DNA from: Planctomycetota bacterium
GTDB taxonomy: Bacteria > Planctomycetota > UBA1135
Direction: 5' to 3'
DNA: 63,994 nucleotides
Assembly: GCA_003696625.1 (NCBI GenBank)
Contig: RFGR01000061.1
Location: forward strand, 1 to 63,994
The notes beneath the pieces are model-generated. The model worked only from the letters and a program-made list of their open reading frames with translations, did not search any database and was not told the origin of the DNA. The first letter of the stretch is position 1; every line of letters starts with the position of its first letter. Shown one piece after another: positions 1-63,994 of this stretch. Both the position numbers and the translations under genes were made by a program.

Positions 1-78
1 ACGATCACCCTCGCCGCCGGCGATCGGGTGCGGATCGCCACCCCGGGCGGCGGCGGCTGGGGCCGGAAGCGGGGCTAG
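1..78 (+). CDS. C-terminal end of a hydantoinase B / 5-oxoprolinase B-type protein (partial)
   Basis: Only the last 25 codons lie in the window, ending in TAG. The tail reads GDRVRIATPGGGGWG followed by a short basic end, which matches the conserved C-terminus of the HyuB/oxoprolinase B family. Members hydrolyse hydantoins or 5-oxoproline in an ATP-dependent way, normally with an HyuA partner encoded beside them; any partner would be left of the window. The TAG stop overlaps the stop of the opposite-strand gene inside one CTAG palindrome. The family call rests on one short motif, so it is moderately secure and the substrate is unknown. Confidence 0.6.
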   Translation, partial: TITLAAGDRVRIATPGGGGWGRKRG

Positions 79-824
79 CCGGCGGCGGGCAGGGTCTCCG
101 GGAGCAGCCGGACGCGGCCGGCGCGGCCGCGGGGCGGCGCCTCCTCGACCGGATAAACCCGCACCGCCAGCAGTTCGATCTCGTCGTCGCCGGCGAGCAG
201 CGGCAACTGGAACAGGCCGACCCGGCCCCGGTCGCCGCCGAGCGCGGCTCGGCAGTCGGCCCTTGCCACCGCCGGCACCTGGACCTGGATGGAGTGCTTG
301 GATCCCGGCAACGCGCACTCTTGGATCACCATCCGCTCGATCTCGCTGCGATGGATGTCGAGGATGGCCGCGAAGCCGCCCTCCTTCGCCTGGTCGACCC
401 GGGCCCCGACCAGCAGACCGGTGCGCAGAGTGGCGACGGTCGGATCGGCCAGCGCCTGCTCCGCCAGGAGGCGGACGGCGTAGTCGGCGACGACGGCGGT
501 CTCGGAGAGGAGCGAGACCGAGGCCGGCTGTCCGGCCAGAACGATCAGGCTCGGCGAGGCGACCAGGCGCCAGTCCTGCGGCCGGTCGAAGGGGGAATCG
601 GCGTCAAGCGGGCCGCGCAGCAGGAGCAGGTCGAGCCGGTACTGGCCGCTGCGGGCGTCGGCCCCGGCGGCGGCCGCGGGCCGCCCGTCGAAACCGTGGT
701 CGAGGACGGACCAGAGATCCTGGCCCGGCCGGAGCGGGGTGCCTGCCCCGGCGGCGGCGCAGGCGGCCGGGACGAGGGCGACGAGAAGCGCCGCGAAGGC
801 GGGGGGGAAAGGGCGGGAGCGCAC
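75..824 (-). CDS. Secreted hypothetical protein
   Basis: I do not recognise a defined family. From the GTG at 824 the protein opens directly with a signal peptide (VRSRPFPPAFAALLVALVPA followed by AC), possibly lipoprotein-type although Pro sits at the -3 position. A GTG 12 codons upstream (860) is an alternative start, but it would bury the signal peptide. Of about 249 residues, the middle part (SLIVLAGQPASVSLLSET, then a stretch with alternating hydrophobic and charged residues) faintly resembles the beta-rich secretin-type domain, too weakly to name. It lies 52 bases downstream of the NYN-domain gene on the same strand and may share its transcript. It converges on the hydantoinase gene and shares a CTAG with it. 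Confidence 0.6.
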   Translation of the reverse strand: MRSRPFPPAFAALLVALVPAACAAAGAGTPLRPGQDLWSVLDHGFDGRPAAAAGADARSGQYRLDLLLLRGPLDADSPFDRPQDWRLVASPSLIVLAGQPASVSLLSETAVVADYAVRLLAEQALADPTVATLRTGLLVGARVDQAKEGGFAAILDIHRSEIERMVIQECALPGSKHSIQVQVPAVARADCRAALGGDRGRVGLFQLPLLAGDDEIELLAVRVYPVEEAPPRGRAGRVRLLPETLPAAG

Positions 825-876
825 GGCCGCCCTAGTCTCGCCGTGCGCTCCGGTTACCACCAGGACGCAGGTCGGC

Positions 877-1644
877 TCAGTAGAGGTGGTCTTCGCCGAG
901 CATGTGGTACTGATCCACCGAGCGGAGCAGCAGGTCGCTCAGGCTCTCGCGGAAGGCGCAGCACTCGAACTTGCAGCCCTTGGCCCGGACCGCCTCGGCG
1001 ACGTCGGCGAAGACGCCGTTGCCGCTGACGACGATGATCACGTCGACCTTCTCGGCGACGCGCAGCATGTCCATCGCCATGCCGAGTTCCCACTCGGCCT
1101 TGCGGGAGCCGTCGAGTCGTTCGATCACTTCGCGCTTCTTGACCTCGAAGCCGCAGTAGCGCAGGTGGTCGAGGAAGCTGACCTGGTCGATGCCCTCGCG
1201 GTCGATGACGTAGGCGATCGCCCGCACCAGCCGTCGGCTGCGGACGCACTGGCGCAGCATCTTGGCGTAGGAGAGGTTGCGGCCGTAGGTCTTCTTCGCC
1301 GAGTGGTACATGTTCTGCACGTCGATGAAGACCGCCACCCGCTGGCGCTTGAGGAAGCCGCCGGGGGAGGCGTAGCCGCCGTTGCTCGGCAGTTGGCCGG
1401 TCGCCGGGTTCAGGTTGAGCTGGCGCCGAAGCCGCCAGACCTCGTCCTTCAGATCGAGGTATTTGTCTTCCAGATCCTCACGCTCGAGTTCTTCGACGTT
1501 CTCGTTCTGGTCGATGAACGGGTGCTCGGTGGCCGGCGGCGCCGGCGTCGGCTTGTGCAGCGGATCCGGGTAGTCGGGCTGGGTCGTGGCCTTCGGCTTC
1601 TCCTCGACATCGCTGTCGGGAGTCAGGGTTTCCTTCTCGGACAT
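877..1644 (-). CDS. NYN-domain (LabA/DUF88-like) protein with altered acidic site
   Basis: The 255-residue protein has a disordered, acidic N-terminus (about 1-100, with a short helical EELEREDLEDKYLDLKDEVW segment) and then an NYN domain of the PIN-like nuclease superfamily (about 100-245). Recognisable pieces are AVFIDVQNMY with Asp108, GMAMDM with Asp192, and VVSGNGVFADVAEAVRAKG. Family members usually read SGDGDF or SGDSDF at this last motif, supplying metal-binding aspartates; here the residues are Asn209 and Val211. It may therefore bind RNA without cutting it, or be inactive. A good TATAAT sits about 80 bases upstream, so it probably has its own promoter. Confidence 0.85.
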   Translation of the reverse strand: MSEKETLTPDSDVEEKPKATTQPDYPDPLHKPTPAPPATEHPFIDQNENVEELEREDLEDKYLDLKDEVWRLRRQLNLNPATGQLPSNGGYASPGGFLKRQRVAVFIDVQNMYHSAKKTYGRNLSYAKMLRQCVRSRRLVRAIAYVIDREGIDQVSFLDHLRYCGFEVKKREVIERLDGSRKAEWELGMAMDMLRVAEKVDVIIVVSGNGVFADVAEAVRAKGCKFECCAFRESLSDLLLRSVDQYHMLGEDHLY

Positions 1645-1725
1645 GGTGGTTTCGGGGTTGAAAGAAAGGCCGTGGGGGATGACGGCCGTCGTGGTCCCGC
1701 CGATAGATACCGGGCGGGAGCCCGG

Positions 1726-1731
1726 ATTATA
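1726..1731 (-). promoter_or_regulatory. Candidate -10 element for the NYN-domain gene
   Basis: A perfect TATAAT lies on the minus strand in an otherwise GC-rich gap between the DnaQ-WYL gene and the NYN gene. No convincing -35 is visible. Just downstream, at 1710-1725, is a 6-bp inverted repeat (CCGGGC/GCCCGG with a 4-base loop), so the predicted leader of about 75 bases could begin with a small hairpin. Confidence 0.5.
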
Positions 1732-1752
1732 TTGAAAACCGGGCCGGGATCC

Positions 1753-2598
1753 TCAAATCCCGCCGCGTGCGGTCGGTCGCCGGACCTCCGCCGGGGCCGC
1801 GTCCGGGCAGGCGTGGGCCCGGACCACCCGGTCGACCCGGTAGGACTTGTAGTGGCGATCCCGGTGGCAGAAGGCCTCCATGATCAGCGAGGAGCCCCGC
1901 CGGAAGAGGAAGCGCGGCGTCACCCGCAAGGGCACAAGCCTCTGGTCCCGCAGGAGATAGTCGATATCCAGGGCCTCGCCGCGGTCGGCCGCGTCGAGCA
2001 GGAAGCCGATCCGGCCCGAACTCCGGGGCCGATCCGGGGCGTAGCTCGCCAGGGGGCGGCCGCGACCGAGGGCGGCGGCCAGTTCCTCCTCGCCGGCCGA
2101 CTCCAGCAGGTGGAGGGCGAGCCGCCAGGCGTGGCCGGCGTCGTCCAGCGCCCGGTGGTGGCGGCTGGGCGGCAGGCCGAGATCCCGGACCAGATTTTCG
2201 AGGCTGTGCGAACGCCGACGCAGCAGTCGTCGGGAGGCGCGCAGGGTGCACAGGACCCGGTTCTCCGGCACCGGCAGGCGGAGCCGAACGCACTCGGCCG
2301 CGATCATGGCGGCGTCGAAGGCGGCGTTGTGGGCCAGCAGCGGCCGATCGCCGCACCAGGCCAGGAAGCGGGGCAGAACCTCGGCGGCGGTCTCGGCGTC
2401 GGCCACGTCCCGGTCGGTGATGCCGTGGACCCGGACGACCTCGGGCGGGATCGGGCACTCCGGGAAGATCAGGGCCGAGAACCGCTCGGCCACCGCTCGG
2501 CCGCGGATCCGCAGGGCGCCGATCTCGACCAGACGGGCGCCGGGGGGCGCCCCGGTGGTCTCGGTGTCGAGCACGACGAGATCGCGCGGCAGGGCCAT
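1753..2598 (-). CDS. DnaQ-family 3'-5' exonuclease fused to a C-terminal WYL-like domain
   Basis: The 281-residue protein starts with an RNase D/DnaQ-type exonuclease domain (about 1-170). Motif I is LDTETTG, motif II is LAHNAAFDAAMI and motif III is HRALDDA, so all four metal-binding acidic residues and the general-base His are present. Residues about 190-270 look like a WYL domain: a GEALDIDYLLRD strand, RVTPRFLF and YKSYRVDRVV, the pattern of the ligand-sensing domain usually found in transcription regulators. The start at 2598 sits 8 bases after a TAGACT hexamer. A role in DNA or RNA trimming gated by nucleic acid or nucleotide binding is inference; the domain calls are solid for DnaQ and good for WYL. 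Confidence 0.85.
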   Translation of the reverse strand: MALPRDLVVLDTETTGAPPGARLVEIGALRIRGRAVAERFSALIFPECPIPPEVVRVHGITDRDVADAETAAEVLPRFLAWCGDRPLLAHNAAFDAAMIAAECVRLRLPVPENRVLCTLRASRRLLRRRSHSLENLVRDLGLPPSRHHRALDDAGHAWRLALHLLESAGEEELAAALGRGRPLASYAPDRPRSSGRIGFLLDAADRGEALDIDYLLRDQRLVPLRVTPRFLFRRGSSLIMEAFCHRDRHYKSYRVDRVVRAHACPDAAPAEVRRPTARGGI

Positions 2599-2606
2599 CG
2601 CCGCCG

Positions 2607-2612
2607 AGTCTA
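2607..2612 (-). promoter_or_regulatory. TAGACT -10-like hexamer, leaderless spacing to the DnaQ-WYL gene
   Basis: TAGACT ends 8 bases before the ATG at 2598. Its first three bases are the TAG stop codon of the upstream transporter gene. Confidence 0.5.
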
Positions 2613-3290
2613 GCAGCAGGCGCCGGCCTCGGTGCGCTCGAGCGCGAAGGGGCGGAGCAGCCAGGTGCCGAGGTAGAAGAACGGCGTGTCGGCCAGCGCG
2701 ACCAGGGCCTTGAACAGCCACAGGTCGAGGACGGTGTCGACGATCCGCTCGCCGCTCCACACCCCGGCGAAGAGGACCAGGACGACCAGGCTGGAATCGA
2801 GGAACTGCGACACCAGGGTCGAGCCGTTGTTGCGCAGCCAGAGGTGCCGTCCGCCGGTCAACCGTTTCCAGAAGTGGAAGAGGCGGATGTCGGCGAACTG
2901 GGCGGCCAGGTAGGCGGTCATCGAGGCCGCCATCACCCGCCAAGCCGAGTGGAACACCCGCTCGTAGGTGGCGTCGTCGACGATCGACCCCTCGACGGCC
3001 GGGAAGCGGGAGCCGAGCCAGAGGACGCCGAGCACGAACAGCGAAACGACGAAGCCGACCTGGACCACCCGGTCGGCCCGCCGGCGACCGTAGATCTCGC
3101 TCAGCAGGTCGGTGACCAGGAAGGTCAGCGGGTAGGGCAGGGCACCGGCCGAGAGGACGAAGGTCTTGAAACCGAGATCGACGGTCAGGAACTTGTTGGC
3201 GACCAGGTTGCAGACGATCAGGGAGCCGAGGAACAGACCGGCGAGGAGGAGATAGACCGCCTCCGAGCGTTCGCGAGGGTCGCCGGTCAC
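2610..3290 (-). CDS. yhhQ: Queuosine precursor transporter (YhhQ/Vut_1, DUF165)
   Basis: A 226-residue membrane protein with about six hydrophobic segments. The family signatures are visible: LIVCNLVANKFLTVDLG near the N-terminus, PYPLTFLVTDLLSEIYGRRR in the second helix-loop, and LRNNGSTLVSQFLDSSLVV. YhhQ proteins import preQ0/preQ1, the 7-deazaguanine precursors of tRNA queuosine. The GTG start overlaps the upstream stop as GTGA, so translation is probably coupled to the secreted peptidase-like gene before it. No other queuosine genes are in the window. The stop codon TAG doubles as the first half of the next gene's -10-like hexamer. Confidence 0.9.
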   Translation of the reverse strand: MTGDPRERSEAVYLLLAGLFLGSLIVCNLVANKFLTVDLGFKTFVLSAGALPYPLTFLVTDLLSEIYGRRRADRVVQVGFVVSLFVLGVLWLGSRFPAVEGSIVDDATYERVFHSAWRVMAASMTAYLAAQFADIRLFHFWKRLTGGRHLWLRNNGSTLVSQFLDSSLVVLVLFAGVWSGERIVDTVLDLWLFKALVALADTPFFYLGTWLLRPFALERTEAGACC

Positions 3291-4477
3291 TGGGCCGGAT
3301 AGGTGGCCAGGACCCAGGACCGCCAAGCCTCCTCGGCCTGGGCCAGCGTCCAGCCGAACAGATCCTTGAAGGCGGCGCGTTGGGCCGCGTCCAGGTTGCG
3401 GCCGTCGGGCATGCCGCGGGCGTCGCGCCGGGTCTTCAGCCGGGTCAGCCAGGCCGCCATCTTCTGCGGGTGCTCCTCGGCCAAGAACTGGAACTTGGAC
3501 CAGGAGACGAGGTGGTCCGGGAAGTCGAGTTCGGCCAAGGATTTCTTGCGCAGGAACTGGGCGAAGGAGGCGGCGCGGTCCTTCTCGACCAGCTTGCGGA
3601 CCTGGACCGCCCAGTCCTTGGCGGCCTTGCCGACGTCGAAGCTGCCCTCGATGGTGCAAAAGGTGTTGAAGCGATCGTCGAAGGCCCGTTCCGCCCAGTG
3701 GCCGATGCCGGTGTAGATCCAGACCGGCATCTCGTAGGAGTAGTGCATGTAGCCGTTGAGCAGGTTGTGGGCGACGTTGTGGACGACGACCGCGGCCAGG
3801 TGCTTGTCGTGGTGGATGTCCTCGGTCTGGAGGTTGACCCCGAACCACATGCAATCGCGGTCGACGTTGTTCCAGCACTGCGGCTTGAGATAGCCCAGGC
3901 CCCAGGTGTCGACCATGAACTCCCGGTAGGCCGAGGCCTCGGCGAAGACCATGACCTCGTACTTTTCCTTCTCGCCCAGGTAGCGGCCGACGCCGCGCTG
4001 CTCGTTGCGGGCCGGATCGAGGAACTCCTCGTCGCTGGTGCCGACCAGCTCGCAGAAGCGGTCGTAGAGGGCCTCGAGGCGCTCGCCGAGGAGGTGGATC
4101 CGGTACCAGCGGTCGAGGGTCCCCGGTTTCTCCTTGACCAGCGGCCAGCGGTCGCGGAGGGCGGCCAGTTCGGCCCGGTAGGCCTTGACTTCATCCATCG
4201 GGATCTTCCAGGCCGGGAAGTCGCCGAGGATCCGGAAGTGCTCGGTCTCGAGCAGGGTCGGCCGCCAGAGCCCCTGTTCGGCGATCCGGGTGCTGTCGGT
4301 GCGGGCGAAGGGGAACGGGCCGTGGCTCATGCCGTTGGCCGCCAGCACCTCCGGATCGTGGTCACAGAAGGTGCAGCGGTCCTTGCGTCGCTTCGGGCGT
4401 TCGCCCTGGGCCGGCGCCTGGGCGGCCAGGGCGGCGACGAGGCCGAGGACGAGGAGAAGCAGCGCCGGCCGCTTCAC
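3287..4477 (-). CDS. Secreted peptidase-like protein with a degenerate HExxH motif
   Basis: From the GTG at 4477 the protein has a clean signal peptide (VKRPALLLLVLGLVAALAAQ) and about 370 mature residues. An ATG six codons upstream is possible, but the GTG gives the same 4-base GTGA overlap as the next gene. Near the N-terminus RCTFCDHDP carries a Cys pair. The central part VVVHNVAHNLLNGYMH looks like a gluzincin metallopeptidase helix in which the catalytic Glu of HExxH is Asn, followed by a YEMPVWIYTGIGHWAE stretch where the third ligand Glu would sit. I infer a peptidase fold without ordinary catalysis, perhaps a binding protein. I cannot name a characterised homologue. Confidence 0.7.
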   Translation of the reverse strand: MKRPALLLLVLGLVAALAAQAPAQGERPKRRKDRCTFCDHDPEVLAANGMSHGPFPFARTDSTRIAEQGLWRPTLLETEHFRILGDFPAWKIPMDEVKAYRAELAALRDRWPLVKEKPGTLDRWYRIHLLGERLEALYDRFCELVGTSDEEFLDPARNEQRGVGRYLGEKEKYEVMVFAEASAYREFMVDTWGLGYLKPQCWNNVDRDCMWFGVNLQTEDIHHDKHLAAVVVHNVAHNLLNGYMHYSYEMPVWIYTGIGHWAERAFDDRFNTFCTIEGSFDVGKAAKDWAVQVRKLVEKDRAASFAQFLRKKSLAELDFPDHLVSWSKFQFLAEEHPQKMAAWLTRLKTRRDARGMPDGRNLDAAQRAAFKDLFGWTLAQAEEAWRSWVLATYPAQ

Positions 4478-5343
4478 CGGATCCGCCCCTCCCACTCGCG
4501 GCTCAGGCGGATGATCTCCATCACCGAGGCCTCGTCCACCGGTTCCTCGCCGGCCAGGGCTCGGCAGGCGTTGATCGCCGCCAGCTTGACCATGTGGTCG
4601 GGGTCGCCGAGCAGCGGCTTGACCGCGCCGAGCTGTGGCTCGGCCCCGACCAGGCCGAACAGGCGCAGCGAGGCCAGCCTGGCCTCGCGGCCCTGGGCGG
4701 CGCGGACCCTGGCCGCGGCCGCGACCGAGAGCGGTCCCCGCTCGATGCCAGCGAAGTCGGCTCGGATCCGGTCGCGGTCGTGGCGCCAGTCTCCGGTCAG
4801 GGCGGCCAGCAGCGGATCGAGAGCGCGCTCATCGCCGCGCAGGGCGAGGCCGCGGGCGGCCTCGTAGGCCTCGCGTCCGCCCGCCTCGGCCTCGGCCAGG
4901 CGGGCGGCCAGGAACTCGACGGCGTCCTCGCGGGCCGAGTCCGCCACCCGCCGGACCAGGTAGATCCGGGCGCCGGCGGCGGTCCGGGCGTCGACCTCCC
5001 GCCAGGCGAGGTCGAGGTCCCGGTCGGACAGGACCCGGTCGAGGACCGCCACGAGGTAGGGCAGGCGCTTCCCGCCGGTCCGGGCCCAGGCCCGCAGCGC
5101 CTCCGGAACCACCCCGGCCCCGAGCCCGATCAGGCCGTCGCGGGCGGCGGCGGCGGTCTCCTCCTTCTTGCCCGAACGGATGTCGTGGAGCCAGCCTCCC
5201 GCCTTCTTGCGGGCGGAGAGCGACAGGCGCGGGAAGGCCCGCCGGCGCTGGTCCTGCCGGGGCGCCGCCTCACGGGCGGCGGGCGCGGGTTCCTGGGGCG
5301 GGAGAGAGGCGGCGGGAAGGGCGAGGAGCAGGGCGGCGATCAT
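4474..5343 (-). CDS. Secreted HEAT-repeat protein
   Basis: The 289-residue protein begins MIAALLLALPAASLPPQEPA, a signal peptide, followed by a basic Ala/Pro/Arg linker. The rest is helical repeats of HEAT type; clear units include YEAARGLALRGDERALDPLL and MVKLAAINACRALAGEEP. HEAT solenoids bind other proteins. It is coupled by ATGA to the parvulin lipoprotein upstream and by GTGA to the peptidase-like gene downstream, so the three are probably made together and may act in the same envelope process. No enzyme motif is visible. Confidence 0.75.
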   Translation of the reverse strand: MIAALLLALPAASLPPQEPAPAAREAAPRQDQRRRAFPRLSLSARKKAGGWLHDIRSGKKEETAAAARDGLIGLGAGVVPEALRAWARTGGKRLPYLVAVLDRVLSDRDLDLAWREVDARTAAGARIYLVRRVADSAREDAVEFLAARLAEAEAGGREAYEAARGLALRGDERALDPLLAALTGDWRHDRDRIRADFAGIERGPLSVAAAARVRAAQGREARLASLRLFGLVGAEPQLGAVKPLLGDPDHMVKLAAINACRALAGEEPVDEASVMEIIRLSREWEGRIR

Positions 5344-6011
5344 GAATCCCGGGCAAGACGGCCGTCGCGGAAGCGGAAGGGGAGCCGCTCGAGGCGTTCG
5401 GCGGAGCCGGCCAAGGGCAGTGTATTCCAGGCCTCGACCGCCCGCCGCCGGTCCTCCTCGCCGCCGACCGGGATCACGATCCGTCGGACCTGGACCGCGG
5501 CCCGGTTGCGGGGCACCGCGGCCCGGTCGAGGAGCTGGACCAGCTCCCAGCCCTGGATCGTCCGCAGCGGTCCGGCCCACTCGCCGGGCTCGAGGGCGGC
5601 GACGGCCGCCGCGACCCGGCCGCTGCCCAGTTCGAACGGGGTGGGCGCGAAGGGGCCGACCCCGGAGCCGGCGCCGCCCAGGGGCCGGCCGAGGTCGTGT
5701 TCGGCCGCGAGGTCGGCGAAATCCTCGCCGGCGCGCAGGCGGGCGGCCAGGATCTCGGCCTCGCGGCGGGCGGCCTCGCTCGCCGCCGCCAGCTCGTCGT
5801 GGAGGATCCAGGCCGGCCCCCAGCCCCCGTCGAGGATGGCCCAGGCCAGGGAATCCCGGCCCCACTGGGGGAAACTGCCCTTCATTTCGGTCACCGCACG
5901 GTCGATAGCAGGGCCGGGGATCCAGTGGTCCCCGACCGCGATGCCGTCGCCGCGGCCGGCGCAGCCGGCCAGCAGCAGCGGCAGCCACAGGTAGGATGCT
6001 GCGCCTCTCAC
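5340..6011 (-). CDS. Parvulin-type peptidyl-prolyl isomerase lipoprotein (PpiC/SurA-like)
   Basis: The 223-residue product has a lipobox (LLLAGC), so it should be a lipoprotein. A parvulin rotamase domain covers about residues 85-180, seen in EILAARLRAGEDFADLAAEH, the GGAGSGVGPFAPTPF turn and the AVAALEPGEWAGPLRTIQGW end, which is the usual order for PpiC. These chaperone-isomerases help fold exported proteins. The GTG start lies 8 bases after GATAAT on the same strand, and the gene heads a four-gene coupled operon. A second parvulin is transcribed away from the same 65-bp gap. Confidence 0.85.
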   Translation of the reverse strand: MRGAASYLWLPLLLAGCAGRGDGIAVGDHWIPGPAIDRAVTEMKGSFPQWGRDSLAWAILDGGWGPAWILHDELAAASEAARREAEILAARLRAGEDFADLAAEHDLGRPLGGAGSGVGPFAPTPFELGSGRVAAAVAALEPGEWAGPLRTIQGWELVQLLDRAAVPRNRAAVQVRRIVIPVGGEEDRRRAVEAWNTLPLAGSAERLERLPFRFRDGRLARDS

Positions 6012-6019
6012 GGAATGCC

Positions 6020-6025
6020 ATTATC
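6020..6025 (-). promoter_or_regulatory. GATAAT -10-like hexamer for the parvulin operon
   Basis: GATAAT on the minus strand ends 8 bases before the GTG start at 6011, which would give a transcript starting at or near the start codon. The first base departs from the TANNNT pattern. Confidence 0.4.
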
Positions 6026-6043
6026 GATCCCGGGTGGCGTCCG

Positions 6044-6049
6044 TAGAAT
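6044..6049 (+). promoter_or_regulatory. TAGAAT -10-like hexamer for the second parvulin gene
   Basis: TAGAAT lies 27 bases before the ATG at 6077, implying a leader of about 20 bases with no clear Shine-Dalgarno sequence. It is one of two divergent promoter candidates in the same short gap. Confidence 0.4.
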
Positions 6050-6076
6050 GCTCCGTTCCGCCGGTTTCCGGAAACC

Positions 6077-7726
6077 ATGAAGACCCACCTCCGCACCCTC
6101 CTCGCCGCCGCTCTGGTGGGCGGCGCGCTCCTCTCCTCTCCGCTCGCCGCGGCCGCGCCCCAGGACCTGCCGATCTCGATCAGCGCCGAGGAGGCCGCCC
6201 GCAAGGGGCCGGACGGCATCCCCTACGGCGAGGACGTCCTCCGCGCCCTGGTCTACACCGCCGGCGCCCAGCAGGTGAACCAGATCGTCACCAGCGCCTT
6301 GATCGAGAGCGAGATCGAGCGCCGGCGCGAGGCCGGGATGCCGGTCGACCATTGCGTCGCCACGCCGGAGGAAATCGACGCCCGCATCGCCTCCCTGCAG
6401 GAGCAGTTCCAGAAGAACAACCCACAGCTCGACTTCTGGACCACCGTCGAGGCGATGGGCAACACCCGCGAGAGCTACCGGAAGGAGATCGAGCGGATGA
6501 TCCTGATCGACAAGCTGTTCTTCCCCGCCGATCCCGAGCGGTGGCCGCTCGACCTGCTGCGGGAGATCTTCGGGCCCAAGGAGCGGCCCGGCGCCCCGCC
6601 GCAGCAAGGCCAGGAGGGCGAAGAGCAGGCGCCGGCGATGACGCCGGACATCATGACCCAGACCGTCATGCCGACCTACGAGGAGGCGAAGCGGGCCAAG
6701 GAGGCGGGTGAGAAGTTCGAGGTCGGCGGCTTCGTCGCCCAGTACGTTCTCCGCCCCGGCGTGCTCCAGTGGCTGCGCCAGAACGCCGAGATCGTCGAGC
6801 CGTTCGACGGCCTGCCGGCCGGCGTCGCCCTGCGCGTGAACGGCCGCGACTTCCGCACCGCCGATCTCGCCGCCGGCATCGCCGACCTGGTCGGCCCGGT
6901 CGAGCGGGAGCGGGCGCGGATGCTGGTCGACACCATCTGGGCGACCGAGAAGGCGCTGGCCGAGAAGGGGGTTCTCCTGACCCCCGAGCAGTGCCGGCAG
7001 CGCATCGCCGAGGAACGGAAGGAGTACGTCAACTCCCCGATCAGCTATGAGCAGATGCAGCTCCAGTTCCTCGGCTATCCGTCGATGGAGGTCTTCCACC
7101 GGATCTACCGGCTGCGCCAGTCCTTCAAGGACCTGATGGGCGAGCCCGCCGCCGACGAACTCCAAGCCCACATCGAACGGCGCAAGAGCTTCCTCGGCCA
7201 GGGCAAGGTGGACGCCGAGGTGATCTACTTCGCCGCCCGCGACATGAAGACCGGCCTCTACCCGAAGGAGGGCGATCCCTTCGCCGAGGCGGAGAAGCGG
7301 GCCCGGCAGGCGGCCGGAGAGCTGGCCGCGGGCGCCGACTGGGCGGCGGTCCTGCTCAAGTACTCCGACCTGCCGGAGGCCTATCCGGGCACCCAGCCGG
7401 GCATGCCGACCCCGAATCGGGGCCGCTTCGGCGCCCTGCCGCGCAACCAGGTCCGCGACTTCCTGGGCGAGAACGACTACTTCGACTTCCTCTATGGAGT
7501 CTCGGTCGGGGATCTGATCTTCTTCGACGCCGAGCCGGGCACGATCTACGGCCCGGTGATGGGGCCGACCGGCTGGTGCATCTACAAGGTCAACCGGCGC
7601 CTCGATCCGGAGGTCGAGATCGACATCGCCAACAACCCGCGCCACGACTACCTCGTGCGGGACGACCTGCTCAACGTCCGCTTCTTCGCCTTCGTCGACG
7701 AGGTGATGAAGGCGCTGGAGGGCTGA
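6077..7726 (+). CDS. Secreted parvulin/SurA-like peptidyl-prolyl isomerase
   Basis: The 549-residue protein has a signal peptide (MKTHLRTLLAAALVGGALLS, cleavage near AAA). An N-terminal helical region resembles SurA, with the EEIDARIASLQEQFQKN and ESYRKEIERMILIDKLFF helices. A second lobe at about 280-345 repeats this theme. A PpiC-like domain follows at about 385-505, with EKRARQAAGELAAGADWAAV, NRGRFGALPRNQVRDF and GPVMGPTGWCIYKVNR. It probably chaperones outer-membrane or exported proteins. It is divergent from a parvulin lipoprotein, so the two could be co-regulated. The isomerase active site is not well conserved to the eye, so a pure chaperone role is possible. Confidence 0.8.
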   Translation: MKTHLRTLLAAALVGGALLSSPLAAAAPQDLPISISAEEAARKGPDGIPYGEDVLRALVYTAGAQQVNQIVTSALIESEIERRREAGMPVDHCVATPEEIDARIASLQEQFQKNNPQLDFWTTVEAMGNTRESYRKEIERMILIDKLFFPADPERWPLDLLREIFGPKERPGAPPQQGQEGEEQAPAMTPDIMTQTVMPTYEEAKRAKEAGEKFEVGGFVAQYVLRPGVLQWLRQNAEIVEPFDGLPAGVALRVNGRDFRTADLAAGIADLVGPVERERARMLVDTIWATEKALAEKGVLLTPEQCRQRIAEERKEYVNSPISYEQMQLQFLGYPSMEVFHRIYRLRQSFKDLMGEPAADELQAHIERRKSFLGQGKVDAEVIYFAARDMKTGLYPKEGDPFAEAEKRARQAAGELAAGADWAAVLLKYSDLPEAYPGTQPGMPTPNRGRFGALPRNQVRDFLGENDYFDFLYGVSVGDLIFFDAEPGTIYGPVMGPTGWCIYKVNRRLDPEVEIDIANNPRHDYLVRDDLLNVRFFAFVDEVMKALEG

Positions 7727-7745
7727 CCCCACCCCGCCCCGGGCC

Positions 7746-9608
7746 TTGGCCCGCGCCGCCGGCTTCCGCGCCACCTACCGTCGCATGCTGCCGTACCTGC
7801 GGCGGTACCGGCGGCAGGCGGCGTTGTCGGTGCTGCTCGGCGCCCTGGCGGCGCTCGGCTCGAAGGCCAACCTGGCCTTCGTCAAGCCGCTGGTCAAGCG
7901 GCTCTTCCCGATGGCGCCGCCGGCGGGGGCGGAGAGCACCGTCCTCGACCGCTTCGACCTGTGGATCGACCGGACCCTGGACGGCGCCTCCGTCTTCGGG
8001 CTGTCGCCGGACGCCTCGGCGGTGGTGCTGGTCGCCGGCTGCCTGCTGCTCAGCGCCCTGGTCTTCTCGCTGATCCAGTACGCCTTCCTGCGCCTGTCGC
8101 GGATGCTCGGCGTCTGGATGGTCGCCGACCTCCGCCAGGACCTGGCCGAGCACGTCCTCCGGCTGGGGATGCGCTATCACTCCGGCCGGCGCCTGGGCGA
8201 TCTCCTGTCGCGGCTGACGGCCGACGTCGGCACCAGCCTGCGCCTGCTGACGCTGGTGGTCGAGGAACTGGTCCAGGAGCCGTTCAACATCGCCGCCGCC
8301 TTCGTCATGGCCCTGATGGCGGCGCCGACCGCCACCCTCGGCATGCTCGTCTTCCTGCCGGTGCTGGCCCTGCCGATCGTCCTGCTCGGGCCGAAGGTGC
8401 GCAAGCGGAGCCAGAAGTCGCTGGCCAAGCTCGGCGACACCACCCAGGCCATGACCCAGATGTTCTCGGGCATCCGGGTGGTCAAGGCCTTCCGGATGGA
8501 GGACCGCGAGGCCGAGGAGTTCCGTCGGGTCAACCAGGAGTTCGTCCGTCAGACCGACCGGATGGTCCGGGCCCAGGCCACCAGCCTCGCCTGGACCAAC
8601 TTCCTGGCCCAGGGGGGCATCGGGGTGGCGATCGGATTGATCGCCCTGGCCAACCATCTCCTCGCCGGGGCGTTGTTCACCGACCCCAGCTCGATGATGG
8701 TCTTCTTCCTGGCCATCGGCTTCCTCTTCACCGGAGTCAAGCGGCTGACCAAGGCGGCGTCGGTGGTCTACAGCTCGATGGGCGCGACCAATCGGATCTT
8801 CGAGGTCTTTGACCTGGCGCCCGAGATCGTCGAGCGGAACGGCGCCCGGCCGTTCCCGGGCCTGCGCGAGGAGATCCGATTCGAGAACGTCGGCTTCGAC
8901 TACGGCGGCGGCGACGGCCCGGCTGTGACCGGCATCAGCTTCACCGTCCGCCGCGGCGAGCGGGTGGCGCTGGTCGGTCCGTCCGGGGCCGGCAAGAGCA
9001 CCCTGCTCGACCTCGTCGCCCGCTTCTACGACCCGACCGAGGGCCGCATCCTGGTCGACGGAGTGGACCTGCGCGAGCTGCGCTTGGCCGACTGGCTCGA
9101 TCGGCTGGCGATGGTCGGCCAGCGGCCGTTCCTGTTCCAGACCACGCTGCGTGAGAACGTCCGCTACGGCCGGCCCGGCGCCAGCGCCGAGGAGGTCGAG
9201 GCGGCCTGTGCCGCGGCCAACCTGCAGGACTTCGTCGACGCCCTGCCGGACGGTCTCGACACCCAGGCCGGGGAGGCCGGGGCGCGGCTGAGCGGCGGCC
9301 AGGCCCAGCGGGTGACCATCGCCCGGGCCATCCTTCGGGACGCCGACGTCCTGCTCCTCGACGAGGCCACCTCCGCCCTGGACTCGGAGTCGGAGCGGCG
9401 GGTCCAGGCGGCGTTGGAAAACCTGATGGCCGGCCGGACCTCCTTCGTGATCGCCCACCGCCTGAGCACGATCCGCTCCGCCGATCGGATCCTGGTCCTC
9501 GACCGGGGCCGGATCGTCGAGGAGGGGACGCACGAGCAGCTCCTGGACCGGAACGGGATCTACGCCCGGATGTGGCGGCTCCAGGCGGAGGGGGGCGCCG
9601 ACGGCTAG
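7746..9608 (+). CDS. ABC exporter, MsbA-like (fused membrane and ATPase domains)
   Basis: A 620-residue half-transporter. Residues about 1-350 form a six-helix exporter domain and about 370-615 a nucleotide-binding domain. Walker A is GPSGAGKST near residue 411, the Q-loop is VGQRPFLF, the signature is LSGGQ near 515, Walker B is DVLLLDEATSALD and the H-loop is VIAHRLST. MsbA-type proteins flip lipid A or other lipids across the inner membrane; the substrate here is inferred. The start is a TTG; an ATG 13 codons further on (7785) is an alternative. Its TAG stop lies in a CTAG shared with ispF on the other strand. Confidence 0.9.
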   Translation: MARAAGFRATYRRMLPYLRRYRRQAALSVLLGALAALGSKANLAFVKPLVKRLFPMAPPAGAESTVLDRFDLWIDRTLDGASVFGLSPDASAVVLVAGCLLLSALVFSLIQYAFLRLSRMLGVWMVADLRQDLAEHVLRLGMRYHSGRRLGDLLSRLTADVGTSLRLLTLVVEELVQEPFNIAAAFVMALMAAPTATLGMLVFLPVLALPIVLLGPKVRKRSQKSLAKLGDTTQAMTQMFSGIRVVKAFRMEDREAEEFRRVNQEFVRQTDRMVRAQATSLAWTNFLAQGGIGVAIGLIALANHLLAGALFTDPSSMMVFFLAIGFLFTGVKRLTKAASVVYSSMGATNRIFEVFDLAPEIVERNGARPFPGLREEIRFENVGFDYGGGDGPAVTGISFTVRRGERVALVGPSGAGKSTLLDLVARFYDPTEGRILVDGVDLRELRLADWLDRLAMVGQRPFLFQTTLRENVRYGRPGASAEEVEAACAAANLQDFVDALPDGLDTQAGEAGARLSGGQAQRVTIARAILRDADVLLLDEATSALDSESERRVQAALENLMAGRTSFVIAHRLSTIRSADRILVLDRGRIVEEGTHEQLLDRNGIYARMWRLQAEGGADG

Positions 9609-10087
9609 ATCGGCCCGACCAGGGCCACGGCCTGAACCTCGAGCCGGCCGCCGTCTCCGCCCTCGGTCGTCTTCCCCTTCAGGTTCACCCGGTCCGCCGC
9701 CAGGCCGAGCCGTTCGGCCAGGCGCCGGCGCAGCTCGGCGCGGTGGGGTGCCAGGCGGGGTCGGTCGCAGATCACGACCAGATCGACCGAGATCGGGCGC
9801 AGGCCGCGCTTGGCCAGCAGGCGGAGGGTCTCGGCCAGGAAACGGCCCGAGTCGGCGCCGGCCAGGCTCGGGTCGGTGTCCGGGAAGAGGGTGCCGAGGT
9901 CGTCGAGCCCGGCGGCGCCGAGGAGGGCGTCACAGAGCGCGTGGAGGACGGCGTCACCGTCGCTGTGACCGACCGGGCCGACATCGGAGGGCAGGTCGAC
10001 CCCGGCCAGCCGGCAGGGGCAGCCGGGCTCCAGGCGGTGCGCGTCCCAGCCGAGGCCGATCCGAAGGTGGGGGTCGGGCGAGGTCAT
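9605..10087 (-). CDS. ispF: 2-C-methyl-D-erythritol 2,4-cyclodiphosphate synthase
   Basis: This MEP-pathway enzyme cyclises CDP-methylerythritol 2-phosphate to MEcPP. The 160-residue length is typical. Visible motifs are GLGWDAHRLEPG with the zinc-binding Asp and His, GHSDGDAVLHALCDALLGAAG with further ligands, LGTLFPDTDP, and the C-terminal VNLKGKTTEGG. It starts at an ATG that overlaps the ispD stop as ATGA, so ispD and ispF form a coupled pair; in many bacteria the two are fused. Confidence 0.95.
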   Translation of the reverse strand: MTSPDPHLRIGLGWDAHRLEPGCPCRLAGVDLPSDVGPVGHSDGDAVLHALCDALLGAAGLDDLGTLFPDTDPSLAGADSGRFLAETLRLLAKRGLRPISVDLVVICDRPRLAPHRAELRRRLAERLGLAADRVNLKGKTTEGGDGGRLEVQAVALVGPI

Positions 10088-10791
10088 CCGGTGGCGGTCC
10101 GGCCGGCCCGGGCGGCGAGCAGGGCCTCGGCCAGCTCGAGGTCGGCGGGGGTGGTGATCTTCCGGTTCGTGCTCGGGGCCTCGACCAGGACCGGTTGGTG
10201 GCCGGCAGCCTCGAGCAGGGAGGACTCGTCGGTCGGCAGGCCGCGGGCGGCGGGGTCCCAGGCCTCGAAGGCGGCCAAGAGCAGGTCGCGGCGGGCTCCC
10301 TGCGGGGTCTGGGCTGCCCAAATCCCCTCGCGGGAGAGGGTGCCTGAGGACCGTCCGTCCGGGGTCGAGCGCTTCAGGGTGTCGGCCACCGGCGCCGCGG
10401 CCAAGGCGGCGCCGTGCTCGCGGACCGCGGCGGCGACCGCTTCGAACAGCTCGGCTTCGACCAGGGCGCGGGCGGCGTCATGGACCAGGACGAACTCGGC
10501 GGTGGCCGCTGCGCAACCGGCGCGGCTGGATTCCCAGCGTTCGGCGCCGCCGGGGACGACCCGGTCGGCGCCGAAGGCCTCCGGCGGCCGGCCCCACCGC
10601 TCGGCGAAGGCCGCCGCGTCCCGCGGCGGCATGACCAGGACGACCTCGGAGGTGCCGGCCGCGGCGCGGGCCGCGCGCAGCGATCGCGCCAGCAGAGGTT
10701 CTCCGGCCAGTTCGAGCAGGGCCTTGTTGCCCCGGCCCAGGCGGCGCCCTCGTCCGGCGGCGAGGACGACGACGGCGGTGTCCGGCCTCAT
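10084..10791 (-). CDS. ispD: 2-C-methyl-D-erythritol 4-phosphate cytidylyltransferase
   Basis: The 235-residue protein transfers CMP to methylerythritol 4-phosphate. The nucleotide-binding loop VVLAAGRGRRLGRGNKAL is at the N-terminus, and FVLVHDAAR, the WAAQTPQGARRDLL motif and TDESSLLEAAG follow in the expected order. The C-terminal NRKITTPADLELAEALL is also typical. It leads the ispD-ispF pair and is divergent from ruvC, with 43 bases between the two start codons. Confidence 0.95.
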   Translation of the reverse strand: MRPDTAVVVLAAGRGRRLGRGNKALLELAGEPLLARSLRAARAAAGTSEVVLVMPPRDAAAFAERWGRPPEAFGADRVVPGGAERWESSRAGCAAATAEFVLVHDAARALVEAELFEAVAAAVREHGAALAAAPVADTLKRSTPDGRSSGTLSREGIWAAQTPQGARRDLLLAAFEAWDPAARGLPTDESSLLEAAGHQPVLVEAPSTNRKITTPADLELAEALLAARAGRTATG

Positions 10792-10797
10792 GGCAGG

Positions 10798-10803
10798 ATT
10801 CTA
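10798..10803 (-). promoter_or_regulatory. TAGAAT -10-like hexamer, leaderless spacing to ispD
   Basis: TAGAAT on the minus strand ends 6 bases before the ispD ATG. It is back to back with the ruvC hexamer at 10823-10828. Confidence 0.5.
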
Positions 10804-10822
10804 GGCCGGAGACGGTCCCTGC

Positions 10823-10828
10823 TAGCAT
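10823..10828 (+). promoter_or_regulatory. TAGCAT -10-like hexamer, leaderless spacing to ruvC
   Basis: TAGCAT ends 6 bases before the ruvC GTG. No Shine-Dalgarno sequence lies between them. Confidence 0.5.
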
Positions 10829-10834
10829 GGCCCC

Positions 10835-11377
10835 GTGCAGAACCGGCGGATCCTCGGCGTCGATCCCGGCACGCGGATCGCCGGTTGGGGGGTGGTGGTC
10901 GAGGAGGCGCCCGGTCGGCTTCGCCGACTCGCCTCGGGGGTCTGGCGGCTCGATCGGCGGCAACCGGCGGCGGTCCGCCTGGCCCGGTTGCAGGAACTCG
11001 CAGCCGCCGCCCTCCGCGAGTGGCGACCGGACCGGCTGGCGCTGGAAGCAGCCTTCTTCGGGCGCAACGCCCGCTCGGCGCTCCGGCTCGGCGAGGCGCG
11101 CGGCGTGATCCTGGCGGCGGCGGCCGCCGCCGGGGTCGAGGTGGTCGAACTTCCGCCGGCGCTGGTCAAGCGCCGGGTCGGCGGCGGAGGGGCGGTGAGC
11201 AAGGAGGGCCTGGCCGCACTGGTGGCGGCCCAGCTCGGTTTCGAACCGCGCTCCGGGCCGGCCGACGAGACCGACGCCCTGGCAGTGGCGCTTTGCGCCT
11301 TCCTTCAAGCTCCTGCGGAAACGAGAAAACCAGGACATAATGGCCGAGAGCTGCCGCCTGGGGCGGCGCTTCAGTGA
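10835..11377 (+). CDS. ruvC: Holliday junction endodeoxyribonuclease RuvC
   Basis: The 180-residue nuclease resolves Holliday junctions with RuvAB. The RNase H-like core shows ILGVDPGTRIAGWG (first catalytic Asp), LALEAAFFGRNARSALRLG (catalytic Glu) and GPADETDALAVALC (the last two Asp). The basic VKRRVGGGGAVSKEG loop is also in place. The start is a GTG. No ruvA or ruvB is beside it. The last 20 or so residues extend past the usual end. Confidence 0.92.
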   Translation: MQNRRILGVDPGTRIAGWGVVVEEAPGRLRRLASGVWRLDRRQPAAVRLARLQELAAAALREWRPDRLALEAAFFGRNARSALRLGEARGVILAAAAAAGVEVVELPPALVKRRVGGGGAVSKEGLAALVAAQLGFEPRSGPADETDALAVALCAFLQAPAETRKPGHNGRELPPGAALQ

Positions 11378-11378
11378 G

Positions 11379-12077
11379 ATGGCTTCCCGATCCTCGTTCC
11401 GGAGCCTTCCGGTCGATCCCTGGCCGTGGGTGGATCGTCTCGAGCCCGGCCTTCGGCCGGGGCCGCCGCCGCCCGTGCCCGAGGCCGTGGGCGCGGTCGA
11501 CGCGCTCGGAGGGAGGGTCTGGATCTTTGCTCTCGGCGGCCCGCCGGCGCGGGCGGTGGACGAACTCCTGGATCTGGTCGAGCGTTCCGAGCGCGACGCC
11601 TCGGCCCCGGCGCGGCTGCTGGTCCTGCTTCCGGCCGAAGAGGAGGAACTCGTCCGCCGCCTTGGTCGGATCCGGCCGGCGCTCCGCCTTCGGCTCTACG
11701 CGTTGCCGAGCGGCGAGGGGGTGCCGGCGATCCTGGAGGAGCCAGCTCCTCCGGGCGGCGACCGGCGGCAGATTCTGGAGGAGGCCGGCCTGGAGGACGA
11801 GGCTCTCCGGCACGGCCGAAGGTTCCTGGCGGCGGCGGAGCGGTTGGATCCGCCGGTCCGGCTCGAGGGCGGCGCCTGGCCCTTGCTTCTTCGGACCCTT
11901 GACGGGACCCGTCTCGCCCTCCACCGCGGCCCTCGCTCCCTGGTCCTGGTCGAGGCCGTCGATCGGGCGGAGCCCCTCCGGATCGAGCTGGCCGACGACC
12001 GGGGGACGGACCTGGCGATCGACCGTCTGCTCCGTCGCCAGTACCCGGTCCGCCGCTCGCAACCGGAAGAGGCGTAA
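11379..12077 (+). CDS. Hypothetical cytoplasmic protein
   Basis: I do not recognise a family. The ATG at 11379 follows the ruvC stop by one base (TGAGATGG), so it is probably translated from the same mRNA; a longer reading from 11340 would overlap ruvC. The 232 residues contain no signal peptide or membrane span. The layout suggests an alpha/beta region (VWIFALGGPPARAVDELLDL, ARLLVLLPAEEEELVRRLG) and a C-terminal part rich in Leu and Arg. Its position between ruvC and an HhH protein hints at nucleic acid work, but that is only context. Confidence 0.6.
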   Translation: MASRSSFRSLPVDPWPWVDRLEPGLRPGPPPPVPEAVGAVDALGGRVWIFALGGPPARAVDELLDLVERSERDASAPARLLVLLPAEEEELVRRLGRIRPALRLRLYALPSGEGVPAILEEPAPPGGDRRQILEEAGLEDEALRHGRRFLAAAERLDPPVRLEGGAWPLLLRTLDGTRLALHRGPRSLVLVEAVDRAEPLRIELADDRGTDLAIDRLLRRQYPVRRSQPEEA

Positions 12078-12107
12078 CCCCGCGCCATTGCTTCCGTCTT
12101 CCCGAGC

Positions 12108-12458
12108 GTGAAGGATCGCAGCCTGGCCACGCGGGCGGCCGGTGCCGTCCTCCTGGCGGCCTCGATCCGCACTCTCTTCTCCGGGATCGTCGCCGAACCC
12201 GCCGACCTGGCCGATCCGGTCCGCGGGGCGGAGGCCGTCCTGCCCGACCTACAACACGACGGCTGGCTCCGTTTGAGCTGGCTGCCCGGCTTGGGGCCGG
12301 AGCGGGCCCGGCAGGTGGTGGCCGCGCGCGCCAGGCTGTCGGTCCGGCTCACCCCGGAGAGGCTCGCCCTGCTGCCGGGGGTGGGGGAGCGGACGGCCGC
12401 CGAGATCGCCGCCTGGTACCGACGCGGCGGCCGGGGGCCGCCGGCAAGGCCGGGCTAG
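12108..12458 (+). CDS. ComEA-like helix-hairpin-helix DNA-binding protein
   Basis: The 116-residue product has a hydrophobic N-terminal segment (RAAGAVLLAASIRTLFSGIV), which could be an anchor or signal peptide. Tandem helix-hairpin-helix elements follow: LSWLPGLGPERARQVVAAR and LALLPGVGERTAAEIAAWY, both with the GxGxxxA hairpin. This is the ComEA pattern of binding double-stranded DNA outside the inner membrane during uptake, or a DNA-repair accessory. No other competence genes are in the window. The GTG start is weakly supported. Its TAG stop begins the TAGAAT hexamer upstream of nadC. Confidence 0.75.
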   Translation: MKDRSLATRAAGAVLLAASIRTLFSGIVAEPADLADPVRGAEAVLPDLQHDGWLRLSWLPGLGPERARQVVAARARLSVRLTPERLALLPGVGERTAAEIAAWYRRGGRGPPARPG

Positions 12459-12461
12459 AAT
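12456..12461 (+). promoter_or_regulatory. TAGAAT hexamer fused to a stop codon, leaderless spacing to nadC
   Basis: The first three bases are the stop codon of the HhH gene. The hexamer ends 7 bases before the ATG at 12469. Confidence 0.55.
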
Positions 12462-12468
12462 GCCGCGG

Positions 12469-13326
12469 ATGGAACCGGCGGGGGAGGTGCTGGAGACCGT
12501 TCGCGCGGCCCTCGAGGAGGACCGTGCCGACGCCGATCGGACCACCCGGGCCGTCGTTCCGGACGACCGGAAGGCCCGCGGCCGGATCCTTGCCCGGGCC
12601 GAGGGGGTCTTGAGCGGGGTCGCCTACGCGACCGCCGCCTTCCGGCTCTGCGATCCCGCGGTCGAGCTGGAATGGCTAGCCGAGGACGGCGACCGAGTCC
12701 AGGCGGGGGAGGTCGTCCTCCGCTGCTCCGGCCTCGCGGCCGGGCTTCTGGCGGCCGAGCGGACCGCCCTGAACTTCCTTCAGCAGCTCTCCGGGGTGGC
12801 CACCGCCACCGCCCGGATGGTGGCCGCGGCCGGCCCGGGACTGGAGCTGCTCGACACCCGGAAGACGGTGCCGGGGCTGCGCGCGGCCCAGAAGCAGGCG
12901 GTGGTCCACGGCGGCGGCCGCAACCACCGCCGCGATCTCGAGGACCAGCTCCTGCTCAAGGAGAACCACTTCGCTCTCTCCGGTCTGTCTTACGCCGAGA
13001 CCGTCCGCCAAGCGGTGGCGGCGGCCGAGGGCCGGGTGGTGGGGGTCGAGGCGGAGACCGAGGAGCAGGCCATCGCCGCGCTCGAGAACGGAGCCTCCTA
13101 CGTCCTGCTCGACGACTTCCCCGACGACACCCTGGCCGAGGTGATCGCCCGCCTCCGGCGGAGCCATCCCGGCGCCGTGATCGAGGTGAGCGGCGGGGTC
13201 CGCCTGGAGCGGGTGGCGCACCTCCGCCACAGCGGCGCCGACCGGATTTCGGTCGGCTGGATCACCCACAGCGCGCCCGCTCTCGATCTCTCATTCGGCC
13301 TCGAACGGGCGGCAGGACCATCCTGA
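12469..13326 (+). CDS. nadC: Nicotinate-nucleotide pyrophosphorylase (quinolinate phosphoribosyltransferase)
   Basis: NadC makes nicotinate mononucleotide from quinolinate and PRPP in NAD synthesis. The 285-residue protein shows LAAERTALNFLQQLSGVAT, LLDTRKTVPGLRAAQKQAV, the VHGGGRNHRRDLEDQLLLK active-site Arg/His/Lys run, VLLDDF and IEVSGGV in the family order. I start it at the ATG at 12469 because the in-frame ATG at 12460 overlaps the -10-like hexamer; the choice changes three residues. No nadA or nadB is nearby. Confidence 0.95.
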   Translation: MEPAGEVLETVRAALEEDRADADRTTRAVVPDDRKARGRILARAEGVLSGVAYATAAFRLCDPAVELEWLAEDGDRVQAGEVVLRCSGLAAGLLAAERTALNFLQQLSGVATATARMVAAAGPGLELLDTRKTVPGLRAAQKQAVVHGGGRNHRRDLEDQLLLKENHFALSGLSYAETVRQAVAAAEGRVVGVEAETEEQAIAALENGASYVLLDDFPDDTLAEVIARLRRSHPGAVIEVSGGVRLERVAHLRHSGADRISVGWITHSAPALDLSFGLERAAGPS

Positions 13327-13327
13327 G

Positions 13328-13753
13328 ATGGGCTGGTTCGCAGCCTTCTCCGCACCGGCCCGCGTGACGGATCTGCCCGGTCTCCGGCGACGCCTCCAGG
13401 ACCGGCTTCTCGCCGAGGGCCTCTCGTCGGCCCTGGTCGAACGAGCCGGCCTGGTGGTGAGCGAGCTGGCCCACAACGCCCTGGAGCACAGCGACCGCGG
13501 CGGCCGGATCCACGCCACCCTCCACGCCGGCGACGGCGGTCCGGTGCTCAGCGTCGCGTTCTACGGCGACCGGGACCTCCTGCGCCTCCTCCGCGGTCTG
13601 GAACGGTCTCGCTGCCGGCCGCCGGCGGACGCCGAGCGGGGACGGGGGCTCTGGCTGGTCCGGCAGTACGGCCGCGATCTGCGGGTGGAGTCCGGCCGAG
13701 ACGGCTGGGTCCGCGTGAGCCTGCGTCTCGCGGAGGAGGCGGCGGAAGGGTGA
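13328..13753 (+). CDS. Anti-sigma-factor-like ATPase (RsbW/SpoIIAB-type HATPase)
   Basis: A 141-residue GHKL ATPase domain alone. The N-box reads LVVSELAHNALEHS, and the G-box region reads ERGRGLWLVRQYGRDLRVES. Such single-domain kinases bind and inhibit sigma factors or phosphorylate anti-anti-sigma partners. No partner sigma factor or STAS protein is adjacent, so the target is unknown. The ATG follows the nadC stop by one base. Confidence 0.8.
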   Translation: MGWFAAFSAPARVTDLPGLRRRLQDRLLAEGLSSALVERAGLVVSELAHNALEHSDRGGRIHATLHAGDGGPVLSVAFYGDRDLLRLLRGLERSRCRPPADAERGRGLWLVRQYGRDLRVESGRDGWVRVSLRLAEEAAEG

Positions 13754-14253
13754 ACGGTTCGCTCTTCGCCCGAGCCGCCTCCCTGGCCTGGCCGGTCCGG
13801 CTGGCCATCTTCCTGGCCGCGGTCGGGCTGGTCGTTCTCGCCTCCTCGCTGAGCGGCCAGGAGGAGGCCCTCACCGCCCTGCCGCCCTATCTCGTCAATC
13901 TCGGCCACGGTCCGCTCTACGGCCTGCTCGCCCTCGGCCTGCTGCTCCTCCTCGGTCCGGCCGGCCCGCTGCGCACCGGCGGCCGGTTCGGCGCGGTCCT
14001 TCTGGTCTTCCTGGCCGGCCTCCTTGACGAGTGGCACCAGCTCGGCCTGCCCTCGCGCGGCTCGGACCTGAAGGACCTCGTCACCGACTTGCTCGGGGCG
14101 GTCTGTGCTCTGCTCCTGGCCGCCTGGGCGGCCCGCTTCCCGGTCGCTCCGGCCAGGCTGCTGCCGTTCGCGGCCGCTCTGGTGATCCTCCTGCTCTGGG
14201 CGGTGGTCGCCACCGAGGCGCCACCGGTCCCCCTGCCGTTGCCGGCCCCCTGA
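13750..14253 (+). CDS. VanZ-like membrane protein
   Basis: A 167-residue protein with about four membrane segments. The VanZ signature is clear: [19 protein letters not shown] followed by [19 protein letters not shown] and [17 protein letters not shown], where the conserved DExHQ and R...D residues sit. VanZ itself gives low-level teicoplanin resistance; most relatives have unknown envelope roles. It starts at a GTG overlapping the anti-sigma stop as GTGA. Confidence 0.88.
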
Positions 14254-14267
14254 CGCCGGCCTTCGCC

Positions 14268-15713
14268 ATGTCCACCTCCGATCCGCACTGCAGCTACACC
14301 TCCCCTCTGGCCCGGCGCTACGCCAGCCGGGCGATGCAGGAGAACTTCTCTCCCCGCCGGCGGGCCCTGGCCTGGCGCGACCTCTGGATCGCCCTCGCCG
14401 AGTGCGAGCGCGAACTTGGACTCGACATCGGCGAGGAGCAGATCCAGGCCCTGCGCGAGGCCCGCGACGACCTCGATCTGGAGCGGGTGGCCGAACTCGA
14501 GCGCGAGCTCCGCCACGACGTGATGGCGCACGTGCACGCCTTTGGCGAGAAGGCGCCGGCGGCGCGGGGCATCCTCCACCTCGGGGCCACCTCCTGCTAC
14601 GTGGCCGACGGTGCCGACCTGATCCTGATCCAGGAGGGGCTGCGGATCGTCCGGGCCCGACTGGTGGCGGTGGCCCGGTCCCTGAACGACTTCTGCCGAG
14701 CCCAGCGCGATCAGGTCGTCCTCGGTTTCACCCACTTCCAGCCTGCGCAGCCGACCACTCTGGGCAAGCGGGCCGCCCTCTGGCTCCAGGACTTCCTGCT
14801 CGACCTGGAGGAGGTCGAATCCGTGCTCGACCGTCTGCCCTTCCGCGGAGTGAAGGGAACCACCGGCACCCAGGCCTCGTTCCTGCAGCTCTTCGACGGC
14901 GATCACGACAAGGTCCGTCGGCTCGACCGGATGGTGACCGAGCGGGCCGGCTTCAGTCGTTCGATCCCGGTCTGCGGCCAGACCTATCCCCGGAAGTGGG
15001 ACGGGCTCGTCCTCCACGCCCTGGCGGGGATCGCGGCCTCGGCGGCCAAGATGGCCGTCGACCTCCGCCTGCTCGCCCATCGGCGCGAGGTCGAGGAGCC
15101 CTTCGGCCGCCGCCAGATCGGTTCCTCGGCGATGCCCTACAAGCGCAATCCGATGCGCTGCGAGCGGATCGGCGCCCTCGCCCGCTACCTGCTGCACCTG
15201 GCTCCGAACGGGCTCGACACCGCGGCTCATCAGTGGCTCGAGCGCACGCTCGACGACTCGGCCAACCGCCGGCTGGCGATCCCGGAGTCCTTCCTGGCGG
15301 CCGACGCGATCCTGCTCCTGGTCCAGGATGTCGCCTCCGGCCTGGTCGTCTACCCGAAGGTGATCGCGGCCTCCCTGGCTCGGGAGCTGCCCTTCCTGGC
15401 CACGGAATCGATCCTGATGGCGGCGGTCCGGGCCGGCGGCGATCGCCAGGAACTGCACGAGCGGATCCGGGTCCACGCGGTCGCGGCGGCCACCCGGATG
15501 AAGGAGGAGGACGGTGTGAACGACCTGCTCGAGCGCATCGCCGGCGACCCCGCCTTCGCCGCCGTCCGCGACCAACTGCCCGACCTGGTCGATCCCCGTC
15601 GTTTCTGCGGCCGGGCGCCGCAGCAGGTGGACGAGTTCCTGGCCGAGGTCGTGGCGCCGGTGCTGCGGGAGCGGGCCACCGTTCGTCCGCCCGAAGGATC
15701 GGTTCGGGTCTAG
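14268..15713 (+). CDS. purB: Adenylosuccinate lyase, eukaryote-like form
   Basis: PurB cleaves SAICAR and adenylosuccinate in purine synthesis. The 481 residues carry the fumarase-superfamily signature [19 protein letters not shown]. The sequence follows the animal ADSL pattern closely: [82 protein letters not shown] and the C-terminal RASQQV-like [10 protein letters not shown]. Ordinary bacterial PurB is shorter and lacks most of these. This could be an old lineage feature or transfer. It sits 14 bases after VanZ and ends convergent with the Cys-rich gene. Confidence 0.95.
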
Positions 15714-15772
15714 CCCCGGTTCCGGTCGGCTCCTCGGCCGAGGCGGGCTGCTCGGGGCGGGCCAGGCAAGAA

Positions 15773-15802
15773 GCGGCGGGAGACCCGAGGGCCTCCCGCC
15801 GC
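15773..15802. terminator. Hairpin between convergent genes
   Basis: A perfect 10-bp inverted repeat (GCGGCGGGAG / CTCCCGCCGC) with a 10-base loop lies between the ends of purB and the Cys-rich gene. There is no T-run on either side, so Rho-independent function is uncertain; it may protect 3' ends. Confidence 0.5.
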
Positions 15803-15825
15803 GGGGGTGGCGGAAAACCGCCGAC

Positions 15826-17694
15826 TCAGCCGCGCGCGATCGCCTCCAGCATGTTCTCGATCCGCGTGAGCTGAGCCTCGAGTTCGACGATCCGGCGCTC
15901 GAGGGCTTCGATCCGGTCCCGGCGGGCGGCATCCTCCGTGGCGAGGGTGGCGTAGCCGAGGACCTCGAGCGGTTCGGTGATCCCGCCCTGGACCTCAGGG
16001 CGCGGGTGGTGTTCGGGTTCGGCCGGCGGTCGGAAGAGCATGGTGACGTCCCCGCGCCGGGGGGCCTGAACCTCGCACTCCTCCTGCTCGCATCCCTCGT
16101 CGCACTCCTGCTCGCACTCCTCCTCGTCGCAGGAGCCCCGATCGCAAGCGGACCCGCACTCCTTCTCCTCACAGGAACCCTGGTCACATTCGGCCTCGCA
16201 CCGGCCCCGCTCACAGGATTCCTCGCATTCGATTTCGATCCGGCAGTCGTCGTCCCCCCAGTCGCCGAAGCGCCGGGCTTGCCCGTCCGGACCGACCATC
16301 AGCCCGCGCATCCGGATCTTCATCCGGCCGCCTCGCTCGGCCGGCGGCATCGGCCGGCCGAAGGGGGCAGGACCGCGGCCGCGGAAGAAGGGCGGCGGGG
16401 CGTCGTGGGGCGGATGCGGCGCCAAGTTCGGGCCGTCTCCGCAGCGGGGGCCGTTCCTGCGGTGGCGCAGGGATCCGACTCGCTTGTCGCCGGCGGTCCA
16501 GCCGCGGCCCGCCCAGGCCCGACGCCGGGCGGCCTTCCAGGCCATCCTCTTCTTCGCCGCCCACATCTTGGCCTCGGCCATTTTCCAGGCCCGGCCCTTC
16601 TTTGCCTGGGCGCAGCAGCCACAGCAGCCGCCTTCGCAGGCCTCCTCGCACCTCTCGCCTTCCTCTTCGCAGTGCGGCGCCGCGAAACGCCCGCCGGCCG
16701 GGCCCTCGGCCAGCATTCGGCCGACCATCGGACCTTCGTCGCCGAGGAAGATCACCTCGTATTCCCGGGTGACCTCGCAGGGGTCGTCGTCCTCGCAGAC
16801 CTGGTCGCCGTCGCAAGCGCCGTCGCAGTCGTCCTCGTCGTCGCAGTCCTCGCAGGAAGGCGCCACCGGAGCGCAGGCCGGCTCGTCTTCGACCTTGCGC
16901 AGCCTGAGGAGACCGCCGGGGCCGCCATCGTGGAGGCGAAGGACGTGGGTCTGGCGACCTCGCCGCGGAGCGCCTTCCCCGCACTCGGTCTCGCACTCGT
17001 CGTCCTGCTGGATCCAGACCAGTTGGTGCGGATCGGCCTCGCCGATCTCGATGGCGATCGCCGCCGACTTGGCGCCGGCGCAGTCGTCGCAGGGCTGGTC
17101 GCAGTCGTCGCCCTCGCCCTCGCCTTCCGCGGTGCACTCTTCTTCACCGCCGCACTCCTCATCCGGGTCCTGGTTGCAGGCCTGCGGAGCGGCGGCCGCC
17201 GCGACCTGGAAGGACCGGATCGTCTCGGGGGTGTCCCGATCGCAGGCACCGGCCGGCTCATCCGGTTCGCAGGCGCGGATCGCCACGGCCGCGGTCCGGG
17301 CGGCGTCGGGGTCACAGGCGGCCTTCGCTTCCGGGTGGGCGGAGGAGGCCTTGTCGCAGGGGGAGGGTTCCTGAGCGTCCTGGCAGGAGGAGGCGGCGCG
17401 GTGGGCGGCCGCCTTCGGGGTGGTGGCGCAGCTTCCGGCCTTGCGGCCGCCCACCCGGGCGGCTTCGGCGCAACCACCGCCGGAGCGGGAGCCGGCGGCC
17501 ATCCTCTCGCACCAGCCGCGCGGGTGCGGGGCCGGAGCCTGGGAGGAGGTGACGATGGCGGCGCCGGCCTCAGCGCGGGCACACGCCTCGGTCTGAGCCT
17601 TGGCCCGGGCAGCGTCACAGTGGCCGGCCTCCTGAGCCGGAGCCGAGCCGGCCAGGGGGGCGAGGAGAAGAGTCAGGGTGAGGAAGGGTCTCAT
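15826..17694 (-). CDS. Secreted Cys-rich, highly acidic multi-block protein of unknown function
   Basis: I do not recognise a family. The 622-residue product has a signal peptide (MRPFLTLTLLLAPLAGSAPA) and, by my count, about 46 cysteines. Blocks in order: an Ala-rich region with scattered Cys (about 22-185); a Cys/Asp/Glu-rich block (about 185-310, with QPCDDC and CDGACDGDQVC); a CEGGCCGCC knot (about 350-360); a very basic Trp/Lys/Ala/Arg segment (about 362-418); a Pro/Phe/Gly linker; a repeat block of Cys with Glu and Asp (about 484-540, 13 Cys in 57 residues); and a C-terminal coiled coil (about 588-622). The design suggests metal binding, dense disulfide crosslinking or a structural envelope role. 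It stands alone. Confidence 0.75.
   Translation of the reverse strand: MRPFLTLTLLLAPLAGSAPAQEAGHCDAARAKAQTEACARAEAGAAIVTSSQAPAPHPRGWCERMAAGSRSGGGCAEAARVGGRKAGSCATTPKAAAHRAASSCQDAQEPSPCDKASSAHPEAKAACDPDAARTAAVAIRACEPDEPAGACDRDTPETIRSFQVAAAAAPQACNQDPDEECGGEEECTAEGEGEGDDCDQPCDDCAGAKSAAIAIEIGEADPHQLVWIQQDDECETECGEGAPRRGRQTHVLRLHDGGPGGLLRLRKVEDEPACAPVAPSCEDCDDEDDCDGACDGDQVCEDDDPCEVTREYEVIFLGDEGPMVGRMLAEGPAGGRFAAPHCEEEGERCEEACEGGCCGCCAQAKKGRAWKMAEAKMWAAKKRMAWKAARRRAWAGRGWTAGDKRVGSLRHRRNGPRCGDGPNLAPHPPHDAPPPFFRGRGPAPFGRPMPPAERGGRMKIRMRGLMVGPDGQARRFGDWGDDDCRIEIECEESCERGRCEAECDQGSCEEKECGSACDRGSCDEEECEQECDEGCEQEECEVQAPRRGDVTMLFRPPAEPEHHPRPEVQGGITEPLEVLGYATLATEDAARRDRIEALERRIVELEAQLTRIENMLEAIARG
16075..16245 (-). 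repeat. Low-complexity Cys/Glu/Asp-coding repeat inside the Cys-rich gene
   Basis: About 57 codons use an irregular unit of one Cys plus two to four Glu, Asp or Gly residues (for example CEAECDQGSCEEKEC). On the plus strand it appears as repeated ctcgcactcctc-like DNA. Unit length varies, so slippage may have shaped it. Confidence 0.75.
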
Positions 17695-17817
17695 CGGGAG
17701 GCAGGTCGGGTCACGAGAAGGGTGGAGCCGGGGAGCCCGGACGTGCTAGGAATACTCCCCCTCCAGGAGGCCGTTGGCCGAAAAGGCCACCGGCGACGGA
17801 GAAATCTCAGGAAGAGC

Positions 17818-18711
17818 ATGGATCTTGCGTCCGGTTGGTTCGGCGGGCGTCCGGCGCTGGCCTCGGCCCAGCTTCGGCAGGCGCGGGATCAGGGCTGGAG
17901 CGGGGTCTCTCTGTTGCCGGAGGACCCGTCCCTCGAGTTGGAAGGGATCGAGGAGGCGAGGCGGGATCTCGGGCGAGGGTTCTCTGCCGCCGCCTGGGAC
18001 GCCCTCCAGGCCCCTGCCCATCGTACCGCGGCAGACGGCCACTCCTCGGCCGTTTCCACGACCCAGGAGGCCGCCCTGGCCCGGATCGGCGAGACGCTCC
18101 GCCGCCTGGAGCGGCTGGACGCGCCGTTGCTCGTGGTTGCCTCCGGGCTCGACGACGACCCCCGCCGCCGGGAGGAAGGCGAAGCCCTGCTCGGACGCCT
18201 CTCCTGCGGAGAGCGCATCGAGCCGGAGGAGGGGCCGGAACTGCACGACCGCCTGCCGCGCCAGGATCGGGAACGACAGCTGGAGGCCTTCGCCCGCTTT
18301 CTCTTCGAGCTGATCCACCGCGCCGGCGGCCGGCGGGTGGCGATCGCCGCCGCTCCCAGCCCGGCCGCCGTCCTCGATCCCGAGGGCCTGGCCCTCCTGT
18401 TCGGCGAACCCTCCCTGCGCGGCCTGGGCTACTGGCACCGGACCGGCGCGGTCCAGGCCCGGGCGGCTCTCGGCCTCGAGGAGCCCGGCGCCTGGCTCGA
18501 GGCCGGCGCCGCCGCCGCCGTCGGAGCCACCCTGGAGGATTGGGGCGAGGGCCGGGGACGGCTCTTTCCGGGCGAAGGGGAGGTCGATCTGCGTCTCCTG
18601 GCCGAATACCTGCCCCGGAGGGCGGTCCGGGTACTCTCCCTGGCTCCCGGTTATCCTGGGGCGGCCCTCCAGGAGGCCCGGGAGGCCCTGGAATCGCTCG
18701 GCCTCGGATGA
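17818..18711 (+). CDS. TIM-barrel sugar-isomerase/epimerase-like protein
   Basis: The 297-residue protein begins MDLASGWFGGRPALASAQLR and has alternating strand/helix pieces typical of a beta/alpha barrel: QGWSGVSLLPEDPSLELEGI, APLLVVASGLDDD, RRVAIAAAPSPAAVLD, RGLGYWHRTGAVQARAALG and VRVLSLAPGYPGAALQEARE. The ending resembles xylose-isomerase-like/AP-endonuclease-2 barrels, but key metal-binding residues are not obvious. The ATG follows a purine-rich AGGAAGAGC. Its stop overlaps the DHH gene as ATGA, linking the two functionally. It is divergent from the Cys-rich gene. Confidence 0.6.
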   Translation: MDLASGWFGGRPALASAQLRQARDQGWSGVSLLPEDPSLELEGIEEARRDLGRGFSAAAWDALQAPAHRTAADGHSSAVSTTQEAALARIGETLRRLERLDAPLLVVASGLDDDPRRREEGEALLGRLSCGERIEPEEGPELHDRLPRQDRERQLEAFARFLFELIHRAGGRRVAIAAAPSPAAVLDPEGLALLFGEPSLRGLGYWHRTGAVQARAALGLEEPGAWLEAGAAAAVGATLEDWGEGRGRLFPGEGEVDLRLLAEYLPRRAVRVLSLAPGYPGAALQEAREALESLGLG

Positions 18712-19763
18712 CGCCCCCCGATCTCGACCACCTGCATGCCGCCCTTCCGGCCGAAGGGCGGCTCGTGCTCTGCACGCACCGGCACCCCGACCCGGACGGT
18801 CTCGGGGCGATGGCGGGCCTCCAGTTCCTGCTCCGGGCCGCCTTCGGGGTCGAGGCGGATCTCGTCCTGGAGGGGAGGATCCGGCGGGCGGAGAACCTGG
18901 CCATGCGCCGGCTGCTCGGGATCGAAGCCCTGCCCAAGGGCGGGGTCGACCCCGTCCAACACAAGGCGGTGTTCATCGTCGATTCCCAGCCCACCTTCTC
19001 CCACACTTCCCCGCCCGGAGGAGTGCCAGTGGTCGGGGTCGTGGACCACCACCGCGGGACCGAGGCCAACGGCTCGGAGGAGGGGCTGGGGGGGATCCCC
19101 TTCGTCTGGGTGGACCCCGACTACGGCGCCACCTCGACCATGGTCTTCCGTCTGTTCGAGGCCGCCGGAGTCGAGCCGGATCAGCGGGTGGCGACCGCTC
19201 TCTTCTGCGGGGTCCGCTACGACACGAACGACCTCGCCCGGGACGCCGGGGAGGCCGACGAGCGGGCTTACGAGGCCCTCCACCGGCTGGCGGACCGGAA
19301 GCTGGTCGCGGCCATCGACCAGCCTTCCCTGAGCCGGGAGTACTTTCGCCAGATGGCCGAGTCGATCCATGCCTGCGAGACCTACGGGCCCCTGCTCCTG
19401 ATTTTGATGGGGGAGGTCTCGAGCCCGGAGGCGGTGGCCGAGATCGCCGACTGGTTCGTCCGGCTCGAGGGGAAGCAGTGGTCGCTGGCGGGAGGAGCCT
19501 GCGACGGGGTCTACCAGGTCTCGCTCCGCACTGACATGCCCGGAGCGGACGCCTATCCGGCCCTCCGCTTCATCCTCGGCGAGGAGGGGGCCTGCGGCGG
19601 CCACGGTCGGATGGCCGGCGGTCAGATCCCGCTGACCGACCGCTCCCTCGAGGAGGTCCAGGCCCTCGTCCGGTCCCGGGCCCTGGAGGTCTTCGGTCTG
19701 GGCGGGCAGACCGGTCGGGCCCTGGTCGGGGATCCCTCCGGCCGGCCGGCGGTCGCCGATTGA
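18708..19763 (+). CDS. DHH-family phosphoesterase, NrnA-like
   Basis: A 351-residue DHH/DHHA1 protein. Metal motifs are CTHRHPDPDGLGA, VFIVDSQP, VVDHH (the DHH motif) and GVRYDTND; the substrate-binding GGHGRMAGGQIP of DHHA1 is near the C-terminus. Relatives degrade nanoRNA oligonucleotides and/or dephosphorylate pAp, or hydrolyse cyclic dinucleotides. With no CBS or membrane domain, NrnA-like activity is the best guess. It is translationally coupled to the barrel protein before it. Confidence 0.88.
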   Translation: MTPPDLDHLHAALPAEGRLVLCTHRHPDPDGLGAMAGLQFLLRAAFGVEADLVLEGRIRRAENLAMRRLLGIEALPKGGVDPVQHKAVFIVDSQPTFSHTSPPGGVPVVGVVDHHRGTEANGSEEGLGGIPFVWVDPDYGATSTMVFRLFEAAGVEPDQRVATALFCGVRYDTNDLARDAGEADERAYEALHRLADRKLVAAIDQPSLSREYFRQMAESIHACETYGPLLLILMGEVSSPEAVAEIADWFVRLEGKQWSLAGGACDGVYQVSLRTDMPGADAYPALRFILGEEGACGGHGRMAGGQIPLTDRSLEEVQALVRSRALEVFGLGGQTGRALVGDPSGRPAVAD

Positions 19764-19788
19764 CAGCCCGCCCCGGGCGCTCTATCCT
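19760..19788 (+). promoter_or_regulatory. Consensus-like sigma-70 promoter of tRNA-Gly
   Basis: TTGACA at 19760-19765, exactly 17 bases, then TATCCT at 19783-19788. This is the best -35/-10 pair seen in the window. The -35 overlaps the last codons and TGA stop of the DHH gene. Transcription should start about 10 bases before the tRNA. Confidence 0.75.
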
Positions 19789-19805
19789 TTCCGCCCCTCG
19801 ACCAC

Positions 19806-19880
19806 GCGGCCGTAGCTCAGTGGTAGAGCTCTACCTTGCCAAGGTAGATGTCGTGGGTTCAAATCCCATCGGCCGCTCCA
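19806..19880 (+). tRNA. tRNA-Gly (anticodon GCC)
   Basis: The acceptor stem GCGGCCG pairs with CGGCCGC, followed by discriminator T and an encoded CCA. The D arm is TAGCTCAGTGGTAGAGCT. The anticodon arm is CTACC-TTGCCAA-GGTAG with anticodon GCC, reading GGC/GGT glycine codons. The T loop is TTCAAAT on a GTGGG/CCCAT stem. Length is 75 nt including CCA. GGC is by eye the main Gly codon in this GC-rich DNA. Confidence 0.97.
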
Positions 19881-19887
19881 ACCCCCC

Positions 19888-19929
19888 GGGAAGGCCGGAT
19901 CCGCTCGGATCCGGCCTTCCCGCCGTTTT
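19888..19929 (+). terminator. Rho-independent terminator after tRNA-Gly
   Basis: A perfect 15-bp inverted repeat (19888-19902 with 19907-19921) around a GCTC loop, followed closely by GCCGTTTTC. It begins 7 bases after the tRNA CCA end. Confidence 0.9.
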
Positions 19930-19967
19930 CGGCCCTCCCGGCCCGGCTTCGCCCGATCGTGGCGGCG

Positions 19968-20013
19968 CGAAAAGAGCGGCGCGGCCCCCGGGCGGACGCC
20001 AGGAGGCCGCGCC
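19968..20013 (-). terminator. Terminator of the ferredoxin gene
   Basis: On the minus strand a 9-bp stem (GGCGCGGCC at 20013-20005, GGCCGCGCC at 19986-19978) with an 18-base loop is followed by GCTCTTTTCGC. It lies 15 bases past the ferredoxin stop. Confidence 0.65.
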
Positions 20014-20028
20014 GGCGCGTGGCGAGCC

Positions 20029-20295
20029 CTACTCGTCGTGGGCGGCGGCGAGATCGGCGTTGGCCTGGGTGAAGGCCGACCACTTCTCGGGGACGTCGTC
20101 CTCGGCGAAGATGGCATCCACCGGACACTCGGGTTCGCAGGCGCCGCAGTCGATGCACTCGTCCGGATGGATGAACATCGGCAGGTTGAGGGTGCCGGGC
20201 TGCGGCTCGGCTTCGTAGATGCATTCCACGGGGCACACGTCCACGCAGGCGGTGTCCTTCGTGTTCACACAGGGCTCGGCGATGACGTAGGTCAT
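20029..20295 (-). CDS. 7Fe-type ferredoxin ([3Fe-4S]/[4Fe-4S])
   Basis: An 88-residue electron carrier. The N-terminal cluster motif is [20 protein letters not shown], and the second is [20 protein letters not shown]. The CX7CX3CP spacing of the first motif is that of Azotobacter FdI-type 7Fe ferredoxins, and [18 protein letters not shown] is the usual second half. The short C-terminal tail is typical. Its redox partner is not evident nearby. It is divergent from plsY; a TTGACC with TATCAA 16 bases on is a weak promoter candidate. Confidence 0.92.
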
Positions 20296-20394
20296 GTCTG
20301 TGGGTCGGGACCAGGGAAGGGGGCCGACGGGCCCGAGGGTCCCTGTTGATATAGGCTGCGGGGCCTTGGTCAAGGTTTTTTTTCCGGAGGGGGA

Positions 20395-20400
20395 TATTCT
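20395..20400 (+). promoter_or_regulatory. TATTCT -10-like hexamer, leaderless spacing to plsY
   Basis: The hexamer ends 9 bases before the ATG at 20410, just after an unusual run of eight T in this GC-rich DNA. Confidence 0.45.
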
Positions 20401-20409
20401 TGGCCGGCG

Positions 20410-21009
20410 ATGGATCGGAACCTCCTGCTGGCCGCGGGGGCCGGCTACCTGTCCGGTTCGATTTCCTTCGCCCTGCTCGTGGCCCGGGCGAAGGGCGTCG
20501 ACCTGCGGGCCCACGGCAGCGGCAACCCCGGGGCCACGAACGCCGGTCGGGTCCTGGGCCGGAAGTACGGGGTTCTGGTCTACCTCCTCGACGCGCTCAA
20601 GGGCGCCCTGCCGGCCGGGGTGTCGCTGATCCTGGGCTGGCCGCCGTCGGCGGCGGTGCTCGGCGCCGCCGGGGCCTTCGCCGGTCACCTCTGGCCGATC
20701 TGGTTCGGGTTCCGAGGGGGCAAGGGGGTGGCGACCTACAGCGGCGCGATGCTGGTCCTTGCTCCCGGGGCGCTCCTGGCCGGCGCCGTCGCCTTCCTGG
20801 TCGTGGTCCTGGCCACCCGGGTGGTGGCGCTGGGCTCGCTCGCTCTGGGAATCGTCACTCCGGCCGCCCTCCGTTTGCTGGATCCCACCGCCGCCACTGG
20901 GGAGCGGGCGCCGGTGTTCGCGTTCGCCGCGGTCGGCGGCGCCCTGTTCTTCCTCACCCATCGCCGCAACCTCGCCCGCCTCCTCGCCCGGAGGAAGGAA
21001 GGAGCCTGA
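20410..21009 (+). CDS. plsY: Acyl-phosphate:glycerol-3-phosphate acyltransferase
   Basis: PlsY makes lysophosphatidic acid from acyl phosphate and glycerol-3-phosphate in the inner membrane. The 199-residue protein has about five membrane spans and the three family motifs: [14 protein letters not shown], the [15 protein letters not shown] loop, and [18 protein letters not shown]. The next gene, gpsA, makes its glycerol-3-phosphate substrate and starts one base after the plsY stop, so the pair is a phospholipid-synthesis operon. Confidence 0.95.
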
Positions 21010-21010
21010 G

Positions 21011-22033
21011 ATGCCCGAAGCTCCGCAACGCAGCCTGGTCGTCGGGGACGGCGGCTGGGGCACCGCGATCGCTCTGTCCCTCCATCGCGCCGGACGTCCG
21101 GTCACGGTCTGGAGCCACGACCCCGACTACGCGGCCGAGGTGGCCCGCAGCCGGCGGAATCCGAAGTTCCTGCCCGGAGTCGAGATCCCGGGCGAGATCC
21201 GCTGGACCGCCGACCTCGAGGAGGCCGTGGCGGGCGCCGACATCTACTACTCCGTGGTGCCGACCCAGTTCCTGCGGGCGACCTTGCGGCGATTCGCCGG
21301 CGCCCTGGCCAATCTGCCGGCGGTCTCGGCCTCGAAGGGCCTGGAACTCGGCACTCTCAAGCGTCCGTCCGAGATCCTGGTCGAGGCGGCCGGAGCCCGG
21401 GCCGGGGTGGCGGTCTTGTCCGGGCCCAGTCACGCCGAGGAGACCGCCCGCGGCCTGGCCACCTCGGTGGTGGTGGCCAGCCGGGAACCCGGCCTCGCCG
21501 AACGGGTCCAGGCCGAACTCGGCAGCGCCTCCCTCCGCCTTTACACCGGTCAGGACCTGGTCGGGGTCGAGCTGGGCGGCGCCCTGAAGAACGTGATCGC
21601 GGTCGCGGCCGGGGTCGCCGACGGCCTCGGCCTGGGCGACAACGCCAAGGCGGCCCTGGTCGCGCGCGGACTGGTCGAGATGGCCCGCTTTGGGGTCCTG
21701 CACGGCGCCCGCCGGGAGACCTTCTTCGGCCTCAGCGGCGCCGGCGACCTGATGGCGACCTGCTACTCGCGCCATTCCCGCAACCGCGCCCTCGGCGAGC
21801 GGATCGGCCGCGGCGAGACCCTGGCCGAGATCCAGGCCTCGACCGAGAAGGTGGCCGAAGGCGTCTGGACCACCGAAGCCCTCCACGCCGCCGCCCGGTC
21901 CGAGGAGCTGGAGCTGCCGATCACCGAGCAGCTCCACGCCATCCTCTTCGAGGGCCGCGACTGTGCCGACGCGGTGCGCGAGCTGATGCTGCGCCCTTCC
22001 CGCCCCGAACAGGATTCCGCCCCGCCCGCCTGA
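21011..22033 (+). CDS. gpsA: NAD(P)-dependent glycerol-3-phosphate dehydrogenase
   Basis: The 340-residue enzyme reduces dihydroxyacetone phosphate to glycerol-3-phosphate. The Rossmann start [20 protein letters not shown] is slightly unusual (GDGGWG rather than GAGSWG). [25 protein letters not shown], the catalytic [13 protein letters not shown] lysine region and [12 protein letters not shown] are all in place. It acts with PlsY and is followed after 6 bases by the M16 pair. Confidence 0.95.
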
Positions 22034-22039
22034 ACGCCC

Positions 22040-23536
22040 ATGTCCGCCCTCGTCCTGAGCGCCCTTCTCTCCCTGGCCGCCTTTCCCGCTCGGCAGGAGC
22101 CGGACGGCTTCGCCGCCCTGGCCGAACGGGTGCGCGAGCGGGAACTGGCCAACGGCCTGCGGGTGATCGTCCTGCCCTACGGCGAGGCGCCGGTGGTCTC
22201 CTTCCACGTTCGGGTCGCGGTCGGCGCGATCGACGAACCGGTCGGACGGACCGGCCTCGCCCACTTCGCCGAACACATGGCCTTCAAGGGATCGCCGCGG
22301 ATCGGCAGCCGCGACTGGCCGGCGGAGCGGGCGGCGCTGGAGACCTGCGACCGGGCCTGGCGGGCCCTGGAGCGGGCGGAGGCGGTCGGCGCCCCGCCGG
22401 AACGCCGGGCCGAGCTGGAAGCCGCCTTCGAGGCCGCCCGGGCGGCGGCCGACCGTCTCACCGATACCGGCGCCTTCGACCGGGTGATGGAAACCGCCGG
22501 CGGCCGGAACTCGAACGCCTCGACCGGAGCGGATGCGACCGACTACTTCGTGTCGCTGCCGGCCGGCCGGATGGAGACCTGGTTCTGGCTGGCGCGGGAG
22601 ATGTTCGGCGCACCGGTGATGCGCGAGTTCTACAAGGAGCGGGACGTCGTGATCGAGGAGCGCCGGATGCGGACCGACGGCAGTCCGTTCGGCGCCGCCC
22701 TCGAGTCCCTCCTGCAGGCCGCCTTCGTCGCCCACCCCTACCGCGACCCGACGATCGGCCACCTCGACGACCTCCGCCATCTCGACCGTCCGGAGATGAT
22801 CGACTTCTGGCGCCGCCACTACACCGCCGACCGGATGATCCTGGCGGTGGTCGGCCGGGTCGATCCCGAGCGGGTCTTCGCCCTGGCCGAGACCTACCTC
22901 GGCGACCTGCCCCGCGGGCTGGAGCCCCGACCCCGGCGCACCGCCGAGCCGCCGCCGCGCGGCCCGCGCTCGGCCGAGGTGGTCCTCCAGGCCAGCCCGT
23001 TCGCTCTGGCCGCCTGGCCGGTGCCGGCCCTGACCGGGCGCCGGCACCTGCTTCATCTCGCGCTGGCCGATCTGCTCGCCGGCGGGCCGGCCTCGCGCCT
23101 TCACCGCGCCCTGGTCCAGGAGGCCGGTCTGGCGGTCGAGGTCGAGGCCATCGCCGGGTTCCCCGGCCGTCTGGATCCCACCCTCTTCGCCCTGCTTCTC
23201 GTGCCCGCCCCCGGGGTGTCGCCGGCGGACTGCGTCGAGCGGGCCCAGGCCGAGATCGACCGGTTGGCCGCCGAGGGGCCGAGCCCGGAGGAACTCGAAG
23301 CCGTCCGCCGGCGGACCGAGATCGCCTTCCTCGAAGCCGCCGAAGACGCGGCGGGCCTGGCCGCCGCCTTGGCCGAGGCTGAGGATCTGGACGGAGGGTG
23401 GCGGCAGCTCTTCCGCGCCCCGGCGATCCTGCACCGCTTTGGGCCGGAGGACTTCCGTCGGGCGGCCGGCCGGCTGAAGGCCGCCGCCCGGACCACCGTT
23501 CTCCTGGCGCCGCCGGCGGAGGAGGTCCAGGGATGA
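22040..23536 (+). CDS. M16 zinc metallopeptidase, catalytic partner
   Basis: The 498-residue protein has a signal peptide (MSALVLSALLSLAAFPA). The inverted zinc motif HFAEHMAF is near residue 75, in the GLAHFAEHMAFKG context; YKERDVVIEERRMRTD and HPYRDPTIGHLDDL follow. An insert of about 45 residues (rich in Glu, Arg and Ala) separates the HxxEH from SNASTGADATDYF. M16 enzymes of this type work as a pair with an inactive partner, and the next gene fits that role. It likely degrades peptides in the periplasm. Confidence 0.9.
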   Translation: MSALVLSALLSLAAFPARQEPDGFAALAERVRERELANGLRVIVLPYGEAPVVSFHVRVAVGAIDEPVGRTGLAHFAEHMAFKGSPRIGSRDWPAERAALETCDRAWRALERAEAVGAPPERRAELEAAFEAARAAADRLTDTGAFDRVMETAGGRNSNASTGADATDYFVSLPAGRMETWFWLAREMFGAPVMREFYKERDVVIEERRMRTDGSPFGAALESLLQAAFVAHPYRDPTIGHLDDLRHLDRPEMIDFWRRHYTADRMILAVVGRVDPERVFALAETYLGDLPRGLEPRPRRTAEPPPRGPRSAEVVLQASPFALAAWPVPALTGRRHLLHLALADLLAGGPASRLHRALVQEAGLAVEVEAIAGFPGRLDPTLFALLLVPAPGVSPADCVERAQAEIDRLAAEGPSPEELEAVRRRTEIAFLEAAEDAAGLAAALAEAEDLDGGWRQLFRAPAILHRFGPEDFRRAAGRLKAAARTTVLLAPPAEEVQG

Positions 23537-25665
23537 GCGGACGGCCGCTCCCGATCGTCCTGGCACCGCTGCTGTTGGCGTTGCTGGCCGGCTGCGGCTC
23601 GGAGCCGCCGGTGGCCGAGGACGAGGGCGGCCCGGCCGCCGCGCCGGCGCCCTGGCCGCTGCCGCCGGCGACCTGGGACCGCCCCGATCGGGTCCCGATC
23701 GAGCCGACCCCGGCCTTCACGCCCCGGCTGCCGGACCGCCTCGAACTCTCCAACGGCATCGTCGTCCTGCTTCTGCCCGACCCGAGCCGGCCGCTGGTCC
23801 GGCTCGAACTCCGGCTCCGGGGCGGGGACTGGGCCGACCCGGTCGGCAAGGAAGGGCTGGCGGCCTTCACCGCCGCCGCCATCCGGGAGGGCGGCAGCGC
23901 CGCCTGGCCGGCCCCGCGGCTGGACGAGGAACTCGCCCGACTGGGCGCCGAGATCGACCTGGCGACCGGGCCCCTGCGGACCACCGCCCGGCTGAAGTGC
24001 TTGAGGGAGGATCTCGACCCGGTTCTGGGCATCCTGGCCGACCTCGTCCGCCGGCCGGCCTTCCCGACCGACGCGGTCGAACGGATCCGGGATCGGCTTC
24101 TGGCCGCGGTCGACCGCCGCGACGACCGGGCCGGGCCGGCCGCCGATCGCGAGGCGCGGCGGGCCTTCTACGGCCTGCACGATCCTCGGGTCCGGAGGAT
24201 GGAGCGGGCGTCGTTGGCGGCGATCCACGCCGAGGACCTGGCCGCCTTCCACCGCGAGCGCTACGGCAGCCGCGGCGCGCTCCTGGCGGTGGTGGGGGAC
24301 TTCGAACCAACCGCGTTGGCGGCGCGGCTCGAGGCCGCCTTCGGCGACTGGGGGGCGCAGGAGGCCGGGCCGGTCCAGGTGCCCGAGGAGGCCCCGGCTC
24401 CCGCCGGCCGCCGTGTCGTGCTCTGGGCACGGCCGGGCGCCGCCCAGGCCGAGATCCGTTTCCTGCTCGAGGGGGTGCGCCGGCGGCACCCCGACTGGCC
24501 GGCGCTCCAGTTCGCCTCCTGGGCCCTCGGCCGCGGCGGTTTCGGCTCCCGCATGGTCACCCGGATCCGGACCGAACTCGGGCTGGCCTACACCACCGGC
24601 GCCGGCTGGCAGCCGGGTTGGACCCAGCAGGGCCTGTTCCTGGCCTCCTGCGGAACCAAGGGCGCAACCGCCGTCCAGGCGACCCGGGAGATGCTGGCCG
24701 TGCTCGAGGAGTTCCTGGCCGAAGGCTTCCGGCCCGGCGAGTTCGAGCGGACCCGGGATCGGCTGCTCAACGCCCGGGTCTTCCTCAGCGACCAGCCGGA
24801 GGAGGTCCTGGCCCGGACCGCCGACCTGGAGTGGAACGGCTACCCCTGGAGCTTCCTCGAGCAGGAGGAACAGGCGCTGCGCGAACTGCGGCCGGAGCAG
24901 GTGCTCGACGCCTGCCGCCGCCACCTGGATCCCGAGCGCCTGCTGATCTTCCTCGCCGGTGATCCCGCCACCTTCGACCCCGGCCTGGAGGAGATCGGCC
25001 CGGTCGAGACCTGGTCGGCCGCGGCGCCGGCCGGCGGCGGCCGGGGCGGGGCCGACGATCCCGACCGGGCCCGCGGCGAGGACCTCGCGGGCCTGCTTCT
25101 CGCCAGTCACGGGGGAGCCGCGGCCTGGCTGGCGGTCGGCGCCACCGCCAGCCGAATCGAACGGGGCGGGGTTCCGGCCTTGGAGGCCGTCCTGGTTTGG
25201 CCCGGCCGCTTCCTGGTCCGGCTGGCCGACGAACCGGAGCGAGTGCTGTCCCTGGTCCGGGAGGACGCGGTCTGGGCGGCGGGCGCCGACGGCGGCCTGG
25301 CCGAACTCGGCCCGGAGGAGGCCGCCGCCGCCCGCTCCGGGGTGCAGGCCAAGCTGCCGCTGGTCCTGATGCGTCTGGCCCGCGGCGAGTACGAGGTCGA
25401 GGCCACCGGCGAGCGCCGGCTCCGGCTGCGGGACGAGGAGGGCACCGTGCTCGAACTCGAGCTGAACGAACACGGGCTCTGCGGGGCTCTGGTCGAGCCG
25501 GACGGCGCCCGCTACCGCTTCGGCTCCTACTCCCTGGTCGGCGGGGTCATGCTGCCGACCGAAGTCGTGGTCGAGGAGGAGGACGGTCCGGTCGCCTTCA
25601 CCTTCTCGTGGCGGGTGAATCCGCCGCTGGAGGCCGCCTGGTTCGAGCCGCCGGCCGACCGCTGA
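23533..25665 (+). CDS. M16 peptidase-like lipoprotein lacking the zinc motif, with C-terminal extension
   Basis: The 710-residue protein has a lipobox (LLALLAGC), so it should be anchored in a membrane. Two M16-type halves follow (about 60-270 and 290-500). Where HxxEH should be it reads GLAAFTAAAIREGG, so it cannot bind zinc there. ELGLAYTTGAGWQPG is the Arg/Tyr-type substrate region of an inactive partner. Residues about 510-710 are a beta-rich domain not found in minimal M16 partners. It overlaps the catalytic gene by ATGA, so the two should form a complex. Confidence 0.88.
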   Translation: MSGRPLPIVLAPLLLALLAGCGSEPPVAEDEGGPAAAPAPWPLPPATWDRPDRVPIEPTPAFTPRLPDRLELSNGIVVLLLPDPSRPLVRLELRLRGGDWADPVGKEGLAAFTAAAIREGGSAAWPAPRLDEELARLGAEIDLATGPLRTTARLKCLREDLDPVLGILADLVRRPAFPTDAVERIRDRLLAAVDRRDDRAGPAADREARRAFYGLHDPRVRRMERASLAAIHAEDLAAFHRERYGSRGALLAVVGDFEPTALAARLEAAFGDWGAQEAGPVQVPEEAPAPAGRRVVLWARPGAAQAEIRFLLEGVRRRHPDWPALQFASWALGRGGFGSRMVTRIRTELGLAYTTGAGWQPGWTQQGLFLASCGTKGATAVQATREMLAVLEEFLAEGFRPGEFERTRDRLLNARVFLSDQPEEVLARTADLEWNGYPWSFLEQEEQALRELRPEQVLDACRRHLDPERLLIFLAGDPATFDPGLEEIGPVETWSAAAPAGGGRGGADDPDRARGEDLAGLLLASHGGAAAWLAVGATASRIERGGVPALEAVLVWPGRFLVRLADEPERVLSLVREDAVWAAGADGGLAELGPEEAAAARSGVQAKLPLVLMRLARGEYEVEATGERRLRLRDEEGTVLELELNEHGLCGALVEPDGARYRFGSYSLVGGVMLPTEVVVEEEDGPVAFTFSWRVNPPLEAAWFEPPADR

Positions 25666-25672
25666 CCGCGGC

Positions 25673-25678
25673 TATCCT
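25673..25678 (+). promoter_or_regulatory. TATCCT -10-like hexamer, leaderless spacing to the M3 peptidase gene
   Basis: The hexamer ends 7 bases before the ATG at 25686. Confidence 0.5.
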
Positions 25679-25685
25679 GCCGCCG

Positions 25686-27413
25686 ATGGACGACAGCCGC
25701 CACCCGGCGCCGCCCCGGCGTTTCCTGCCGCCGGAGTGGGGCCCGACCGACTGGCCGGCGATCGCGGAGATCGTCGCCGAACTCGAACGGCGAGTGATCG
25801 CCGATCCGGCCGGCCTCGAGACCTGGTTGCTCGATCGCAGCGAGTTGGACTCCGCCGTCGCCGGCCGAGCTTCCCGGCTGGCGGTCGCCGCCGCCCGGGA
25901 CACCGCCGACGCCGCGGCCGAGGCCGCCCACCTCGTCTATCAGACCGAGATCCTGCCGGAGTACCACCGGGCCTCGGACCGCCTCGACCGGAAGTACCTG
26001 GCCTGCCCGGCCCGATCCGGTCTGGACCGGGAGCGCTGGCGGGTCCACGACCGCGATACCGAGCTGGCGGTGGAACTGTTCCGGGAGGAGAACGTCGAAC
26101 TCGAGGCCGAGGAGGAGAAGCTGATCACCGAGTACGGCCGGATCAGCGGCGGCATGACCGTGCCCTTCCGCGGCGCCGAGCGGACCCTGGCCGAGATGGC
26201 CCCCTTCGCCGAGGAGACCGATCGCGGGCTGCGCGAGGAGGCCTGGCGGGCGGTGGCGGCCCGGCGCCTGGGCGAACGGGAACGACTCGACGACCTCTTC
26301 GACCGGATGCTCTCCCTGCGGCGGCGGATCGCCGTCAACGCCGGCTTCGCCGATTACCGGGACTACAAGCACCGCGCCCTCGGCCGGTTCGACTATTCCC
26401 CGGCCGACTGCCTGGAGCTGCACCGCAGCGTCGAACGGCACGTGTTGCCGCTGGTCCGACGCCTGAGCGAGCGCCGCCGGCGGTTGCTCGGCCTCGAGCG
26501 GCTCCGCCCCTGGGACTTCGCGGTCGATCCGGAAGGTCGGCCGCCCTACCGGCCCTTCGCCGACAGCGCCGGCCAAGTCCGGCTCGCCGCCGAGCTGATC
26601 GGCCGGGTGGACTCCGGCTTCGCCGAGGAGCTGCGCTGGATGGAGCGGGCCGGTCTGCTCGACCTCGAGACGCGGCCGAACAAGAGACAGGGCGGCTTCA
26701 TGGACACCTTCGAGGACTGTCGCCACCCGTTCATCTTCGCCAACAGTCCCCACACCCACGCCGGGATCGAGACCCTCGTCCACGAGACCGGCCACGCCGT
26801 TCACGCCCTGCTCGCCCGCCACCTGGAGCCGGTCGGTTACCGTTCGGCGCCGCTCGAGTTCTGCGAAGTGGCGTCGATGGGCCTCGAGCTGCTGGCGCTC
26901 GAGCAGCTGCCGGCGGTCTACCCGGCCGTGGAGGCCCGCCGGGCGGCCCTCGATTCCTTCGAGGACGTCGCCGCCTCGCTGGCCTGGACCTGCACCGTGG
27001 ACGCCTTCCAGCACGAGGTCTACACCCGTCCGGAGTGCGGCGCGGAGGAACGGGCCAGGATCTGGCTCGACCTGCGGCGTCGCTTCGGGGCGCCGTGCGA
27101 CTGGACCGGCCTCGAGGAGGAGCGTCGCTTCGGCTGGCAGGCCCAGCTCCACCTGTTCGAGGTGCCGTTCTACTACGTGGAGTACGCCCTGGCCCAGATC
27201 GGCGCCCTTCAGCTCTGGTCGGCCTGGCGGCGGGATCCGGAGGGGGCGGTCGCCCGGCTTCGGCGGGGTCTGGCCTTGGGTGGATCCCGGCCGCTGCCTG
27301 ACCTCTATCGGGCCGCCGGCCTCCGTTTCGATCCGCGCGGCGAGACCCTCCCGGCCCTGGTCGGCGAACTCGAGGCGGCCTGGACGGAACTGGCCGGGGA
27401 GCCGGTCGGATGA
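25686..27413 (+). CDS. M3-family oligoendopeptidase (PepF-like)
   Basis: A 575-residue cytosolic thimet-type metallopeptidase. The zinc motif LVHETGHAVHAL is near residue 365, with the third ligand Glu in APLEFCEVASMGLELL. The typical upstream GGFMDTFEDCRHPFIFANSP loop and the C-terminal PFYYVEYALAQIGALQLW helix are present. PepF-type enzymes finish degradation of short peptides. There is no signal peptide. It is coupled by ATGA to the phosphatase that follows. Confidence 0.92.
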   Translation: MDDSRHPAPPRRFLPPEWGPTDWPAIAEIVAELERRVIADPAGLETWLLDRSELDSAVAGRASRLAVAAARDTADAAAEAAHLVYQTEILPEYHRASDRLDRKYLACPARSGLDRERWRVHDRDTELAVELFREENVELEAEEEKLITEYGRISGGMTVPFRGAERTLAEMAPFAEETDRGLREEAWRAVAARRLGERERLDDLFDRMLSLRRRIAVNAGFADYRDYKHRALGRFDYSPADCLELHRSVERHVLPLVRRLSERRRRLLGLERLRPWDFAVDPEGRPPYRPFADSAGQVRLAAELIGRVDSGFAEELRWMERAGLLDLETRPNKRQGGFMDTFEDCRHPFIFANSPHTHAGIETLVHETGHAVHALLARHLEPVGYRSAPLEFCEVASMGLELLALEQLPAVYPAVEARRAALDSFEDVAASLAWTCTVDAFQHEVYTRPECGAEERARIWLDLRRRFGAPCDWTGLEEERRFGWQAQLHLFEVPFYYVEYALAQIGALQLWSAWRRDPEGAVARLRRGLALGGSRPLPDLYRAAGLRFDPRGETLPALVGELEAAWTELAGEPVG

Positions 27414-28102
27414 GCTCGACCTGGGTGATCGGCGACATCCACGGCTGCGCCGAAGAGCTGGCCGAGCTGCTCGAGCGGCTCCAGCCCGGCGGGGAGGATC
27501 GGGTGATCGCGGTCGGCGACCTCTACCACCGGGGGCCCGACCCGCTCGGCGTGGCCGCCCTCCTCGCCGGCGTCGGGGCCGAGATCGTCCTCGGCAACCA
27601 CGAACACGTGCTCCTGCGCCGTCTCGCCCTGCTCGGCGGGGGCGCGCCCTGGAGCGGGATCCCGGCCGAGGACCTGGCCGGCGACGGCGGCACGCCGCTG
27701 GCCCCCGTCGACCCGGCCCGCTCGGCCGAGCTGCTCGAGCCGCTGCGCGGTCGGCCCTACTTCCTGCGCGGCCAGGGGCCGGAGGGTCCGTGGCTGGTCG
27801 TGCACGCCGGCGTCCTGCCCGGCCGCCGACCGGAGGAGACCCCGCCGCGGCAGCTCGTCCGGCTGCGCCGGCTCCAGGGACTGCGTGGGGAGCCGTTCTG
27901 GTTCGAGGTCTGGGAGGGTCCGGAGCTGGTCCTGTTCGGGCACACGAGCGGCCGGGTGCCGCGGCGCCGGGTGGCGGGCGGCCGGTTGGTCGCGCTCGGA
28001 CTGGACACCGGCTGCGTCTACGGCGGCGCCTTGACCGCCTTTCGGATCGAGGACGGCGAGCTGGAGGCGGTGCCGGCCCGACGCCGCTACGCCGGCTCAT
28101 GA
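27410..28102 (+). CDS. Calcineurin-like metallophosphatase (PPP family)
   Basis: The 230-residue enzyme has the two-metal PPP motifs in order: WVIGDIHGCAEEL, AVGDLYHRGPDPLG, IVLGNHEHVLL, WLVVHAGVLPG and LFGHTSGRVP. Such bacterial phosphatases act on phosphoproteins (PrpE/PrpA type) or on Ap4A (ApaH type); the short insert between GNHE and the first distal His does not decide between them. Overlapping stops and starts with both neighbours place it in a four-base-coupled chain. Confidence 0.9.
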   Translation: MSSTWVIGDIHGCAEELAELLERLQPGGEDRVIAVGDLYHRGPDPLGVAALLAGVGAEIVLGNHEHVLLRRLALLGGGAPWSGIPAEDLAGDGGTPLAPVDPARSAELLEPLRGRPYFLRGQGPEGPWLVVHAGVLPGRRPEETPPRQLVRLRRLQGLRGEPFWFEVWEGPELVLFGHTSGRVPRRRVAGGRLVALGLDTGCVYGGALTAFRIEDGELEAVPARRRYAGS

Positions 28103-29469
28103 ACCGACGGCTCCTCCATCCGCTGCTGGTCCTGGTCGCGGCCGCCCTGATCTGGCTGTTCCTGCCGGAGGCGGCGGAGAAGCGCCGGCCGGCGCCCTCG
28201 GTGGAGGAGATCGCGGTCGCCGAGGCGCCGGCGGCGGCCGCCGCGAGCGGCGATCGGCCGGACTCAGGCCGCGCGGCGGTCGCGGCCCCCGACCGGCCGG
28301 CGGCCGCCGGCGAGGGGGACGAGGGCCACCTGCTCGTCCTCCGCTTCCGGGCCGAGGACCCCGACGCCCTGGCCGGGGTGCGCTGCCGGCTGTTGCTCGA
28401 GCAGAGCTTCGATTTCGCCGGCGAGCCCCCGGTCGCCGACCGGGAGGGGATCCTGGCCCCGGACGGTCTCGTCCGCTTCCTGCTCCCGCCCGGTCGGGTG
28501 GTCCCCGTCCTGCTGGCCGGAGGCGAGGAACTCGACCTGCCCGGGTTTTGGATGCCCGACGCCGCGCACGAGGAGGAGTACGACCTCGGCCGGCGCCTGG
28601 ACCTGCGCGTGCGGGCGCTGGCGGAGGGGCGGCCGGTCCGCCCCTGCCGCTTCGAACTCTGGGGCGGGGTCGGGATCGACGAGCCGCAGCCGCTTCTCCG
28701 CGGCGCCGCCGGACCGGACGGATTCTGGCGGCCGCGGCTGGCCTTCGGCGTCCTCGACCACCTGCGGATTCGACCGGAGGTCCCCTGGTTGCGCCAGAGC
28801 TTCGGTCCCTTCCCCCTGGCCGGCGCCCCGGCCGAGTGGTCGGTCGAGCTGCCGCTGGCCCGGTTCTCGCTCGAGCCGCCTGTCGACGCGGCCGGGAGAC
28901 CGGCGGTGGAGCCGGGGCTGGAGCTGCACCGGCTGCCCCTGGCCGGCGCCCCGGCCGACGGCTCCGAGTTCGAGGCGATCCCGCTGGCCGAGGCCCTGGC
29001 CGCCGGACCGATCTGGGTGGCCACCGGCCCCTGCCGGCTGGCGCTGGGCGGTCCCGGCGCCGGGCTCTACCGGCTCGAGGGCGAGACGGTCCTGGCGGCC
29101 GGCGCCGCCGCCGATCTGCGGCTCCGCCGGCGGCCGAGCGGACGCCTGGTGGTCGAAATCCTCGGCCCGGGGCGGCCGGTGGAGCCGGCCGGGATCGAGA
29201 TCCGGCCCGAGGAAGGCGGCCTCGGGTCGATCGAGGCGCCGCCGGCCGAGACGACCGGAGCCGCGTTCCGCCGCGCCTACCGGGTTCCCGCCGGCCGGGT
29301 CCGGGTGGAGCTGCGCGGGCCGCTGCTGATCCTCGGCAGTCGCCCGCCGCGCTACCTCGGGAGCGAGGAGGACCGCGCCGCCCTGGAGCTTCGGGTGGCC
29401 CCCGGCGGCGAGGCCGTGGCCCGTTTCCGGGCCGACGCGGACGGCTTGAGGGCGGCGGCGGGCGGCTAG
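28099..29469 (+). CDS. Membrane-anchored hypothetical protein with beta-sandwich-like domains
   Basis: I do not recognise a family. One N-terminal span (LLHPLLVLVAAALIWLFLP) anchors about 430 extracytoplasmic residues. An Ala/Pro-rich linker is followed by beta-rich segments with conserved-looking turns (LDLRVRALAEGRPVRPCRFE, GRLVVEILGPGRPVEPAGIE), reminiscent of carboxypeptidase-regulatory-like repeats common in planctomycete surface proteins. No catalytic motif is seen. It overlaps the phosphatase by ATGA, and its TAG stop forms the first half of the hexamer before glyS. Confidence 0.6.
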   Translation: MNRRLLHPLLVLVAAALIWLFLPEAAEKRRPAPSVEEIAVAEAPAAAAASGDRPDSGRAAVAAPDRPAAAGEGDEGHLLVLRFRAEDPDALAGVRCRLLLEQSFDFAGEPPVADREGILAPDGLVRFLLPPGRVVPVLLAGGEELDLPGFWMPDAAHEEEYDLGRRLDLRVRALAEGRPVRPCRFELWGGVGIDEPQPLLRGAAGPDGFWRPRLAFGVLDHLRIRPEVPWLRQSFGPFPLAGAPAEWSVELPLARFSLEPPVDAAGRPAVEPGLELHRLPLAGAPADGSEFEAIPLAEALAAGPIWVATGPCRLALGGPGAGLYRLEGETVLAAGAAADLRLRRRPSGRLVVEILGPGRPVEPAGIEIRPEEGGLGSIEAPPAETTGAAFRRAYRVPAGRVRVELRGPLLILGSRPPRYLGSEEDRAALELRVAPGGEAVARFRADADGLRAAAGG

Positions 29470-29472
29470 AAT
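29467..29472 (+). promoter_or_regulatory. TAGAAT hexamer fused to a stop codon, leaderless spacing to glyS
   Basis: The TAG is the stop of the preceding gene; the hexamer ends 9 bases before the ATG at 29482. A CTTGAG or TTGAGG lies 15-16 bases upstream as a possible -35. Confidence 0.55.
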
Positions 29473-29481
29473 CCCCGCTCC

Positions 29482-30945
29482 ATGTCGAAGTCCACGACCG
29501 CCGTGATGGACAAGATCGTCTCCCTGTGCAAGCGCCGGGGATTCGTGTTTCCCGCCTCCGAGATCTACGGCGGCCAGGGCTCGACCTACGACTGGGGGCC
29601 GCTCGGCGTCGAGCTGAAGCGGCGGGTGAAGGAGGCCTGGTGGCGGAGCATGGTCTACGACCGCCAGGACGTGGTCGGGCTGGACTCGGCCATCATCCAG
29701 AGCCCGGAGGTCTGGCGCGCCTCCGGCCACGTCGACGGCTTCACCGACCCGCTGATCGACAACAAGACCTCCAAGCAGCGCTACCGGGCCGATCACCTGG
29801 TCGAGGCCAGGATCGAGAAGTACCGACGGCAGGGCAAGGAGGAGCGGGCGGCGGCCCTGCAGGAGAAGCTGACGGCGGCGCTGGGGGACAACCAGGCCCT
29901 GCGCCGGCTGATCCTCGAGGAGGGCATCAAGTGCCCGGTCTCCGGCACCGACGACTGGACGGAGGTGCGGCAGTTCAACCTCATGTTCCAGACCTGGGTC
30001 GGGCCGGTCCAGGACAGCGCCGCGGTCGCTTGGCTGCGCCCGGAGACCGCCCAGGGCATCTTCATCAACTTCAACAACGTCGTCACCGCCACCCGCAAGA
30101 AGCTGCCCTTCGGCATCGCCCAGATCGGCAAGAGCTTCCGCAACGAGATCACTCCGGGCAACTTCGTGTTTCGGACCCGCGAGTTCGAACAGATGGAGAT
30201 GGAGTACTTCTGCCGCCCGGAGGAGGCCGAGCGCTGGTTCGACTACTGGCAGCAGGAGCGGTTCCGCTGGTACCTCGACCTCGGCGTCGATCCGGAGAAG
30301 CTGCGGCTGCGCCAGCACACCTCGGACGAACTCGCCCACTACGCCGCCGGCTGCGGGGACGTCGAGTACCTCTTCCCGTTCGGCTGGTCGGAGCTGGAGG
30401 GCATCGCCAACCGGACCGACTACGACCTCAAGCGGCACACGGAGGCCTCCGGGGTCCAGTTGAGCTGGTTCGACCAGGAGCGGAATGAGCACATCGTGCC
30501 CTACGTGATCGAGCCGGCCGCCGGCTGCGACCGGACCGCGATGACCTTCCTGGTCGATGCCTATGACGAGGAGGGCGAGGGCAAGGACCGGCGGGTCGTC
30601 CTCCACCTTCATCCGCGCATCGCCCCGGTCACGGTGGCCGTCTTCCCGCTGGTCAAGAAGGAGGGGATGCCGGAGAAGGCGGCCGAGATCGAGCAGGAGC
30701 TGCGCCGCCGCTTCACCACCGCGATCGAGCTGAACCAGTCGATCGGTCGCCGCTATCGGCGCCAGGACGAGATCGGCACCCCGTTCTGCGTCACCGTCGA
30801 CGGCGACACCCTGGCCGACGACACGGTCACCCTGCGCGAGCGGGACAGCATGAGTCAGGAGCGGGTGCCGGTGTCCGAGCTGGCCGGGGTCATCGATCAG
30901 CGGATCGCCGACTGGCGGCGCCCGGAGAAGGCGTCCGTCGCCTGA
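29482..30945 (+). CDS. glyS: Glycyl-tRNA synthetase, single-chain class II type
   Basis: The 487-residue homodimeric form charges tRNA-Gly, which is encoded at 19806. The N-terminus has KRRGFVFPASEIYGG and STYDWGPLGVELK; motif 2 is IGKSFRNEITPGNFVFRTRE with the EFEQMEMEYF segment; WSELEGIANRTDYDLKRH and the C-terminal anticodon-binding domain (HPRIAPVTVAVFPLVKK) follow. This is the archaeal/eukaryal-like alpha2 form rather than the alpha2beta2 GlyQ/GlyS pair. One base separates its stop from the Enzyme I start. Confidence 0.96.
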   Translation: MSKSTTAVMDKIVSLCKRRGFVFPASEIYGGQGSTYDWGPLGVELKRRVKEAWWRSMVYDRQDVVGLDSAIIQSPEVWRASGHVDGFTDPLIDNKTSKQRYRADHLVEARIEKYRRQGKEERAAALQEKLTAALGDNQALRRLILEEGIKCPVSGTDDWTEVRQFNLMFQTWVGPVQDSAAVAWLRPETAQGIFINFNNVVTATRKKLPFGIAQIGKSFRNEITPGNFVFRTREFEQMEMEYFCRPEEAERWFDYWQQERFRWYLDLGVDPEKLRLRQHTSDELAHYAAGCGDVEYLFPFGWSELEGIANRTDYDLKRHTEASGVQLSWFDQERNEHIVPYVIEPAAGCDRTAMTFLVDAYDEEGEGKDRRVVLHLHPRIAPVTVAVFPLVKKEGMPEKAAEIEQELRRRFTTAIELNQSIGRRYRRQDEIGTPFCVTVDGDTLADDTVTLRERDSMSQERVPVSELAGVIDQRIADWRRPEKASVA

Positions 30946-30946
30946 C

Positions 30947-32698
30947 GTGGCCCGGCTCGAGCTGAAAGGCACTCCGGTCAGTCCCGGCGTCGGGTTGGGG
31001 CAGGCCTGGACGATCGTCGATCCCGCCTCGCGCAGGATTCCGCGCCGTCACCTCGGCGCCGAGGAGCCGGAGGCAGCCCTGGCCCGGTTCGAGGCCGCCC
31101 GGCGGCGGGCGGTCGAGGATCTGAAGCGGATCCAGGCCGTCACCACCCGCGAGCTGGGAATCCAGGACGCCGCGATCTACGGCGCCCAGATCGCGGTGAT
31201 CCAGGATCCCGACGCCCGCCGCCAGATCGAGCGGTTGATCCTGGAAGAGCGGATCCAGCCCGAGTCCGCCATCCAGGAGCTGCTCGACCGCTTCGCCGGG
31301 CTGTTCGAGAAGCTCGAGGGCGGCGACATCAAGACCTGGGCCGCCGACCTGCGCGACCCCTGGCTCTGCGTCGTGCGCGAACTGGAGGCGGTCGAGGAGG
31401 AGCGGCTGGAACTCGGTCCGGATGCCCGGCCGGTGCTGATCGCCGAGGAGCTGACCCCGTCGCTGGTCACCCGCCACCACCGGCAGCCGCTGGCCGGCAT
31501 CGCTTGTACCCGCGGCGGCCGGTTCAGCCACGGCGCCCTGCTCGCCCGCTCTTTCGGCATCCCGACCGTGACCGGCCTGGATCAGGTCCACACCAAGGCG
31601 GTGGCCGGCGAGCACGTCGTCGTCCTGGCCGAGGAGGGCCGGGTCCTGTTCGGGATCGACGAGCGCGAGCGGGAGATCGCCGCCCGGATGGCGGCCGAGC
31701 GGGAGCGACTGCGGGGAGTCTTGCTCGAGGCGTCGGGAGAACCCGGCCGGACCGCCGACGGCGAGGCGCTCTCGGTCCTGGTCAACATCGAGTCGCCCCA
31801 GGATCTGGCGATGTTCGAACCGAGCCACGCCGCCGGGGTCGGCCTGTTCCGGACCGAGTTCGCCTTCATGGAGCGGCCTTCCTTCCCGGGCCGCGACGAG
31901 CAGCTCGAGGTCTACCGCTCGGTGCTCGAGCGCTTCCCGGGCAAACCGGTCGTCTTCCGCACTCTCGACATCGGCGGCGACAAACAGCTTCGCTACTTCC
32001 AGCACCCGCAGGAGGCGAACCCGGTTTTGGGCTGGCGGGGCCTGCGTCTGTCGCTGGAGTGGCGGGACCTGTTCCTGATCCAGCTCGAGGCGCTGGTCGC
32101 CGCCCGGGAGGCGGGGGACGCCCGGATCCTGCTGCCGATGGTGACGACGGTCGAGGAACTCCGCGAGGCCCGGCGGCTGGTCGCGCAGGTCTGCGGCGAC
32201 GGCCGGAGCATCCCGGTCGGCGTGATGATCGAGGTGCCGGCGGCGGCGATGGCCTTGCGCGAGCTGGCCAAGGAGGCCGATTTCGTCTCCGTCGGCACCA
32301 ACGACCTGACCCAGTACCTGTTCGCGGTCGACCGGGACAACCCCTGGGTCTCCGGCCTGTACCAGCCCTACCATCCGGCCCACCTGCGGGTGCTGCGTCA
32401 CATTGCCCGGACCTGCGCCGCGCTGGGCACGCCGCTGTCGGTCTGCGGCGAGATGGCCGGCCAGAAGACCGGCGCCCTGTTCCTGGTCGGCACCGGCTAT
32501 CGGCAGCTCTCGGTGGTCGCGGCATCATTACAAAAAGAAAAGGCCCTGCTGCGCGAGGTTCCGCAGCAGGAGCTGCGCCGACTCTCCCACGCCGCCGTCG
32601 GCGCCCATACAAGCTCGGAGGCTTTCGGGATTCTGCGGGAGGCTGCGGACCGGATTTGGGAGAGGGTCGCCGCCCGGTCCGAGGCCGATCCGGACTGA
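30947..32698 (+). CDS. ptsI: PTS Enzyme I (phosphoenolpyruvate-protein phosphotransferase)
   Basis: The 583-residue enzyme takes phosphate from PEP onto its histidine in CTRGGRFSHGALLARSFG (usually GGRTSHTAI), near residue 195. The C-terminal PEP-binding barrel shows GVGLFRTEFAFMER, FRTLDIGGDKQLRYF, VSVGTNDLTQYLFAVDR and CGEMAGQK. It starts at GTG, one base after glyS. No HPr, EIIA or sugar permease lies nearby, so it may serve a regulatory PTS, an orphan HPr elsewhere, or a non-sugar role. The Phe and Gly around the active His differ from textbook PtsI. Confidence 0.92.
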   Translation: MARLELKGTPVSPGVGLGQAWTIVDPASRRIPRRHLGAEEPEAALARFEAARRRAVEDLKRIQAVTTRELGIQDAAIYGAQIAVIQDPDARRQIERLILEERIQPESAIQELLDRFAGLFEKLEGGDIKTWAADLRDPWLCVVRELEAVEEERLELGPDARPVLIAEELTPSLVTRHHRQPLAGIACTRGGRFSHGALLARSFGIPTVTGLDQVHTKAVAGEHVVVLAEEGRVLFGIDEREREIAARMAAERERLRGVLLEASGEPGRTADGEALSVLVNIESPQDLAMFEPSHAAGVGLFRTEFAFMERPSFPGRDEQLEVYRSVLERFPGKPVVFRTLDIGGDKQLRYFQHPQEANPVLGWRGLRLSLEWRDLFLIQLEALVAAREAGDARILLPMVTTVEELREARRLVAQVCGDGRSIPVGVMIEVPAAAMALRELAKEADFVSVGTNDLTQYLFAVDRDNPWVSGLYQPYHPAHLRVLRHIARTCAALGTPLSVCGEMAGQKTGALFLVGTGYRQLSVVAASLQKEKALLREVPQQELRRLSHAAVGAHTSSEAFGILREAADRIWERVAARSEADPD

Positions 32699-32811
32699 AT
32701 TCCCTACGAAGATGGTCTTGGTCTGACGGCCGCTCCGGTCCATACTGGAAGAGGCCCCGCTATCCCCGCCGGAGCCCTCACCGGCCCCTTGACCCATCGC
32801 ACTTCCTTGGG

Positions 32812-33567
32812 ATGACCTCCGAGCCGCATTCGCCGAACCCGAAAGGCAACGGGCGCCGCAAGGGCCCCTGGTCGCAGCGTGAGATCGAGAAGCTGAAGCT
32901 GAAATTCGGGCTCGTTCCGCTTCAGCGCCTGAGCCAGGAACTCAACCGGAGCGTGGACAGCATCCGGCGGATGGTCCACCGGGTTTTCGACGGACCTCCC
33001 CGGACCGGCCCCTGGACCGCGGAGGAGGTTCTGCGTCTGAAGGAGTACATCGGCGCCGCCCAGACCGAGGACATCGCCCGGATCTTCCGGCGCACCCCGC
33101 AGGAGATTCGGCGCAAGGTCGAGGAACTGGAGAGCAGGATCCGGCCTTCGGCCTGGACTTCGGAGGACATCCAGCAGTTCAAGCGGCTCTACGGCAACCG
33201 CAGCGACACCGACCTGGCGGTGATCTTCGCCCACCCGGTCGAGGAGATCCAGGCGCTGGCCCGCGAACTCTGCCTGGCCAAGGACAAGGCGTTCCTCAAG
33301 CGGACCGGCCAGGAGCGGACCACGCGGATGCCGCGCTGGACCCCGGAGGAGATCCAGGAACTCCGGCGCCTCTATCCGACCCACAGCAACCTCGAGATCG
33401 CCCAGGCTCTCGGGAGGACCCAGAAGAGCGTCGTTTCGAAGGCCCACGACCTGGGCCTGCGCAAGTCCCCCGAGCGTCTGCGCCGGATGGGCGAGGAGAA
33501 CGTCCGGCGCCGCTACCGAGGTCGGCGCGGCCGCACCGGTCAGGAGGAAGCCGAGGCCGGCGCCTGA
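32812..33567 (+). CDS. Protein of four tandem Myb/SANT-like DNA-binding repeats
   Basis: The 251-residue, mostly basic protein consists of four similar helical units at about 18-59, 66-107, 113-155 and 174-217. Each opens with a conserved Trp (GPWSQREIEKL, GPWTAEEVLRL, SAWTSEDIQQF, PRWTPEEIQEL) and continues with a helix-turn-helix (for example LEIAQALGRTQKSVVSKAHD). That is the Myb/SANT layout, normally eukaryotic as tandem repeats. The C-terminal 35 residues are Arg-rich, suiting DNA contact. I infer a sequence-specific or architectural DNA-binding protein. The 113-base gap upstream suggests its own promoter, though I see no strong -10. Confidence 0.75.
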   Translation: MTSEPHSPNPKGNGRRKGPWSQREIEKLKLKFGLVPLQRLSQELNRSVDSIRRMVHRVFDGPPRTGPWTAEEVLRLKEYIGAAQTEDIARIFRRTPQEIRRKVEELESRIRPSAWTSEDIQQFKRLYGNRSDTDLAVIFAHPVEEIQALARELCLAKDKAFLKRTGQERTTRMPRWTPEEIQELRRLYPTHSNLEIAQALGRTQKSVVSKAHDLGLRKSPERLRRMGEENVRRRYRGRRGRTGQEEAEAGA

Positions 33568-33580
33568 GGTCCGGAGCGGG

Positions 33581-33901
33581 ATGGAGCGGCGCCTGATCGG
33601 CCTGGCCCGGCTCGCGGACGGCCTCCGCCTGAGCTGGGACGACGGCCTCGAGGCCAGGATCGGCTTCCGGGATCTCCGGCTGGAATGCCCTTGCGCCCAC
33701 TGTGTCTCCGAGGTCACCGGCCGCAGGCTGCTCGACCCGGCCACGGTGCCCGAAGACCTCGGGCTGCAGGACATGAAGCCGGTCGGCAACTACGCCTATC
33801 GCTGCCTGTTCAGTGACGGCCACGACAGCGGCATCTATCCGCTCGAGCTTCTGCGCGCCTTGAGCGAGGAGAGCGCCCGCGGGGTCCAGGCCCGGCGATG
33901 A
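33581..33901 (+). CDS. DUF971 / gamma-butyrobetaine hydroxylase-like N-terminal domain protein
   Basis: The 106-residue protein matches DUF971: LRLSWDDGLEARIGFRDLR, LECPCAHCVSEVTGRR with a Cys pair, then VGNYAYRCLFSDGHDSGIYP and LELLRALSEE. This domain binds a metal in the hydroxylase enzymes; stand-alone bacterial versions are often found near Fe-S assembly genes, and their role is unsettled. A purine-rich GGAGCGGG precedes the ATG. It overlaps the next gene by ATGA. Confidence 0.9.
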   Translation: MERRLIGLARLADGLRLSWDDGLEARIGFRDLRLECPCAHCVSEVTGRRLLDPATVPEDLGLQDMKPVGNYAYRCLFSDGHDSGIYPLELLRALSEESARGVQARR

Positions 33902-34305
33902 GTCCGCTCGCCTCGATCCTGCTGGCCGCCCTCTCGCCCTGGACCGTTCTGCCCGGTCTGCTGGTCGGGTGGTGGGCGGTCTGGTTCACGTTGGGCCGGA
34001 ACTTCACCCTCACCTCGCTGATGACCCTGGCCGCCCAGGCCGCCTCCCTGCTCCTCGCCGGCGGAACTCTCGCCAGCGGCGCCCTGGCCGAACCGGCGAT
34101 TGGCGACGGCCATCCCGTGCCGGCGGTCCGTCTGGCCGCCGCCGCGTCGATCTGGTTCGCCGCGCTCCTGGTTCTCGAGGCCCATCTCCTGCGCGCCTTC
34201 ATGCGTCGCCTTCGGCCCGGCTGGTCCTGGGATCCCTTCGATCTGCTGACCTACGGAGCCGCCCGCGTCCCGGCGGTGGCCCTCGCCGCCTGGCTGGTCG
34301 CCTAG
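33898..34305 (+). CDS. Hypothetical membrane protein
   Basis: A 135-residue protein with three to four hydrophobic segments (ILLAALSPWTVLPGLLVGWW, MTLAAQAASLLLAGGTLASG, AAAASIWFAALLVLEAHLL and a C-terminal span). No family recognised. It is coupled to the DUF971 gene by ATGA. Its stop lies in a CTAG shared with the opposite-strand sulfatase-like gene. Confidence 0.65.
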   Translation: MSPLASILLAALSPWTVLPGLLVGWWAVWFTLGRNFTLTSLMTLAAQAASLLLAGGTLASGALAEPAIGDGHPVPAVRLAAAASIWFAALLVLEAHLLRAFMRRLRPGWSWDPFDLLTYGAARVPAVALAAWLVA

Positions 34306-35897
34306 CCCGCGGCCGCCGCCCGCTCGCCGGGGTCTTCCGGGGGATGGAAGGGCCGGGTTTCCTCGGGATCCCGGTCGAGGTTGCGGACCAGCGGCGGCGC
34401 ATCCGGCCGGCGGAGGACGACGAAGCGGCCGCGGCGTTCGACGACCAGGCCCGCCCCCACGTCCTGGATCCGGGCCGGGGGCGCCGGGGCCTCCGGGTCC
34501 AGGAGCGAGGGCGCCTGCGCCTCGAGGCCGAGGAAGGAGAGGATCGTCGCCGGCAGGGCGGCGGTGGAGATGGGCTCGGCCCGGCGGCCGCCGGCCGGGA
34601 TCGCGCGCGGAAGCCGGAAGGCGAGGGGGACCCGGGTCAGGCAGGAGCGGGCCGCGACCGGCTCGCCCTCGGGATGGACCGCGTGGAAGCAGGCGCCGCG
34701 GTCCGAGGTCACGACGAGCAGGGTCTCCTCGAGGAGGTCGCGGTCGGCGAGGCCGGTCGCCAACGCGGCCAGGGCCCGGTCGAGGTCCCGGATCGCCGCG
34801 TCGTAGCGCGCCCGTTCCTCGGCCAGGGCGTCGAGCGGGCCCTCGCCCGGTCCTCCCGGCAGGAATGCCGTGACCAGTTCCGGATCGGGCTCCTCGGTCA
34901 AGATTCCGTCCAGCTCGAGGAGCAGGAAGAAGGGACGGTCCGGGCGGCGTCGCTCGAGCCAGGCGAGCGCTCGCGCCACCGCCCGCTCCGCCCGGCTCGC
35001 CGCCGGCGCTCGCCGCACCGAGCCGAGCAGCCGAGGAAGGAGGAGCCGGTCGGCCGGCAGCGGCAGGTCCGGATCGCGGAAGCGGGTGAAGCCGGCCGGC
35101 CCGCCGGCGGCGGCGCGAACCCAGCTCCGGTCGCCGATGCCGGCGGTCTCGTAACCGGCCCGGCGGAGGCGTTCCGGCAGCGGCGGGTCGCCGCCGAGCA
35201 GGGCGGTCCGCACCTCCCGCGGCCGGACGGAGGGGACGTGGGCGTCCGTGAACAGGAGCCCTTCGGCGGCGACGGCGTCGAGGCCGGGGCTGGTCACGCG
35301 GTAGTAGCCGCCGCAGCCGAGATGGTCGAGGCCGACCCGGTCGAGGCAGACGAGGAGCACGCCCTGGACCGGCGCCTCGGCCGGAGAGGCGAGCAACGGC
35401 TCCGTCTCGGGGCCGGACAGGGCCGGCAGCAGCGCGCCGACGAGACCGGCGGCCAGGCCGGCCAGGAGGACCAGGACCGCGGTCAGCGGCGAGACGAAGG
35501 AGGCGAGCAGCCAGCCGAGCGGGCCGGGAGCCAGGCGCCGTCCGAGCTGCTGGACCGCCAGACCGGTGCCGGCCGCCAGGCCGATCCGGAGGGGGGCGGC
35601 GGCGCCGGCTGCGGCGACGGCGATGGCGGCCGCGGCGCCAGCGCCGGCCAGGACCGAGGCGAGCTGGAGGCCGGGCAGCCGGCGCCACTCCCGCTCCCGG
35701 GCCAGGAACGGCAGCACCAGCGCCGCGATCAGGCCGATACCGGCGCCGGCGGCTGCATCGATCGGCCAGACCGCGAGCCAGAAGCCGAGGTCCCGTTCGA
35801 AGGGATAGGCCCGCAGCGCCAGCGCCGCCTCGACCGCGCCGCCCAGGGAGAGGAGGGCGGCGCCGAGGAGGGCGCCGTGGAGGAGAAGCCGGATCAT
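34302..35897 (-). CDS. Membrane-anchored sulfatase-like protein, probably inactive
   Basis: The 531-residue protein has about five N-terminal membrane spans (to about residue 175), then an alkaline-phosphatase/sulfatase fold domain: GVLLVCLDRVGLDHLGCGG, TSPGLDAVAAEGLLFTDAHV, FFLLLELDG and ALPATILSFLGLEA. The nucleophile segment reads PSVRPREVRTALLGG, where CxPSR or TxPSH is expected, so the Cys/Ser/Thr position is Pro. The later TSDHG motif is TSDRGACF, losing a metal-binding His. I infer a degenerate, non-catalytic member. It starts at ATGA overlapping the small upstream gene. Confidence 0.75.
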   Translation of the reverse strand: MIRLLLHGALLGAALLSLGGAVEAALALRAYPFERDLGFWLAVWPIDAAAGAGIGLIAALVLPFLAREREWRRLPGLQLASVLAGAGAAAAIAVAAAGAAAPLRIGLAAGTGLAVQQLGRRLAPGPLGWLLASFVSPLTAVLVLLAGLAAGLVGALLPALSGPETEPLLASPAEAPVQGVLLVCLDRVGLDHLGCGGYYRVTSPGLDAVAAEGLLFTDAHVPSVRPREVRTALLGGDPPLPERLRRAGYETAGIGDRSWVRAAAGGPAGFTRFRDPDLPLPADRLLLPRLLGSVRRAPAASRAERAVARALAWLERRRPDRPFFLLLELDGILTEEPDPELVTAFLPGGPGEGPLDALAEERARYDAAIRDLDRALAALATGLADRDLLEETLLVVTSDRGACFHAVHPEGEPVAARSCLTRVPLAFRLPRAIPAGGRRAEPISTAALPATILSFLGLEAQAPSLLDPEAPAPPARIQDVGAGLVVERRGRFVVLRRPDAPPLVRNLDRDPEETRPFHPPEDPGERAAAAG

Positions 35898-36253
35898 CGC
35901 CCGCCTTCGGCCGGCCAGGCCAGATGGAGCCGGTCGCCCTCCGCCTCGCCCCAGACCCGCAGACCGCTCCAGGTCCCCTCCAGCTCCGAGATCCGTCGGC
36001 GGATGGCGTCCAGGATCATCCCGCGCAGGATGCCGGCTCCTGCGAGATTCCAGTCGTGCAGGATCCGCTCGCGCGGCCGGTCCAGAATCCGGGCGGTCAG
36101 GACGAACCGCCGCCCGAGCGGCGCCCGGAGAGCGATCTCGAGCCGGTCCCTGCAACAGTCGATCCCGTCCAGCCGGGTGCCGGAGGGAAGCGGCAGGGCG
36201 TCGGCCAGGGCCTCCTCCAGCCCTTCCAGGTCGAGATCGATGGAGACGCGCAT
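35894..36253 (-). CDS. Small hypothetical protein
   Basis: The 119 residues form alternating strands and helices (MRVSIDLDLEGLEEALADAL, CCRDRLEIALRAPLGRRFVL, ILDAIRRRISELEGTWSGL). No signal peptide or membrane span. I do not recognise a family. It is translationally coupled to the degenerate sulfatase and shares a 47-bp divergent gap with the HEAT-VWA gene. Confidence 0.55.
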   Translation of the reverse strand: MRVSIDLDLEGLEEALADALPLPSGTRLDGIDCCRDRLEIALRAPLGRRFVLTARILDRPRERILHDWNLAGAGILRGMILDAIRRRISELEGTWSGLRVWGEAEGDRLHLAWPAEGGR

Positions 36254-36287
36254 CGAGGACGGGGCGTGACCGCCGGAATCCGGCCGA

Positions 36288-36293
36288 TAGAGT
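36288..36293 (+). promoter_or_regulatory. TAGAGT -10-like hexamer, leaderless spacing to the HEAT-VWA gene
   Basis: The hexamer ends 7 bases before the ATG at 36301. Confidence 0.5.
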
Positions 36294-36300
36294 AGCCGAG

Positions 36301-37599
36301 ATGCTCCTCCTGCTCCTGCCGGCGTTGCTCGGCCTCGCCCAGGCCGGCGCCCCCGCGCCGGCGCCAAGCCCGGCCGCCGCCCGGGCGCCGACCGTCGAGG
36401 AGATGATAGGGCGGATTCGGAGCCGTTGGGTGCCGTTCGAGGAGCGGATGGCCTGGCTCGAGCGTCTGGCCGGCAGCGGTCGCAGGCTCGAACTCGAGCA
36501 GGTGCGCCCGTTGCGGCGGTCGGCGCGGGGGGAATGGCTGGCCGACTACGCCCGTTGCCTGGCCTTGTGCGGGGCATCGGCGATCGAAGACCTGCGCGAG
36601 CTGGCCGAACGGCGGGACCCGGTGGTCCGGGCCGAGGCGGTCTACGCCCTGGTCCAGCTCGACGCGGCCGGCGGGGAGGCCTTCGGCCGGCGGATTCTGG
36701 CCGACCGGCGGCAGCCGGCCGAGGCGCGGGTGGCGGCGCTGCGCGGTCTGGACGCCCGCCGCTCGCCCTTCGCCCGGCCGGAGGCGCTCCGTTGGCTGGC
36801 GCAGTCCGACCAGTCCCTGCTCTGGGAATGCCTGGCCGTGCTGCGCCGGAATCCCGACCTCGCCGACGCTCCCTACCTCGTCGACCTGCTGCACCGGCGG
36901 AGCGGCCGGGCGGCCAACGAGGCGGTTCGCCTTCTCCAACGCCTGACCGGCTACAAGGTCGGCCGCGACCCGGAAGCCTGGCGCTACTGGCTCCTCAAAC
37001 ACGAGGCCGAAGGCACCCCCTTCCGCGCCCCGGCCGCCTCTGCGGACGACCAGACGGTCTCGGTCGCCTGGCACGGGATCCCGATCCTGGGCGAGAAGGT
37101 CGTCTTCGTCCTCGACTCTTCCGGTTCGATGGAGGCGCCCCTGGCGGAGAACCCCGGCGAGACCCGCGGTTCGCGAGCGGTGGCCGAACTGCTGCGGCTC
37201 CTGCCACAGCTGCCCGAGCGGGCCGAGTTCGACCTGATTTTCTTTGAGTCCTCCGTCCACAGCTTCGCCCACCGGCTCGTTTCCCGTCGACCGGAGACCC
37301 TGGCCGAGGCGGCCGCCTGGTTGCGGCGGCGGCGCTTCGCCGGCGCCACCAACCTCTCCGGCGGCCTGCGTGAGGCCTTCGCGCGGGAAGGGGTCGAGGA
37401 GATCTTCCTGCTCAGCGACGGCGAACCCTCGGCCGGCGAAGTGACCGATCCCGACCGGATCGCCGCGCAGGTCCGCCGCTGGAACCGCTGGCGCAACGTC
37501 CGCCTGAACACGGTCTCGTTCGGGGCGCCGGCCGCGGCGCGGGACTTCCTGGCCGACCTGGCCCGGAACCACGACGGAGTCTGCCGGACGATCTGGTGA
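36301..37599 (+). CDS. Secreted HEAT-repeat/VWA-domain protein
   Basis: The 432-residue protein has a signal peptide (MLLLLLPALLGLAQA). Helical HEAT-like repeats fill about 35-240, including DPVVRAEAVYALVQLDAAGG. A von Willebrand A domain spans about 260-430: the MIDAS reads FVLDSSGSMEAPL, the conserved Thr lies in GATNLSGGLREAF, and LLSDGEPSAGEV supplies the third motif. VWA domains bind ligands through a metal ion. The combination suggests an envelope scaffold. It stands alone between divergent and convergent neighbours. Confidence 0.85.
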   Translation: MLLLLLPALLGLAQAGAPAPAPSPAAARAPTVEEMIGRIRSRWVPFEERMAWLERLAGSGRRLELEQVRPLRRSARGEWLADYARCLALCGASAIEDLRELAERRDPVVRAEAVYALVQLDAAGGEAFGRRILADRRQPAEARVAALRGLDARRSPFARPEALRWLAQSDQSLLWECLAVLRRNPDLADAPYLVDLLHRRSGRAANEAVRLLQRLTGYKVGRDPEAWRYWLLKHEAEGTPFRAPAASADDQTVSVAWHGIPILGEKVVFVLDSSGSMEAPLAENPGETRGSRAVAELLRLLPQLPERAEFDLIFFESSVHSFAHRLVSRRPETLAEAAAWLRRRRFAGATNLSGGLREAFAREGVEEIFLLSDGEPSAGEVTDPDRIAAQVRRWNRWRNVRLNTVSFGAPAAARDFLADLARNHDGVCRTIW

Positions 37600-37615
37600 G
37601 CCGGCGGCTCCCCGC

Positions 37616-39316
37616 TCAGGGGACGATCTCGACCATCGCCGAGGCGCTGGCCAGGGACGGCGCGCCGCCCGGCGGGGCGGCGACCACCGCCGACCAGTAA
37701 CGGCGTCCGACCAGGCCGGGCGGGGCGCCGGGGGCGAGGTCGAAGGTGGCGACCGCGTCGCCGGCGGCGTCGAGGACCCCGCGGGCGCCGTTGAAGCCGG
37801 CGGGGTAGTTGCCGGCCTGGGTCCGGGAGAAGAGAGGATCCGCGGTCAACGGAATGTCGAGGCCCTGGATCGTGCTCGGTCCGGTGCCCGAGGCCGACAG
37901 GAGCACCGCGTAGGACTGACCGCCGGCGCCGGTCGGGAAGTCGATGTCCCAGCGGAGCCGGCCGCCGGCGGCGGCCGAGAGCCGCTGCGGGCCGAAGGCG
38001 ACCCAGGGATCGAAGGCGATCAGGTCGGCGCTGCCGAGATTGCCGTAGCCGCCGCCGTCCCGACCGGGGGCGCCGACGGCGAAGTCGGGATGGCCGTCGC
38101 CGTCGGCGTCGCCGCCGAAATCCACCCAGGCGCCGTACTCGTCCTGGGCCGCCTGTCCCTCCAGGACCCGGATCAGGCGACCATCGAGGCCGGCGTGCAG
38201 ATACACCGCCCCGACCTGGTTCAGGCCGTTGAGGTCGGTCTGCGGCGCCGACAGGGCGAGGTCGGCGTGGCCGTCCTGGTCCAGGTCGCCGGCGGCGGCG
38301 ACCGCCTCGCCGAGCTGTTGGCCGGCCTGGCTGCCGCGGAACTCGGCCAGCAGGGCGCCGGTGGCGCCGGACCAGAGCCGGACCACCCCGGCTTTGGCCT
38401 TGCCGCCGAAGGAGGCGGTGGGGGAGCCGCCGAGGATGTCCGGGGTGCCGTCGCCGTCGACGTCGCCGGCGCCGGCCAGGGCGGCGCCCATGTGGCCGCT
38501 GTCCCAGGAGCCGCCGAACTCGTGGATCAGGCTGCCGTCGGCGCCGGAGTGGACGAAGATCTTGCCGGCGTGGTGGATCGGGGTGTTGTCGGTCGGCGCC
38601 CCGGCCATCCAGTCGCAGAGGCCGTCGCCGTCGACGTCACCGGCGCGGGCGACGGCGAAGCCGAGTTCGGTGTGGAAGCCGGCGCCGGCGATGCCGAACA
38701 GGGTGGCGCCGGTGGCGCCGTCGAGGAGCGCGGCCATGCCGGCGTCGTAGACCCCGCCGACACCGGCCTGGAAGGCTCCGGCCAGGAGTTCGGCGGCGCC
38801 GTCGCCGGTGACGTCGTCGACGAAGGCGACCGAGACGCCCCATTTGCCGTGCTTGAAGGTGCCGTCGAGGCGGTGAATCCGGGCGCCGGTGGCGCCGGAG
38901 TAGAGGTCCACCCGGCCGGTGTCGGCCTGGCCGTTGACGACCACGAACGGCGCCCCGACGAGGATGTCCGGGACGCCGTCGAGATCGATGTCGTAGCCAC
39001 CGTCCACCGAGTAACCGGCCCAGCCGCCGGCGGCGTCGCCGTCGATCCGGAGCAGCTCGGAGCCGTCGGCGCCGGAGATCACCCGCACCGAGCCGGCCTG
39101 CGGCAAACCGTTCGGCGACGCGGTCGGCATGCCGACGATCAGGTCGTCGAGGCCGTCGCCGTTCAGGTCTCCGGCCCAGGCCAGGGACTCCCCGGCCCGC
39201 CCGTTCGGGTCCGGGCCGAGATCCTCGCGGATCCGGCTCCAGGAACCACCGGCGGCCTGGGCGAAGAGGGCGGGCGACAGGAGGAGGAGGAGGGAGAAGA
39301 GGGGAGCCTGGCGCAT
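37616..39316 (-). CDS. Secreted FG-GAP (integrin alpha-like beta-propeller) protein
   Basis: The 566-residue protein begins MRQAPLFSLLLLLSPALFAQ, a signal peptide. About seven FG-GAP repeats follow, each with a calcium-loop-like core such as AGDLNGDGLDDLIVGMP, DGGYDIDLDGVPDILVGAPF and AGDVDGDGLCDWMAGAPT. A C-terminal beta domain of about 110 residues (YAVLLSASGTGPST onward) resembles the sorting or carbohydrate-type ends seen on such proteins in planctomycetes; that comparison is from memory. A calcium-stabilised, surface or secreted adhesive role is likely. I start it at the Met opening the signal peptide. Confidence 0.9.
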   Translation of the reverse strand: MRQAPLFSLLLLLSPALFAQAAGGSWSRIREDLGPDPNGRAGESLAWAGDLNGDGLDDLIVGMPTASPNGLPQAGSVRVISGADGSELLRIDGDAAGGWAGYSVDGGYDIDLDGVPDILVGAPFVVVNGQADTGRVDLYSGATGARIHRLDGTFKHGKWGVSVAFVDDVTGDGAAELLAGAFQAGVGGVYDAGMAALLDGATGATLFGIAGAGFHTELGFAVARAGDVDGDGLCDWMAGAPTDNTPIHHAGKIFVHSGADGSLIHEFGGSWDSGHMGAALAGAGDVDGDGTPDILGGSPTASFGGKAKAGVVRLWSGATGALLAEFRGSQAGQQLGEAVAAAGDLDQDGHADLALSAPQTDLNGLNQVGAVYLHAGLDGRLIRVLEGQAAQDEYGAWVDFGGDADGDGHPDFAVGAPGRDGGGYGNLGSADLIAFDPWVAFGPQRLSAAAGGRLRWDIDFPTGAGGQSYAVLLSASGTGPSTIQGLDIPLTADPLFSRTQAGNYPAGFNGARGVLDAAGDAVATFDLAPGAPPGLVGRRYWSAVVAAPPGGAPSLASASAMVEIVP

Positions 39317-39439
39317 GGAAAGAGGCGGCGCGGGGAAGGGAAGCCGGGAGGTGGGATGAGAGTCCTCGACCGTGGGTTCCCGCAAGGCTACCACGCGATC
39401 GGCGTTGCCGCCGGTCTCGGATCCGGCCGCCGCCTGTCC

Positions 39440-39445
39440 TAGGAT
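39440..39445 (+). promoter_or_regulatory. TAGGAT -10-like hexamer, leaderless spacing to the MDR oxidoreductase gene
   Basis: The hexamer ends 6 bases before the ATG at 39452. Confidence 0.5.
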
Positions 39446-39451
39446 GAGTTC

Positions 39452-40495
39452 ATGCGTGCGGTCCGGGTCCACGAACACGGCGATTTCGACGTCCTGCGGC
39501 TCGAGGAGCTGCCCGTACCCGAGCCCGGACCGGGCGAGGTCCGGATCCGGGTGGCCTGGGCGGCCCTCAACCACCTCGACACCTGGGTCCGGCGCGGGGT
39601 GCCGGGGCACCGCTTCCCGCTGCCGATCACCCTCGGGTGTGACTTCAGCGGCATCGTCGACGCCGCCGGACCGGGGGCCGACGACCTGTCAGTCGGCACC
39701 CGGGTGGCGGTGGCGCCGGGGCACGCCTGCGGCAACTGCCCCGCCTGCGCCAGCGGCCGGCACAACCTCTGTCGCCGGTTCGGGATCTACGGCGAGACCT
39801 GCGACGGCGGCGACGCCGACTTCGCGATCGTTCGGCGCGAGAACCTGCTGCCGGTGCCGGACGGCTTTCCGCTCGACCTCGCGGCCGCTTTCCCGCTCAC
39901 CTTCCTCACCGCCTGGCACATGCTGGTCGGGCGTTGCGCCCTCCGTCCGGGCGAGAAGGTGCTGGTCCACGCCGCCGGCAGCGGCGTCTCGGTGGCGGCG
40001 ATCCAGATCGCCCGACTCTGGGGGGCCCGGGTCATGGCCACCGCCGGCAACCCGGAGAAGCTCGAGCGCGCCCGCCGGCTGGGCGCCGAGCGGACCGCCG
40101 ACTACCGGCGTGAGGACTGGACCGAGGCGGCGCGGGACTGGGCCGGCCGCGGCGGCCTGGACGTGATCGTCGATCACGTCGGCGCCGACACCCTGCCGCG
40201 CGGGATCTGGCTGCTCGGCCGCGGCGGCCGTCTGGTCACCTGCGGCGTCACCAGCGGCGCCGAGATGAAGCTGAACTTCGCGCCGATCTTCTTCAAGTCC
40301 CTGAGCGTGCTCGGCAGCACGATGGGAGGCCTCGGCGACCAGCGGGAAGTGGCCGAGCACGTCTTCGCCGGCCGCCTGGAGCCGATCGTGGATTCCCGCT
40401 TCCCGCTCGAAGGGGTCGCCGACGCCCACCGCCGGGTGGCCTCGCGCGAGGTCTTCGGCAAGGTGCTGCTCGAGGTGGATCCCACGCTCGTCTGA
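39452..40495 (+). CDS. Zinc-type alcohol dehydrogenase-like MDR oxidoreductase
   Basis: The 347-residue protein has the MDR fold: a GroES-like start (MRAVRVHEHGDFDVLRLEEL), LGCDFSGIVDAAGPG, a structural zinc lobe (GHACGNCPACASGRHNLC, four Cys) and a Rossmann domain (VLVHAAGSGVSVAAIQIARL, ARVMATAGNPEKLERARRLG). The usual catalytic-zinc Cys near the start is replaced within NHLDTWVRRG, as in quinone-oxidoreductase-like members. It oxidises or reduces an alcohol or enone with NAD(P)H; the substrate is unknown. Confidence 0.88.
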   Translation: MRAVRVHEHGDFDVLRLEELPVPEPGPGEVRIRVAWAALNHLDTWVRRGVPGHRFPLPITLGCDFSGIVDAAGPGADDLSVGTRVAVAPGHACGNCPACASGRHNLCRRFGIYGETCDGGDADFAIVRRENLLPVPDGFPLDLAAAFPLTFLTAWHMLVGRCALRPGEKVLVHAAGSGVSVAAIQIARLWGARVMATAGNPEKLERARRLGAERTADYRREDWTEAARDWAGRGGLDVIVDHVGADTLPRGIWLLGRGGRLVTCGVTSGAEMKLNFAPIFFKSLSVLGSTMGGLGDQREVAEHVFAGRLEPIVDSRFPLEGVADAHRRVASREVFGKVLLEVDPTLV

Positions 40496-40504
40496 GCGGC
40501 GGCC

Positions 40505-41098
40505 TCATGTCAGCTCGCGCAGGCGCAGCCGCCGCCACCAAACGCGGGTCCTGCCGCCGCCGTGGACCTGGAAGCCGATCCGGCCGCTGCGATCGCGCGG
40601 GTCGCGGAAGTCGGCGCAGGGAACGCCGTTGACCCAGCTCCGGATCCGGTCGCCGCGGCACTCGATCCGGTACCGGTTCCACTCGCCCAGCCGGAAGGCC
40701 CGACGCGCCTCCGGCTGGTCGTCGAGGGGATCCAGCCAGCCGCTCCGGGCTTCGTCGTACAACCCGCCGCTCCAGGCCCGGTCGCTGGGATCGATTTCGA
40801 TCTGGTAGCCGAAGACGGTGCCGTCCGGGCGCTGGTGGCTGCGGACCTGGATGCCGGAGTTGCCGCCGGGCTCGATCCGGACCTCGCACTCGAGGACGAA
40901 GTCGGAGTACTCGCGCGGCGAGAGCAGGAAGCTGTTCCGGGCGCCGGCGTCGTGGCCGGCGAGGACTTCGCCGTCGAACTCGAAGACTGCGTCGCCGACG
41001 CGGATCCAGTCCGCGAAGGACGCCCGGTCGAGGAGCGGGGCGGCGGCGGTGCAGCCGGAACAGGCCAGGGCCAGGAAGACGGCGCGGGCGCGGGCCAT
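40505..41098 (-). CDS. DUF1080 (3-keto-disaccharide hydrolase-like) lipoprotein
   Basis: A 197-residue concanavalin-like domain protein with a signal peptide ending ALACSGC (a likely lipobox). Signatures are SFADWIRVGDAVFEFDGEVL, EYSDFVLECEVRIEPGGNSG, IQVRSHQRPDGTVFGYQIEI and the C-terminal GRIGFQVHGGG with WWRRLRLRE. The family is abundant in planctomycetes and includes 3-keto-glycoside hydrolases or carbohydrate-binding forms. Catalysis here is not proven. Confidence 0.9.
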   Translation of the reverse strand: MARARAVFLALACSGCTAAAPLLDRASFADWIRVGDAVFEFDGEVLAGHDAGARNSFLLSPREYSDFVLECEVRIEPGGNSGIQVRSHQRPDGTVFGYQIEIDPSDRAWSGGLYDEARSGWLDPLDDQPEARRAFRLGEWNRYRIECRGDRIRSWVNGVPCADFRDPRDRSGRIGFQVHGGGRTRVWWRRLRLRELT

Positions 41099-41104
41099 AG
41101 GGCC

Positions 41105-41110
41105 AGGATA
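41105..41110 (-). promoter_or_regulatory. TATCCT -10-like hexamer, leaderless spacing to the DUF1080 gene
   Basis: On the minus strand the hexamer ends 6 bases before the ATG at 41098. Confidence 0.5.
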
Positions 41111-41173
41111 GGGCGAGCGGTGGTTTTCTTCGCAAGGCCGGCACCCCCACCGGCCGATGGAGGGGAGACCGTC

Positions 41174-41944
41174 ATGCGCACCGCCGCCAGCCTCCTGTTC
41201 GCCTGCGCCTTCCTGCTTCCGGCCGCCGCCCCGGCCCAACAGCGGCCGGACTGGCTCGACCGGCTCGGCCGGGTCGAGGAACCGCGGACCGGCATCCCGT
41301 TCGCCGAGTACCGGCGCTTCCCCGGCGGGGAAGAGGAGCAGCTCCTGATCGGCACCGGCCTCTACACCAAGACCTTCCTCCGGATCAAAATCTACGCCTT
41401 CGGCTTCTATGTCGAGCCCGAGGGCGCGGCCGCCTCCCTGGGCCGTTGGCAGGGGCTGCCGGCCCGGCAGGTCGCTCGGGATCCCGAATTCTACCGCGCC
41501 CTCTGGGCCGGCGACTTCGCCAAGAGCGTGCGCTGGATCCTGTGCCGGGACGTTGACGGAGACGACGTCGCCGAGGCCTTCGACGACGTCCTCGGACCCC
41601 GCCTCGAACGGCTGGGGCGGCGGGCCGAGCCGGCGGCCCGGGCCGAGGCCGACCGAGCCCTGGCCGAGTTCCGCTCCTACTTCGAAACCGAACTCGAGAA
41701 GGGGATGGAACTCGTCTTCGCCTGGTACCCGGGCGGCCGGCTGGTCACGGTCCTGGGCGGCCGCGTGGCCGGCACCTTGCAATCCGAACTCCTGTGCCGG
41801 GCTCTCTTCGCCTGCTATCTGGACAATGATCCGCTCGACGAGGACGCCAAAGAGGGCTTCGCCTCCTGCGTCGACCGGATCCGCCTGGCCGCCGATACCG
41901 AGGCGGCCCGCCCTGCCCCGGACCGGGGCTCGGCAGTGGGTTAA
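41174..41944 (+). CDS. Secreted chalcone-isomerase-like domain protein, copy 1
   Basis: The 256-residue protein has a signal peptide (MRTAASLLFACAFLLPAAAP). The chalcone-isomerase-like domain shows the GTGLYTKTFLRIKIYAFGFY strand-helix start, the FYRALWAGDFAKSVRWILCR segment, LEKGMELVFAWYPGGRL and CRALFACYLDNDPLDEDAKE near the end. In bacteria this fold has no proven isomerase role; members may bind fatty acids or hydrophobic compounds. A clear Shine-Dalgarno (GGAGGGGAG) precedes the ATG. It is followed by a paralogue. Confidence 0.85.
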   Translation: MRTAASLLFACAFLLPAAAPAQQRPDWLDRLGRVEEPRTGIPFAEYRRFPGGEEEQLLIGTGLYTKTFLRIKIYAFGFYVEPEGAAASLGRWQGLPARQVARDPEFYRALWAGDFAKSVRWILCRDVDGDDVAEAFDDVLGPRLERLGRRAEPAARAEADRALAEFRSYFETELEKGMELVFAWYPGGRLVTVLGGRVAGTLQSELLCRALFACYLDNDPLDEDAKEGFASCVDRIRLAADTEAARPAPDRGSAVG

Positions 41945-41990
41945 TCCCCCTTTTCGGGCGCCCTGCGGCGCCGTCTCCATCCCCGTTGCA

Positions 41991-42018
41991 GCGGCTCCGG
42001 GCTCCGGCTCGGAGCCGC
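41991..42018 (+). terminator. Hairpin between the two chalcone-isomerase-like genes
   Basis: A 9-bp perfect stem (GCGGCTCCG / CGGAGCCGC) with a 10-base loop and no T-run. It may attenuate readthrough from copy 1 to copy 2. Confidence 0.4.
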
Positions 42019-42045
42019 ATCTCCTTCCTCGGACGGCCGGGAGCG

Positions 42046-42051
42046 TATCCT
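42046..42051 (+). promoter_or_regulatory. TATCCT -10-like hexamer for chalcone-isomerase-like copy 2
   Basis: TATCCT lies 17 bases before the ATG at 42069, leaving room for the GCGGAGGAAG Shine-Dalgarno sequence that sits between them. This is a leadered contrast to the leaderless-type starts. Confidence 0.45.
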
Positions 42052-42068
42052 CGGGGCGGAGGAAGACG

Positions 42069-42836
42069 ATGAGACGACCCCTGTTCCCGCTTCTGGCCGC
42101 CGCCCTGCTCGCCGTGCCCGCCCTCGCTCAGGATCCGTCCCAACCGGTCCCGACCGTCGAGGAGCCCCGCAGCGAGGTCGAGTTCCCGCGCTGGATGGAC
42201 TTCCCGGGCGGCAAGCAGCCGCTCCATCTCCTCGCCGTCGGGCTCCGCACCAAGACCATCTTCGCGGTCAAGGTCTACGCCTTCGGTCTCTACCTCGACG
42301 CCCGGGCGGCGGCGGCGGCGTTGCGCGACTACCGCGGCCTCCGGCCCAAGGACCGGCGCAAGAGCCGCGCCTTCTACCGCGCCCTCCTGAACGGCGATTT
42401 CAGCAAGGGCCTGCGCTGGGTGATGACCCGCGACGTCGACGGCGAAGACATCGCCGAGGCCTTCGCCGAATCCCTCGAGCCCCGACTGGAGAAACTGGCG
42501 CGGTCCGCCAAGCCGGAGGTGGTCGCGGCCGACCGGGCCGCCCTGGCCCGCTTCAAGACCTTCTTCAGCGACGAACTCGAGGAGGGGACCGAGCTGGTCT
42601 TCGCCTGGCATCCCGGCGGCCGGCTGGTGACCAGGATCGGCGGCAAGGTGATGGGCGAGGTGAAGTCCCACAACCTGGCCCTGGCCCTGTTCGACGTCTA
42701 CCTCGGCTCCGATCCGATCTCCGAGGACGCCAAGGAGGCTTTCGCCGACGCCCTGCCCGGGTTCCTGGACCTGGCCGCCGGGCTGCCGCCGCTTCCGGCC
42801 GCGGAGGAAGCGGCGGACGCCGGCGCCGACGGTTAG
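42069..42836 (+). CDS. Secreted chalcone-isomerase-like domain protein, copy 2
   Basis: The 255-residue paralogue of the preceding gene has a signal peptide (MRRPLFPLLAAALLAVPALA). It aligns with copy 1 throughout: VGLRTKTIFAVKVYAFGLYL, FYRALLNGDFSKGLRWVMTR, DVDGEDIAEAFAESLEPRLE, EEGTELVFAWHPGGRLVTRI and LGSDPISEDAKEAFADALPG. The two differ mainly at the N-terminal linker and C-terminal tail. They look like an old tandem duplication with separate regulation. Its TAG stop is embedded in the TAGAAT before nqrM. Confidence 0.85.
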   Translation: MRRPLFPLLAAALLAVPALAQDPSQPVPTVEEPRSEVEFPRWMDFPGGKQPLHLLAVGLRTKTIFAVKVYAFGLYLDARAAAAALRDYRGLRPKDRRKSRAFYRALLNGDFSKGLRWVMTRDVDGEDIAEAFAESLEPRLEKLARSAKPEVVAADRAALARFKTFFSDELEEGTELVFAWHPGGRLVTRIGGKVMGEVKSHNLALALFDVYLGSDPISEDAKEAFADALPGFLDLAAGLPPLPAAEEAADAGADG

Positions 42837-42839
42837 AAT
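42834..42839 (+). promoter_or_regulatory. TAGAAT hexamer fused to a stop codon, leaderless spacing to nqrM
   Basis: The TAG is the stop of the preceding gene; the hexamer ends 9 bases before the GTG at 42849. Confidence 0.55.
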
Positions 42840-42848
42840 GCCGCCTCG

Positions 42849-43139
42849 GTGATCGTCTTCCTCCTCAGCTTCCTGGCCTTCGTCCTCGCGGTCGCCCTGA
42901 TGGCGGTCGGGGTGGTCGTGGCCGGCAAGCGGCTGCACGGTTCTTGCGGCGGCGTCGTCGGGCCGGACGGCGAGGAGATCGGTGACTGCCTCTGCGCCCG
43001 CAAGCAGGTCGGGATCTGCGCCTCCGCGGAGGGCAACGAGCTGGTGCAGCTGGCCGAGCTGGGCTACCCCCAGCGCAAGGACCACTTCGGCGTCCTCGCC
43101 CGCCGGCAGCCGCCCGGCCCGCCGCCGCTCTCGGTTTGA
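42849..43139 (+). CDS. nqrM: Na+-NQR maturation factor NqrM (DUF539)
   Basis: The 96-residue protein has one N-terminal membrane span (VIVFLLSFLAFVLAVALMAV) and then HGSCGGVVGPDGEEIGDCLC with a further Cys in VGICAS. The GSCGG motif plus the Cys set after a single span is the NqrM pattern. NqrM delivers iron to the Fe site coordinated by NqrD and NqrE. It faces the nqr operon tail to tail, with only 6 bases between its stop and that of apbE. The GTG start has no Shine-Dalgarno but has the leaderless-type hexamer. Confidence 0.85.
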   Translation: MIVFLLSFLAFVLAVALMAVGVVVAGKRLHGSCGGVVGPDGEEIGDCLCARKQVGICASAEGNELVQLAELGYPQRKDHFGVLARRQPPGPPPLSV

Positions 43140-43145
43140 GCCGGC

Positions 43146-44186
43146 TCAGCCGCCGGTCGGCGGGGCGGCGAGGAAGGCGCGGAAGCCGTCGCTCATCCGC
43201 TCGCTCAGGCTGCCGTCCTCGTTGCGGCTGACGAGCAGGACCTCGACCCCGTCCAGGCCGGCTGCGAATTCCCAGCCTTTCTCCGGGCCGAGGACGCTGA
43301 TCGCGGTCGCCAGCCCGTCGGCGTGCATGCAGTCGGCCGCGATCACACTGACCGAGGCCAGGGCGTGCTCGACCGGCCGACCGGTGCGCGGGTCGATGGT
43401 ATGCGAGAAGCGGCGGCCGTCGAAGTCGCGGAAGTTGCGGTAGTCGCCGCTGGTCGCCAGGGCCAGGCCGCTGAGTTCGACCACCTGCTCGATCCGCCGC
43501 CCCGGCGGCGCCATCGGCTCGGGCCGGTCGATGCCGATCCGCCAGGGGCCGCCCTGGACGTTGCTGCCCGAGCAGCGGACCTCGCCGCCGACCTCGACCA
43601 GCCAGTCCCGGCAGCCAAGCTCGAGCAGCCGGGCGGCGACCGCGTCGACCCCGTAGCCCTTGGCGATGGCACTCAGGTCGATCTGCAGATCGGGATCGCT
43701 CTTGGCCAAAGTGCCGGCGGCCCGGTCGAGGGTCAGCCGCTGCCAGCCGGTCCGGGCCAAGGCGCGCTCGATCTCGGCTTCCGCCGGCACGCCGGCGCGC
43801 GTTCCGGAAGGGCCGAAGCCCCAGAGATCGACCAGCGGCAGCACGGTCGGATCGAAGGCGCCGTCGCTCTTCTCGGCCAGATCGAGGGCCGCCGCCACCA
43901 CGTGCAGGAGTTCCCGCGGCAGCTTCTGGGGGCCGGTCTGGCGGTTGCGGTTGAACCGGGCCAGGGCCGAATCCGCCCGCCAGGTCGACATCGCGGCGTC
44001 GACCCGGTCGAGGACGGCGGTGATCTCGCGGTCGAGATCGGCGGCCGCGGCCGGCGGCGAAACCAGGCTGACCTGCCAGGTGGTGCCCATGGTCCGGCCG
44101 CTGAGGAGGACCAGCTCCCTCGCCTCCCGGCCGTCGCCGCAGGCGGCGGCCAGGAGGCAGGCGGCGGCCAGCGCCGGGCGGCTCAG
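43146..44186 (-). CDS. apbE: FAD:protein FMN transferase (ApbE), lipoprotein
   Basis: ApbE covalently attaches FMN to the Thr of SGAT motifs in NqrB and NqrC, both encoded in this operon. The protein shows [85 protein letters not shown] and [17 protein letters not shown]. No ATG, GTG or TTG fits the N-terminus. The best start is a CTG at 44186 that overlaps the nqrF stop as CTGA and opens the signal peptide [15 protein letters not shown] with its lipobox. Without it the reading frame would extend well into nqrF. Confidence 0.88.
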
Positions 44187-45418
44187 CCGCCGAAGTCGTC
44201 GAGGAAGATGTTTTCCCGGTCGACTCCCAGGTCGTCCAGCATCTTCAGCACCGCCGCGTTCATCATCGGCGGGCCGCACATGTAGTACTCGCATTCCTCG
44301 GGTTCCGGGTGCTTCGACAGGTACTCGTCGTACAGGACCTGGTGGATGAACCCGGTCAGTCCGGTCCACTCATCCTCCGGTAACGGCTCGGAGAGGGCCA
44401 GATGCCACTCGAAATTCGGGAATTCTTCCTGGATGGCGTTGAAGTCTTCGATGTAGAAGGCCTCGCGCAGCGAGCGGGCGCCGTACCAGAAGCTGACCTT
44501 GACGTCGGTCTTCTCGGTGCGGAAGAGGTGCATCAGGTGCGAGCGCATCGGAGCCATGCCGGCGCCGCCGCCGATGAAGATCTTCTCCTTCTTGGTGTCG
44601 CGGAGGAAGAACTCGCCGTAGGGGCCGGAGATGACCGCCTTGTCACCCGGTTTGAGGCTGAAGATGTAGCTCGAGCCCTTGCCCGGCGGAATGCCCTCGG
44701 GGCCGCGCGGCGGCGGCGTCGCGATGCGGACGTTGAGCATCAGGACGTTGCCCTCGGCCGGGTAGCTGGCCATCGAGTAGGCCCGCACCACCGGCTCGTC
44801 GGTGACCGACCGGTAGCGCCAGATGTCGTACTTGTCCCAGTCCGGCCGGTACTCCTCGTCGATGTCGAAGTCCTTGAAGCTGACGTCGTGCGGCGGGATC
44901 TCGATCTGAATGTAGCCGCCGGAGCGGTATTCGATCGTCTCCCCGGGCGGCAGTTGCAGCCGCAGCTCCTTGATGAAGGTGGCGACGTTCCGGTTGGAGA
45001 GGACCTCGCACTCCCACTTCTTGACCGAGAAGACCTCGTCCGGGACCTGGATGCGCATGTCCCGCTTGACCTTGACCTGGCAAGCCAGGCGCCAGTGCTC
45101 CCGGGCCATACCGCGGGTGATGTGCCCTTCCTCGGTCGGCAGCAGGTCGCCGCCGCCTTCCAGCACCTTGACCTTGCACTGGGCGCAGGTGCCGCCGCCG
45201 CCGCAGGCGGAGGGGACGAACAGCTTCTGGTCGGCCAGGGTCGCCAGTAGGGTGCCGCCGGCCGGCGCGACCAAGGGCTTCTCTTCGTCGTTGTTGACGA
45301 CGATCCGGACGTTGCCGCTCTGCACCAGCTTGCTCTTGGCCCAGATCAGGATCAGGACCATGGCCAGGACCACGAAGCAGAACATGGCGACGCCGAGAGC
45401 GATGGTGGTGTAGTCCAT
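44183..45418 (-). CDS. nqrF: Na+-NQR subunit F (NADH and 2Fe-2S/FAD subunit)
   Basis: NqrF accepts hydride from NADH and passes electrons via FAD and a 2Fe-2S cluster. The 411 residues start with one membrane helix ([20 protein letters not shown]). The ferredoxin domain has [16 protein letters not shown] with a distal Cys in WRLACQVKV; the FAD site is [10 protein letters not shown]; the NADH site includes [20 protein letters not shown] and [17 protein letters not shown]. It is the last core nqr gene, followed by apbE. Confidence 0.97.
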
Positions 45419-45431
45419 GCCGGATCCCTCC

Positions 45432-46043
45432 CTAGAGCTTGATGCCGCCGAAGAGCATGAACCCCATCGCCATCAGGCCGGCGGTGAGGAAGGTGATGCC
45501 GAGGCCGCGCAGCCCGTGCGGCACGTTCGAGTACTTCATCTTCTCTCGTACCGCGGCCAGGGCGAGGATCGCCAGCCACCAACCGAGGCCGGAGCCGAGG
45601 CCGAAGACCACGCTCTGGGCGAAGTCGTACTCGCGCTGGACCATGAACAGCGAGCCGCCGAGGATGGCGCAGTTGACCGCGATCAAGGGCAGGAACACGC
45701 CCAGGGTGGTGTAGAGCTTGGGCGCGAACCGGTCGATCGTCATCTCGACGATCTGGACCATGGCGGCGATGGTGGCGATGAAAGCGATGAAGCTCAGGAA
45801 GCTCAGGTCGACGCCGGCCAGGCTCGGGCTGATCCAGCTCAGGGCGCCTTCCTTGAGCAGCCAGGTGTAGATCAGGTTGTTGAGCGGCACCGTCACCGTC
45901 TGGACGAAGGTCACCGCCATGCCCAGACCCATCGCCGTCTCGACCTTCTTCGACACGGCCAGGAACGAGCACATGCCCAGGAAGAAGGCCAGGGCCATGT
46001 TCTCGACGAAGACCGACTTGACGAACAGGTTGAGGAGTTCCAT
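45432..46043 (-). CDS. nqrE: Na+-NQR subunit E
   Basis: The 203-residue, six-helix membrane subunit pairs with NqrD, and together they hold the intramembrane iron site that NqrM loads. The Cys-bearing helices read [20 protein letters not shown] and [18 protein letters not shown], with the typical inverted topology relative to NqrD. A GGAGGG lies between its stop and nqrF. Confidence 0.97.
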
Positions 46044-46046
46044 GCC

Positions 46047-46670
46047 CTACTCCTTCTCCTGCATGCTGGGGGAGATCGTGCGCTGGATCCAGATGATCAG
46101 GCCGATCAGGAAGAAGGCCCCCGGCGACAGCACCAGCAGGCCGTTCGGCTGGTACCAGCCGCCGTTGTTGACCGTTTCGAAGACGGTGTGGCCGAGGATC
46201 TTGCCCGAGCCGAACAGCTCCCGGCAGAAGCCGACGACCAGCAACAGCAGCGAGTAGCCGAGAGCGTTGCCGAGGCCGTCCAGCGCCGACTTGCCGACCG
46301 GGTTGGCCATGGCGAAGGCCTCGGCCCGGCCCATGACGATGCAGTTGGTGATGATCAGGCCGACGAAGACCGAGAGCTGCTTGCTGACGTCGTAGACGAA
46401 GGCCTTGAGGACCTGGTCGGCGACGATCACCAGCGAGGCGATCACCGCCAACTGGACGATGATCCGGACGCTGCCGGGGATCAGGTTGCGCAGTGCGGAG
46501 ATGACGGTATTGGAGCCGACCAGGACGAAGGTCAGCGCCGCCGACATGACCACCGCCGTCTCGAGCTTGGTCGTCACGGCCAGGGCCGAGCAGATGCCGA
46601 GCACCTGCAGCGTGACCGGGTTGTTGATGTGGAGCGGATCGACCAGGACCTTGCGCGTCTTCTTGTCCAT
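46047..46670 (-). CDS. nqrD: Na+-NQR subunit D
   Basis: The 207-residue membrane subunit starts [20 protein letters not shown], a family hallmark. The conserved Cys helices are [20 protein letters not shown] and [20 protein letters not shown]. Only 3 bases separate its stop from nqrE. Confidence 0.97.
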
Positions 46671-46673
46671 GGT

Positions 46674-47456
46674 TCAGGCCCTCCCGGTGTTGGCGCGGAG
46701 GAAGGCGCCGTAGCCGGCCTCGCCCAGCCACAGGCGCACGAAGTTGTTGACGGAGCGGCTGGTGATCGTTGCCCCGGAGATGCCGTCAACCTGGAAGTCG
46801 GGGTCGGCGGCCTTGCCGGCCTTGGTCACTTCGATCCGGAGGGCGCCGGCGTCGTCGAAGATGCGCTTGCCGCGCCACTGGGCCTTCCAGCGCGGATTGT
46901 CGACCTCGCCGCCGAGCCCCGGGGTCTCGCCGTGTTCGTAGAACGTGATGCCGCGGATCCGCTGCAGGTTCTCCTCGAGGGCCAGGAAGCCCTTCAAGGT
47001 CGACCACAGGCCGTTGCCCCAGATCGGCAGCACCCAGCCTTCCTTGCCGGGGACGGTGACGTGGAAGACCAGGAGCCGATCGGGCAGGAAGCCGACCCGG
47101 GAAGGGTCTTCGAGGCCGTCGACGGCCGAGGTCGGAGTGCCCTTGCCGGGGGTCTTGGCGTCGGCCATCAGGGCGGCGACGTCGTAGCCGGCCGGGGCCG
47201 GGCCGACCCGCTCGCCGGTCCGCCGGTCGTAGAGATCGGCCGAGATCGATTCGAACATCTTCGCCACCTCGGCCGGCGAGGGGTGCTGACCTTCCTCGAT
47301 CAGGCCGGCGACGGCCAGGATGTTGGTCTGTAGGTCGAGGCGCTTGTTGGCGTCCTGCCGCTCCCCGAGGCCGACCGCAAACAACGACACGACCAGCGAG
47401 CAGACCAGGCAGACCACCAGCGCGAAGCCGACGATGTACTTGTTACTGAACTCCAA
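46674..47456 (-). CDS. nqrC: Na+-NQR subunit C (covalent FMN)
   Basis: The 260-residue protein has one N-terminal helix (YIVGFALVVCLVCSLVVSLF) and a periplasmic FMN domain. The FMN attachment site reads DGISGATITSRSV, with the SGAT Thr flavinylated by ApbE. FYEHGETPGLGGEVDNPRW is also typical. It starts at a TTG inside the last codons of nqrB. Confidence 0.97.
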   Translation of the reverse strand: MEFSNKYIVGFALVVCLVCSLVVSLFAVGLGERQDANKRLDLQTNILAVAGLIEEGQHPSPAEVAKMFESISADLYDRRTGERVGPAPAGYDVAALMADAKTPGKGTPTSAVDGLEDPSRVGFLPDRLLVFHVTVPGKEGWVLPIWGNGLWSTLKGFLALEENLQRIRGITFYEHGETPGLGGEVDNPRWKAQWRGKRIFDDAGALRIEVTKAGKAADPDFQVDGISGATITSRSVNNFVRLWLGEAGYGAFLRANTGRA

Positions 47457-48603
47457 GGCGCTGCTCCCGACGCTTGACGTTGGCCTTGACCACGTAGTAG
47501 TCGATGACCGGTGCGAAGATGTTCATGAACAGGATGGCGAGCATCATGCCCTCGGGATAGGCCGGATTGACCACCCGGACGAGGACGGTGAGGACGCCGA
47601 TCAGAACGCCGTAGATCCAGCGGCCGGTGTCGGTCTGGGCGGCCGAGACCGGGTCGGTGGCCATGAAGACGGTGCCGAAGGCGAAGCCGCCGACGACCAG
47701 GTGCCAGTACCAGGGCAGGGCCAGGTAGTGCTCCGGCGACGGCGCCAGCAGGTTGAAGAGCGAGGCCGTGCCGGCCATGCCGAGCAGACAGCCGAGCATC
47801 ACCCGCCAGGAGGCGATGCGGGTGAAGAGCAGGATGGCGGCGCCGATCAGACAGCAGAGGGTGCTGGTCTCGCCGAAGGAACCGGGCATCAGGCCGAGGA
47901 AGGCGTCGCTCCAGCTCATGCCGGCGGTGGCGGCGGCGCCGTCGGCGTAGAAGTGGGCCAGCGGTGTGGCGCCGGAGAAGCCGTCGAGCCAGTGCTCGCG
48001 GCCGGCGACCCAGACCAGGTCGCCGGAGATCTGGGCCGGATAGGCGAAGAACAGGAAGACCCGGGTGGTCAGGGCCGGGTTGAGCACGTTCATGCCGGTG
48101 CCGCCGAAGACCTCCTTGCCGATGACGACTCCGAAGGCGGTGCCCAGGGCGAGCTGCCAGAGCGGGATGGTCGGCGGCACGATGAGCGGGATGAGCAGGC
48201 CCGTGACCAGGAAGCCCTCGTTGATCTCGTGCTTGCGGACCGCGGCGAAGACCGTCTCGATTCCGCCGCCGACCGCCATCACCACCAGGTAGCGGGGCAG
48301 GAACATCAGCAGGCCGGCCAGGAAGGCCTCGGCCGCGCCCGGATCCTGCCCGGCGGCGAGGCCGGCCTGGCGGCCGGCGTTCCACATCCCGAACAGGGCG
48401 CAGGGGAGAAGCGCCCAGACGACGGTCATCATCGTCCGCTTGAGGTCGATGCCGTCGCGGATGTGCGGACCCTCGCTGGTCCGGCGGCCCGGGGTGTAGA
48501 GGAAGCTGTCGGCCGCCTCGTAGAGCGGATAGAGCTTGTGCAGGCGACCGCCCTCCTCGAACAGGGGCGCGATCTTGTCGAGCTGTCGGCGCAGGAAGGA
48601 CAC
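47443..48603 (-). CDS. nqrB: Na+-NQR subunit B (membrane subunit with FMN and riboflavin)
   Basis: The 386-residue, about ten-helix subunit carries the second covalent FMN at DGFSGATPLAHFY. The GPHIRDGIDLKRTMMTVVWA and GKEVFGGTGMNVLNPALTTR segments are strongly conserved in NqrB. It is central to sodium translocation. The C-terminal codons overlap nqrC by 14 bases. Confidence 0.97.
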   Translation of the reverse strand: MSFLRRQLDKIAPLFEEGGRLHKLYPLYEAADSFLYTPGRRTSEGPHIRDGIDLKRTMMTVVWALLPCALFGMWNAGRQAGLAAGQDPGAAEAFLAGLLMFLPRYLVVMAVGGGIETVFAAVRKHEINEGFLVTGLLIPLIVPPTIPLWQLALGTAFGVVIGKEVFGGTGMNVLNPALTTRVFLFFAYPAQISGDLVWVAGREHWLDGFSGATPLAHFYADGAAATAGMSWSDAFLGLMPGSFGETSTLCCLIGAAILLFTRIASWRVMLGCLLGMAGTASLFNLLAPSPEHYLALPWYWHLVVGGFAFGTVFMATDPVSAAQTDTGRWIYGVLIGVLTVLVRVVNPAYPEGMMLAILFMNIFAPVIDYYVVKANVKRREQRLGVQ

Positions 48604-48607
48604 GGGA

Positions 48608-49966
48608 TCAGCCCTCCTTCTCGATCCGGTCGAGCATCTCCCGCAGCAGGCGGGTGACGGGGGTCTTCGAGGGGCAGACGTATTCGCAGAGGGCGACGTC
48701 CTCCTCGGCGAGTTCGAGGACGCCGAGCTTCTCGGCTCCCTCGAGGTCGTGGCTGGCCAGAGCCTTGATCAATTGCGTGGCCATGATGTCCATCGGCATC
48801 ACCCGCTCGTAGGAGCCGATCGGGACGATGGCCCGGTCGCTGCCGTTGCGGTCGGTGTCGAAGCGGAGCCGCCGGCGGACGAACTTGGCCAGGGCGGCGT
48901 TGGTGAAGGTGTGGCGGCGGCCGATCGGCTTCAGCCAGCCGAGGAACTCGCGCGCCGGGGCGTCGTCGAGGATCGTGACCTGGTTGTCGTAGCGGCCGAG
49001 GAAGCCGTAGGGACCGCCGGGCTGGGCGTTGCCGCCCGCGAGCGGGCAGCCGGAGACCACCCGGGCCTGCTCGACCCCGATCCGACCCGCGCACAACTCC
49101 TCGGTGGCGGCGCCGCGGCGGGTCCGGAGCAGCGCCGGCTCGCGCGCCGCCGGCCCGACCACGGCGATCAGGCGCCGGCTCGGAATGCGGCCGGTGGTCA
49201 GGAATTCGCCGATGTCGGCCACGTCCTGGTAGCCGACGTGCCAGACCGCCCGGCCGGGGCCGACCGGGTCGAGGGCGTTGATGTGGACGCCGGCGTTGCC
49301 GGCCGGATGGGGGCCGCTGAAGGCGGTGTGCTCGACGCCGTCGACCAGGAAGTCGTGCCAGTCCTCGCCGGCGGCGGTGCAGAGTCGGACCCGGCCGGAG
49401 GTGAGGCGGCCGAGGGCGACCAACCCGGCCCGGAACGCCGCCTGCCGGCCCTCGAGCAGGGCGAGCGGCGGCGGCGCCAGCGGCCGGGTGTCCATCGCCG
49501 TGACGAAGATCGAGCGCGGATCCCCCTCCGAGGGCGCCACCTTGTCGAAGGGGCGCTGGCGCAGGCAGGGCCAGAGGCCCGAGCGCAGCAGGTGGCCGCG
49601 GATGGTGTCGGCGTCGGCCTGCACCGGGTCGGCCGGCTCGAACGGGACCTGCTCCTCCTCGCCGGAAGCCGGATCGAGGCGGACGACCACCGACTGAACC
49701 ATCCGCCGTCGGCCGCGGTTGATCGCCACCACCTCACCGGCGCCGGGCGAGGTGAAGAGAACGTGCTCGTCCCGTCGGTCGTGGAACAGGGGGTCGCCGA
49801 GGCGGACCCTTTGGCCGATGTGGACGTGGAGCTTGGTCTTGATCCCCAGCGCTTCCTGGGGTTTCAGGGCCACGTGGTGGATCGGCGGGCCGTCCTGGGC
49901 CACGGTGGACTCCAGGCCGCCGGGGATCGGCACGTCGAATCCCTTTCGGATCTTGACGACGGACAT
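48608..49966 (-). CDS. nqrA: Na+-NQR subunit A
   Basis: The first gene of the operon encodes the 452-residue soluble subunit that contacts ubiquinone and NqrB. It begins VVKIRKGFDVPIPGG, with VALKPQEALGIKTKLHVHIG, FTSPGAGEVVAINRGRRRMV and the C-terminal ALCEYVCPSKTPVTRLLREM. The Cys in CEYVCPSKT resembles the RnfC-like tail. A TACAAT at 50059-50064 is the likely -10, about 95 bases upstream. Confidence 0.96.
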   Translation of the reverse strand: MSVVKIRKGFDVPIPGGLESTVAQDGPPIHHVALKPQEALGIKTKLHVHIGQRVRLGDPLFHDRRDEHVLFTSPGAGEVVAINRGRRRMVQSVVVRLDPASGEEEQVPFEPADPVQADADTIRGHLLRSGLWPCLRQRPFDKVAPSEGDPRSIFVTAMDTRPLAPPPLALLEGRQAAFRAGLVALGRLTSGRVRLCTAAGEDWHDFLVDGVEHTAFSGPHPAGNAGVHINALDPVGPGRAVWHVGYQDVADIGEFLTTGRIPSRRLIAVVGPAAREPALLRTRRGAATEELCAGRIGVEQARVVSGCPLAGGNAQPGGPYGFLGRYDNQVTILDDAPAREFLGWLKPIGRRHTFTNAALAKFVRRRLRFDTDRNGSDRAIVPIGSYERVMPMDIMATQLIKALASHDLEGAEKLGVLELAEEDVALCEYVCPSKTPVTRLLREMLDRIEKEG

Positions 49967-50058
49967 CGGGCCAGCTCGGTTCGGATGGGGGGCCGCGGCC
50001 TCCGAGGACGGACCGCCCCCCTCGAGTTTCCGGGAGGGCGGACCGCGGTCAGGCCGGG

Positions 50059-50064
50059 ATTGTA
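50059..50064 (-). promoter_or_regulatory. Candidate -10 (TACAAT) of the nqr operon with a structured leader
   Basis: TACAAT on the minus strand has a TTATCC 18 bases upstream as a possible -35. Downstream, the leader passes through a palindrome (GACCGCGGTC, 50041-50050) and a hairpin (CCGCCC at 50013-50018 with GGGCGG at 50036-50041, extended by three inner pairs), which could influence nqr expression. Confidence 0.5.
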
Positions 50065-50149
50065 GGGATTCCGGACGCTGGGGGATAAGGCAGGGATCCG
50101 AGAATGCCAGTCCCGTCACGGCCGGTGCGGATGGATTCCCCGCCGGGGC

Positions 50150-50155
50150 TATCCT
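50150..50155 (+). promoter_or_regulatory. Candidate -10 (TATCCT) of the DegP-like gene
   Basis: TATCCT lies 46 bases before the ATG at 50202; no good -35 is visible. Confidence 0.4.
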
Positions 50156-50201
50156 CTGCCCGTAGCCGGTCGGGGCGGCAGCCCCGCCCGCGCCCCTGCC
50201 C

Positions 50202-51323
50202 ATGCACCGACGCCCGCTCTCCCTGCTCCTCCTGGCCGTCGGCCTGGCCCTCGGCTTGGCCCTCGGCCTGGCCGCCCCGGCCCGCGGCGGCCGGCCCTCC
50301 ACGCCGGCCCAGTTGCTCGAATTCTCCGACGCCCTCGAGGATCTCGCCGCCCGGGTCCTCCGGGCCACCGTCCACATCCGGGTCGATTTCACCGCCGACG
50401 GCGAGCGCCGGGCCGGGACCGGCACCGGCTTCGTGGTCGACGCCATCCGCGGCATCGTGGTCACCAACAACCACGTGGTGAATCCGCCCAAGGATCGGCC
50501 GGATCAGGAGATCGGGGACGTCTTCGCCCGCGTGACCCTGGCCGACGGCCGGGTCTTCCCGGCGGACATCGTCGCCGCCGACCCCCGCATCGACATCGCC
50601 GTCGTCCGGATCCCGGAAGGTGAGGCCCGGCGCCAGCTCCCCTGGGGGGACAGCGACGCCCTGCGGCCCGGCGCCCTGGTCCTGGCGGTCGGCAACCCGC
50701 TCGGCCTGGTCGGTTCGACCAGCCTCGGGGTCATCAGCGGCCTCAACCGCTCGATCGGCATCCTGGCCCAGACCCCTGGCGGCTACGAGGATTTCCTCCA
50801 ACACGACGCCGTGATCGACCAGGGCAGCTCCGGCGGCCCGCTGGTGGACATGCGCGGCCGGGTGGTGGGGGTGAACACCGCCATCAGCCCCGATTCCCAG
50901 TTCAAGGCGGTCCACGGCCTCCATTCCTGGAACGGCGTCTCCTGGTCGGTGCCGGCCCGCCTGGCCCGCAAGGTGGCCGAGGACCTGGTCGAGTACGGTC
51001 GGGTCCGCCGCGGCTACCTGGGCGTGAACACGGATCAGCAGGAGATCTCCCCCGGCTTCGCCCGCCGGAGCGGCCTGCCACGGCCTTACGGCGCCCTGGT
51101 CACCGAGATCCTGGAAGGGACTCCAGCCGCCGCCGCCGGCGTTCGCAAGGGGGACATCATCCTCGAGGTGGACGGCCACGAAGTCACCGGTTGGCAGGCC
51201 CTCCGCGCTCGGATCAGCGCCTATTCGCCCGGCGATCGGGTGCGTCTCCGGCTCTGGCGCAACAAGCAGGCCTTGGAGGTGGAGGTCGAGCTGGCGGAGT
51301 TGCCGGCCGAGGCCGGAGGTTGA
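50202..51323 (+). CDS. Periplasmic DegP/HtrA-like serine protease with one PDZ domain
   Basis: The 373-residue protein has a signal peptide (LSLLLLAVGLALGLALGLAA). The trypsin-like domain has GTGFVVDAIRGIVVTNNHVV (catalytic His near 91), DPRIDIAVVRIPEG (Asp) and AVIDQGSSGGPLVDMRGRVV (Ser near 209, GSSGGP in place of GNSGGP). A single PDZ domain fills about 270-370, ending PAAAAGVRKGDIILEVDGHE. One PDZ domain is the DegS-like number, but no membrane anchor beyond the signal is evident. Confidence 0.93.
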   Translation: MHRRPLSLLLLAVGLALGLALGLAAPARGGRPSTPAQLLEFSDALEDLAARVLRATVHIRVDFTADGERRAGTGTGFVVDAIRGIVVTNNHVVNPPKDRPDQEIGDVFARVTLADGRVFPADIVAADPRIDIAVVRIPEGEARRQLPWGDSDALRPGALVLAVGNPLGLVGSTSLGVISGLNRSIGILAQTPGGYEDFLQHDAVIDQGSSGGPLVDMRGRVVGVNTAISPDSQFKAVHGLHSWNGVSWSVPARLARKVAEDLVEYGRVRRGYLGVNTDQQEISPGFARRSGLPRPYGALVTEILEGTPAAAAGVRKGDIILEVDGHEVTGWQALRARISAYSPGDRVRLRLWRNKQALEVEVELAELPAEAGG

Positions 51324-51742
51324 GCCGGCGGCGAGAAGCGAGGCCGCCGGATCCTCCCCTCACGGACCCGGCGGCCTCCATCCCCTTGGAATCCCCCTGG
51401 AGACAGGTGCGATTACCGCGAGGGTCTAGCCGTTCGGAGGGCGGGCGGTAACCGGATTCCAGAGCAGATCATGGAATCCGGCCCGGATCGCTGCCCCCTG
51501 ATTGCCGGCGAACCCTAACCCGGACCCGGGTGCTCCGTCTTGCGGGGTGGCGGAACCTCCCAAGGGCGCCCCGGCGCCCCTGGGATCGCCCGGGGAAGGT
51601 CACCCACGAGCCGCTGGGATCCGATCGAGGCGGGGATGCAGGCGGTCGCCGGCCTCCTCCGGACGACGAAGCGGACCTTCCGGTCGGCCGCAAGCCGCCC
51701 CGGCTCCGAACCGGGGGCCAGGGAACCGGCCCGGATTCCGAA
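51324..51742. other. 419-bp intergenic region with two inverted repeats, no gene seen
   Basis: It lies between the convergent DegP-like and TatD-like genes. An 11-bp perfect inverted repeat (51340-51350 with 51368-51378, 17-base loop) directly follows the protease gene and may terminate it, though no T-run follows. A second perfect repeat, CCGGATTCCA / TGGAATCCGG (51452-51461 with 51472-51481, 10-base spacer), could be a protein-binding site or stem. The remaining open frames look like GC-driven shadows. Confidence 0.6.
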
Positions 51743-52561
51743 TCAGGCCGGGACTCCGGCCGGGCCGACCCCCAGGGCCATCCGCTCGGCGCCGTAGAAG
51801 GCGAGCGGGTTGTCCCAGACCAACCGCTGGATCACGGCCGGGTCGGCGCCGCGGGCCTCGAGCAAGGCGGCCGTCTTCGGCACGTTCAGCGGGTCCGACC
51901 GCCCCCAGTCGGCGCTCGAGTTCAGAGTGATCCGCTCGACCCCGCAGTCGAAGAAGATGTTCACGAAGCGCTCCGGCGTCAGCTTGGTCTCGGGATAGAC
52001 CGTGTGGCCGGCCCAGTAGCCGGCGTCGAGGATCATCCGGGTGGTCTCCTCGGTCGAGTGGTCGATGACCACCCGGTTCGGGTCCACGTCCAGGTCGGCG
52101 AGGACCTCGATCGTCCGCTTCGTGCCGCGGGCCTTGTCGCGGTGCGGGGTGTGGACCAGGATCGGCAAGTCGAACCCGCGGGCCATTTCGACCTGGGCGA
52201 TGAAAGCCTTCTCCTCGGCCGGGGTGATCGCGTCGTAGCCCAGCTCGCCGACCGCGACCACGCCGTCGCGCCCGAGGAACTCCGGCAGCATCTCCAGCAC
52301 CTCGGCCGCCAGCCGCTCGTCGTTGGCCTCCTTTGGGTTGAGGCCGATCGTACAGCGGTGCTCGATGCCGAAGCCGGCCGCGCGTTCCCGCTCCCATTCC
52401 AGGATCATCAGGAAGTAGTCGCGGAAGGTGCCGGCGCTGGTCCGGGGCTGGCCGAGCCAGAAGGAGGGTTCCACCACCGCCCGGACCCCGGCCAGGTACA
52501 TGGCCTGGTAGTCGTCGGTGGTCCGGGAGACGCAGTGGATGTGCGGGTCGATGTAGCGCAT
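51743..52561 (-). CDS. TatD-family metal-dependent hydrolase, EboB-like
   Basis: The 272-residue amidohydrolase-fold protein begins MRYIDPHIHCVSRTTDDYQA, with the HxH metal motif. VVEPSFWLGQPRTSAGTFRD, CTIGLNPKEANDE, GVVAVGELGYDAITPAEE, LPILVHTPHRDKARGT and RVVIDHSTEETT follow. This particular set matches the EboB subgroup of TatD proteins as I recall it; ebo genes export polar metabolites and occur as a cluster, but no other ebo gene is here. Its likely -10 (TAGAAT) begins with the stop codon of the Lon-type gene. Confidence 0.8.
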   Translation of the reverse strand: MRYIDPHIHCVSRTTDDYQAMYLAGVRAVVEPSFWLGQPRTSAGTFRDYFLMILEWERERAAGFGIEHRCTIGLNPKEANDERLAAEVLEMLPEFLGRDGVVAVGELGYDAITPAEEKAFIAQVEMARGFDLPILVHTPHRDKARGTKRTIEVLADLDVDPNRVVIDHSTEETTRMILDAGYWAGHTVYPETKLTPERFVNIFFDCGVERITLNSSADWGRSDPLNVPKTAALLEARGADPAVIQRLVWDNPLAFYGAERMALGVGPAGVPA

Positions 52562-52584
52562 GATCGAGTGGTGGTGGACCTGGC

Positions 52585-52590
52585 ATTCTA
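52585..52590 (-). promoter_or_regulatory. TAGAAT hexamer fused to a stop codon, upstream of the TatD-like gene
   Basis: On the minus strand the TAG is the stop of the Lon-type gene. The hexamer ends 23 bases before the ATG at 52561, so the leader would be about 16 bases. Confidence 0.45.
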
Positions 52591-55056
52591 GCCCTGCCCG
52601 GACTTGCGGCCGCCCTTGTCGTCCTTGCCGTCCCGAACCTTGTCGTAGCGGGCCAAGGCGGCCTCGACCCGGCCCATGACCGACTCCTGCGGCCAGCTGC
52701 CGTCCCGCCGCCGCCGGCCGGCCGGCAGGCCGGTCAGCAGGGCGATCCCCTGGTCGACCGTGTCGGCGGCCCAGAGGTGGAAGCGGCCGGCCCGCACCTC
52801 GCGCAGGATCGCCGGGTCGAGCATCAGATCCTCGACGTTGCTGGAAGGCAGGATGACGCCCTGGCTGCCGGTCAGGCCGCGGCGGGCGCAGAGTTCGAAG
52901 AAGCCGGCCACCTTCTCGTTGACGCCGCCGACGGCCAGGATCTCGCCCTGCATGTTGACGGCGCCGGTCACGGCCAGGTCCTGCCGCACGGGCAGGCCGG
53001 CGATCGCGGAGAGCAGGCAGTAGACCTCGGTCGAGCTGGCCGAGTCGCCGTCGATCGGGCCGTAGCTCTGGTCGAAGCTGAGGGCGGCCTTGATCGGCAG
53101 CGTGCGGTTCTGGCCGAAGCGGGCGCGCAGGAAGGATTCGAGCAGGAGCACCCCCTTGGTGTGGATCGGGCCGCTCAGCTCGACCTCGCGCTCGATGTTC
53201 AGGGTGCTGTCGTCGCCGACCGCCACCGAGGCCGAGACCCGGGCGACCCGGCCGAAGGAGAGCGGGCCGATCGAAACCACGGTCAAGGCGTTGACCGAGC
53301 CGATCCGGGTGCCGCTGGTCTGAATCTCGTAGACGCCGTCGAGGACCGCGCGCAGGTTCCACTCCGGCTCGGCCGCGTGCTGAAGGATGAAGGCCCGCCG
53401 CGCCTCCTCGACCGCCCGCCGGTCGATCCGCCGCCGGCCGGCGCGCTGGGCGTGGTAGGAGGCCTCCCGGGCGTAGTCGGCCAGGACCGGCAGCCGGGCC
53501 GACAGCCGGTTGCGGCGGCCGGCGTCCTCGACCGCCCGTTCGACCAGGCTCTGCAGACCGCTGGCGGCGAAGGGCAGCAGACCCTCGCGCCGACCGAGGT
53601 CGCGCAGGACCCGGACCAGGCGGCCGACGTTGGCCTTGGTCAGCGGCAGGTTGTCGTCGAACTCGGCCTTGGTCTTGAAGATCTCGGGGAAGTCGTGGTC
53701 GCTCTCGTGGAGCAGCTCGTAGAGCGCGTTGTCCCCGACCAGGATCACCTTGAGGTCGATCGGCACCGGTTCCGGCCGGACGCCGGTGACGCCGAGCGGG
53801 GACATCCCCTCGATCGTGTGGATCTGGAGCTGGTGGATCTGGAGGGTCCGCTTCAGGGAGCGCCAGACCTCGGCCTCCTGGAAGACGTCGCGGGCGTTCA
53901 GGACCAGCAGGCCGCCGTCGGCGGCCAGCAACGAGCCGGGGCGGACCGCGAGGTGGAAGTGGCCGGGGCCGGCGCTGAGCTGGCGCCGTTCGACCGTGCC
54001 GAACAGATTCGAGTAGTTCGGGTGGAGTTCGGTCACGATCGGACAGCGCCCCTCCTCGGCGCTGCGGACCACGTTCACCTCGAAGACCTCCAGCCCGAGC
54101 TTGTGGTCGCCGTCGCCCTCTTCCTGGTCGCTCTCTTCTCCGCCGCCCTCCGGGCCGCGGAAGAGGTGCAGGTTGGCGAGGGCGAAGCCGGCCGCGTCGC
54201 CGAGCCAGGCGCCGAGCGCCTCGTCGGCCTCGAGTTCCTCGGCGGTGGCGATGGTCAGGGCCTGGACCACCTCCCGGACTCGGTTCTCGTCCAAGGTCTG
54301 GACCTCGCGCAACAGCCGCAGGCCGATCTGGCGCGCCTGGAGCCTCGCCTTCCGGAGCTGGCTGACCAGGCCCTCGCGGGCCAGGAGCAGGCGGCGCAGG
54401 GCGGCGCCTCGGGGCCGAAGCTTCTCTTCGACCTCACCGAGCGCGTCCGGGGCGACCGCCTCCTCGCCGATCCGCAGCCAAATGTCCGGCCGCGGGCCGT
54501 CCTCGGCCTCGACCTGGACCAGGGCCAGACCGGCGGCGCGGGCCCGCCGGGCCAGCCGGCGGAAGAGCTGCTCCTCGGCGCTGGCGTAGCGGCGCAGGAG
54601 GCGGTCGCGGCGGGCGAGGTGCTCCTCGCTCGACAGCAGGCGCGGGATCTCGCGCCGCATCGCCCGCCGCCAGTTCCGCATCGCCTCGGCCAAGCGGACC
54701 CCCTTTCCGGCCGGCAGCGCCAAGTGACGGGGCCGGATCGGGTCGAGAAAGTTGTGGACGAAGACGTGGTCCTTGAGGAGCGGGCAGCTCAGTTGGACCT
54801 GCTCCAGGACCGCCCGCACCGTTTGGAAGCGCTCCGGTCCGCCGATGCCGGTGACGAAGACGTTGTAACCCGGCGCCTGGACCGCGAGGCCCATCCGGAG
54901 CGCCTCGATCGGCCGCTCCTGCCCGATCAGCCGGGAGACCGGATCTTGGCCGGTCGGGCGCCGGCGCGGCGCCGGGATCCAGCCGGCGGGGCAGGTCCAG
55001 CGGAGTTGGGAGGGGCGAAGCGGGCGCGGACGAAGGGCGCGGCGGTCGGCGGCCAT
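52588..55056 (-). CDS. Lon-type (AAA_32/LonB-like) protease with a degenerate Walker A
   Basis: The 822-residue protein has an N-terminal ATPase-like region, a large helical insertion (about 110-320) typical of AAA_32 proteins, and a C-terminal Lon protease domain. The catalytic dyad is present: Ser672 in DGDSASSTEV and Lys715 in GGVNEKVAGFFELC. The Walker A segment reads FVTGIGGPERFQTV instead of GxxGxGKT, so ordinary ATP binding is doubtful. LLAADGGLLVLNARDVFQEA occupies the Walker B region. I start it at the ATG at 55056, 8 bases after TACCAT; the open frame runs on upstream only because of GC bias. Confidence 0.88.
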   Translation of the reverse strand: MAADRRALRPRPLRPSQLRWTCPAGWIPAPRRRPTGQDPVSRLIGQERPIEALRMGLAVQAPGYNVFVTGIGGPERFQTVRAVLEQVQLSCPLLKDHVFVHNFLDPIRPRHLALPAGKGVRLAEAMRNWRRAMRREIPRLLSSEEHLARRDRLLRRYASAEEQLFRRLARRARAAGLALVQVEAEDGPRPDIWLRIGEEAVAPDALGEVEEKLRPRGAALRRLLLAREGLVSQLRKARLQARQIGLRLLREVQTLDENRVREVVQALTIATAEELEADEALGAWLGDAAGFALANLHLFRGPEGGGEESDQEEGDGDHKLGLEVFEVNVVRSAEEGRCPIVTELHPNYSNLFGTVERRQLSAGPGHFHLAVRPGSLLAADGGLLVLNARDVFQEAEVWRSLKRTLQIHQLQIHTIEGMSPLGVTGVRPEPVPIDLKVILVGDNALYELLHESDHDFPEIFKTKAEFDDNLPLTKANVGRLVRVLRDLGRREGLLPFAASGLQSLVERAVEDAGRRNRLSARLPVLADYAREASYHAQRAGRRRIDRRAVEEARRAFILQHAAEPEWNLRAVLDGVYEIQTSGTRIGSVNALTVVSIGPLSFGRVARVSASVAVGDDSTLNIEREVELSGPIHTKGVLLLESFLRARFGQNRTLPIKAALSFDQSYGPIDGDSASSTEVYCLLSAIAGLPVRQDLAVTGAVNMQGEILAVGGVNEKVAGFFELCARRGLTGSQGVILPSSNVEDLMLDPAILREVRAGRFHLWAADTVDQGIALLTGLPAGRRRRDGSWPQESVMGRVEAALARYDKVRDGKDDKGGRKSGQG

Positions 55057-55064
55057 GCCCCGGC

Positions 55065-55070
55065 ATGGTA
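55065..55070 (-). promoter_or_regulatory. TACCAT -10-like hexamer, leaderless spacing to the Lon-type gene
   Basis: On the minus strand the hexamer ends 8 bases before the ATG at 55056. Confidence 0.45.
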
Positions 55071-55088
55071 GGTCCGCCGACCGCCTGC

Positions 55089-57239
55089 TCAGCGGCGGAA
55101 CGGCCGCTCCTTCCGGTAGGCCTCGGCCTGGGCCCGCAGCGTCGACACCACCTCCTCCGGCGCACCGGTCGCGGCCGCCACCTCGGCGGCCTGGTCCTGG
55201 AGGTCCCCGGCCTCGGACCAGTGCCCGCCGGCGGCCGCCGCCATCGCCCGGGCCTCGAGCACCTCGACCACCTCCCGGGGAGTCGGCTCGGAGCGCCGGC
55301 GCAGGTCCGCCTCCAGCTCGGCGGCCAGCTCGGCGGCCCGATCCGGATCCCGCAGCTCCGGGGTTCGCGCGCCGGCCCGGATCCGGAGGAGGTCGAGCCG
55401 GGCCGGAGCGAGGCCGGGATCGTGCCGCAGGGCCTCCTCGAGCGCCTCGGTCGCCTCTCGTTCGTGATCGAGCGCCAGCTCGGCCTGGGCCAGGTTGAAC
55501 CAGGCCGGGGCCGAGTCGGGACGGGCCGCGACCGCCCGCCGGAGTTCGGTCACCGCCTCCTCCGGGCGGCCGGTCTCGAGGAGGACGCCGCCGAGTCCGG
55601 CGAGGGCCTCCCAGTCGCCCGGGTCGAGTTCGACCGCCCTCCGGAACGGTGCCTCGGCTTCGGCCGCCCGGCCGCTGCGGGCCAGGGCCGTGGCCAGCGC
55701 CCGCCAGCCGTAGGGGTCTTCCGGCCGGGCCTCGGCCGCCCGACGCAGCTCCGCCAGGGCCTCGGCCAAGCCGGCCGGGTCGTCGGCGGCCCGCTCGCTG
55801 CGGAGCCGGGCGAGGCTGGCGGCGGCCTGGGGGAAGCTGAGTTCCGCCGCCCGGCGGTAGGCGGCCTCGGCCCGTTCCGGTTCGCCGGCTCGTTCCCAGG
55901 CCTCGCCGAGCTTGTGCGCGAAGGCCGGCCGGAGGCGGTCGAGCGGCGGTTCGAGGGCGCCGCCGGCTGCCAGGGCGAGCAGGCCGCCGAGCCAGATCGC
56001 TCCGCGCCAGCGATGGCGCTGGGCGGCGACCCCGGCGCAGAGGGCCGCGGCCACCGGCAGCGCCGGCATCCGGTAGCGCGGGGAGTAGAAAAAGAGGGTC
56101 ACCACCAGAAGCGGCAGCAGGAGCAGCAGCGCCTCCGGGAAGACCGGTCGCCGCCGCCTCCAGGCGACGAACAGGGCGAGCAGGGCCGGGAGCAGGACCA
56201 GCGGCGCCGGCACGATTCCGGCCCAGGGCTGGAGTCCCGCCTGCCGCTCGAGTTCCGGCAGCGCGACGTCGCCGTAGGCGTGGGCGGTGAAGAACAACCC
56301 GACCTTGCGCGCGGCGGTGAGCAGGGCGGCGCCTGGATCGGCCGCCCACCAGGCCAGGCCGCGGGCGAAGAAGTGGCGGCTGGTCGCCCGCCAGCCCTCG
56401 ATCCCCGTCTCCTCGGCGGTCAGGCGCCAGGCGTCCCGGTTCTGCTTCAGGCGGCCGGTGCTGACGCCGGGGATCGGGTGGTAGGTGCCGTCCGCCCCGG
56501 GGGCGTTGCCGTGGGCGAAGGTGACTCCGGCCTGGGCGCTGATCAGGATCGGCTCGCCGCAGGCGGCGAGGTTGTGGGCCGTCGCGGGGGCGACGACCAG
56601 GGCCGCGGCCAAGACCAGGCGCGGCGCCGCCGGCCAGGAGGTTCGCCGGCCGCGCCAAGCGGCGACGATCGGCACCGCCAGCAGCATCGCCGGATTGGCG
56701 AGAGCGTTCAGGCCGAGCAGGGCGCCGAGGCCGAGGTCCCGACCGCCGCCGGGCCGATCCTCGGCCCGCTGCAGGCCCCGCCAGAGCAGGGCGACCAAGA
56801 AGAGCTGGAGGCTGCTGTTCAGCAGCCTCCCGGCGGCGTAGGAGGGGTCCGTGAGCAGCAGGAAAAGGGCCGCCGCCGCCAGGGCCGGACCGTCGGTGGC
56901 CAGGCGGTGCCGGGCGGCCCTTCCGACCAGCCAGCCGGTGGCGGCGTGGAGGAGGGCCTGCACGGCGTAGATCCCCGGCAGCCCGAAGCCGAGGGCGCGC
57001 AGGAGAGCGAGGAAGAACGGGTAGAGCGGCGCGGACAGAAAGGGCTCGCTGCCGATCAGCCTGCCGCCGGCGATCGCGCCGGCCCATTCCCAGTAGGCCT
57101 GGGCGTCGTCCAGCGGCACTCGGGCGAAGGGATCGTGCGGCCACTCCAGCCAGCGGCCGAGCGCCTCCAGGAGCAGCCCGATCAGGCACAGGCCGGCGAG
57201 GCGGCGGGAGAAGCGGCGGCCCGGCGGCGTCGGCGGCAT
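55089..57239 (-). CDS. GT-C-type membrane glycosyltransferase-like protein fused to TPR repeats
   Basis: The 716-residue protein begins with a polytopic region of about ten spans (to about residue 420). Its first periplasmic loop carries LDDAQAYWEWAGAIAGGRLI, where the acidic pair is the catalytic feature of PMT/ArnT-like GT-C enzymes that use polyprenyl-linked sugars. The C-terminal part (about 430-700) is TPR repeats, for example PYGWRALATALARSGRAAEA, DWEALAGLGGVLLETGRPEE and APAWFNLAQAELALDHEREA. It probably glycosylates or assembles envelope components in the periplasm. A TACATT 11 bases upstream is a weak -10 candidate. Confidence 0.75.
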   Translation of the reverse strand: MPPTPPGRRFSRRLAGLCLIGLLLEALGRWLEWPHDPFARVPLDDAQAYWEWAGAIAGGRLIGSEPFLSAPLYPFFLALLRALGFGLPGIYAVQALLHAATGWLVGRAARHRLATDGPALAAAALFLLLTDPSYAAGRLLNSSLQLFLVALLWRGLQRAEDRPGGGRDLGLGALLGLNALANPAMLLAVPIVAAWRGRRTSWPAAPRLVLAAALVVAPATAHNLAACGEPILISAQAGVTFAHGNAPGADGTYHPIPGVSTGRLKQNRDAWRLTAEETGIEGWRATSRHFFARGLAWWAADPGAALLTAARKVGLFFTAHAYGDVALPELERQAGLQPWAGIVPAPLVLLPALLALFVAWRRRRPVFPEALLLLLPLLVVTLFFYSPRYRMPALPVAAALCAGVAAQRHRWRGAIWLGGLLALAAGGALEPPLDRLRPAFAHKLGEAWERAGEPERAEAAYRRAAELSFPQAAASLARLRSERAADDPAGLAEALAELRRAAEARPEDPYGWRALATALARSGRAAEAEAPFRRAVELDPGDWEALAGLGGVLLETGRPEEAVTELRRAVAARPDSAPAWFNLAQAELALDHEREATEALEEALRHDPGLAPARLDLLRIRAGARTPELRDPDRAAELAAELEADLRRRSEPTPREVVEVLEARAMAAAAGGHWSEAGDLQDQAAEVAAATGAPEEVVSTLRAQAEAYRKERPFRR

Positions 57240-57359
57240 CGGCGACGGCGAATGTAGCAGGGCCGGGCGGCATTCCTCCTTCCGCCCTTGAGCCGGCGGC
57301 CGGCGGTCCTAGAAGATGCCTCCTCCGGCCGCCGCCCGCGGCCGACCCTGGATTCCGAC

Positions 57360-57935
57360 ATGGCCTACGAACTCCCTGACCTGCCCTACCCGAAGGACGC
57401 CCTGGCGCCCCACATCAGCGCCGAGACCTTCGACTACCATCACGGCAAGCACCACGCCGCCTACGTCAACAAGCTCAACGAGCTGACCGGCGGTGACTCC
57501 TCGAAGAGCCTCGAGGAGCTGATCCGGACCGCCGAAGGCGGCCTGTTCAACCAGGCGGCCCAGGTCTGGAACCACAGCTTCTACTGGCAATGCATGAAGC
57601 CCGGCGGCGGCGGCGCCCCGAGCGGAGCCCTGGCCGAGGCGATCGCCCGCGACTTCGGTTCCTTCGAGGACTTCGTCGGCCGGTTCAAGGCCGCCGCCGC
57701 CGGCCAGTTCGGCTCTGGCTGGGCCTGGCTGGTCGAGGACGGCGGCAAGCTGGCGATCGTCACCACCGCCAACGCCGGCAACCCCATGACCGCCGGCCAG
57801 AAGCCGCTGCTCACCTGCGACGTCTGGGAGCACGCCTACTACATCGACTACCGCAACGCGCGGCCGAAGTATCTCGAGGTGTTCTTCGAGCACCTCGTGA
57901 ACTGGGACTTCGTCGCCGCCAACCTCGGCGCCTGA
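57360..57935 (+). CDS. sodB: Iron/manganese superoxide dismutase
   Basis: The 191-residue enzyme dismutates superoxide. Metal ligands lie in FDYHHGKHHAAYVNKL (first His), VWNHSFYWQCM (second His) and TCDVWEHAYYIDYRNARP (Asp and His). The active-site region AAGQFGSGWAWLV, with Gln in the GQFGSGW context, points to an iron enzyme. Cytosolic, with no signal peptide. TAGAAG lies 46 bases upstream, so this gene is leadered. Confidence 0.96.
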   Translation: MAYELPDLPYPKDALAPHISAETFDYHHGKHHAAYVNKLNELTGGDSSKSLEELIRTAEGGLFNQAAQVWNHSFYWQCMKPGGGGAPSGALAEAIARDFGSFEDFVGRFKAAAAGQFGSGWAWLVEDGGKLAIVTTANAGNPMTAGQKPLLTCDVWEHAYYIDYRNARPKYLEVFFEHLVNWDFVAANLGA

Positions 57936-57962
57936 GGCGCCGCCCGCCCGGCCCCTCCGGTC

Positions 57963-58778
57963 TCAGAAGACCACCCCGACGGCCAGGAAGGGGCCGGTCA
58001 GGTCGAGGCTGCTGTCGAACCGGCTGCCGCTGAAGGTGCCGTCGACGTCGATCGTGATGTAGCGGTAGCCGAGCAAAGCCTCGATGTTGGCGGTGAAGGC
58101 GTAGTGGACGGCGCCGGCGAAATCGAAGTAGCTGACGTCGGCGTCGCCGGTGCTGGCCGAGATCCCGCTCAGCTCGGCGCCGAGGCGGAAACCCTCTGGC
58201 AGGTCCAGGTCCGCGCGGGCGCCGACCATCGGCACGTAGACGGTCTCGTCCCGCAGGACGACCTGCTTGTCGCCCTTCTGGACCAGCCCGCCGAGGGCGT
58301 TGCGGTCGGCGGTCAGGCTGATCTCGTCGAAGGAGACCTCGTCGACCCCGAGCAGCAGCGCCAGGCGGAGGACACCGGTGCTGAACACGTCCAGGCCGAG
58401 CAGCAGCTTGCGCACCGCCATGTCCACGGTCGTGGTCGAGCGGAGGTCGGCGGCCAGGACGTTGCCGGCGAAGGTGCCGCCGGCGGCGAAGACGCTCGGG
58501 TTGGCGGTCCGCAGCGACAGGTCGCTGTAGACCAGCTCGAACGGGCTGACGCCGGCGCGGGCGCCGAAGTGGAAGACGTTGTCGGTGTCCGAGCCGAGGT
58601 CGACGTCGCCCTTCAGGTCGGCGCCGTGGCTGGTCGCCTTGACGTTGTTGACGGCGCCGTCGGTACTCGCCGCCATCATGCCGCCGAAGGCGCTGGCGTG
58701 GAGCCCGGACCAGGCGGCGTCGCCGGCACTGACACAGCCGGGAAGAAGGAGGAGGAGCGGAAGGAGGGGCTTGATCAT
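57963..58778 (-). CDS. Outer-membrane-like beta-barrel or beta-rich lipoprotein
   Basis: The 271-residue protein has a signal peptide with a lipobox-like LLLLLPGC. The rest has amphipathic strands alternating with short turns (FHFGARAGVSPFELVYSDLS, RLALLLGVDEVSFDEISLTA, FAGAVHYAFTANIEALLGYR) and ends LTGPFLAVGVVF, a hydrophobic C-terminus ending in Phe like many outer-membrane barrels. No family is certain. The ATG overlaps the upstream GT4 stop as ATGA, so it is part of the envelope cluster. Confidence 0.7.
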   Translation of the reverse strand: MIKPLLPLLLLLPGCVSAGDAAWSGLHASAFGGMMAASTDGAVNNVKATSHGADLKGDVDLGSDTDNVFHFGARAGVSPFELVYSDLSLRTANPSVFAAGGTFAGNVLAADLRSTTTVDMAVRKLLLGLDVFSTGVLRLALLLGVDEVSFDEISLTADRNALGGLVQKGDKQVVLRDETVYVPMVGARADLDLPEGFRLGAELSGISASTGDADVSYFDFAGAVHYAFTANIEALLGYRYITIDVDGTFSGSRFDSSLDLTGPFLAVGVVF

Positions 58779-59878
58779 GGTCTCAGATCGGCGGTGCGCC
58801 GGAGGAAGGCGAGGGTCTCGCGGGCGCAGCGCTGCCAGGTGAAGGTAGCGGCGCGGGCGATCGCCGCCGCGGCCCGCTCCCGCCGGAAGTGCGGATCGAC
58901 CAGGTAGCGATCGACGTGGCGGGCGAGGTCGCCCGGGTCGTAGGGATCGACCAGCGGCCAGGCGTCGCCGGTCACCTCCGGCAGGCAGGAGGTGGCGGCG
59001 GCGACCCCGGGGGCGCCGCAGGCCATGGCCTCGAGCAGAGGCAGGCCGAAGCCTTCGTAGTGGGAGGGGAAGAGGACGACCTCGGCCGCCGAGTAGAGGG
59101 CGGGCAGGTCCGTGAAGGCGGCCTGCTCGATCCAGCGCAGCCGATCAGCCAGACCGAGTTCCCGGGCCCGGCGCTCGCGGTCCTCGCGCATGCCCGGCAC
59201 CGCCCCGCCGGCGAAGACCAGCAGCAGCCCGGCCGCGGCGGCGTGGCTGTCCGCGAAACCCTCCAGGCTGAGGCGGGGGTTCTTGTGCGGCGCGAGCTGT
59301 CCGACCTGGAGCAGGAAGGGCCGGTCGAGGCCGTAGCGGGCCAGGACCGGGGCCGCTTCCGCCGCCGACCGCGGCCGGAACAGGTCGTGATCGACCCCGT
59401 GCGGAACGACCGCCACCCGGTCGGCCGGGAAGTCGGGGAAGTGGCGCCGGAGGCTGGCGCGCCCGTGCTCGCTCAGGCAGAGGATGGCGTCGGCCAGGCC
59501 GACCGTCTGGGCGGTGCGGGCCCGGCGGATCCGGACCCAGCGAGGATCCTCGGCCTGAGGCAGGTCGAAGACCCGCAGGTCGTGCAGGGTGAAGCTGCGC
59601 GGCGCCGGGCAGGAGGCCGGCAGCCGGACGCCGAGACCGTGGAACACGTCCACCCCGTGCGGTCGCAGCGGTCCGGCCAGCCAGCGGCGCGGGGCCTCGG
59701 GCAGGAGATCGGCGACCAGGCGACGCCGGAACCAACGGCCGTCACGGATGTGGAGAATCGGTTCCACCCCATCCAAGCGGGCGATCTCCGGGAGCAGCCA
59801 GCGGACGTAGGCGGCGATCCCGCGGCCGCGCCGCTTGACCGCGCTGGTGATGTCGAACCCGATCCTGAGGCGGCTCAC
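58775..59878 (-). CDS. Glycosyltransferase family 4
   Basis: The 367-residue enzyme has the GT-B fold. The N-terminal Rossmann half starts LRIGFDITSAVKRRGRGIAA; the donor half has PFLLQVGQLAPHKNPRLSLE, LYSAAEVVLFPSHYEGFGLP and LLEAMACGAPGVAAATSCLP, the EX7E motif of retaining GT4 enzymes. It likely adds a sugar to LPS core or a surface glycan. It starts at a GTG that overlaps the kinase stop as GTGA. Confidence 0.92.
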   Translation of the reverse strand: MSRLRIGFDITSAVKRRGRGIAAYVRWLLPEIARLDGVEPILHIRDGRWFRRRLVADLLPEAPRRWLAGPLRPHGVDVFHGLGVRLPASCPAPRSFTLHDLRVFDLPQAEDPRWVRIRRARTAQTVGLADAILCLSEHGRASLRRHFPDFPADRVAVVPHGVDHDLFRPRSAAEAAPVLARYGLDRPFLLQVGQLAPHKNPRLSLEGFADSHAAAAGLLLVFAGGAVPGMREDRERRARELGLADRLRWIEQAAFTDLPALYSAAEVVLFPSHYEGFGLPLLEAMACGAPGVAAATSCLPEVTGDAWPLVDPYDPGDLARHVDRYLVDPHFRRERAAAAIARAATFTWQRCARETLAFLRRTADLRP

Positions 59879-61341
59879 GCCCCGGCCTCCCCGGCCAGCA
59901 GCCGCCGGGGCCGCCAGCGATGGTCGCGGGCGGCGGCCTCCTCCAGGAGCGGCCGCACCCAGCGGCGCCACTCCGGGCGCGCGGTCAGCCGCGGATCGTA
60001 GGTCAGCAGGGCCCGGAGCCTCTCCGAGGCGCGGATCTCCGGCGGGAGACCGGCGTGGAGCGCGGCCAGGTCGCGGATGGCGAGCCGCCGGTCCACCGCC
60101 TCGGTCCGGAAGCGGTTGCGGTCGTGGTCGATCAGGACCAGGCGCCGGCCGGGCGGCGCCTGGGGGTCGGCGAGGAGGTTGCTCGGCTTGAGGTCGCGAC
60201 AGGCCACCCCGCACCGGTGCATCCAGGCGAGGTAGCGGGCGGTCTCGGCCAGGAGGTGCCCGCGCTTCGCCGGCTCCAGTTCGAGCAGAGCACGGTCCAG
60301 CGGGGCATGGCCGGGCAGGTCCTCGAGCAGGAGCCAGGAACCTCGGCCGGGCCGCGACCAGGCCGCCAGCGGCCGGGCGGCAGGGATGGAACGCCGCAGC
60401 AGCGACTCGGCGGCGAGTAGGCTCCGCACCGCCTTGGAGAACCCGAGCCGGTCGCGGGGGTCGGGTCGCCCGGTCGGCAGGTAGTGCTTGAGGATCGCCG
60501 TGCCGCGGCCGAGCAACACCCGGCCGACCCGGGACCGGGCGCCCTCCTTCAGCAGCGGCCGCTGCATTCTCTCGTCCGGATCCGGATCGTCGGCGAGGTC
60601 GGCGACCTCGGGCCGGGAGTCACGCAGCAGCCGGGGATGGGCACCCCGAACCAGCCGGCGCGCCCGGCGGTCGAGGTTGGCGTGATGCCGGCGCAGCCGC
60701 CGATACCCGGCCTCCTCGACTTCGTCGCAGAAGCTGGAACAAGCCGTCTCGGTGCCTTCGTAGGCCTCGGCGAAGCGGCACAAGGTCTCGTGGGCGGCCG
60801 GCAGGATCGAACCGACCAGGCGGCCCAGGTCCCGCATCCGGTCCCGGCGGGTCAGGCGCCGACGCCAGCGGGCCTTGGCGAAGTCGGCCAGGACCGGACT
60901 CCCATCCGGGCGTCGGAGGACGTTGTCGAGGTGGAGATCCCGATGGCAGAGGCCGGCCCGATGCATCGCCGCCACGGCGCGGGCGGTGGCCTCGAGCAGG
61001 CCGGGGCGCTCGAGGAACTCGTCGTGGGAGATGCCCGCCTCCGGCCCGAGATCCTCGAACAGGAGCAGGATCTCGTCTTCGTCCGCCCAGAGCGCCCAGG
61101 GGTGCGGGACCGGCACCTCGGCGCGGACCATGGCCTGGCCGACCGAGAACTCGTGCCGGGCCCGCCGGAGGCCGGCCGCCCCCGCAGCCAGGGCCTTGGC
61201 GAAGAGGGAGTCGCCCCAGGGCCCGACGGCCGCGAGCCGGCGGTAGTTGCGGCCGCGCAGGCCCTCGCCCAGCGGTTCGGCCGGGCCGGGCGGCCGGTCC
61301 AGCGCTCGCGGCCAGGCGGGGTCGGTGAGCAGGAAGGGCAC
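59875..61341 (-). CDS. Tandem LPS kinase-like (WaaP/Kdo-kinase type) protein
   Basis: The 488-residue cytosolic protein has two complete kinase-like lobes. The first (about 1-235) has ILLLFEDLGP, GLCHRDLHLDNVLRR and PVLADFAKARWRRRL. The second (about 245-480) has AILKHYLPTGRPDPRDRLGF, SWLLLEDLPGHAPLDRALLE, GVACRDLKPSNLLADP and LVLIDHDRNRFRTEAVDRR. Both catalytic Asp residues are intact. Single-domain relatives phosphorylate Kdo or core heptose of LPS. Two fused copies suggest two phosphorylations in one enzyme or one regulatory half. It starts at GTG with an AT-rich AATTTAG just upstream. Confidence 0.85.
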   Translation of the reverse strand: MPFLLTDPAWPRALDRPPGPAEPLGEGLRGRNYRRLAAVGPWGDSLFAKALAAGAAGLRRARHEFSVGQAMVRAEVPVPHPWALWADEDEILLLFEDLGPEAGISHDEFLERPGLLEATARAVAAMHRAGLCHRDLHLDNVLRRPDGSPVLADFAKARWRRRLTRRDRMRDLGRLVGSILPAAHETLCRFAEAYEGTETACSSFCDEVEEAGYRRLRRHHANLDRRARRLVRGAHPRLLRDSRPEVADLADDPDPDERMQRPLLKEGARSRVGRVLLGRGTAILKHYLPTGRPDPRDRLGFSKAVRSLLAAESLLRRSIPAARPLAAWSRPGRGSWLLLEDLPGHAPLDRALLELEPAKRGHLLAETARYLAWMHRCGVACRDLKPSNLLADPQAPPGRRLVLIDHDRNRFRTEAVDRRLAIRDLAALHAGLPPEIRASERLRALLTYDPRLTARPEWRRWVRPLLEEAAARDHRWRPRRLLAGEAGA

Positions 61342-61348
61342 GCGGAGC

Positions 61349-61354
61349 TAAATT
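61349..61354 (+). promoter_or_regulatory. TAAATT -10-like hexamer, leaderless spacing to the WaaE-like gene
   Basis: The hexamer ends 8 bases before the ATG at 61363. The same AT-rich island (read as AATTTA) lies 7 bases before the divergent kinase GTG, so it may serve both directions. Confidence 0.5.
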
Positions 61355-61362
61355 CTGCCGGC

Positions 61363-62166
61363 ATGGGCGGGGCAGACCAAATCGAGGGCGGGCGCCGGCC
61401 GCCGCTCAGCGTGTTCGTCATCGCCCAGGACGAGGAGGCGCACATCGCCGACTGCCTGGCCAGCGCCTCCTTCGCCGCCGAACTTCTGGTTCTGGACGGC
61501 GGCTCCCGCGACCGCACCCCGGAGCTGGCGGCGGCGGCCGGGGCGCGGGTGGAACGGAGGCCGTTCGACGGCATGAACAGCCAGAAGAACGCCGCCCTGG
61601 CCCTCTGCCGCCAGCCGTGGGTGCTGAATCTCGACGCCGACGAGCGCGTCTCGCCCGAGCTGCGCCGGGAGATCGAGGCACTGTTCGCCGCCGGCGAGCC
61701 GGCCTGCGCCGGCTACACGATGCCGCGGCGGGCCTGGCACCTCGGCCGCTGGATCCGCGGCGGCGGCTGGTACCCGGACCGCAAGCTGCGCCTGTTCCGG
61801 CGCGACGCCGGCCGCTTCGCCGGCTGCGATCCCCACGACAAGGTCGTGGTCGACGGTCCGGTCGGGCGGTTGCACGGCGACCTGCTCCACTACGCCTACC
61901 GGGACCTCGCCCATCACGAAGCGAAGATGGAAACCTACACCACCGCCGCCGCCCGCAGCGCGTTCGCCGCCGGCCGGCGGGCGCCGCTGCTGCGGATGGT
62001 TCTGTCGCCGCCGCTCCGGTTCCTCAAGTCCTACTTCTTGCGGGCCGGGTTCCGGGACGGCCGGGCCGGCCTGATCCTGGCCTGGATGGCCGCCCGCTAC
62101 GAGTGGCACCGCTGGCGGAAGCTGCGCCGACTGCGCCGCGGCGGTCAGCCCTCCGCCGACTGCTAG
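61363..62166 (+). CDS. Family 2 glycosyltransferase, WaaE/KdtX-like
   Basis: The 267-residue enzyme has the GT-A pattern of LPS core glucosyltransferases: PPLSVFVIAQDEEAHIADCL, ELLVLDGGSRDRTPELAAAA, MNSQKNAALALCRQPWVLNL, the LDADERVSPELRREI DXD region, IRGGGWYPDRKLRLFRRDAG and LHGDLLHYAYRDLAHH. WaaE-type enzymes add beta-1,4-glucose to the inner core. It is divergent from the kinase and GT4 genes and probably acts with them. Its TAG stop starts the next hexamer. Confidence 0.92.
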   Translation: MGGADQIEGGRRPPLSVFVIAQDEEAHIADCLASASFAAELLVLDGGSRDRTPELAAAAGARVERRPFDGMNSQKNAALALCRQPWVLNLDADERVSPELRREIEALFAAGEPACAGYTMPRRAWHLGRWIRGGGWYPDRKLRLFRRDAGRFAGCDPHDKVVVDGPVGRLHGDLLHYAYRDLAHHEAKMETYTTAAARSAFAAGRRAPLLRMVLSPPLRFLKSYFLRAGFRDGRAGLILAWMAARYEWHRWRKLRRLRRGGQPSADC

Positions 62167-62169
62167 ACT
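62164..62169 (+). promoter_or_regulatory. TAGACT hexamer fused to a stop codon, leaderless spacing to the sulfatase gene
   Basis: The TAG is the stop of the WaaE-like gene; the hexamer ends 6 bases before the ATG at 62176. Confidence 0.55.
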
Positions 62170-62175
62170 CCGGCC

Positions 62176-63994
62176 ATGACCAGCGGCATCCTGGCCGGCG
62201 CCGGGCTGATCGCCCTCCTCGACCTGGTGGTGCGGATCCCGCTCCAGGTTCCGGGGTTCGCCCGGGAGGCCGCCCTGGTCGCCGCCGTCGGCGCTCTGCT
62301 CGGCGCTCTGCTCGCCCGCCTCGTGGCCTGGGCCCTGCCCCGCGGCCCCCGGCCGGCCGGCACCGGTTTCTGGCTCGGCCTGGCCGTGGCCGGGGTGCCG
62401 CTGTTCGGGTCCTTCCTGCCCCGGCACTCCTTCGGGCTGATCTTGGCGCCGATCGGCCTGCTGGCGGCCCGCCGCCTCGGGGAACGCTGGCAGCCGCCGG
62501 TCGCGCTGCGCCGGCTGCTTGCCGTCGTTCCGCCGGTCGGCGTTCTGATCGCCCTACTCCTGCCCGGGCTGCGGCCGCCGCAGCTTCCGCCGGAGGAGCC
62601 CGGCCCGTTCCCGGCGGGCCCCGACGTGCTTCTGATCTCCTGTGACACGCTGCGCGCCGACGCCCTCGAGGAACTGGCCGGCCGGCTGCCGAACCTGGAA
62701 CGCCTTCGTCGCCGGGCGCTCTGGGCCCCCTACGCCCTGGCCGCGTCCTCCTCGACCCGGCCCAGCCATACGACGATGCTCTCCGGCCTGCCGGTCGTGC
62801 AACACGCCGTGCGCAGCAACCAGTGGCGGATGGGGGAGGGGATCGAACTGATCTCCGAGCGGTTCCGGGCCGCCGGCTGGCGGACTGCGGCGGTGGTCAG
62901 CAACGCGATGATCAGCGCCGGAGCCGGCTTCGACCGCGGCTTCGAGGTCTTCGACGAGACCCCGATCGTCCGCCGCCACTTCCGGAACGAGGAACTGGCC
63001 GCCAGCAGCTTTTCCCTCGACCGCTTCCTCCTCGTCGCCCGCCGGGGCACCTGGGTGGGATGGCTGGGACTGTTCGGCCCAGCGGCGGAGGAGTGGGTCC
63101 TCCACGTCTGGAAGGGACTGCCGGTGAACCGCGGCAACGGTCGGGTCACCGCCGAGCGGGCGGCGGCACTGCTCGATCGGCTGTTGGTCGGCCGCGCTCC
63201 GTACTTCCTGTTCGTCCACCTGATGGACCCGCACACCCCCTACGCGCCGCCGGCGGGCGTGCCCGGCCTCCCCGGCCGGGCCGAGGAGGTCCCGGAGGCG
63301 TTCCGGGTCGGGGACTGGGGGCCCGGCGACTGGACGGTGCTGAACGAAGTGGGGGAGGCCCTGGCCTCGGATGACGAGGCGCGAGTCGCCGAAGCGCGCG
63401 CCTTCCTCGAGCAGGTCCGGCCGCTCTACCACGAGGAGGTCCTCTTCGTCGACCGAATCGTCGGCGAGCTGCTCGATCGAATCGAACGGGGTGGGCGCGA
63501 GACCGTGGTGCTCTTCACCTCCGATCACGGCGAACAGTTCGGCGAGCACGGCCTCGTCCTGCACTCCAACTCGCTCTACGAGGAGCTGCTGCGGGTGCCG
63601 TTCCTCCTCGCCGGCCCTGGAGTCGAACCGGGCCGACTGGAGGAGCCGCCGCAGCACATCGACGTCGCTCCGACCCTCCTGGCCCTGGCCGGGCTCGACC
63701 CGTCCGGTTTGCCCGGGCGGGTGCTGACCGCCGCCGGCGGGGCCGAACCGCGTCCGCACGTCGCCCGGTTCCACGAGTGGCTGGCGGTGCGCAAGGATGG
63801 TTGGAAGCTGATTCTCGAAGAGGACGGCGAGAACGGGTTCCGGCCGGTGGAGCTGTACCGGCTCGAGCGGGATCCGAGCGAGGGCGAGAACCTGCTCGAG
63901 GAGGTCCCGCCGATGCTGCCGGAGCTGGCTCGGCTGGCGGCGGCGGCCGCGGCTGCCGAGCGGGGGGCTCGGGGGGCGGAGTTGGATACGGGGG
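62176..63994 (+). CDS. Membrane-anchored sulfatase/phosphoesterase-family protein (3' end cut by the window)
   Basis: At least 606 residues with no stop before the window ends. Four or five N-terminal membrane spans are followed by a sulfatase-fold domain: DVLLISCDTLRADALEELAG, the nucleophile region SSSTRPSHTTMLSG (Thr type, with PSH), DPHTPYAPPAG, LFTSDHGEQFGEHGLVLHSN, LYEELLRVPFLLAGP and IDVAPTLLALAGLDP. Unlike the member at 34302, its metal ligands and nucleophile are intact. In an LPS cluster, a phosphoethanolamine or glycan-sulfate type reaction is plausible; the substrate is not shown. Confidence 0.88.
   Translation, partial: MTSGILAGAGLIALLDLVVRIPLQVPGFAREAALVAAVGALLGALLARLVAWALPRGPRPAGTGFWLGLAVAGVPLFGSFLPRHSFGLILAPIGLLAARRLGERWQPPVALRRLLAVVPPVGVLIALLLPGLRPPQLPPEEPGPFPAGPDVLLISCDTLRADALEELAGRLPNLERLRRRALWAPYALAASSSTRPSHTTMLSGLPVVQHAVRSNQWRMGEGIELISERFRAAGWRTAAVVSNAMISAGAGFDRGFEVFDETPIVRRHFRNEELAASSFSLDRFLLVARRGTWVGWLGLFGPAAEEWVLHVWKGLPVNRGNGRVTAERAAALLDRLLVGRAPYFLFVHLMDPHTPYAPPAGVPGLPGRAEEVPEAFRVGDWGPGDWTVLNEVGEALASDDEARVAEARAFLEQVRPLYHEEVLFVDRIVGELLDRIERGGRETVVLFTSDHGEQFGEHGLVLHSNSLYEELLRVPFLLAGPGVEPGRLEEPPQHIDVAPTLLALAGLDPSGLPGRVLTAAGGAEPRPHVARFHEWLAVRKDGWKLILEEDGENGFRPVELYRLERDPSEGENLLEEVPPMLPELARLAAAAAAAERGARGAELDTG

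Follow-up and report, generated by a model that had tools for sequence, protein, structure and literature searches.

Leaderless genes of the "TA-led" type, in which a TANNNT -10 hexamer lies some 12 bp upstream of the start codon, have been described in many bacterial groups (Zheng et al., 2011; PMC3160421). In Deinococcus-Thermus, -10 elements adjacent to open reading frames yield leaderless mRNA, as documented by reporters, RNA-seq and an RpoD binding assay (Zhong et al., 2025; PMC12340547), and in Mycobacterium tuberculosis, where the -10 motif is TANNNT and a -35 consensus is missing, 26% of the genes with a primary transcription start site are leaderless (Cortes et al., 2013; PMC3898074). 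Adjacent -10 boxes as such are already known. A stop codon can also take part in a signal of the following gene, and overlap with the next gene's Shine-Dalgarno (SD) motif alters which stop codons are used at particular gaps (Palleja et al., 2009; PMC2784483).

The DNA analysed here (the window) is a stretch of 63,994 nt from a Planctomycetota bacterium. A preliminary description had pointed to six same-strand junctions at which the TAG stop of the upstream gene opens the hexamer TAGAAT or TAGACT. All six hexamers were located in the window at the positions and on the strands claimed, and in our gene calls each TAG terminates the upstream gene (Table 1). The next start codon follows 6–9 bases on at five of them, as had been stated, the exception being the TatD-like gene. 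The distance for nadC takes the start codon in Table 1; the gene caller had put the start at 12460, a second in-frame ATG which lies within the TAGAAT box itself. It is very probable that the TAG stop at these junctions also serves as the first half of a likely -10 element of the sigma-70 type, from which a leaderless mRNA would start at the next start codon or a few bases from it, with a short leader at one of the six.

Table 1. Stop/box hexamers of the window with their flanking genes, and one box at a divergent start.
Feature	Coordinates	Strand	Spacer (nt)	Next start	Assignment
TAGACT	2607..2612	-	8	ATG 2598	Stop of queuosine precursor transporter gene and predicted -10 of DnaQ-type exonuclease gene
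Upstream gene	2610..3290	-			Queuosine precursor transporter (TIGR00697, Vut_1), TAG stop
Downstream gene	1753..2598	-			DEDD/DnaQ-type exonuclease (RNase_T); weaker WYL domain match too
TAGAAT	10798..10803	-	6	ATG 10791	Predicted -10 at a divergent start, no stop codon role
TAGAAT	12456..12461	+	7	ATG 12469	Stop of helix-hairpin-helix protein gene and predicted -10 of nadC
Upstream gene	12108..12458	+			Small helix-hairpin-helix protein
Downstream gene	12469..13326	+			nadC, quinolinate phosphoribosyltransferase (TIGR00078)
TAGAAT	29467..29472	+	9	ATG 29482	Stop of upstream gene and predicted -10 of glyS
Upstream gene	28099..29469	+			No family in Pfam search
Downstream gene	29482..30945	+			glyS, glycine--tRNA ligase (NF003211, TIGR00389)
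TAGAAT	42834..42839	+	9	GTG 42849	Stop of chalcone-isomerase-like gene and predicted -10 of small gene
Upstream gene	42069..42836	+			Chalcone-isomerase-like protein
Downstream gene	42849..43139	+			Small gene, 96 aa, without Pfam or NCBIfam match
TAGAAT	52585..52590	-	23	ATG 52561	Stop of LonB-like protease gene and predicted -10 of TatD-like hydrolase gene
Upstream gene	52588..55056	-			LonB-like AAA protease
Downstream gene	51743..52561	-			TatD-like hydrolase
TAGACT	62164..62169	+	6	ATG 62176	Stop of family 2 glycosyltransferase gene and predicted -10 of sulfatase-family gene
Upstream gene	61363..62166	+			Family 2 glycosyltransferase
Downstream gene	62176..63993	+			Sulfatase family (Pfam Sulfatase); reaches window end

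Evidence for a -10 function comes from a larger sample of the same genome, comprising 1,331,598 bases on 42 contigs with 1166 called genes (1.33 of 3.04 Mb, or 44%, the window included). Genes were called with a home-made caller, which, when compared with RefSeq in 36 Deinococcus genes, agreed for 35 stops and 27 starts. TANNNT boxes lie at a set distance from the start codon: among 340 divergent starts, spacers of 0–5 nt occur five times in total, those of 6, 7, 8 and 9 nt occur 46, 14, 21 and 19 times, and the 786 same-strand starts include none at 0–5 and 39 at 6. Such a sharp lower edge is expected if a shorter spacer placed the transcript start within the start codon. Overall, 226 of 1126 starts carry a box at spacer 6–11, among them 118 of the 340 divergent starts, where no stop codon is involved. 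The pattern TAGAATN{3,12}ATG has 75 matches in the genome and its reversed form none. An SD motif accompanies just two of the 226 boxed genes (1/108 same-strand, 1/118 divergent); for unboxed genes the counts are 53/412 on the same strand at gaps of 0 or more, 92/266 at overlaps and 17/222 at divergent starts.

The divergent boxes, chosen by T1, A2 and T6, have G at position 3 in a fraction of 0.59, A at position 4 in 0.47 and A at position 5 in 0.53, and are thus close to TATAAT with a departure at position 3. No clear -35 signal emerged, as TTG occurs 14–24 nt upstream of the box in 5/118 divergent, 2/30 fused (stop exactly on the box) and 4/78 other same-strand cases, with a control stretch giving 2, 1 and 4; an extended -10 TG is present in 7, 2 and 7 of these three sets, respectively. 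Judged from sequence, the boxes agree with TA-led leaderless genes in lying at -10-to-start distance without an SD motif, and with sigma-70-type promoters in the TATAAT-like -10, though not in a -35 or extended -10. With a spacer of 6–9 nt, transcription is predicted to begin at the start codon, which makes the genes likely to be leaderless; this implication, absent from the preliminary description, is the main point of the present analysis. The 23-nt spacer of the TatD-like gene predicts a short leader instead. From the spacing we infer that RNA polymerase would start at the boxes and that 70S ribosomes would initiate on the 5'-terminal AUG or GUG.

The number of hexamers is only mildly unusual: TAGAMT occurs nine times in the window against 4.6 expected, and 5 of 100 shuffles reach nine. 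The raw count is weak evidence, and the departure from chance is in placement. The three further sites, at 10803 (-), 6044 (+) and 41493 (-), are not stops; the first is the divergent -10 of Table 1, the one at 6044 lies 27 nt ahead of a divergent start, and that at 41493 has no assigned role. Of the window's eight same-strand junctions that have a TAG stop and a called neighbour, six read TAGAAT or TAGACT, and the other two (45432 and 46047, in a stretch named nqr in the preliminary description) read TAGGGA and TAGGGC, both in line with the earlier account; a TAG stop at position 75, by the left end of the window, was excluded for want of a called neighbour. None of the six convergent TAG stops in the window reads TAGAAT or TAGACT.

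The count proposed there, of A[AC]T after TAG stops by distance to the next start and against convergent stops, reveals the excess in the sampled 44% of the genome. On the same strand, A[AC]T follows TAG in 18 of 41 cases at gaps of 9–14 nt, in 5/20 at 15–30 and in 4/38 at 31–100, as opposed to 0/91 at convergent stops; the corresponding figures for any NNT are 28/41 at gaps of 9–14 and 3/91. After TGA, A[AC]T is found in 0/36 cases at gaps of 9–14 and in 5/236 convergent ones. When the window is set aside, A[AC]T comes after 18 of 58 TAG stops at gaps of 5–30 versus 0 of 85 convergent ones (Fisher p 1.4e-8). The frequency of T at the sixth box position is 0.68 at gaps of 9–14 and 0.03 at convergent stops, and that at its flanking positions is 0.02, so the excess is confined to a single position. 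TAG makes up 41 of the 81 stops at gaps of 9–14, which falls to 13/53 once TAGNNT is removed, similar to the 91/336 at convergent junctions.

These distributions bear on two readings in which the promoter plays no part. The base following a stop codon can influence termination, and since the hexamer opens with a stop codon, TAG plus A[AC]T might represent a favoured termination or read-through context. This is extremely improbable, as the 91 convergent TAG stops lack A[AC]T altogether, the T excess is restricted to one position, and like hexamers stand at equal spacing ahead of stop-free divergent starts. Translational coupling, in which ribosomes on a polycistronic mRNA would terminate and reinitiate across the short stop-start distance and the hexamer would be incidental, could draw on gaps of 9–14 nt, which could permit reinitiation, and on the abundance of operon-type overlaps (270 on the same strand, 264 of them with a TGA stop). 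It too is very improbable: the SD motif is found in 1/108 same-strand genes with a box but in 92/266 unboxed overlaps, the box is present at divergent starts, and neither the 30 fused cases (gaps 9–14) nor the TatD-like junction (gap 26) has a stop-start overlap of the ATGA or TGATG type.

Another question is whether the box depends on the stop. Boxes beginning with TAG account for 70/118 at divergent and 65/108 at same-strand starts, and TAG and TAA boxes together for 77/118 and 77/108 (p 0.39). On the same strand, the stop lies exactly on the box for 28 of 65 TAG boxes, 2 of 12 TAA boxes and none of 31 TAC or TAT boxes. The 77 same-strand TAG/TAA boxes divide into 30 fused, seven that are read past and 40 with the stop further upstream; that figure of 30 does not include the window's nadC and TatD-like junctions, where the caller's start or the spacer is outside 6–11. 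Under a pure reading-frame lottery, TAG-led -10 boxes would terminate a third of upstream frames by chance alone, and fusion would not be preferred. The equal frequency of G at box position 3 at divergent and same-strand starts (p 0.39) speaks for such a lottery, as does the behaviour of relatives, in which the stop wanders and the box is constant. It is nonetheless quite unlikely, because 30 of the 37 frames that reach a box are fused, far more than one third (p 3.3e-9, the 40 farther-upstream cases being outside the test), although the caller may miss read-past cases, and because homology-anchored frames in relatives are mostly fused as well, albeit in species which are not independent.

Across 24 other genomes of the family, TAGAATN{5,9}ATG has 33–107 matches each versus 0–34 for the reversed pattern. 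The glyS box is present in 24/24 family loci holding the gene's start and is called as a stop only in the window's own genome (L155, L156 and L158, without the gene start, and two weak matches were left out; in the other locus sets, L185 and L235, again without a gene start, and L186 and other weak matches). Two junctions each show at least six changes among relatives, the stop shifting onto or away from a box that stays constant. Homology-anchored frames give nine fused and five past the box for nadC, and nine fused and none past a box for the TatD-like gene, where the LonB-like frame of two more loci overlaps the start and no box lies within 40 nt. At the exonuclease junction, a box with the stop on it occurs in the window's genome and in the same-genus G199 (L188, TAGACT, fused); G209 (L199) has TAGACT behind a different upstream gene, G212 (L200) perhaps a TAGGGT box with a stop, its start being uncertain, and in most of the 24 loci no such box was seen. 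Box and fusion occur together there, a co-occurrence which does not give their order of origin. The fused excess is repeated in the GC-rich relative G210, called with the codon model of the window's genome (gap 5–30 versus convergent: A[AC]T 4/16 and 0/49; NNT 5/16 and 1/49). It was not seen in two relatives of 58% GC, G170 (A[AC]T 0/11; NNT 4/11 versus 8/41) and G204 (A[AC]T 0/5; NNT 1/5 versus 5/21); G170 has boxes nonetheless, at 37/94 divergent starts.

The equal TAG share at divergent and same-strand boxes, together with the moving stop in relatives, indicates that the box is independent of the stop. The earlier proposal of a compact element selected to end one gene and promote the next thus holds as regards -10 behaviour at a set distance and fusion far above chance, but the stop role did not shape the box, since TAGAAT also stands at stop-free divergent starts, and in relatives the box persists with the upstream stop in another place. 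As fusion exceeds the reading-frame lottery, selection keeping stops on the box is possible. A stronger version, a selected two-in-one switch, seems unlikely: here one TA step would end translation of the first gene and position polymerase for the leaderless mRNA of the second, ribosomes would never cross the promoter or next start, a ribosome that halts at TAG on a read-through mRNA could restart at the AUG 6–9 nt on, and throughout the genome the box would fix where genes end, and with it C-termini and stop codon usage.

As to origin, the lineage would favour G at the third -10 position, so that every TAGNNT box also reads TAG, and an upstream gene whose frame meets such a box would end there. 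Conversely, a TAG stop at the right distance could become a box by gaining only a T three bases on. In DNA of 73% GC, TA steps would be scarce and the two uses would tend to share one; reading past into the next gene is rare, so that fusion is what usually results for a gene whose frame extends as far as the box.

If stops are routinely provided by leaderless boxes, promoters shape upstream protein ends and stop codon choice, and part of TAG usage in GC-rich genomes would be promoter signal rather than translational choice. For annotation, TAGNNT 6–9 nt ahead of a start likely marks a new transcript within an apparent operon. Likely leaderless expression, as predicted here, would also extend to an uncultured lineage, likely planctomycete.

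The literature searched yielded no case of a stop codon acting as a -10 box at such a scale. In hexamer class and distance, the boxes resemble the TA-led genes of PMC3160421, the text of which has neither "stop codon" nor "Planctomycetes", whereas here the upstream stop is the box itself. As in Deinococcus-Thermus (PMC12340547), the -10 box, here predicted from sequence, stands immediately before the reading frame; the main text of that work is without "stop codon", and the plasmids of D. deserti (600 kb) have no TAG stop among 30 close junctions and only two TAA fusions. The leaderless promoters of M. tuberculosis (PMC3898074) likewise have TANNNT without a -35; the main text of that study, too, is without "stop codon" and does not treat fusion to an upstream stop. 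The dual use of an upstream stop as a signal of the next gene is shared with PMC2784483, but there it is a ribosome binding site that overlaps the stop, with TGA or TAG at 5–8 bp; a stop inside an SD motif does not describe the present junctions (SD motif nearby in 1/108 boxed same-strand genes), at which the stop coincides with a predicted promoter box and TAG stands at 9–14 bp.

The preliminary description had claimed that TAG stops coincide with a -10 hexamer at six same-strand gene junctions. Window sequence and gene calls locate all six TAGAAT or TAGACT sites as it said, each ending the upstream gene. Such hexamers occupy six of the eight same-strand TAG-stopped junctions with a called neighbor in the window (the stops at 45432 and 46047 lack them) and none of its six convergent TAG stops.

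Boxes in the window and their spacers (nucleotides between hexamer and start codon)
Box	Position	Strand	Context	Spacer
TAGAAT/TAGACT	2607–2612	-	upstream stop; exonuclease junction	8
TAGAAT	12456	+	upstream stop (HHH gene); nadC	7
TAGAAT/TAGACT	29467	+	upstream stop; glyS	9
TAGAAT/TAGACT	42834	+	upstream stop	9
TAGAAT/TAGACT	52585–52590	-	upstream stop (LonB-like gene); TatD-like gene	23
TAGAAT/TAGACT	62164	+	upstream stop	6
TAGAAT		-	before ATG 10791	6
TAGCAT		+	before GTG 10835	6

The draft genome comprises 3.04 Mb in 186 contigs, with the window on contig 111. In a 1.33-Mb sample, 1166 genes were called with a codon model that is blind to upstream motifs and penalizes overlaps. Here, A[AC]T follows TAG at 18/41 same-strand junctions with gaps of 9–14 nt, 5/20 at 15–30 nt, 4/38 at 31–100 nt and 2/20 above 100 nt, and at none of 91 convergent ends or four overlaps. 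The sole case among 19 junctions with gaps of 0–8 nt is nadC, where the caller's start lies inside the box. The broader form TAGNNT occurs at 28/41 junctions with gaps of 9–14 nt versus 3/91 convergent ends (Fisher, p = 1.5e-15), and with the window excluded, A[AC]T still follows TAG at 18/58 gaps of 5–30 nt versus 0/85 convergent ends (p = 1.4e-8). The counts by start distance therefore came out as the preliminary description had predicted. After TGA, A[AC]T was found at 0/36 junctions with gaps of 9–14 nt in this sample.

Across start codons, TANNNT is nearly missing at spacers 0–5, reaches its maximum at exactly 6 (46 of 340 divergent and 39 of 786 same-strand starts) and tails off by about 12. 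With the usual geometry of sigma-70 promoters, a -10 box followed by six nucleotides would have transcription begin (+1) at the start codon's first base. A Shine-Dalgarno (SD) motif precedes 2/226 boxed genes; for unboxed genes the figures are 53/412 on the same strand with gap ≥0, 92/266 when overlapping and 17/222 when divergent. Upstream of the boxes a clear -35 signal was not found, and the extended -10 is little represented. From this picture we infer transcription start and leaderless translation at the boxed genes. At nadC, the in-frame ATG at 12460 sits within the -10 box (TAGAATG; window 12460–12469). A leaderless reading shifts the start to 12469, which automatic annotation could miss; the codon-model caller itself chose 12460. 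A divergent pair at 10789–10850, with starts 43 bp apart and a box on each strand, likely represents two back-to-back leaderless promoters. The TAGAAT at 6044–6049, 27 nt ahead of the divergent start 6077, has a predicted short leader, like the box of the TatD-like gene.

The box is independent of the stop, because the TAG share of boxes is alike at divergent (70/118) and same-strand starts (65/108); for TAG and TAA together the shares are 77/118 versus 77/108 (p = 0.39). At the glyS, nadC and TatD-like junctions, it is the stop that shifts, with the box as the stable element. The glyS box is present in 24/24 family loci holding the gene's start (19 TAGAAT, two TAAAAT, two TACAAT, one TAGACT), and is called as a stop in the own genome only. 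A 165-codon open frame in L130, not called as a gene, ends at the box, which may thus be a stop there too. In L136, L148 and L153, the nearest called upstream gene lies on the opposite strand; the 60 nt upstream of glyS in L050 (Planctomycetota NAT19) are identical to L136. For nadC, 22/24 loci carry the HHH gene upstream as well as the box, with the stop on the box in nine, upstream in eight and past it in five. The LonB-like protease and TatD-like hydrolase (window 51743–55056) form a conserved pair, with a LonB-like match upstream in 22/25 family loci, its stop mostly ≤60 nt from the TatD-like start and 80–482 nt away in three. That stop coincides with the box in 9/22 loci, the box reading TAAACT in two; it precedes the box by exactly one codon in 3/22 and lies further upstream in 5/22, and 5/22 are box-free within 40 nt. 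The one-codon arrangement is seen before the TatD-like gene in L228, L230 and L212 and before nadC in L179 (TGA TAGAAT, TGA TAAACT, TGA TACAAT and TAG TAGAAT); where such a box reads TAG or TAA, it would add another in-frame stop. On a three-protein tree of 25 genomes, with 7/22 inner branches open, the fused state requires at least six changes for nadC (9/21 fused) and at least six for the TatD-like gene (9/20 fused). Unlike these three, the exonuclease junction has a box and a fused stop jointly, in a small number of genomes, and there either may have come first.

The preliminary description had further suggested a selected element ending one gene and promoting the next, rather than chance. 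That fusion exceeds chance is borne out; shaping of the box by its stop role is not supported. Of the 77 same-strand TAG/TAA boxes, fusion is seen at 30, seven are read past by the upstream frame and 40 have the stop further upstream; of the TAC/TAT boxes, which cannot be fused, 1/31 is read past. Against a one-in-three lottery, the 37 boxes reached by the upstream frame give p = 3.3e-9, a value that excludes the 40 with an earlier stop and rests on an overlap-penalizing caller. Homology-anchored loci of nadC and the TatD-like gene, pooled though not independent, point in the same direction (18 fused, five past). The excess may reflect either selection against reading past the box or ready-made TAG stops seeding boxes.

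By GlyRS, the closest named genomes are two Planctomycetota MAGs (84% identity), so that the organism is probably a planctomycete. TAGAAT-start pairs exceed the reversed control in each of 24 other family genomes (33–107 versus 0–34); more distant families are variable, some near zero (G054, 1 versus 1 reversed). Three distant genomes of the phylum sample (G017, G026, G051) hold 475–663 TAGAATN{5,9}ATG matches, 2.5–3.6x the reversed control, possibly reflecting heavier use of adjacent boxes. Among relatives, GC-rich G210 repeats the fused excess (A[AC]T 4/16 at gaps of 5–30 nt versus 0/49 convergent), which is not seen in the 58% GC genomes G170 (0/11) and G204 (0/5), although G170 has boxes. 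The Deinococcus deserti plasmids show no TAG stop among 30 close junctions, and two TAA fusions. Across these four genomes and one plasmid pair, fusion therefore seems to require three things: boxes of the leaderless type, a G as their third base, and a genome that is both compact and GC-rich.

Neither leaderless genes nor adjacent -10 boxes are new, and a stop codon doubling as the next gene's signal has been described for the SD motif (PMC2784483); its union with a -10 box at such scale was not found in the open-licence literature searched. Planctomycetes are named among phyla in which nucleotide bias may stem from leaderless mRNA or S1 (PMC5397173), new TANNNT boxes are reported to arise by single mutations in mycobacteria (PMC6728331), and 33% of mRNAs are reported as leaderless in Corynebacterium (PMC3890552). 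The combination seen here of box spacing, scarce SD motifs and no clear -35 signal matches accounts of leaderless genes in PMC3160421, PMC12340547 and PMC3898074.
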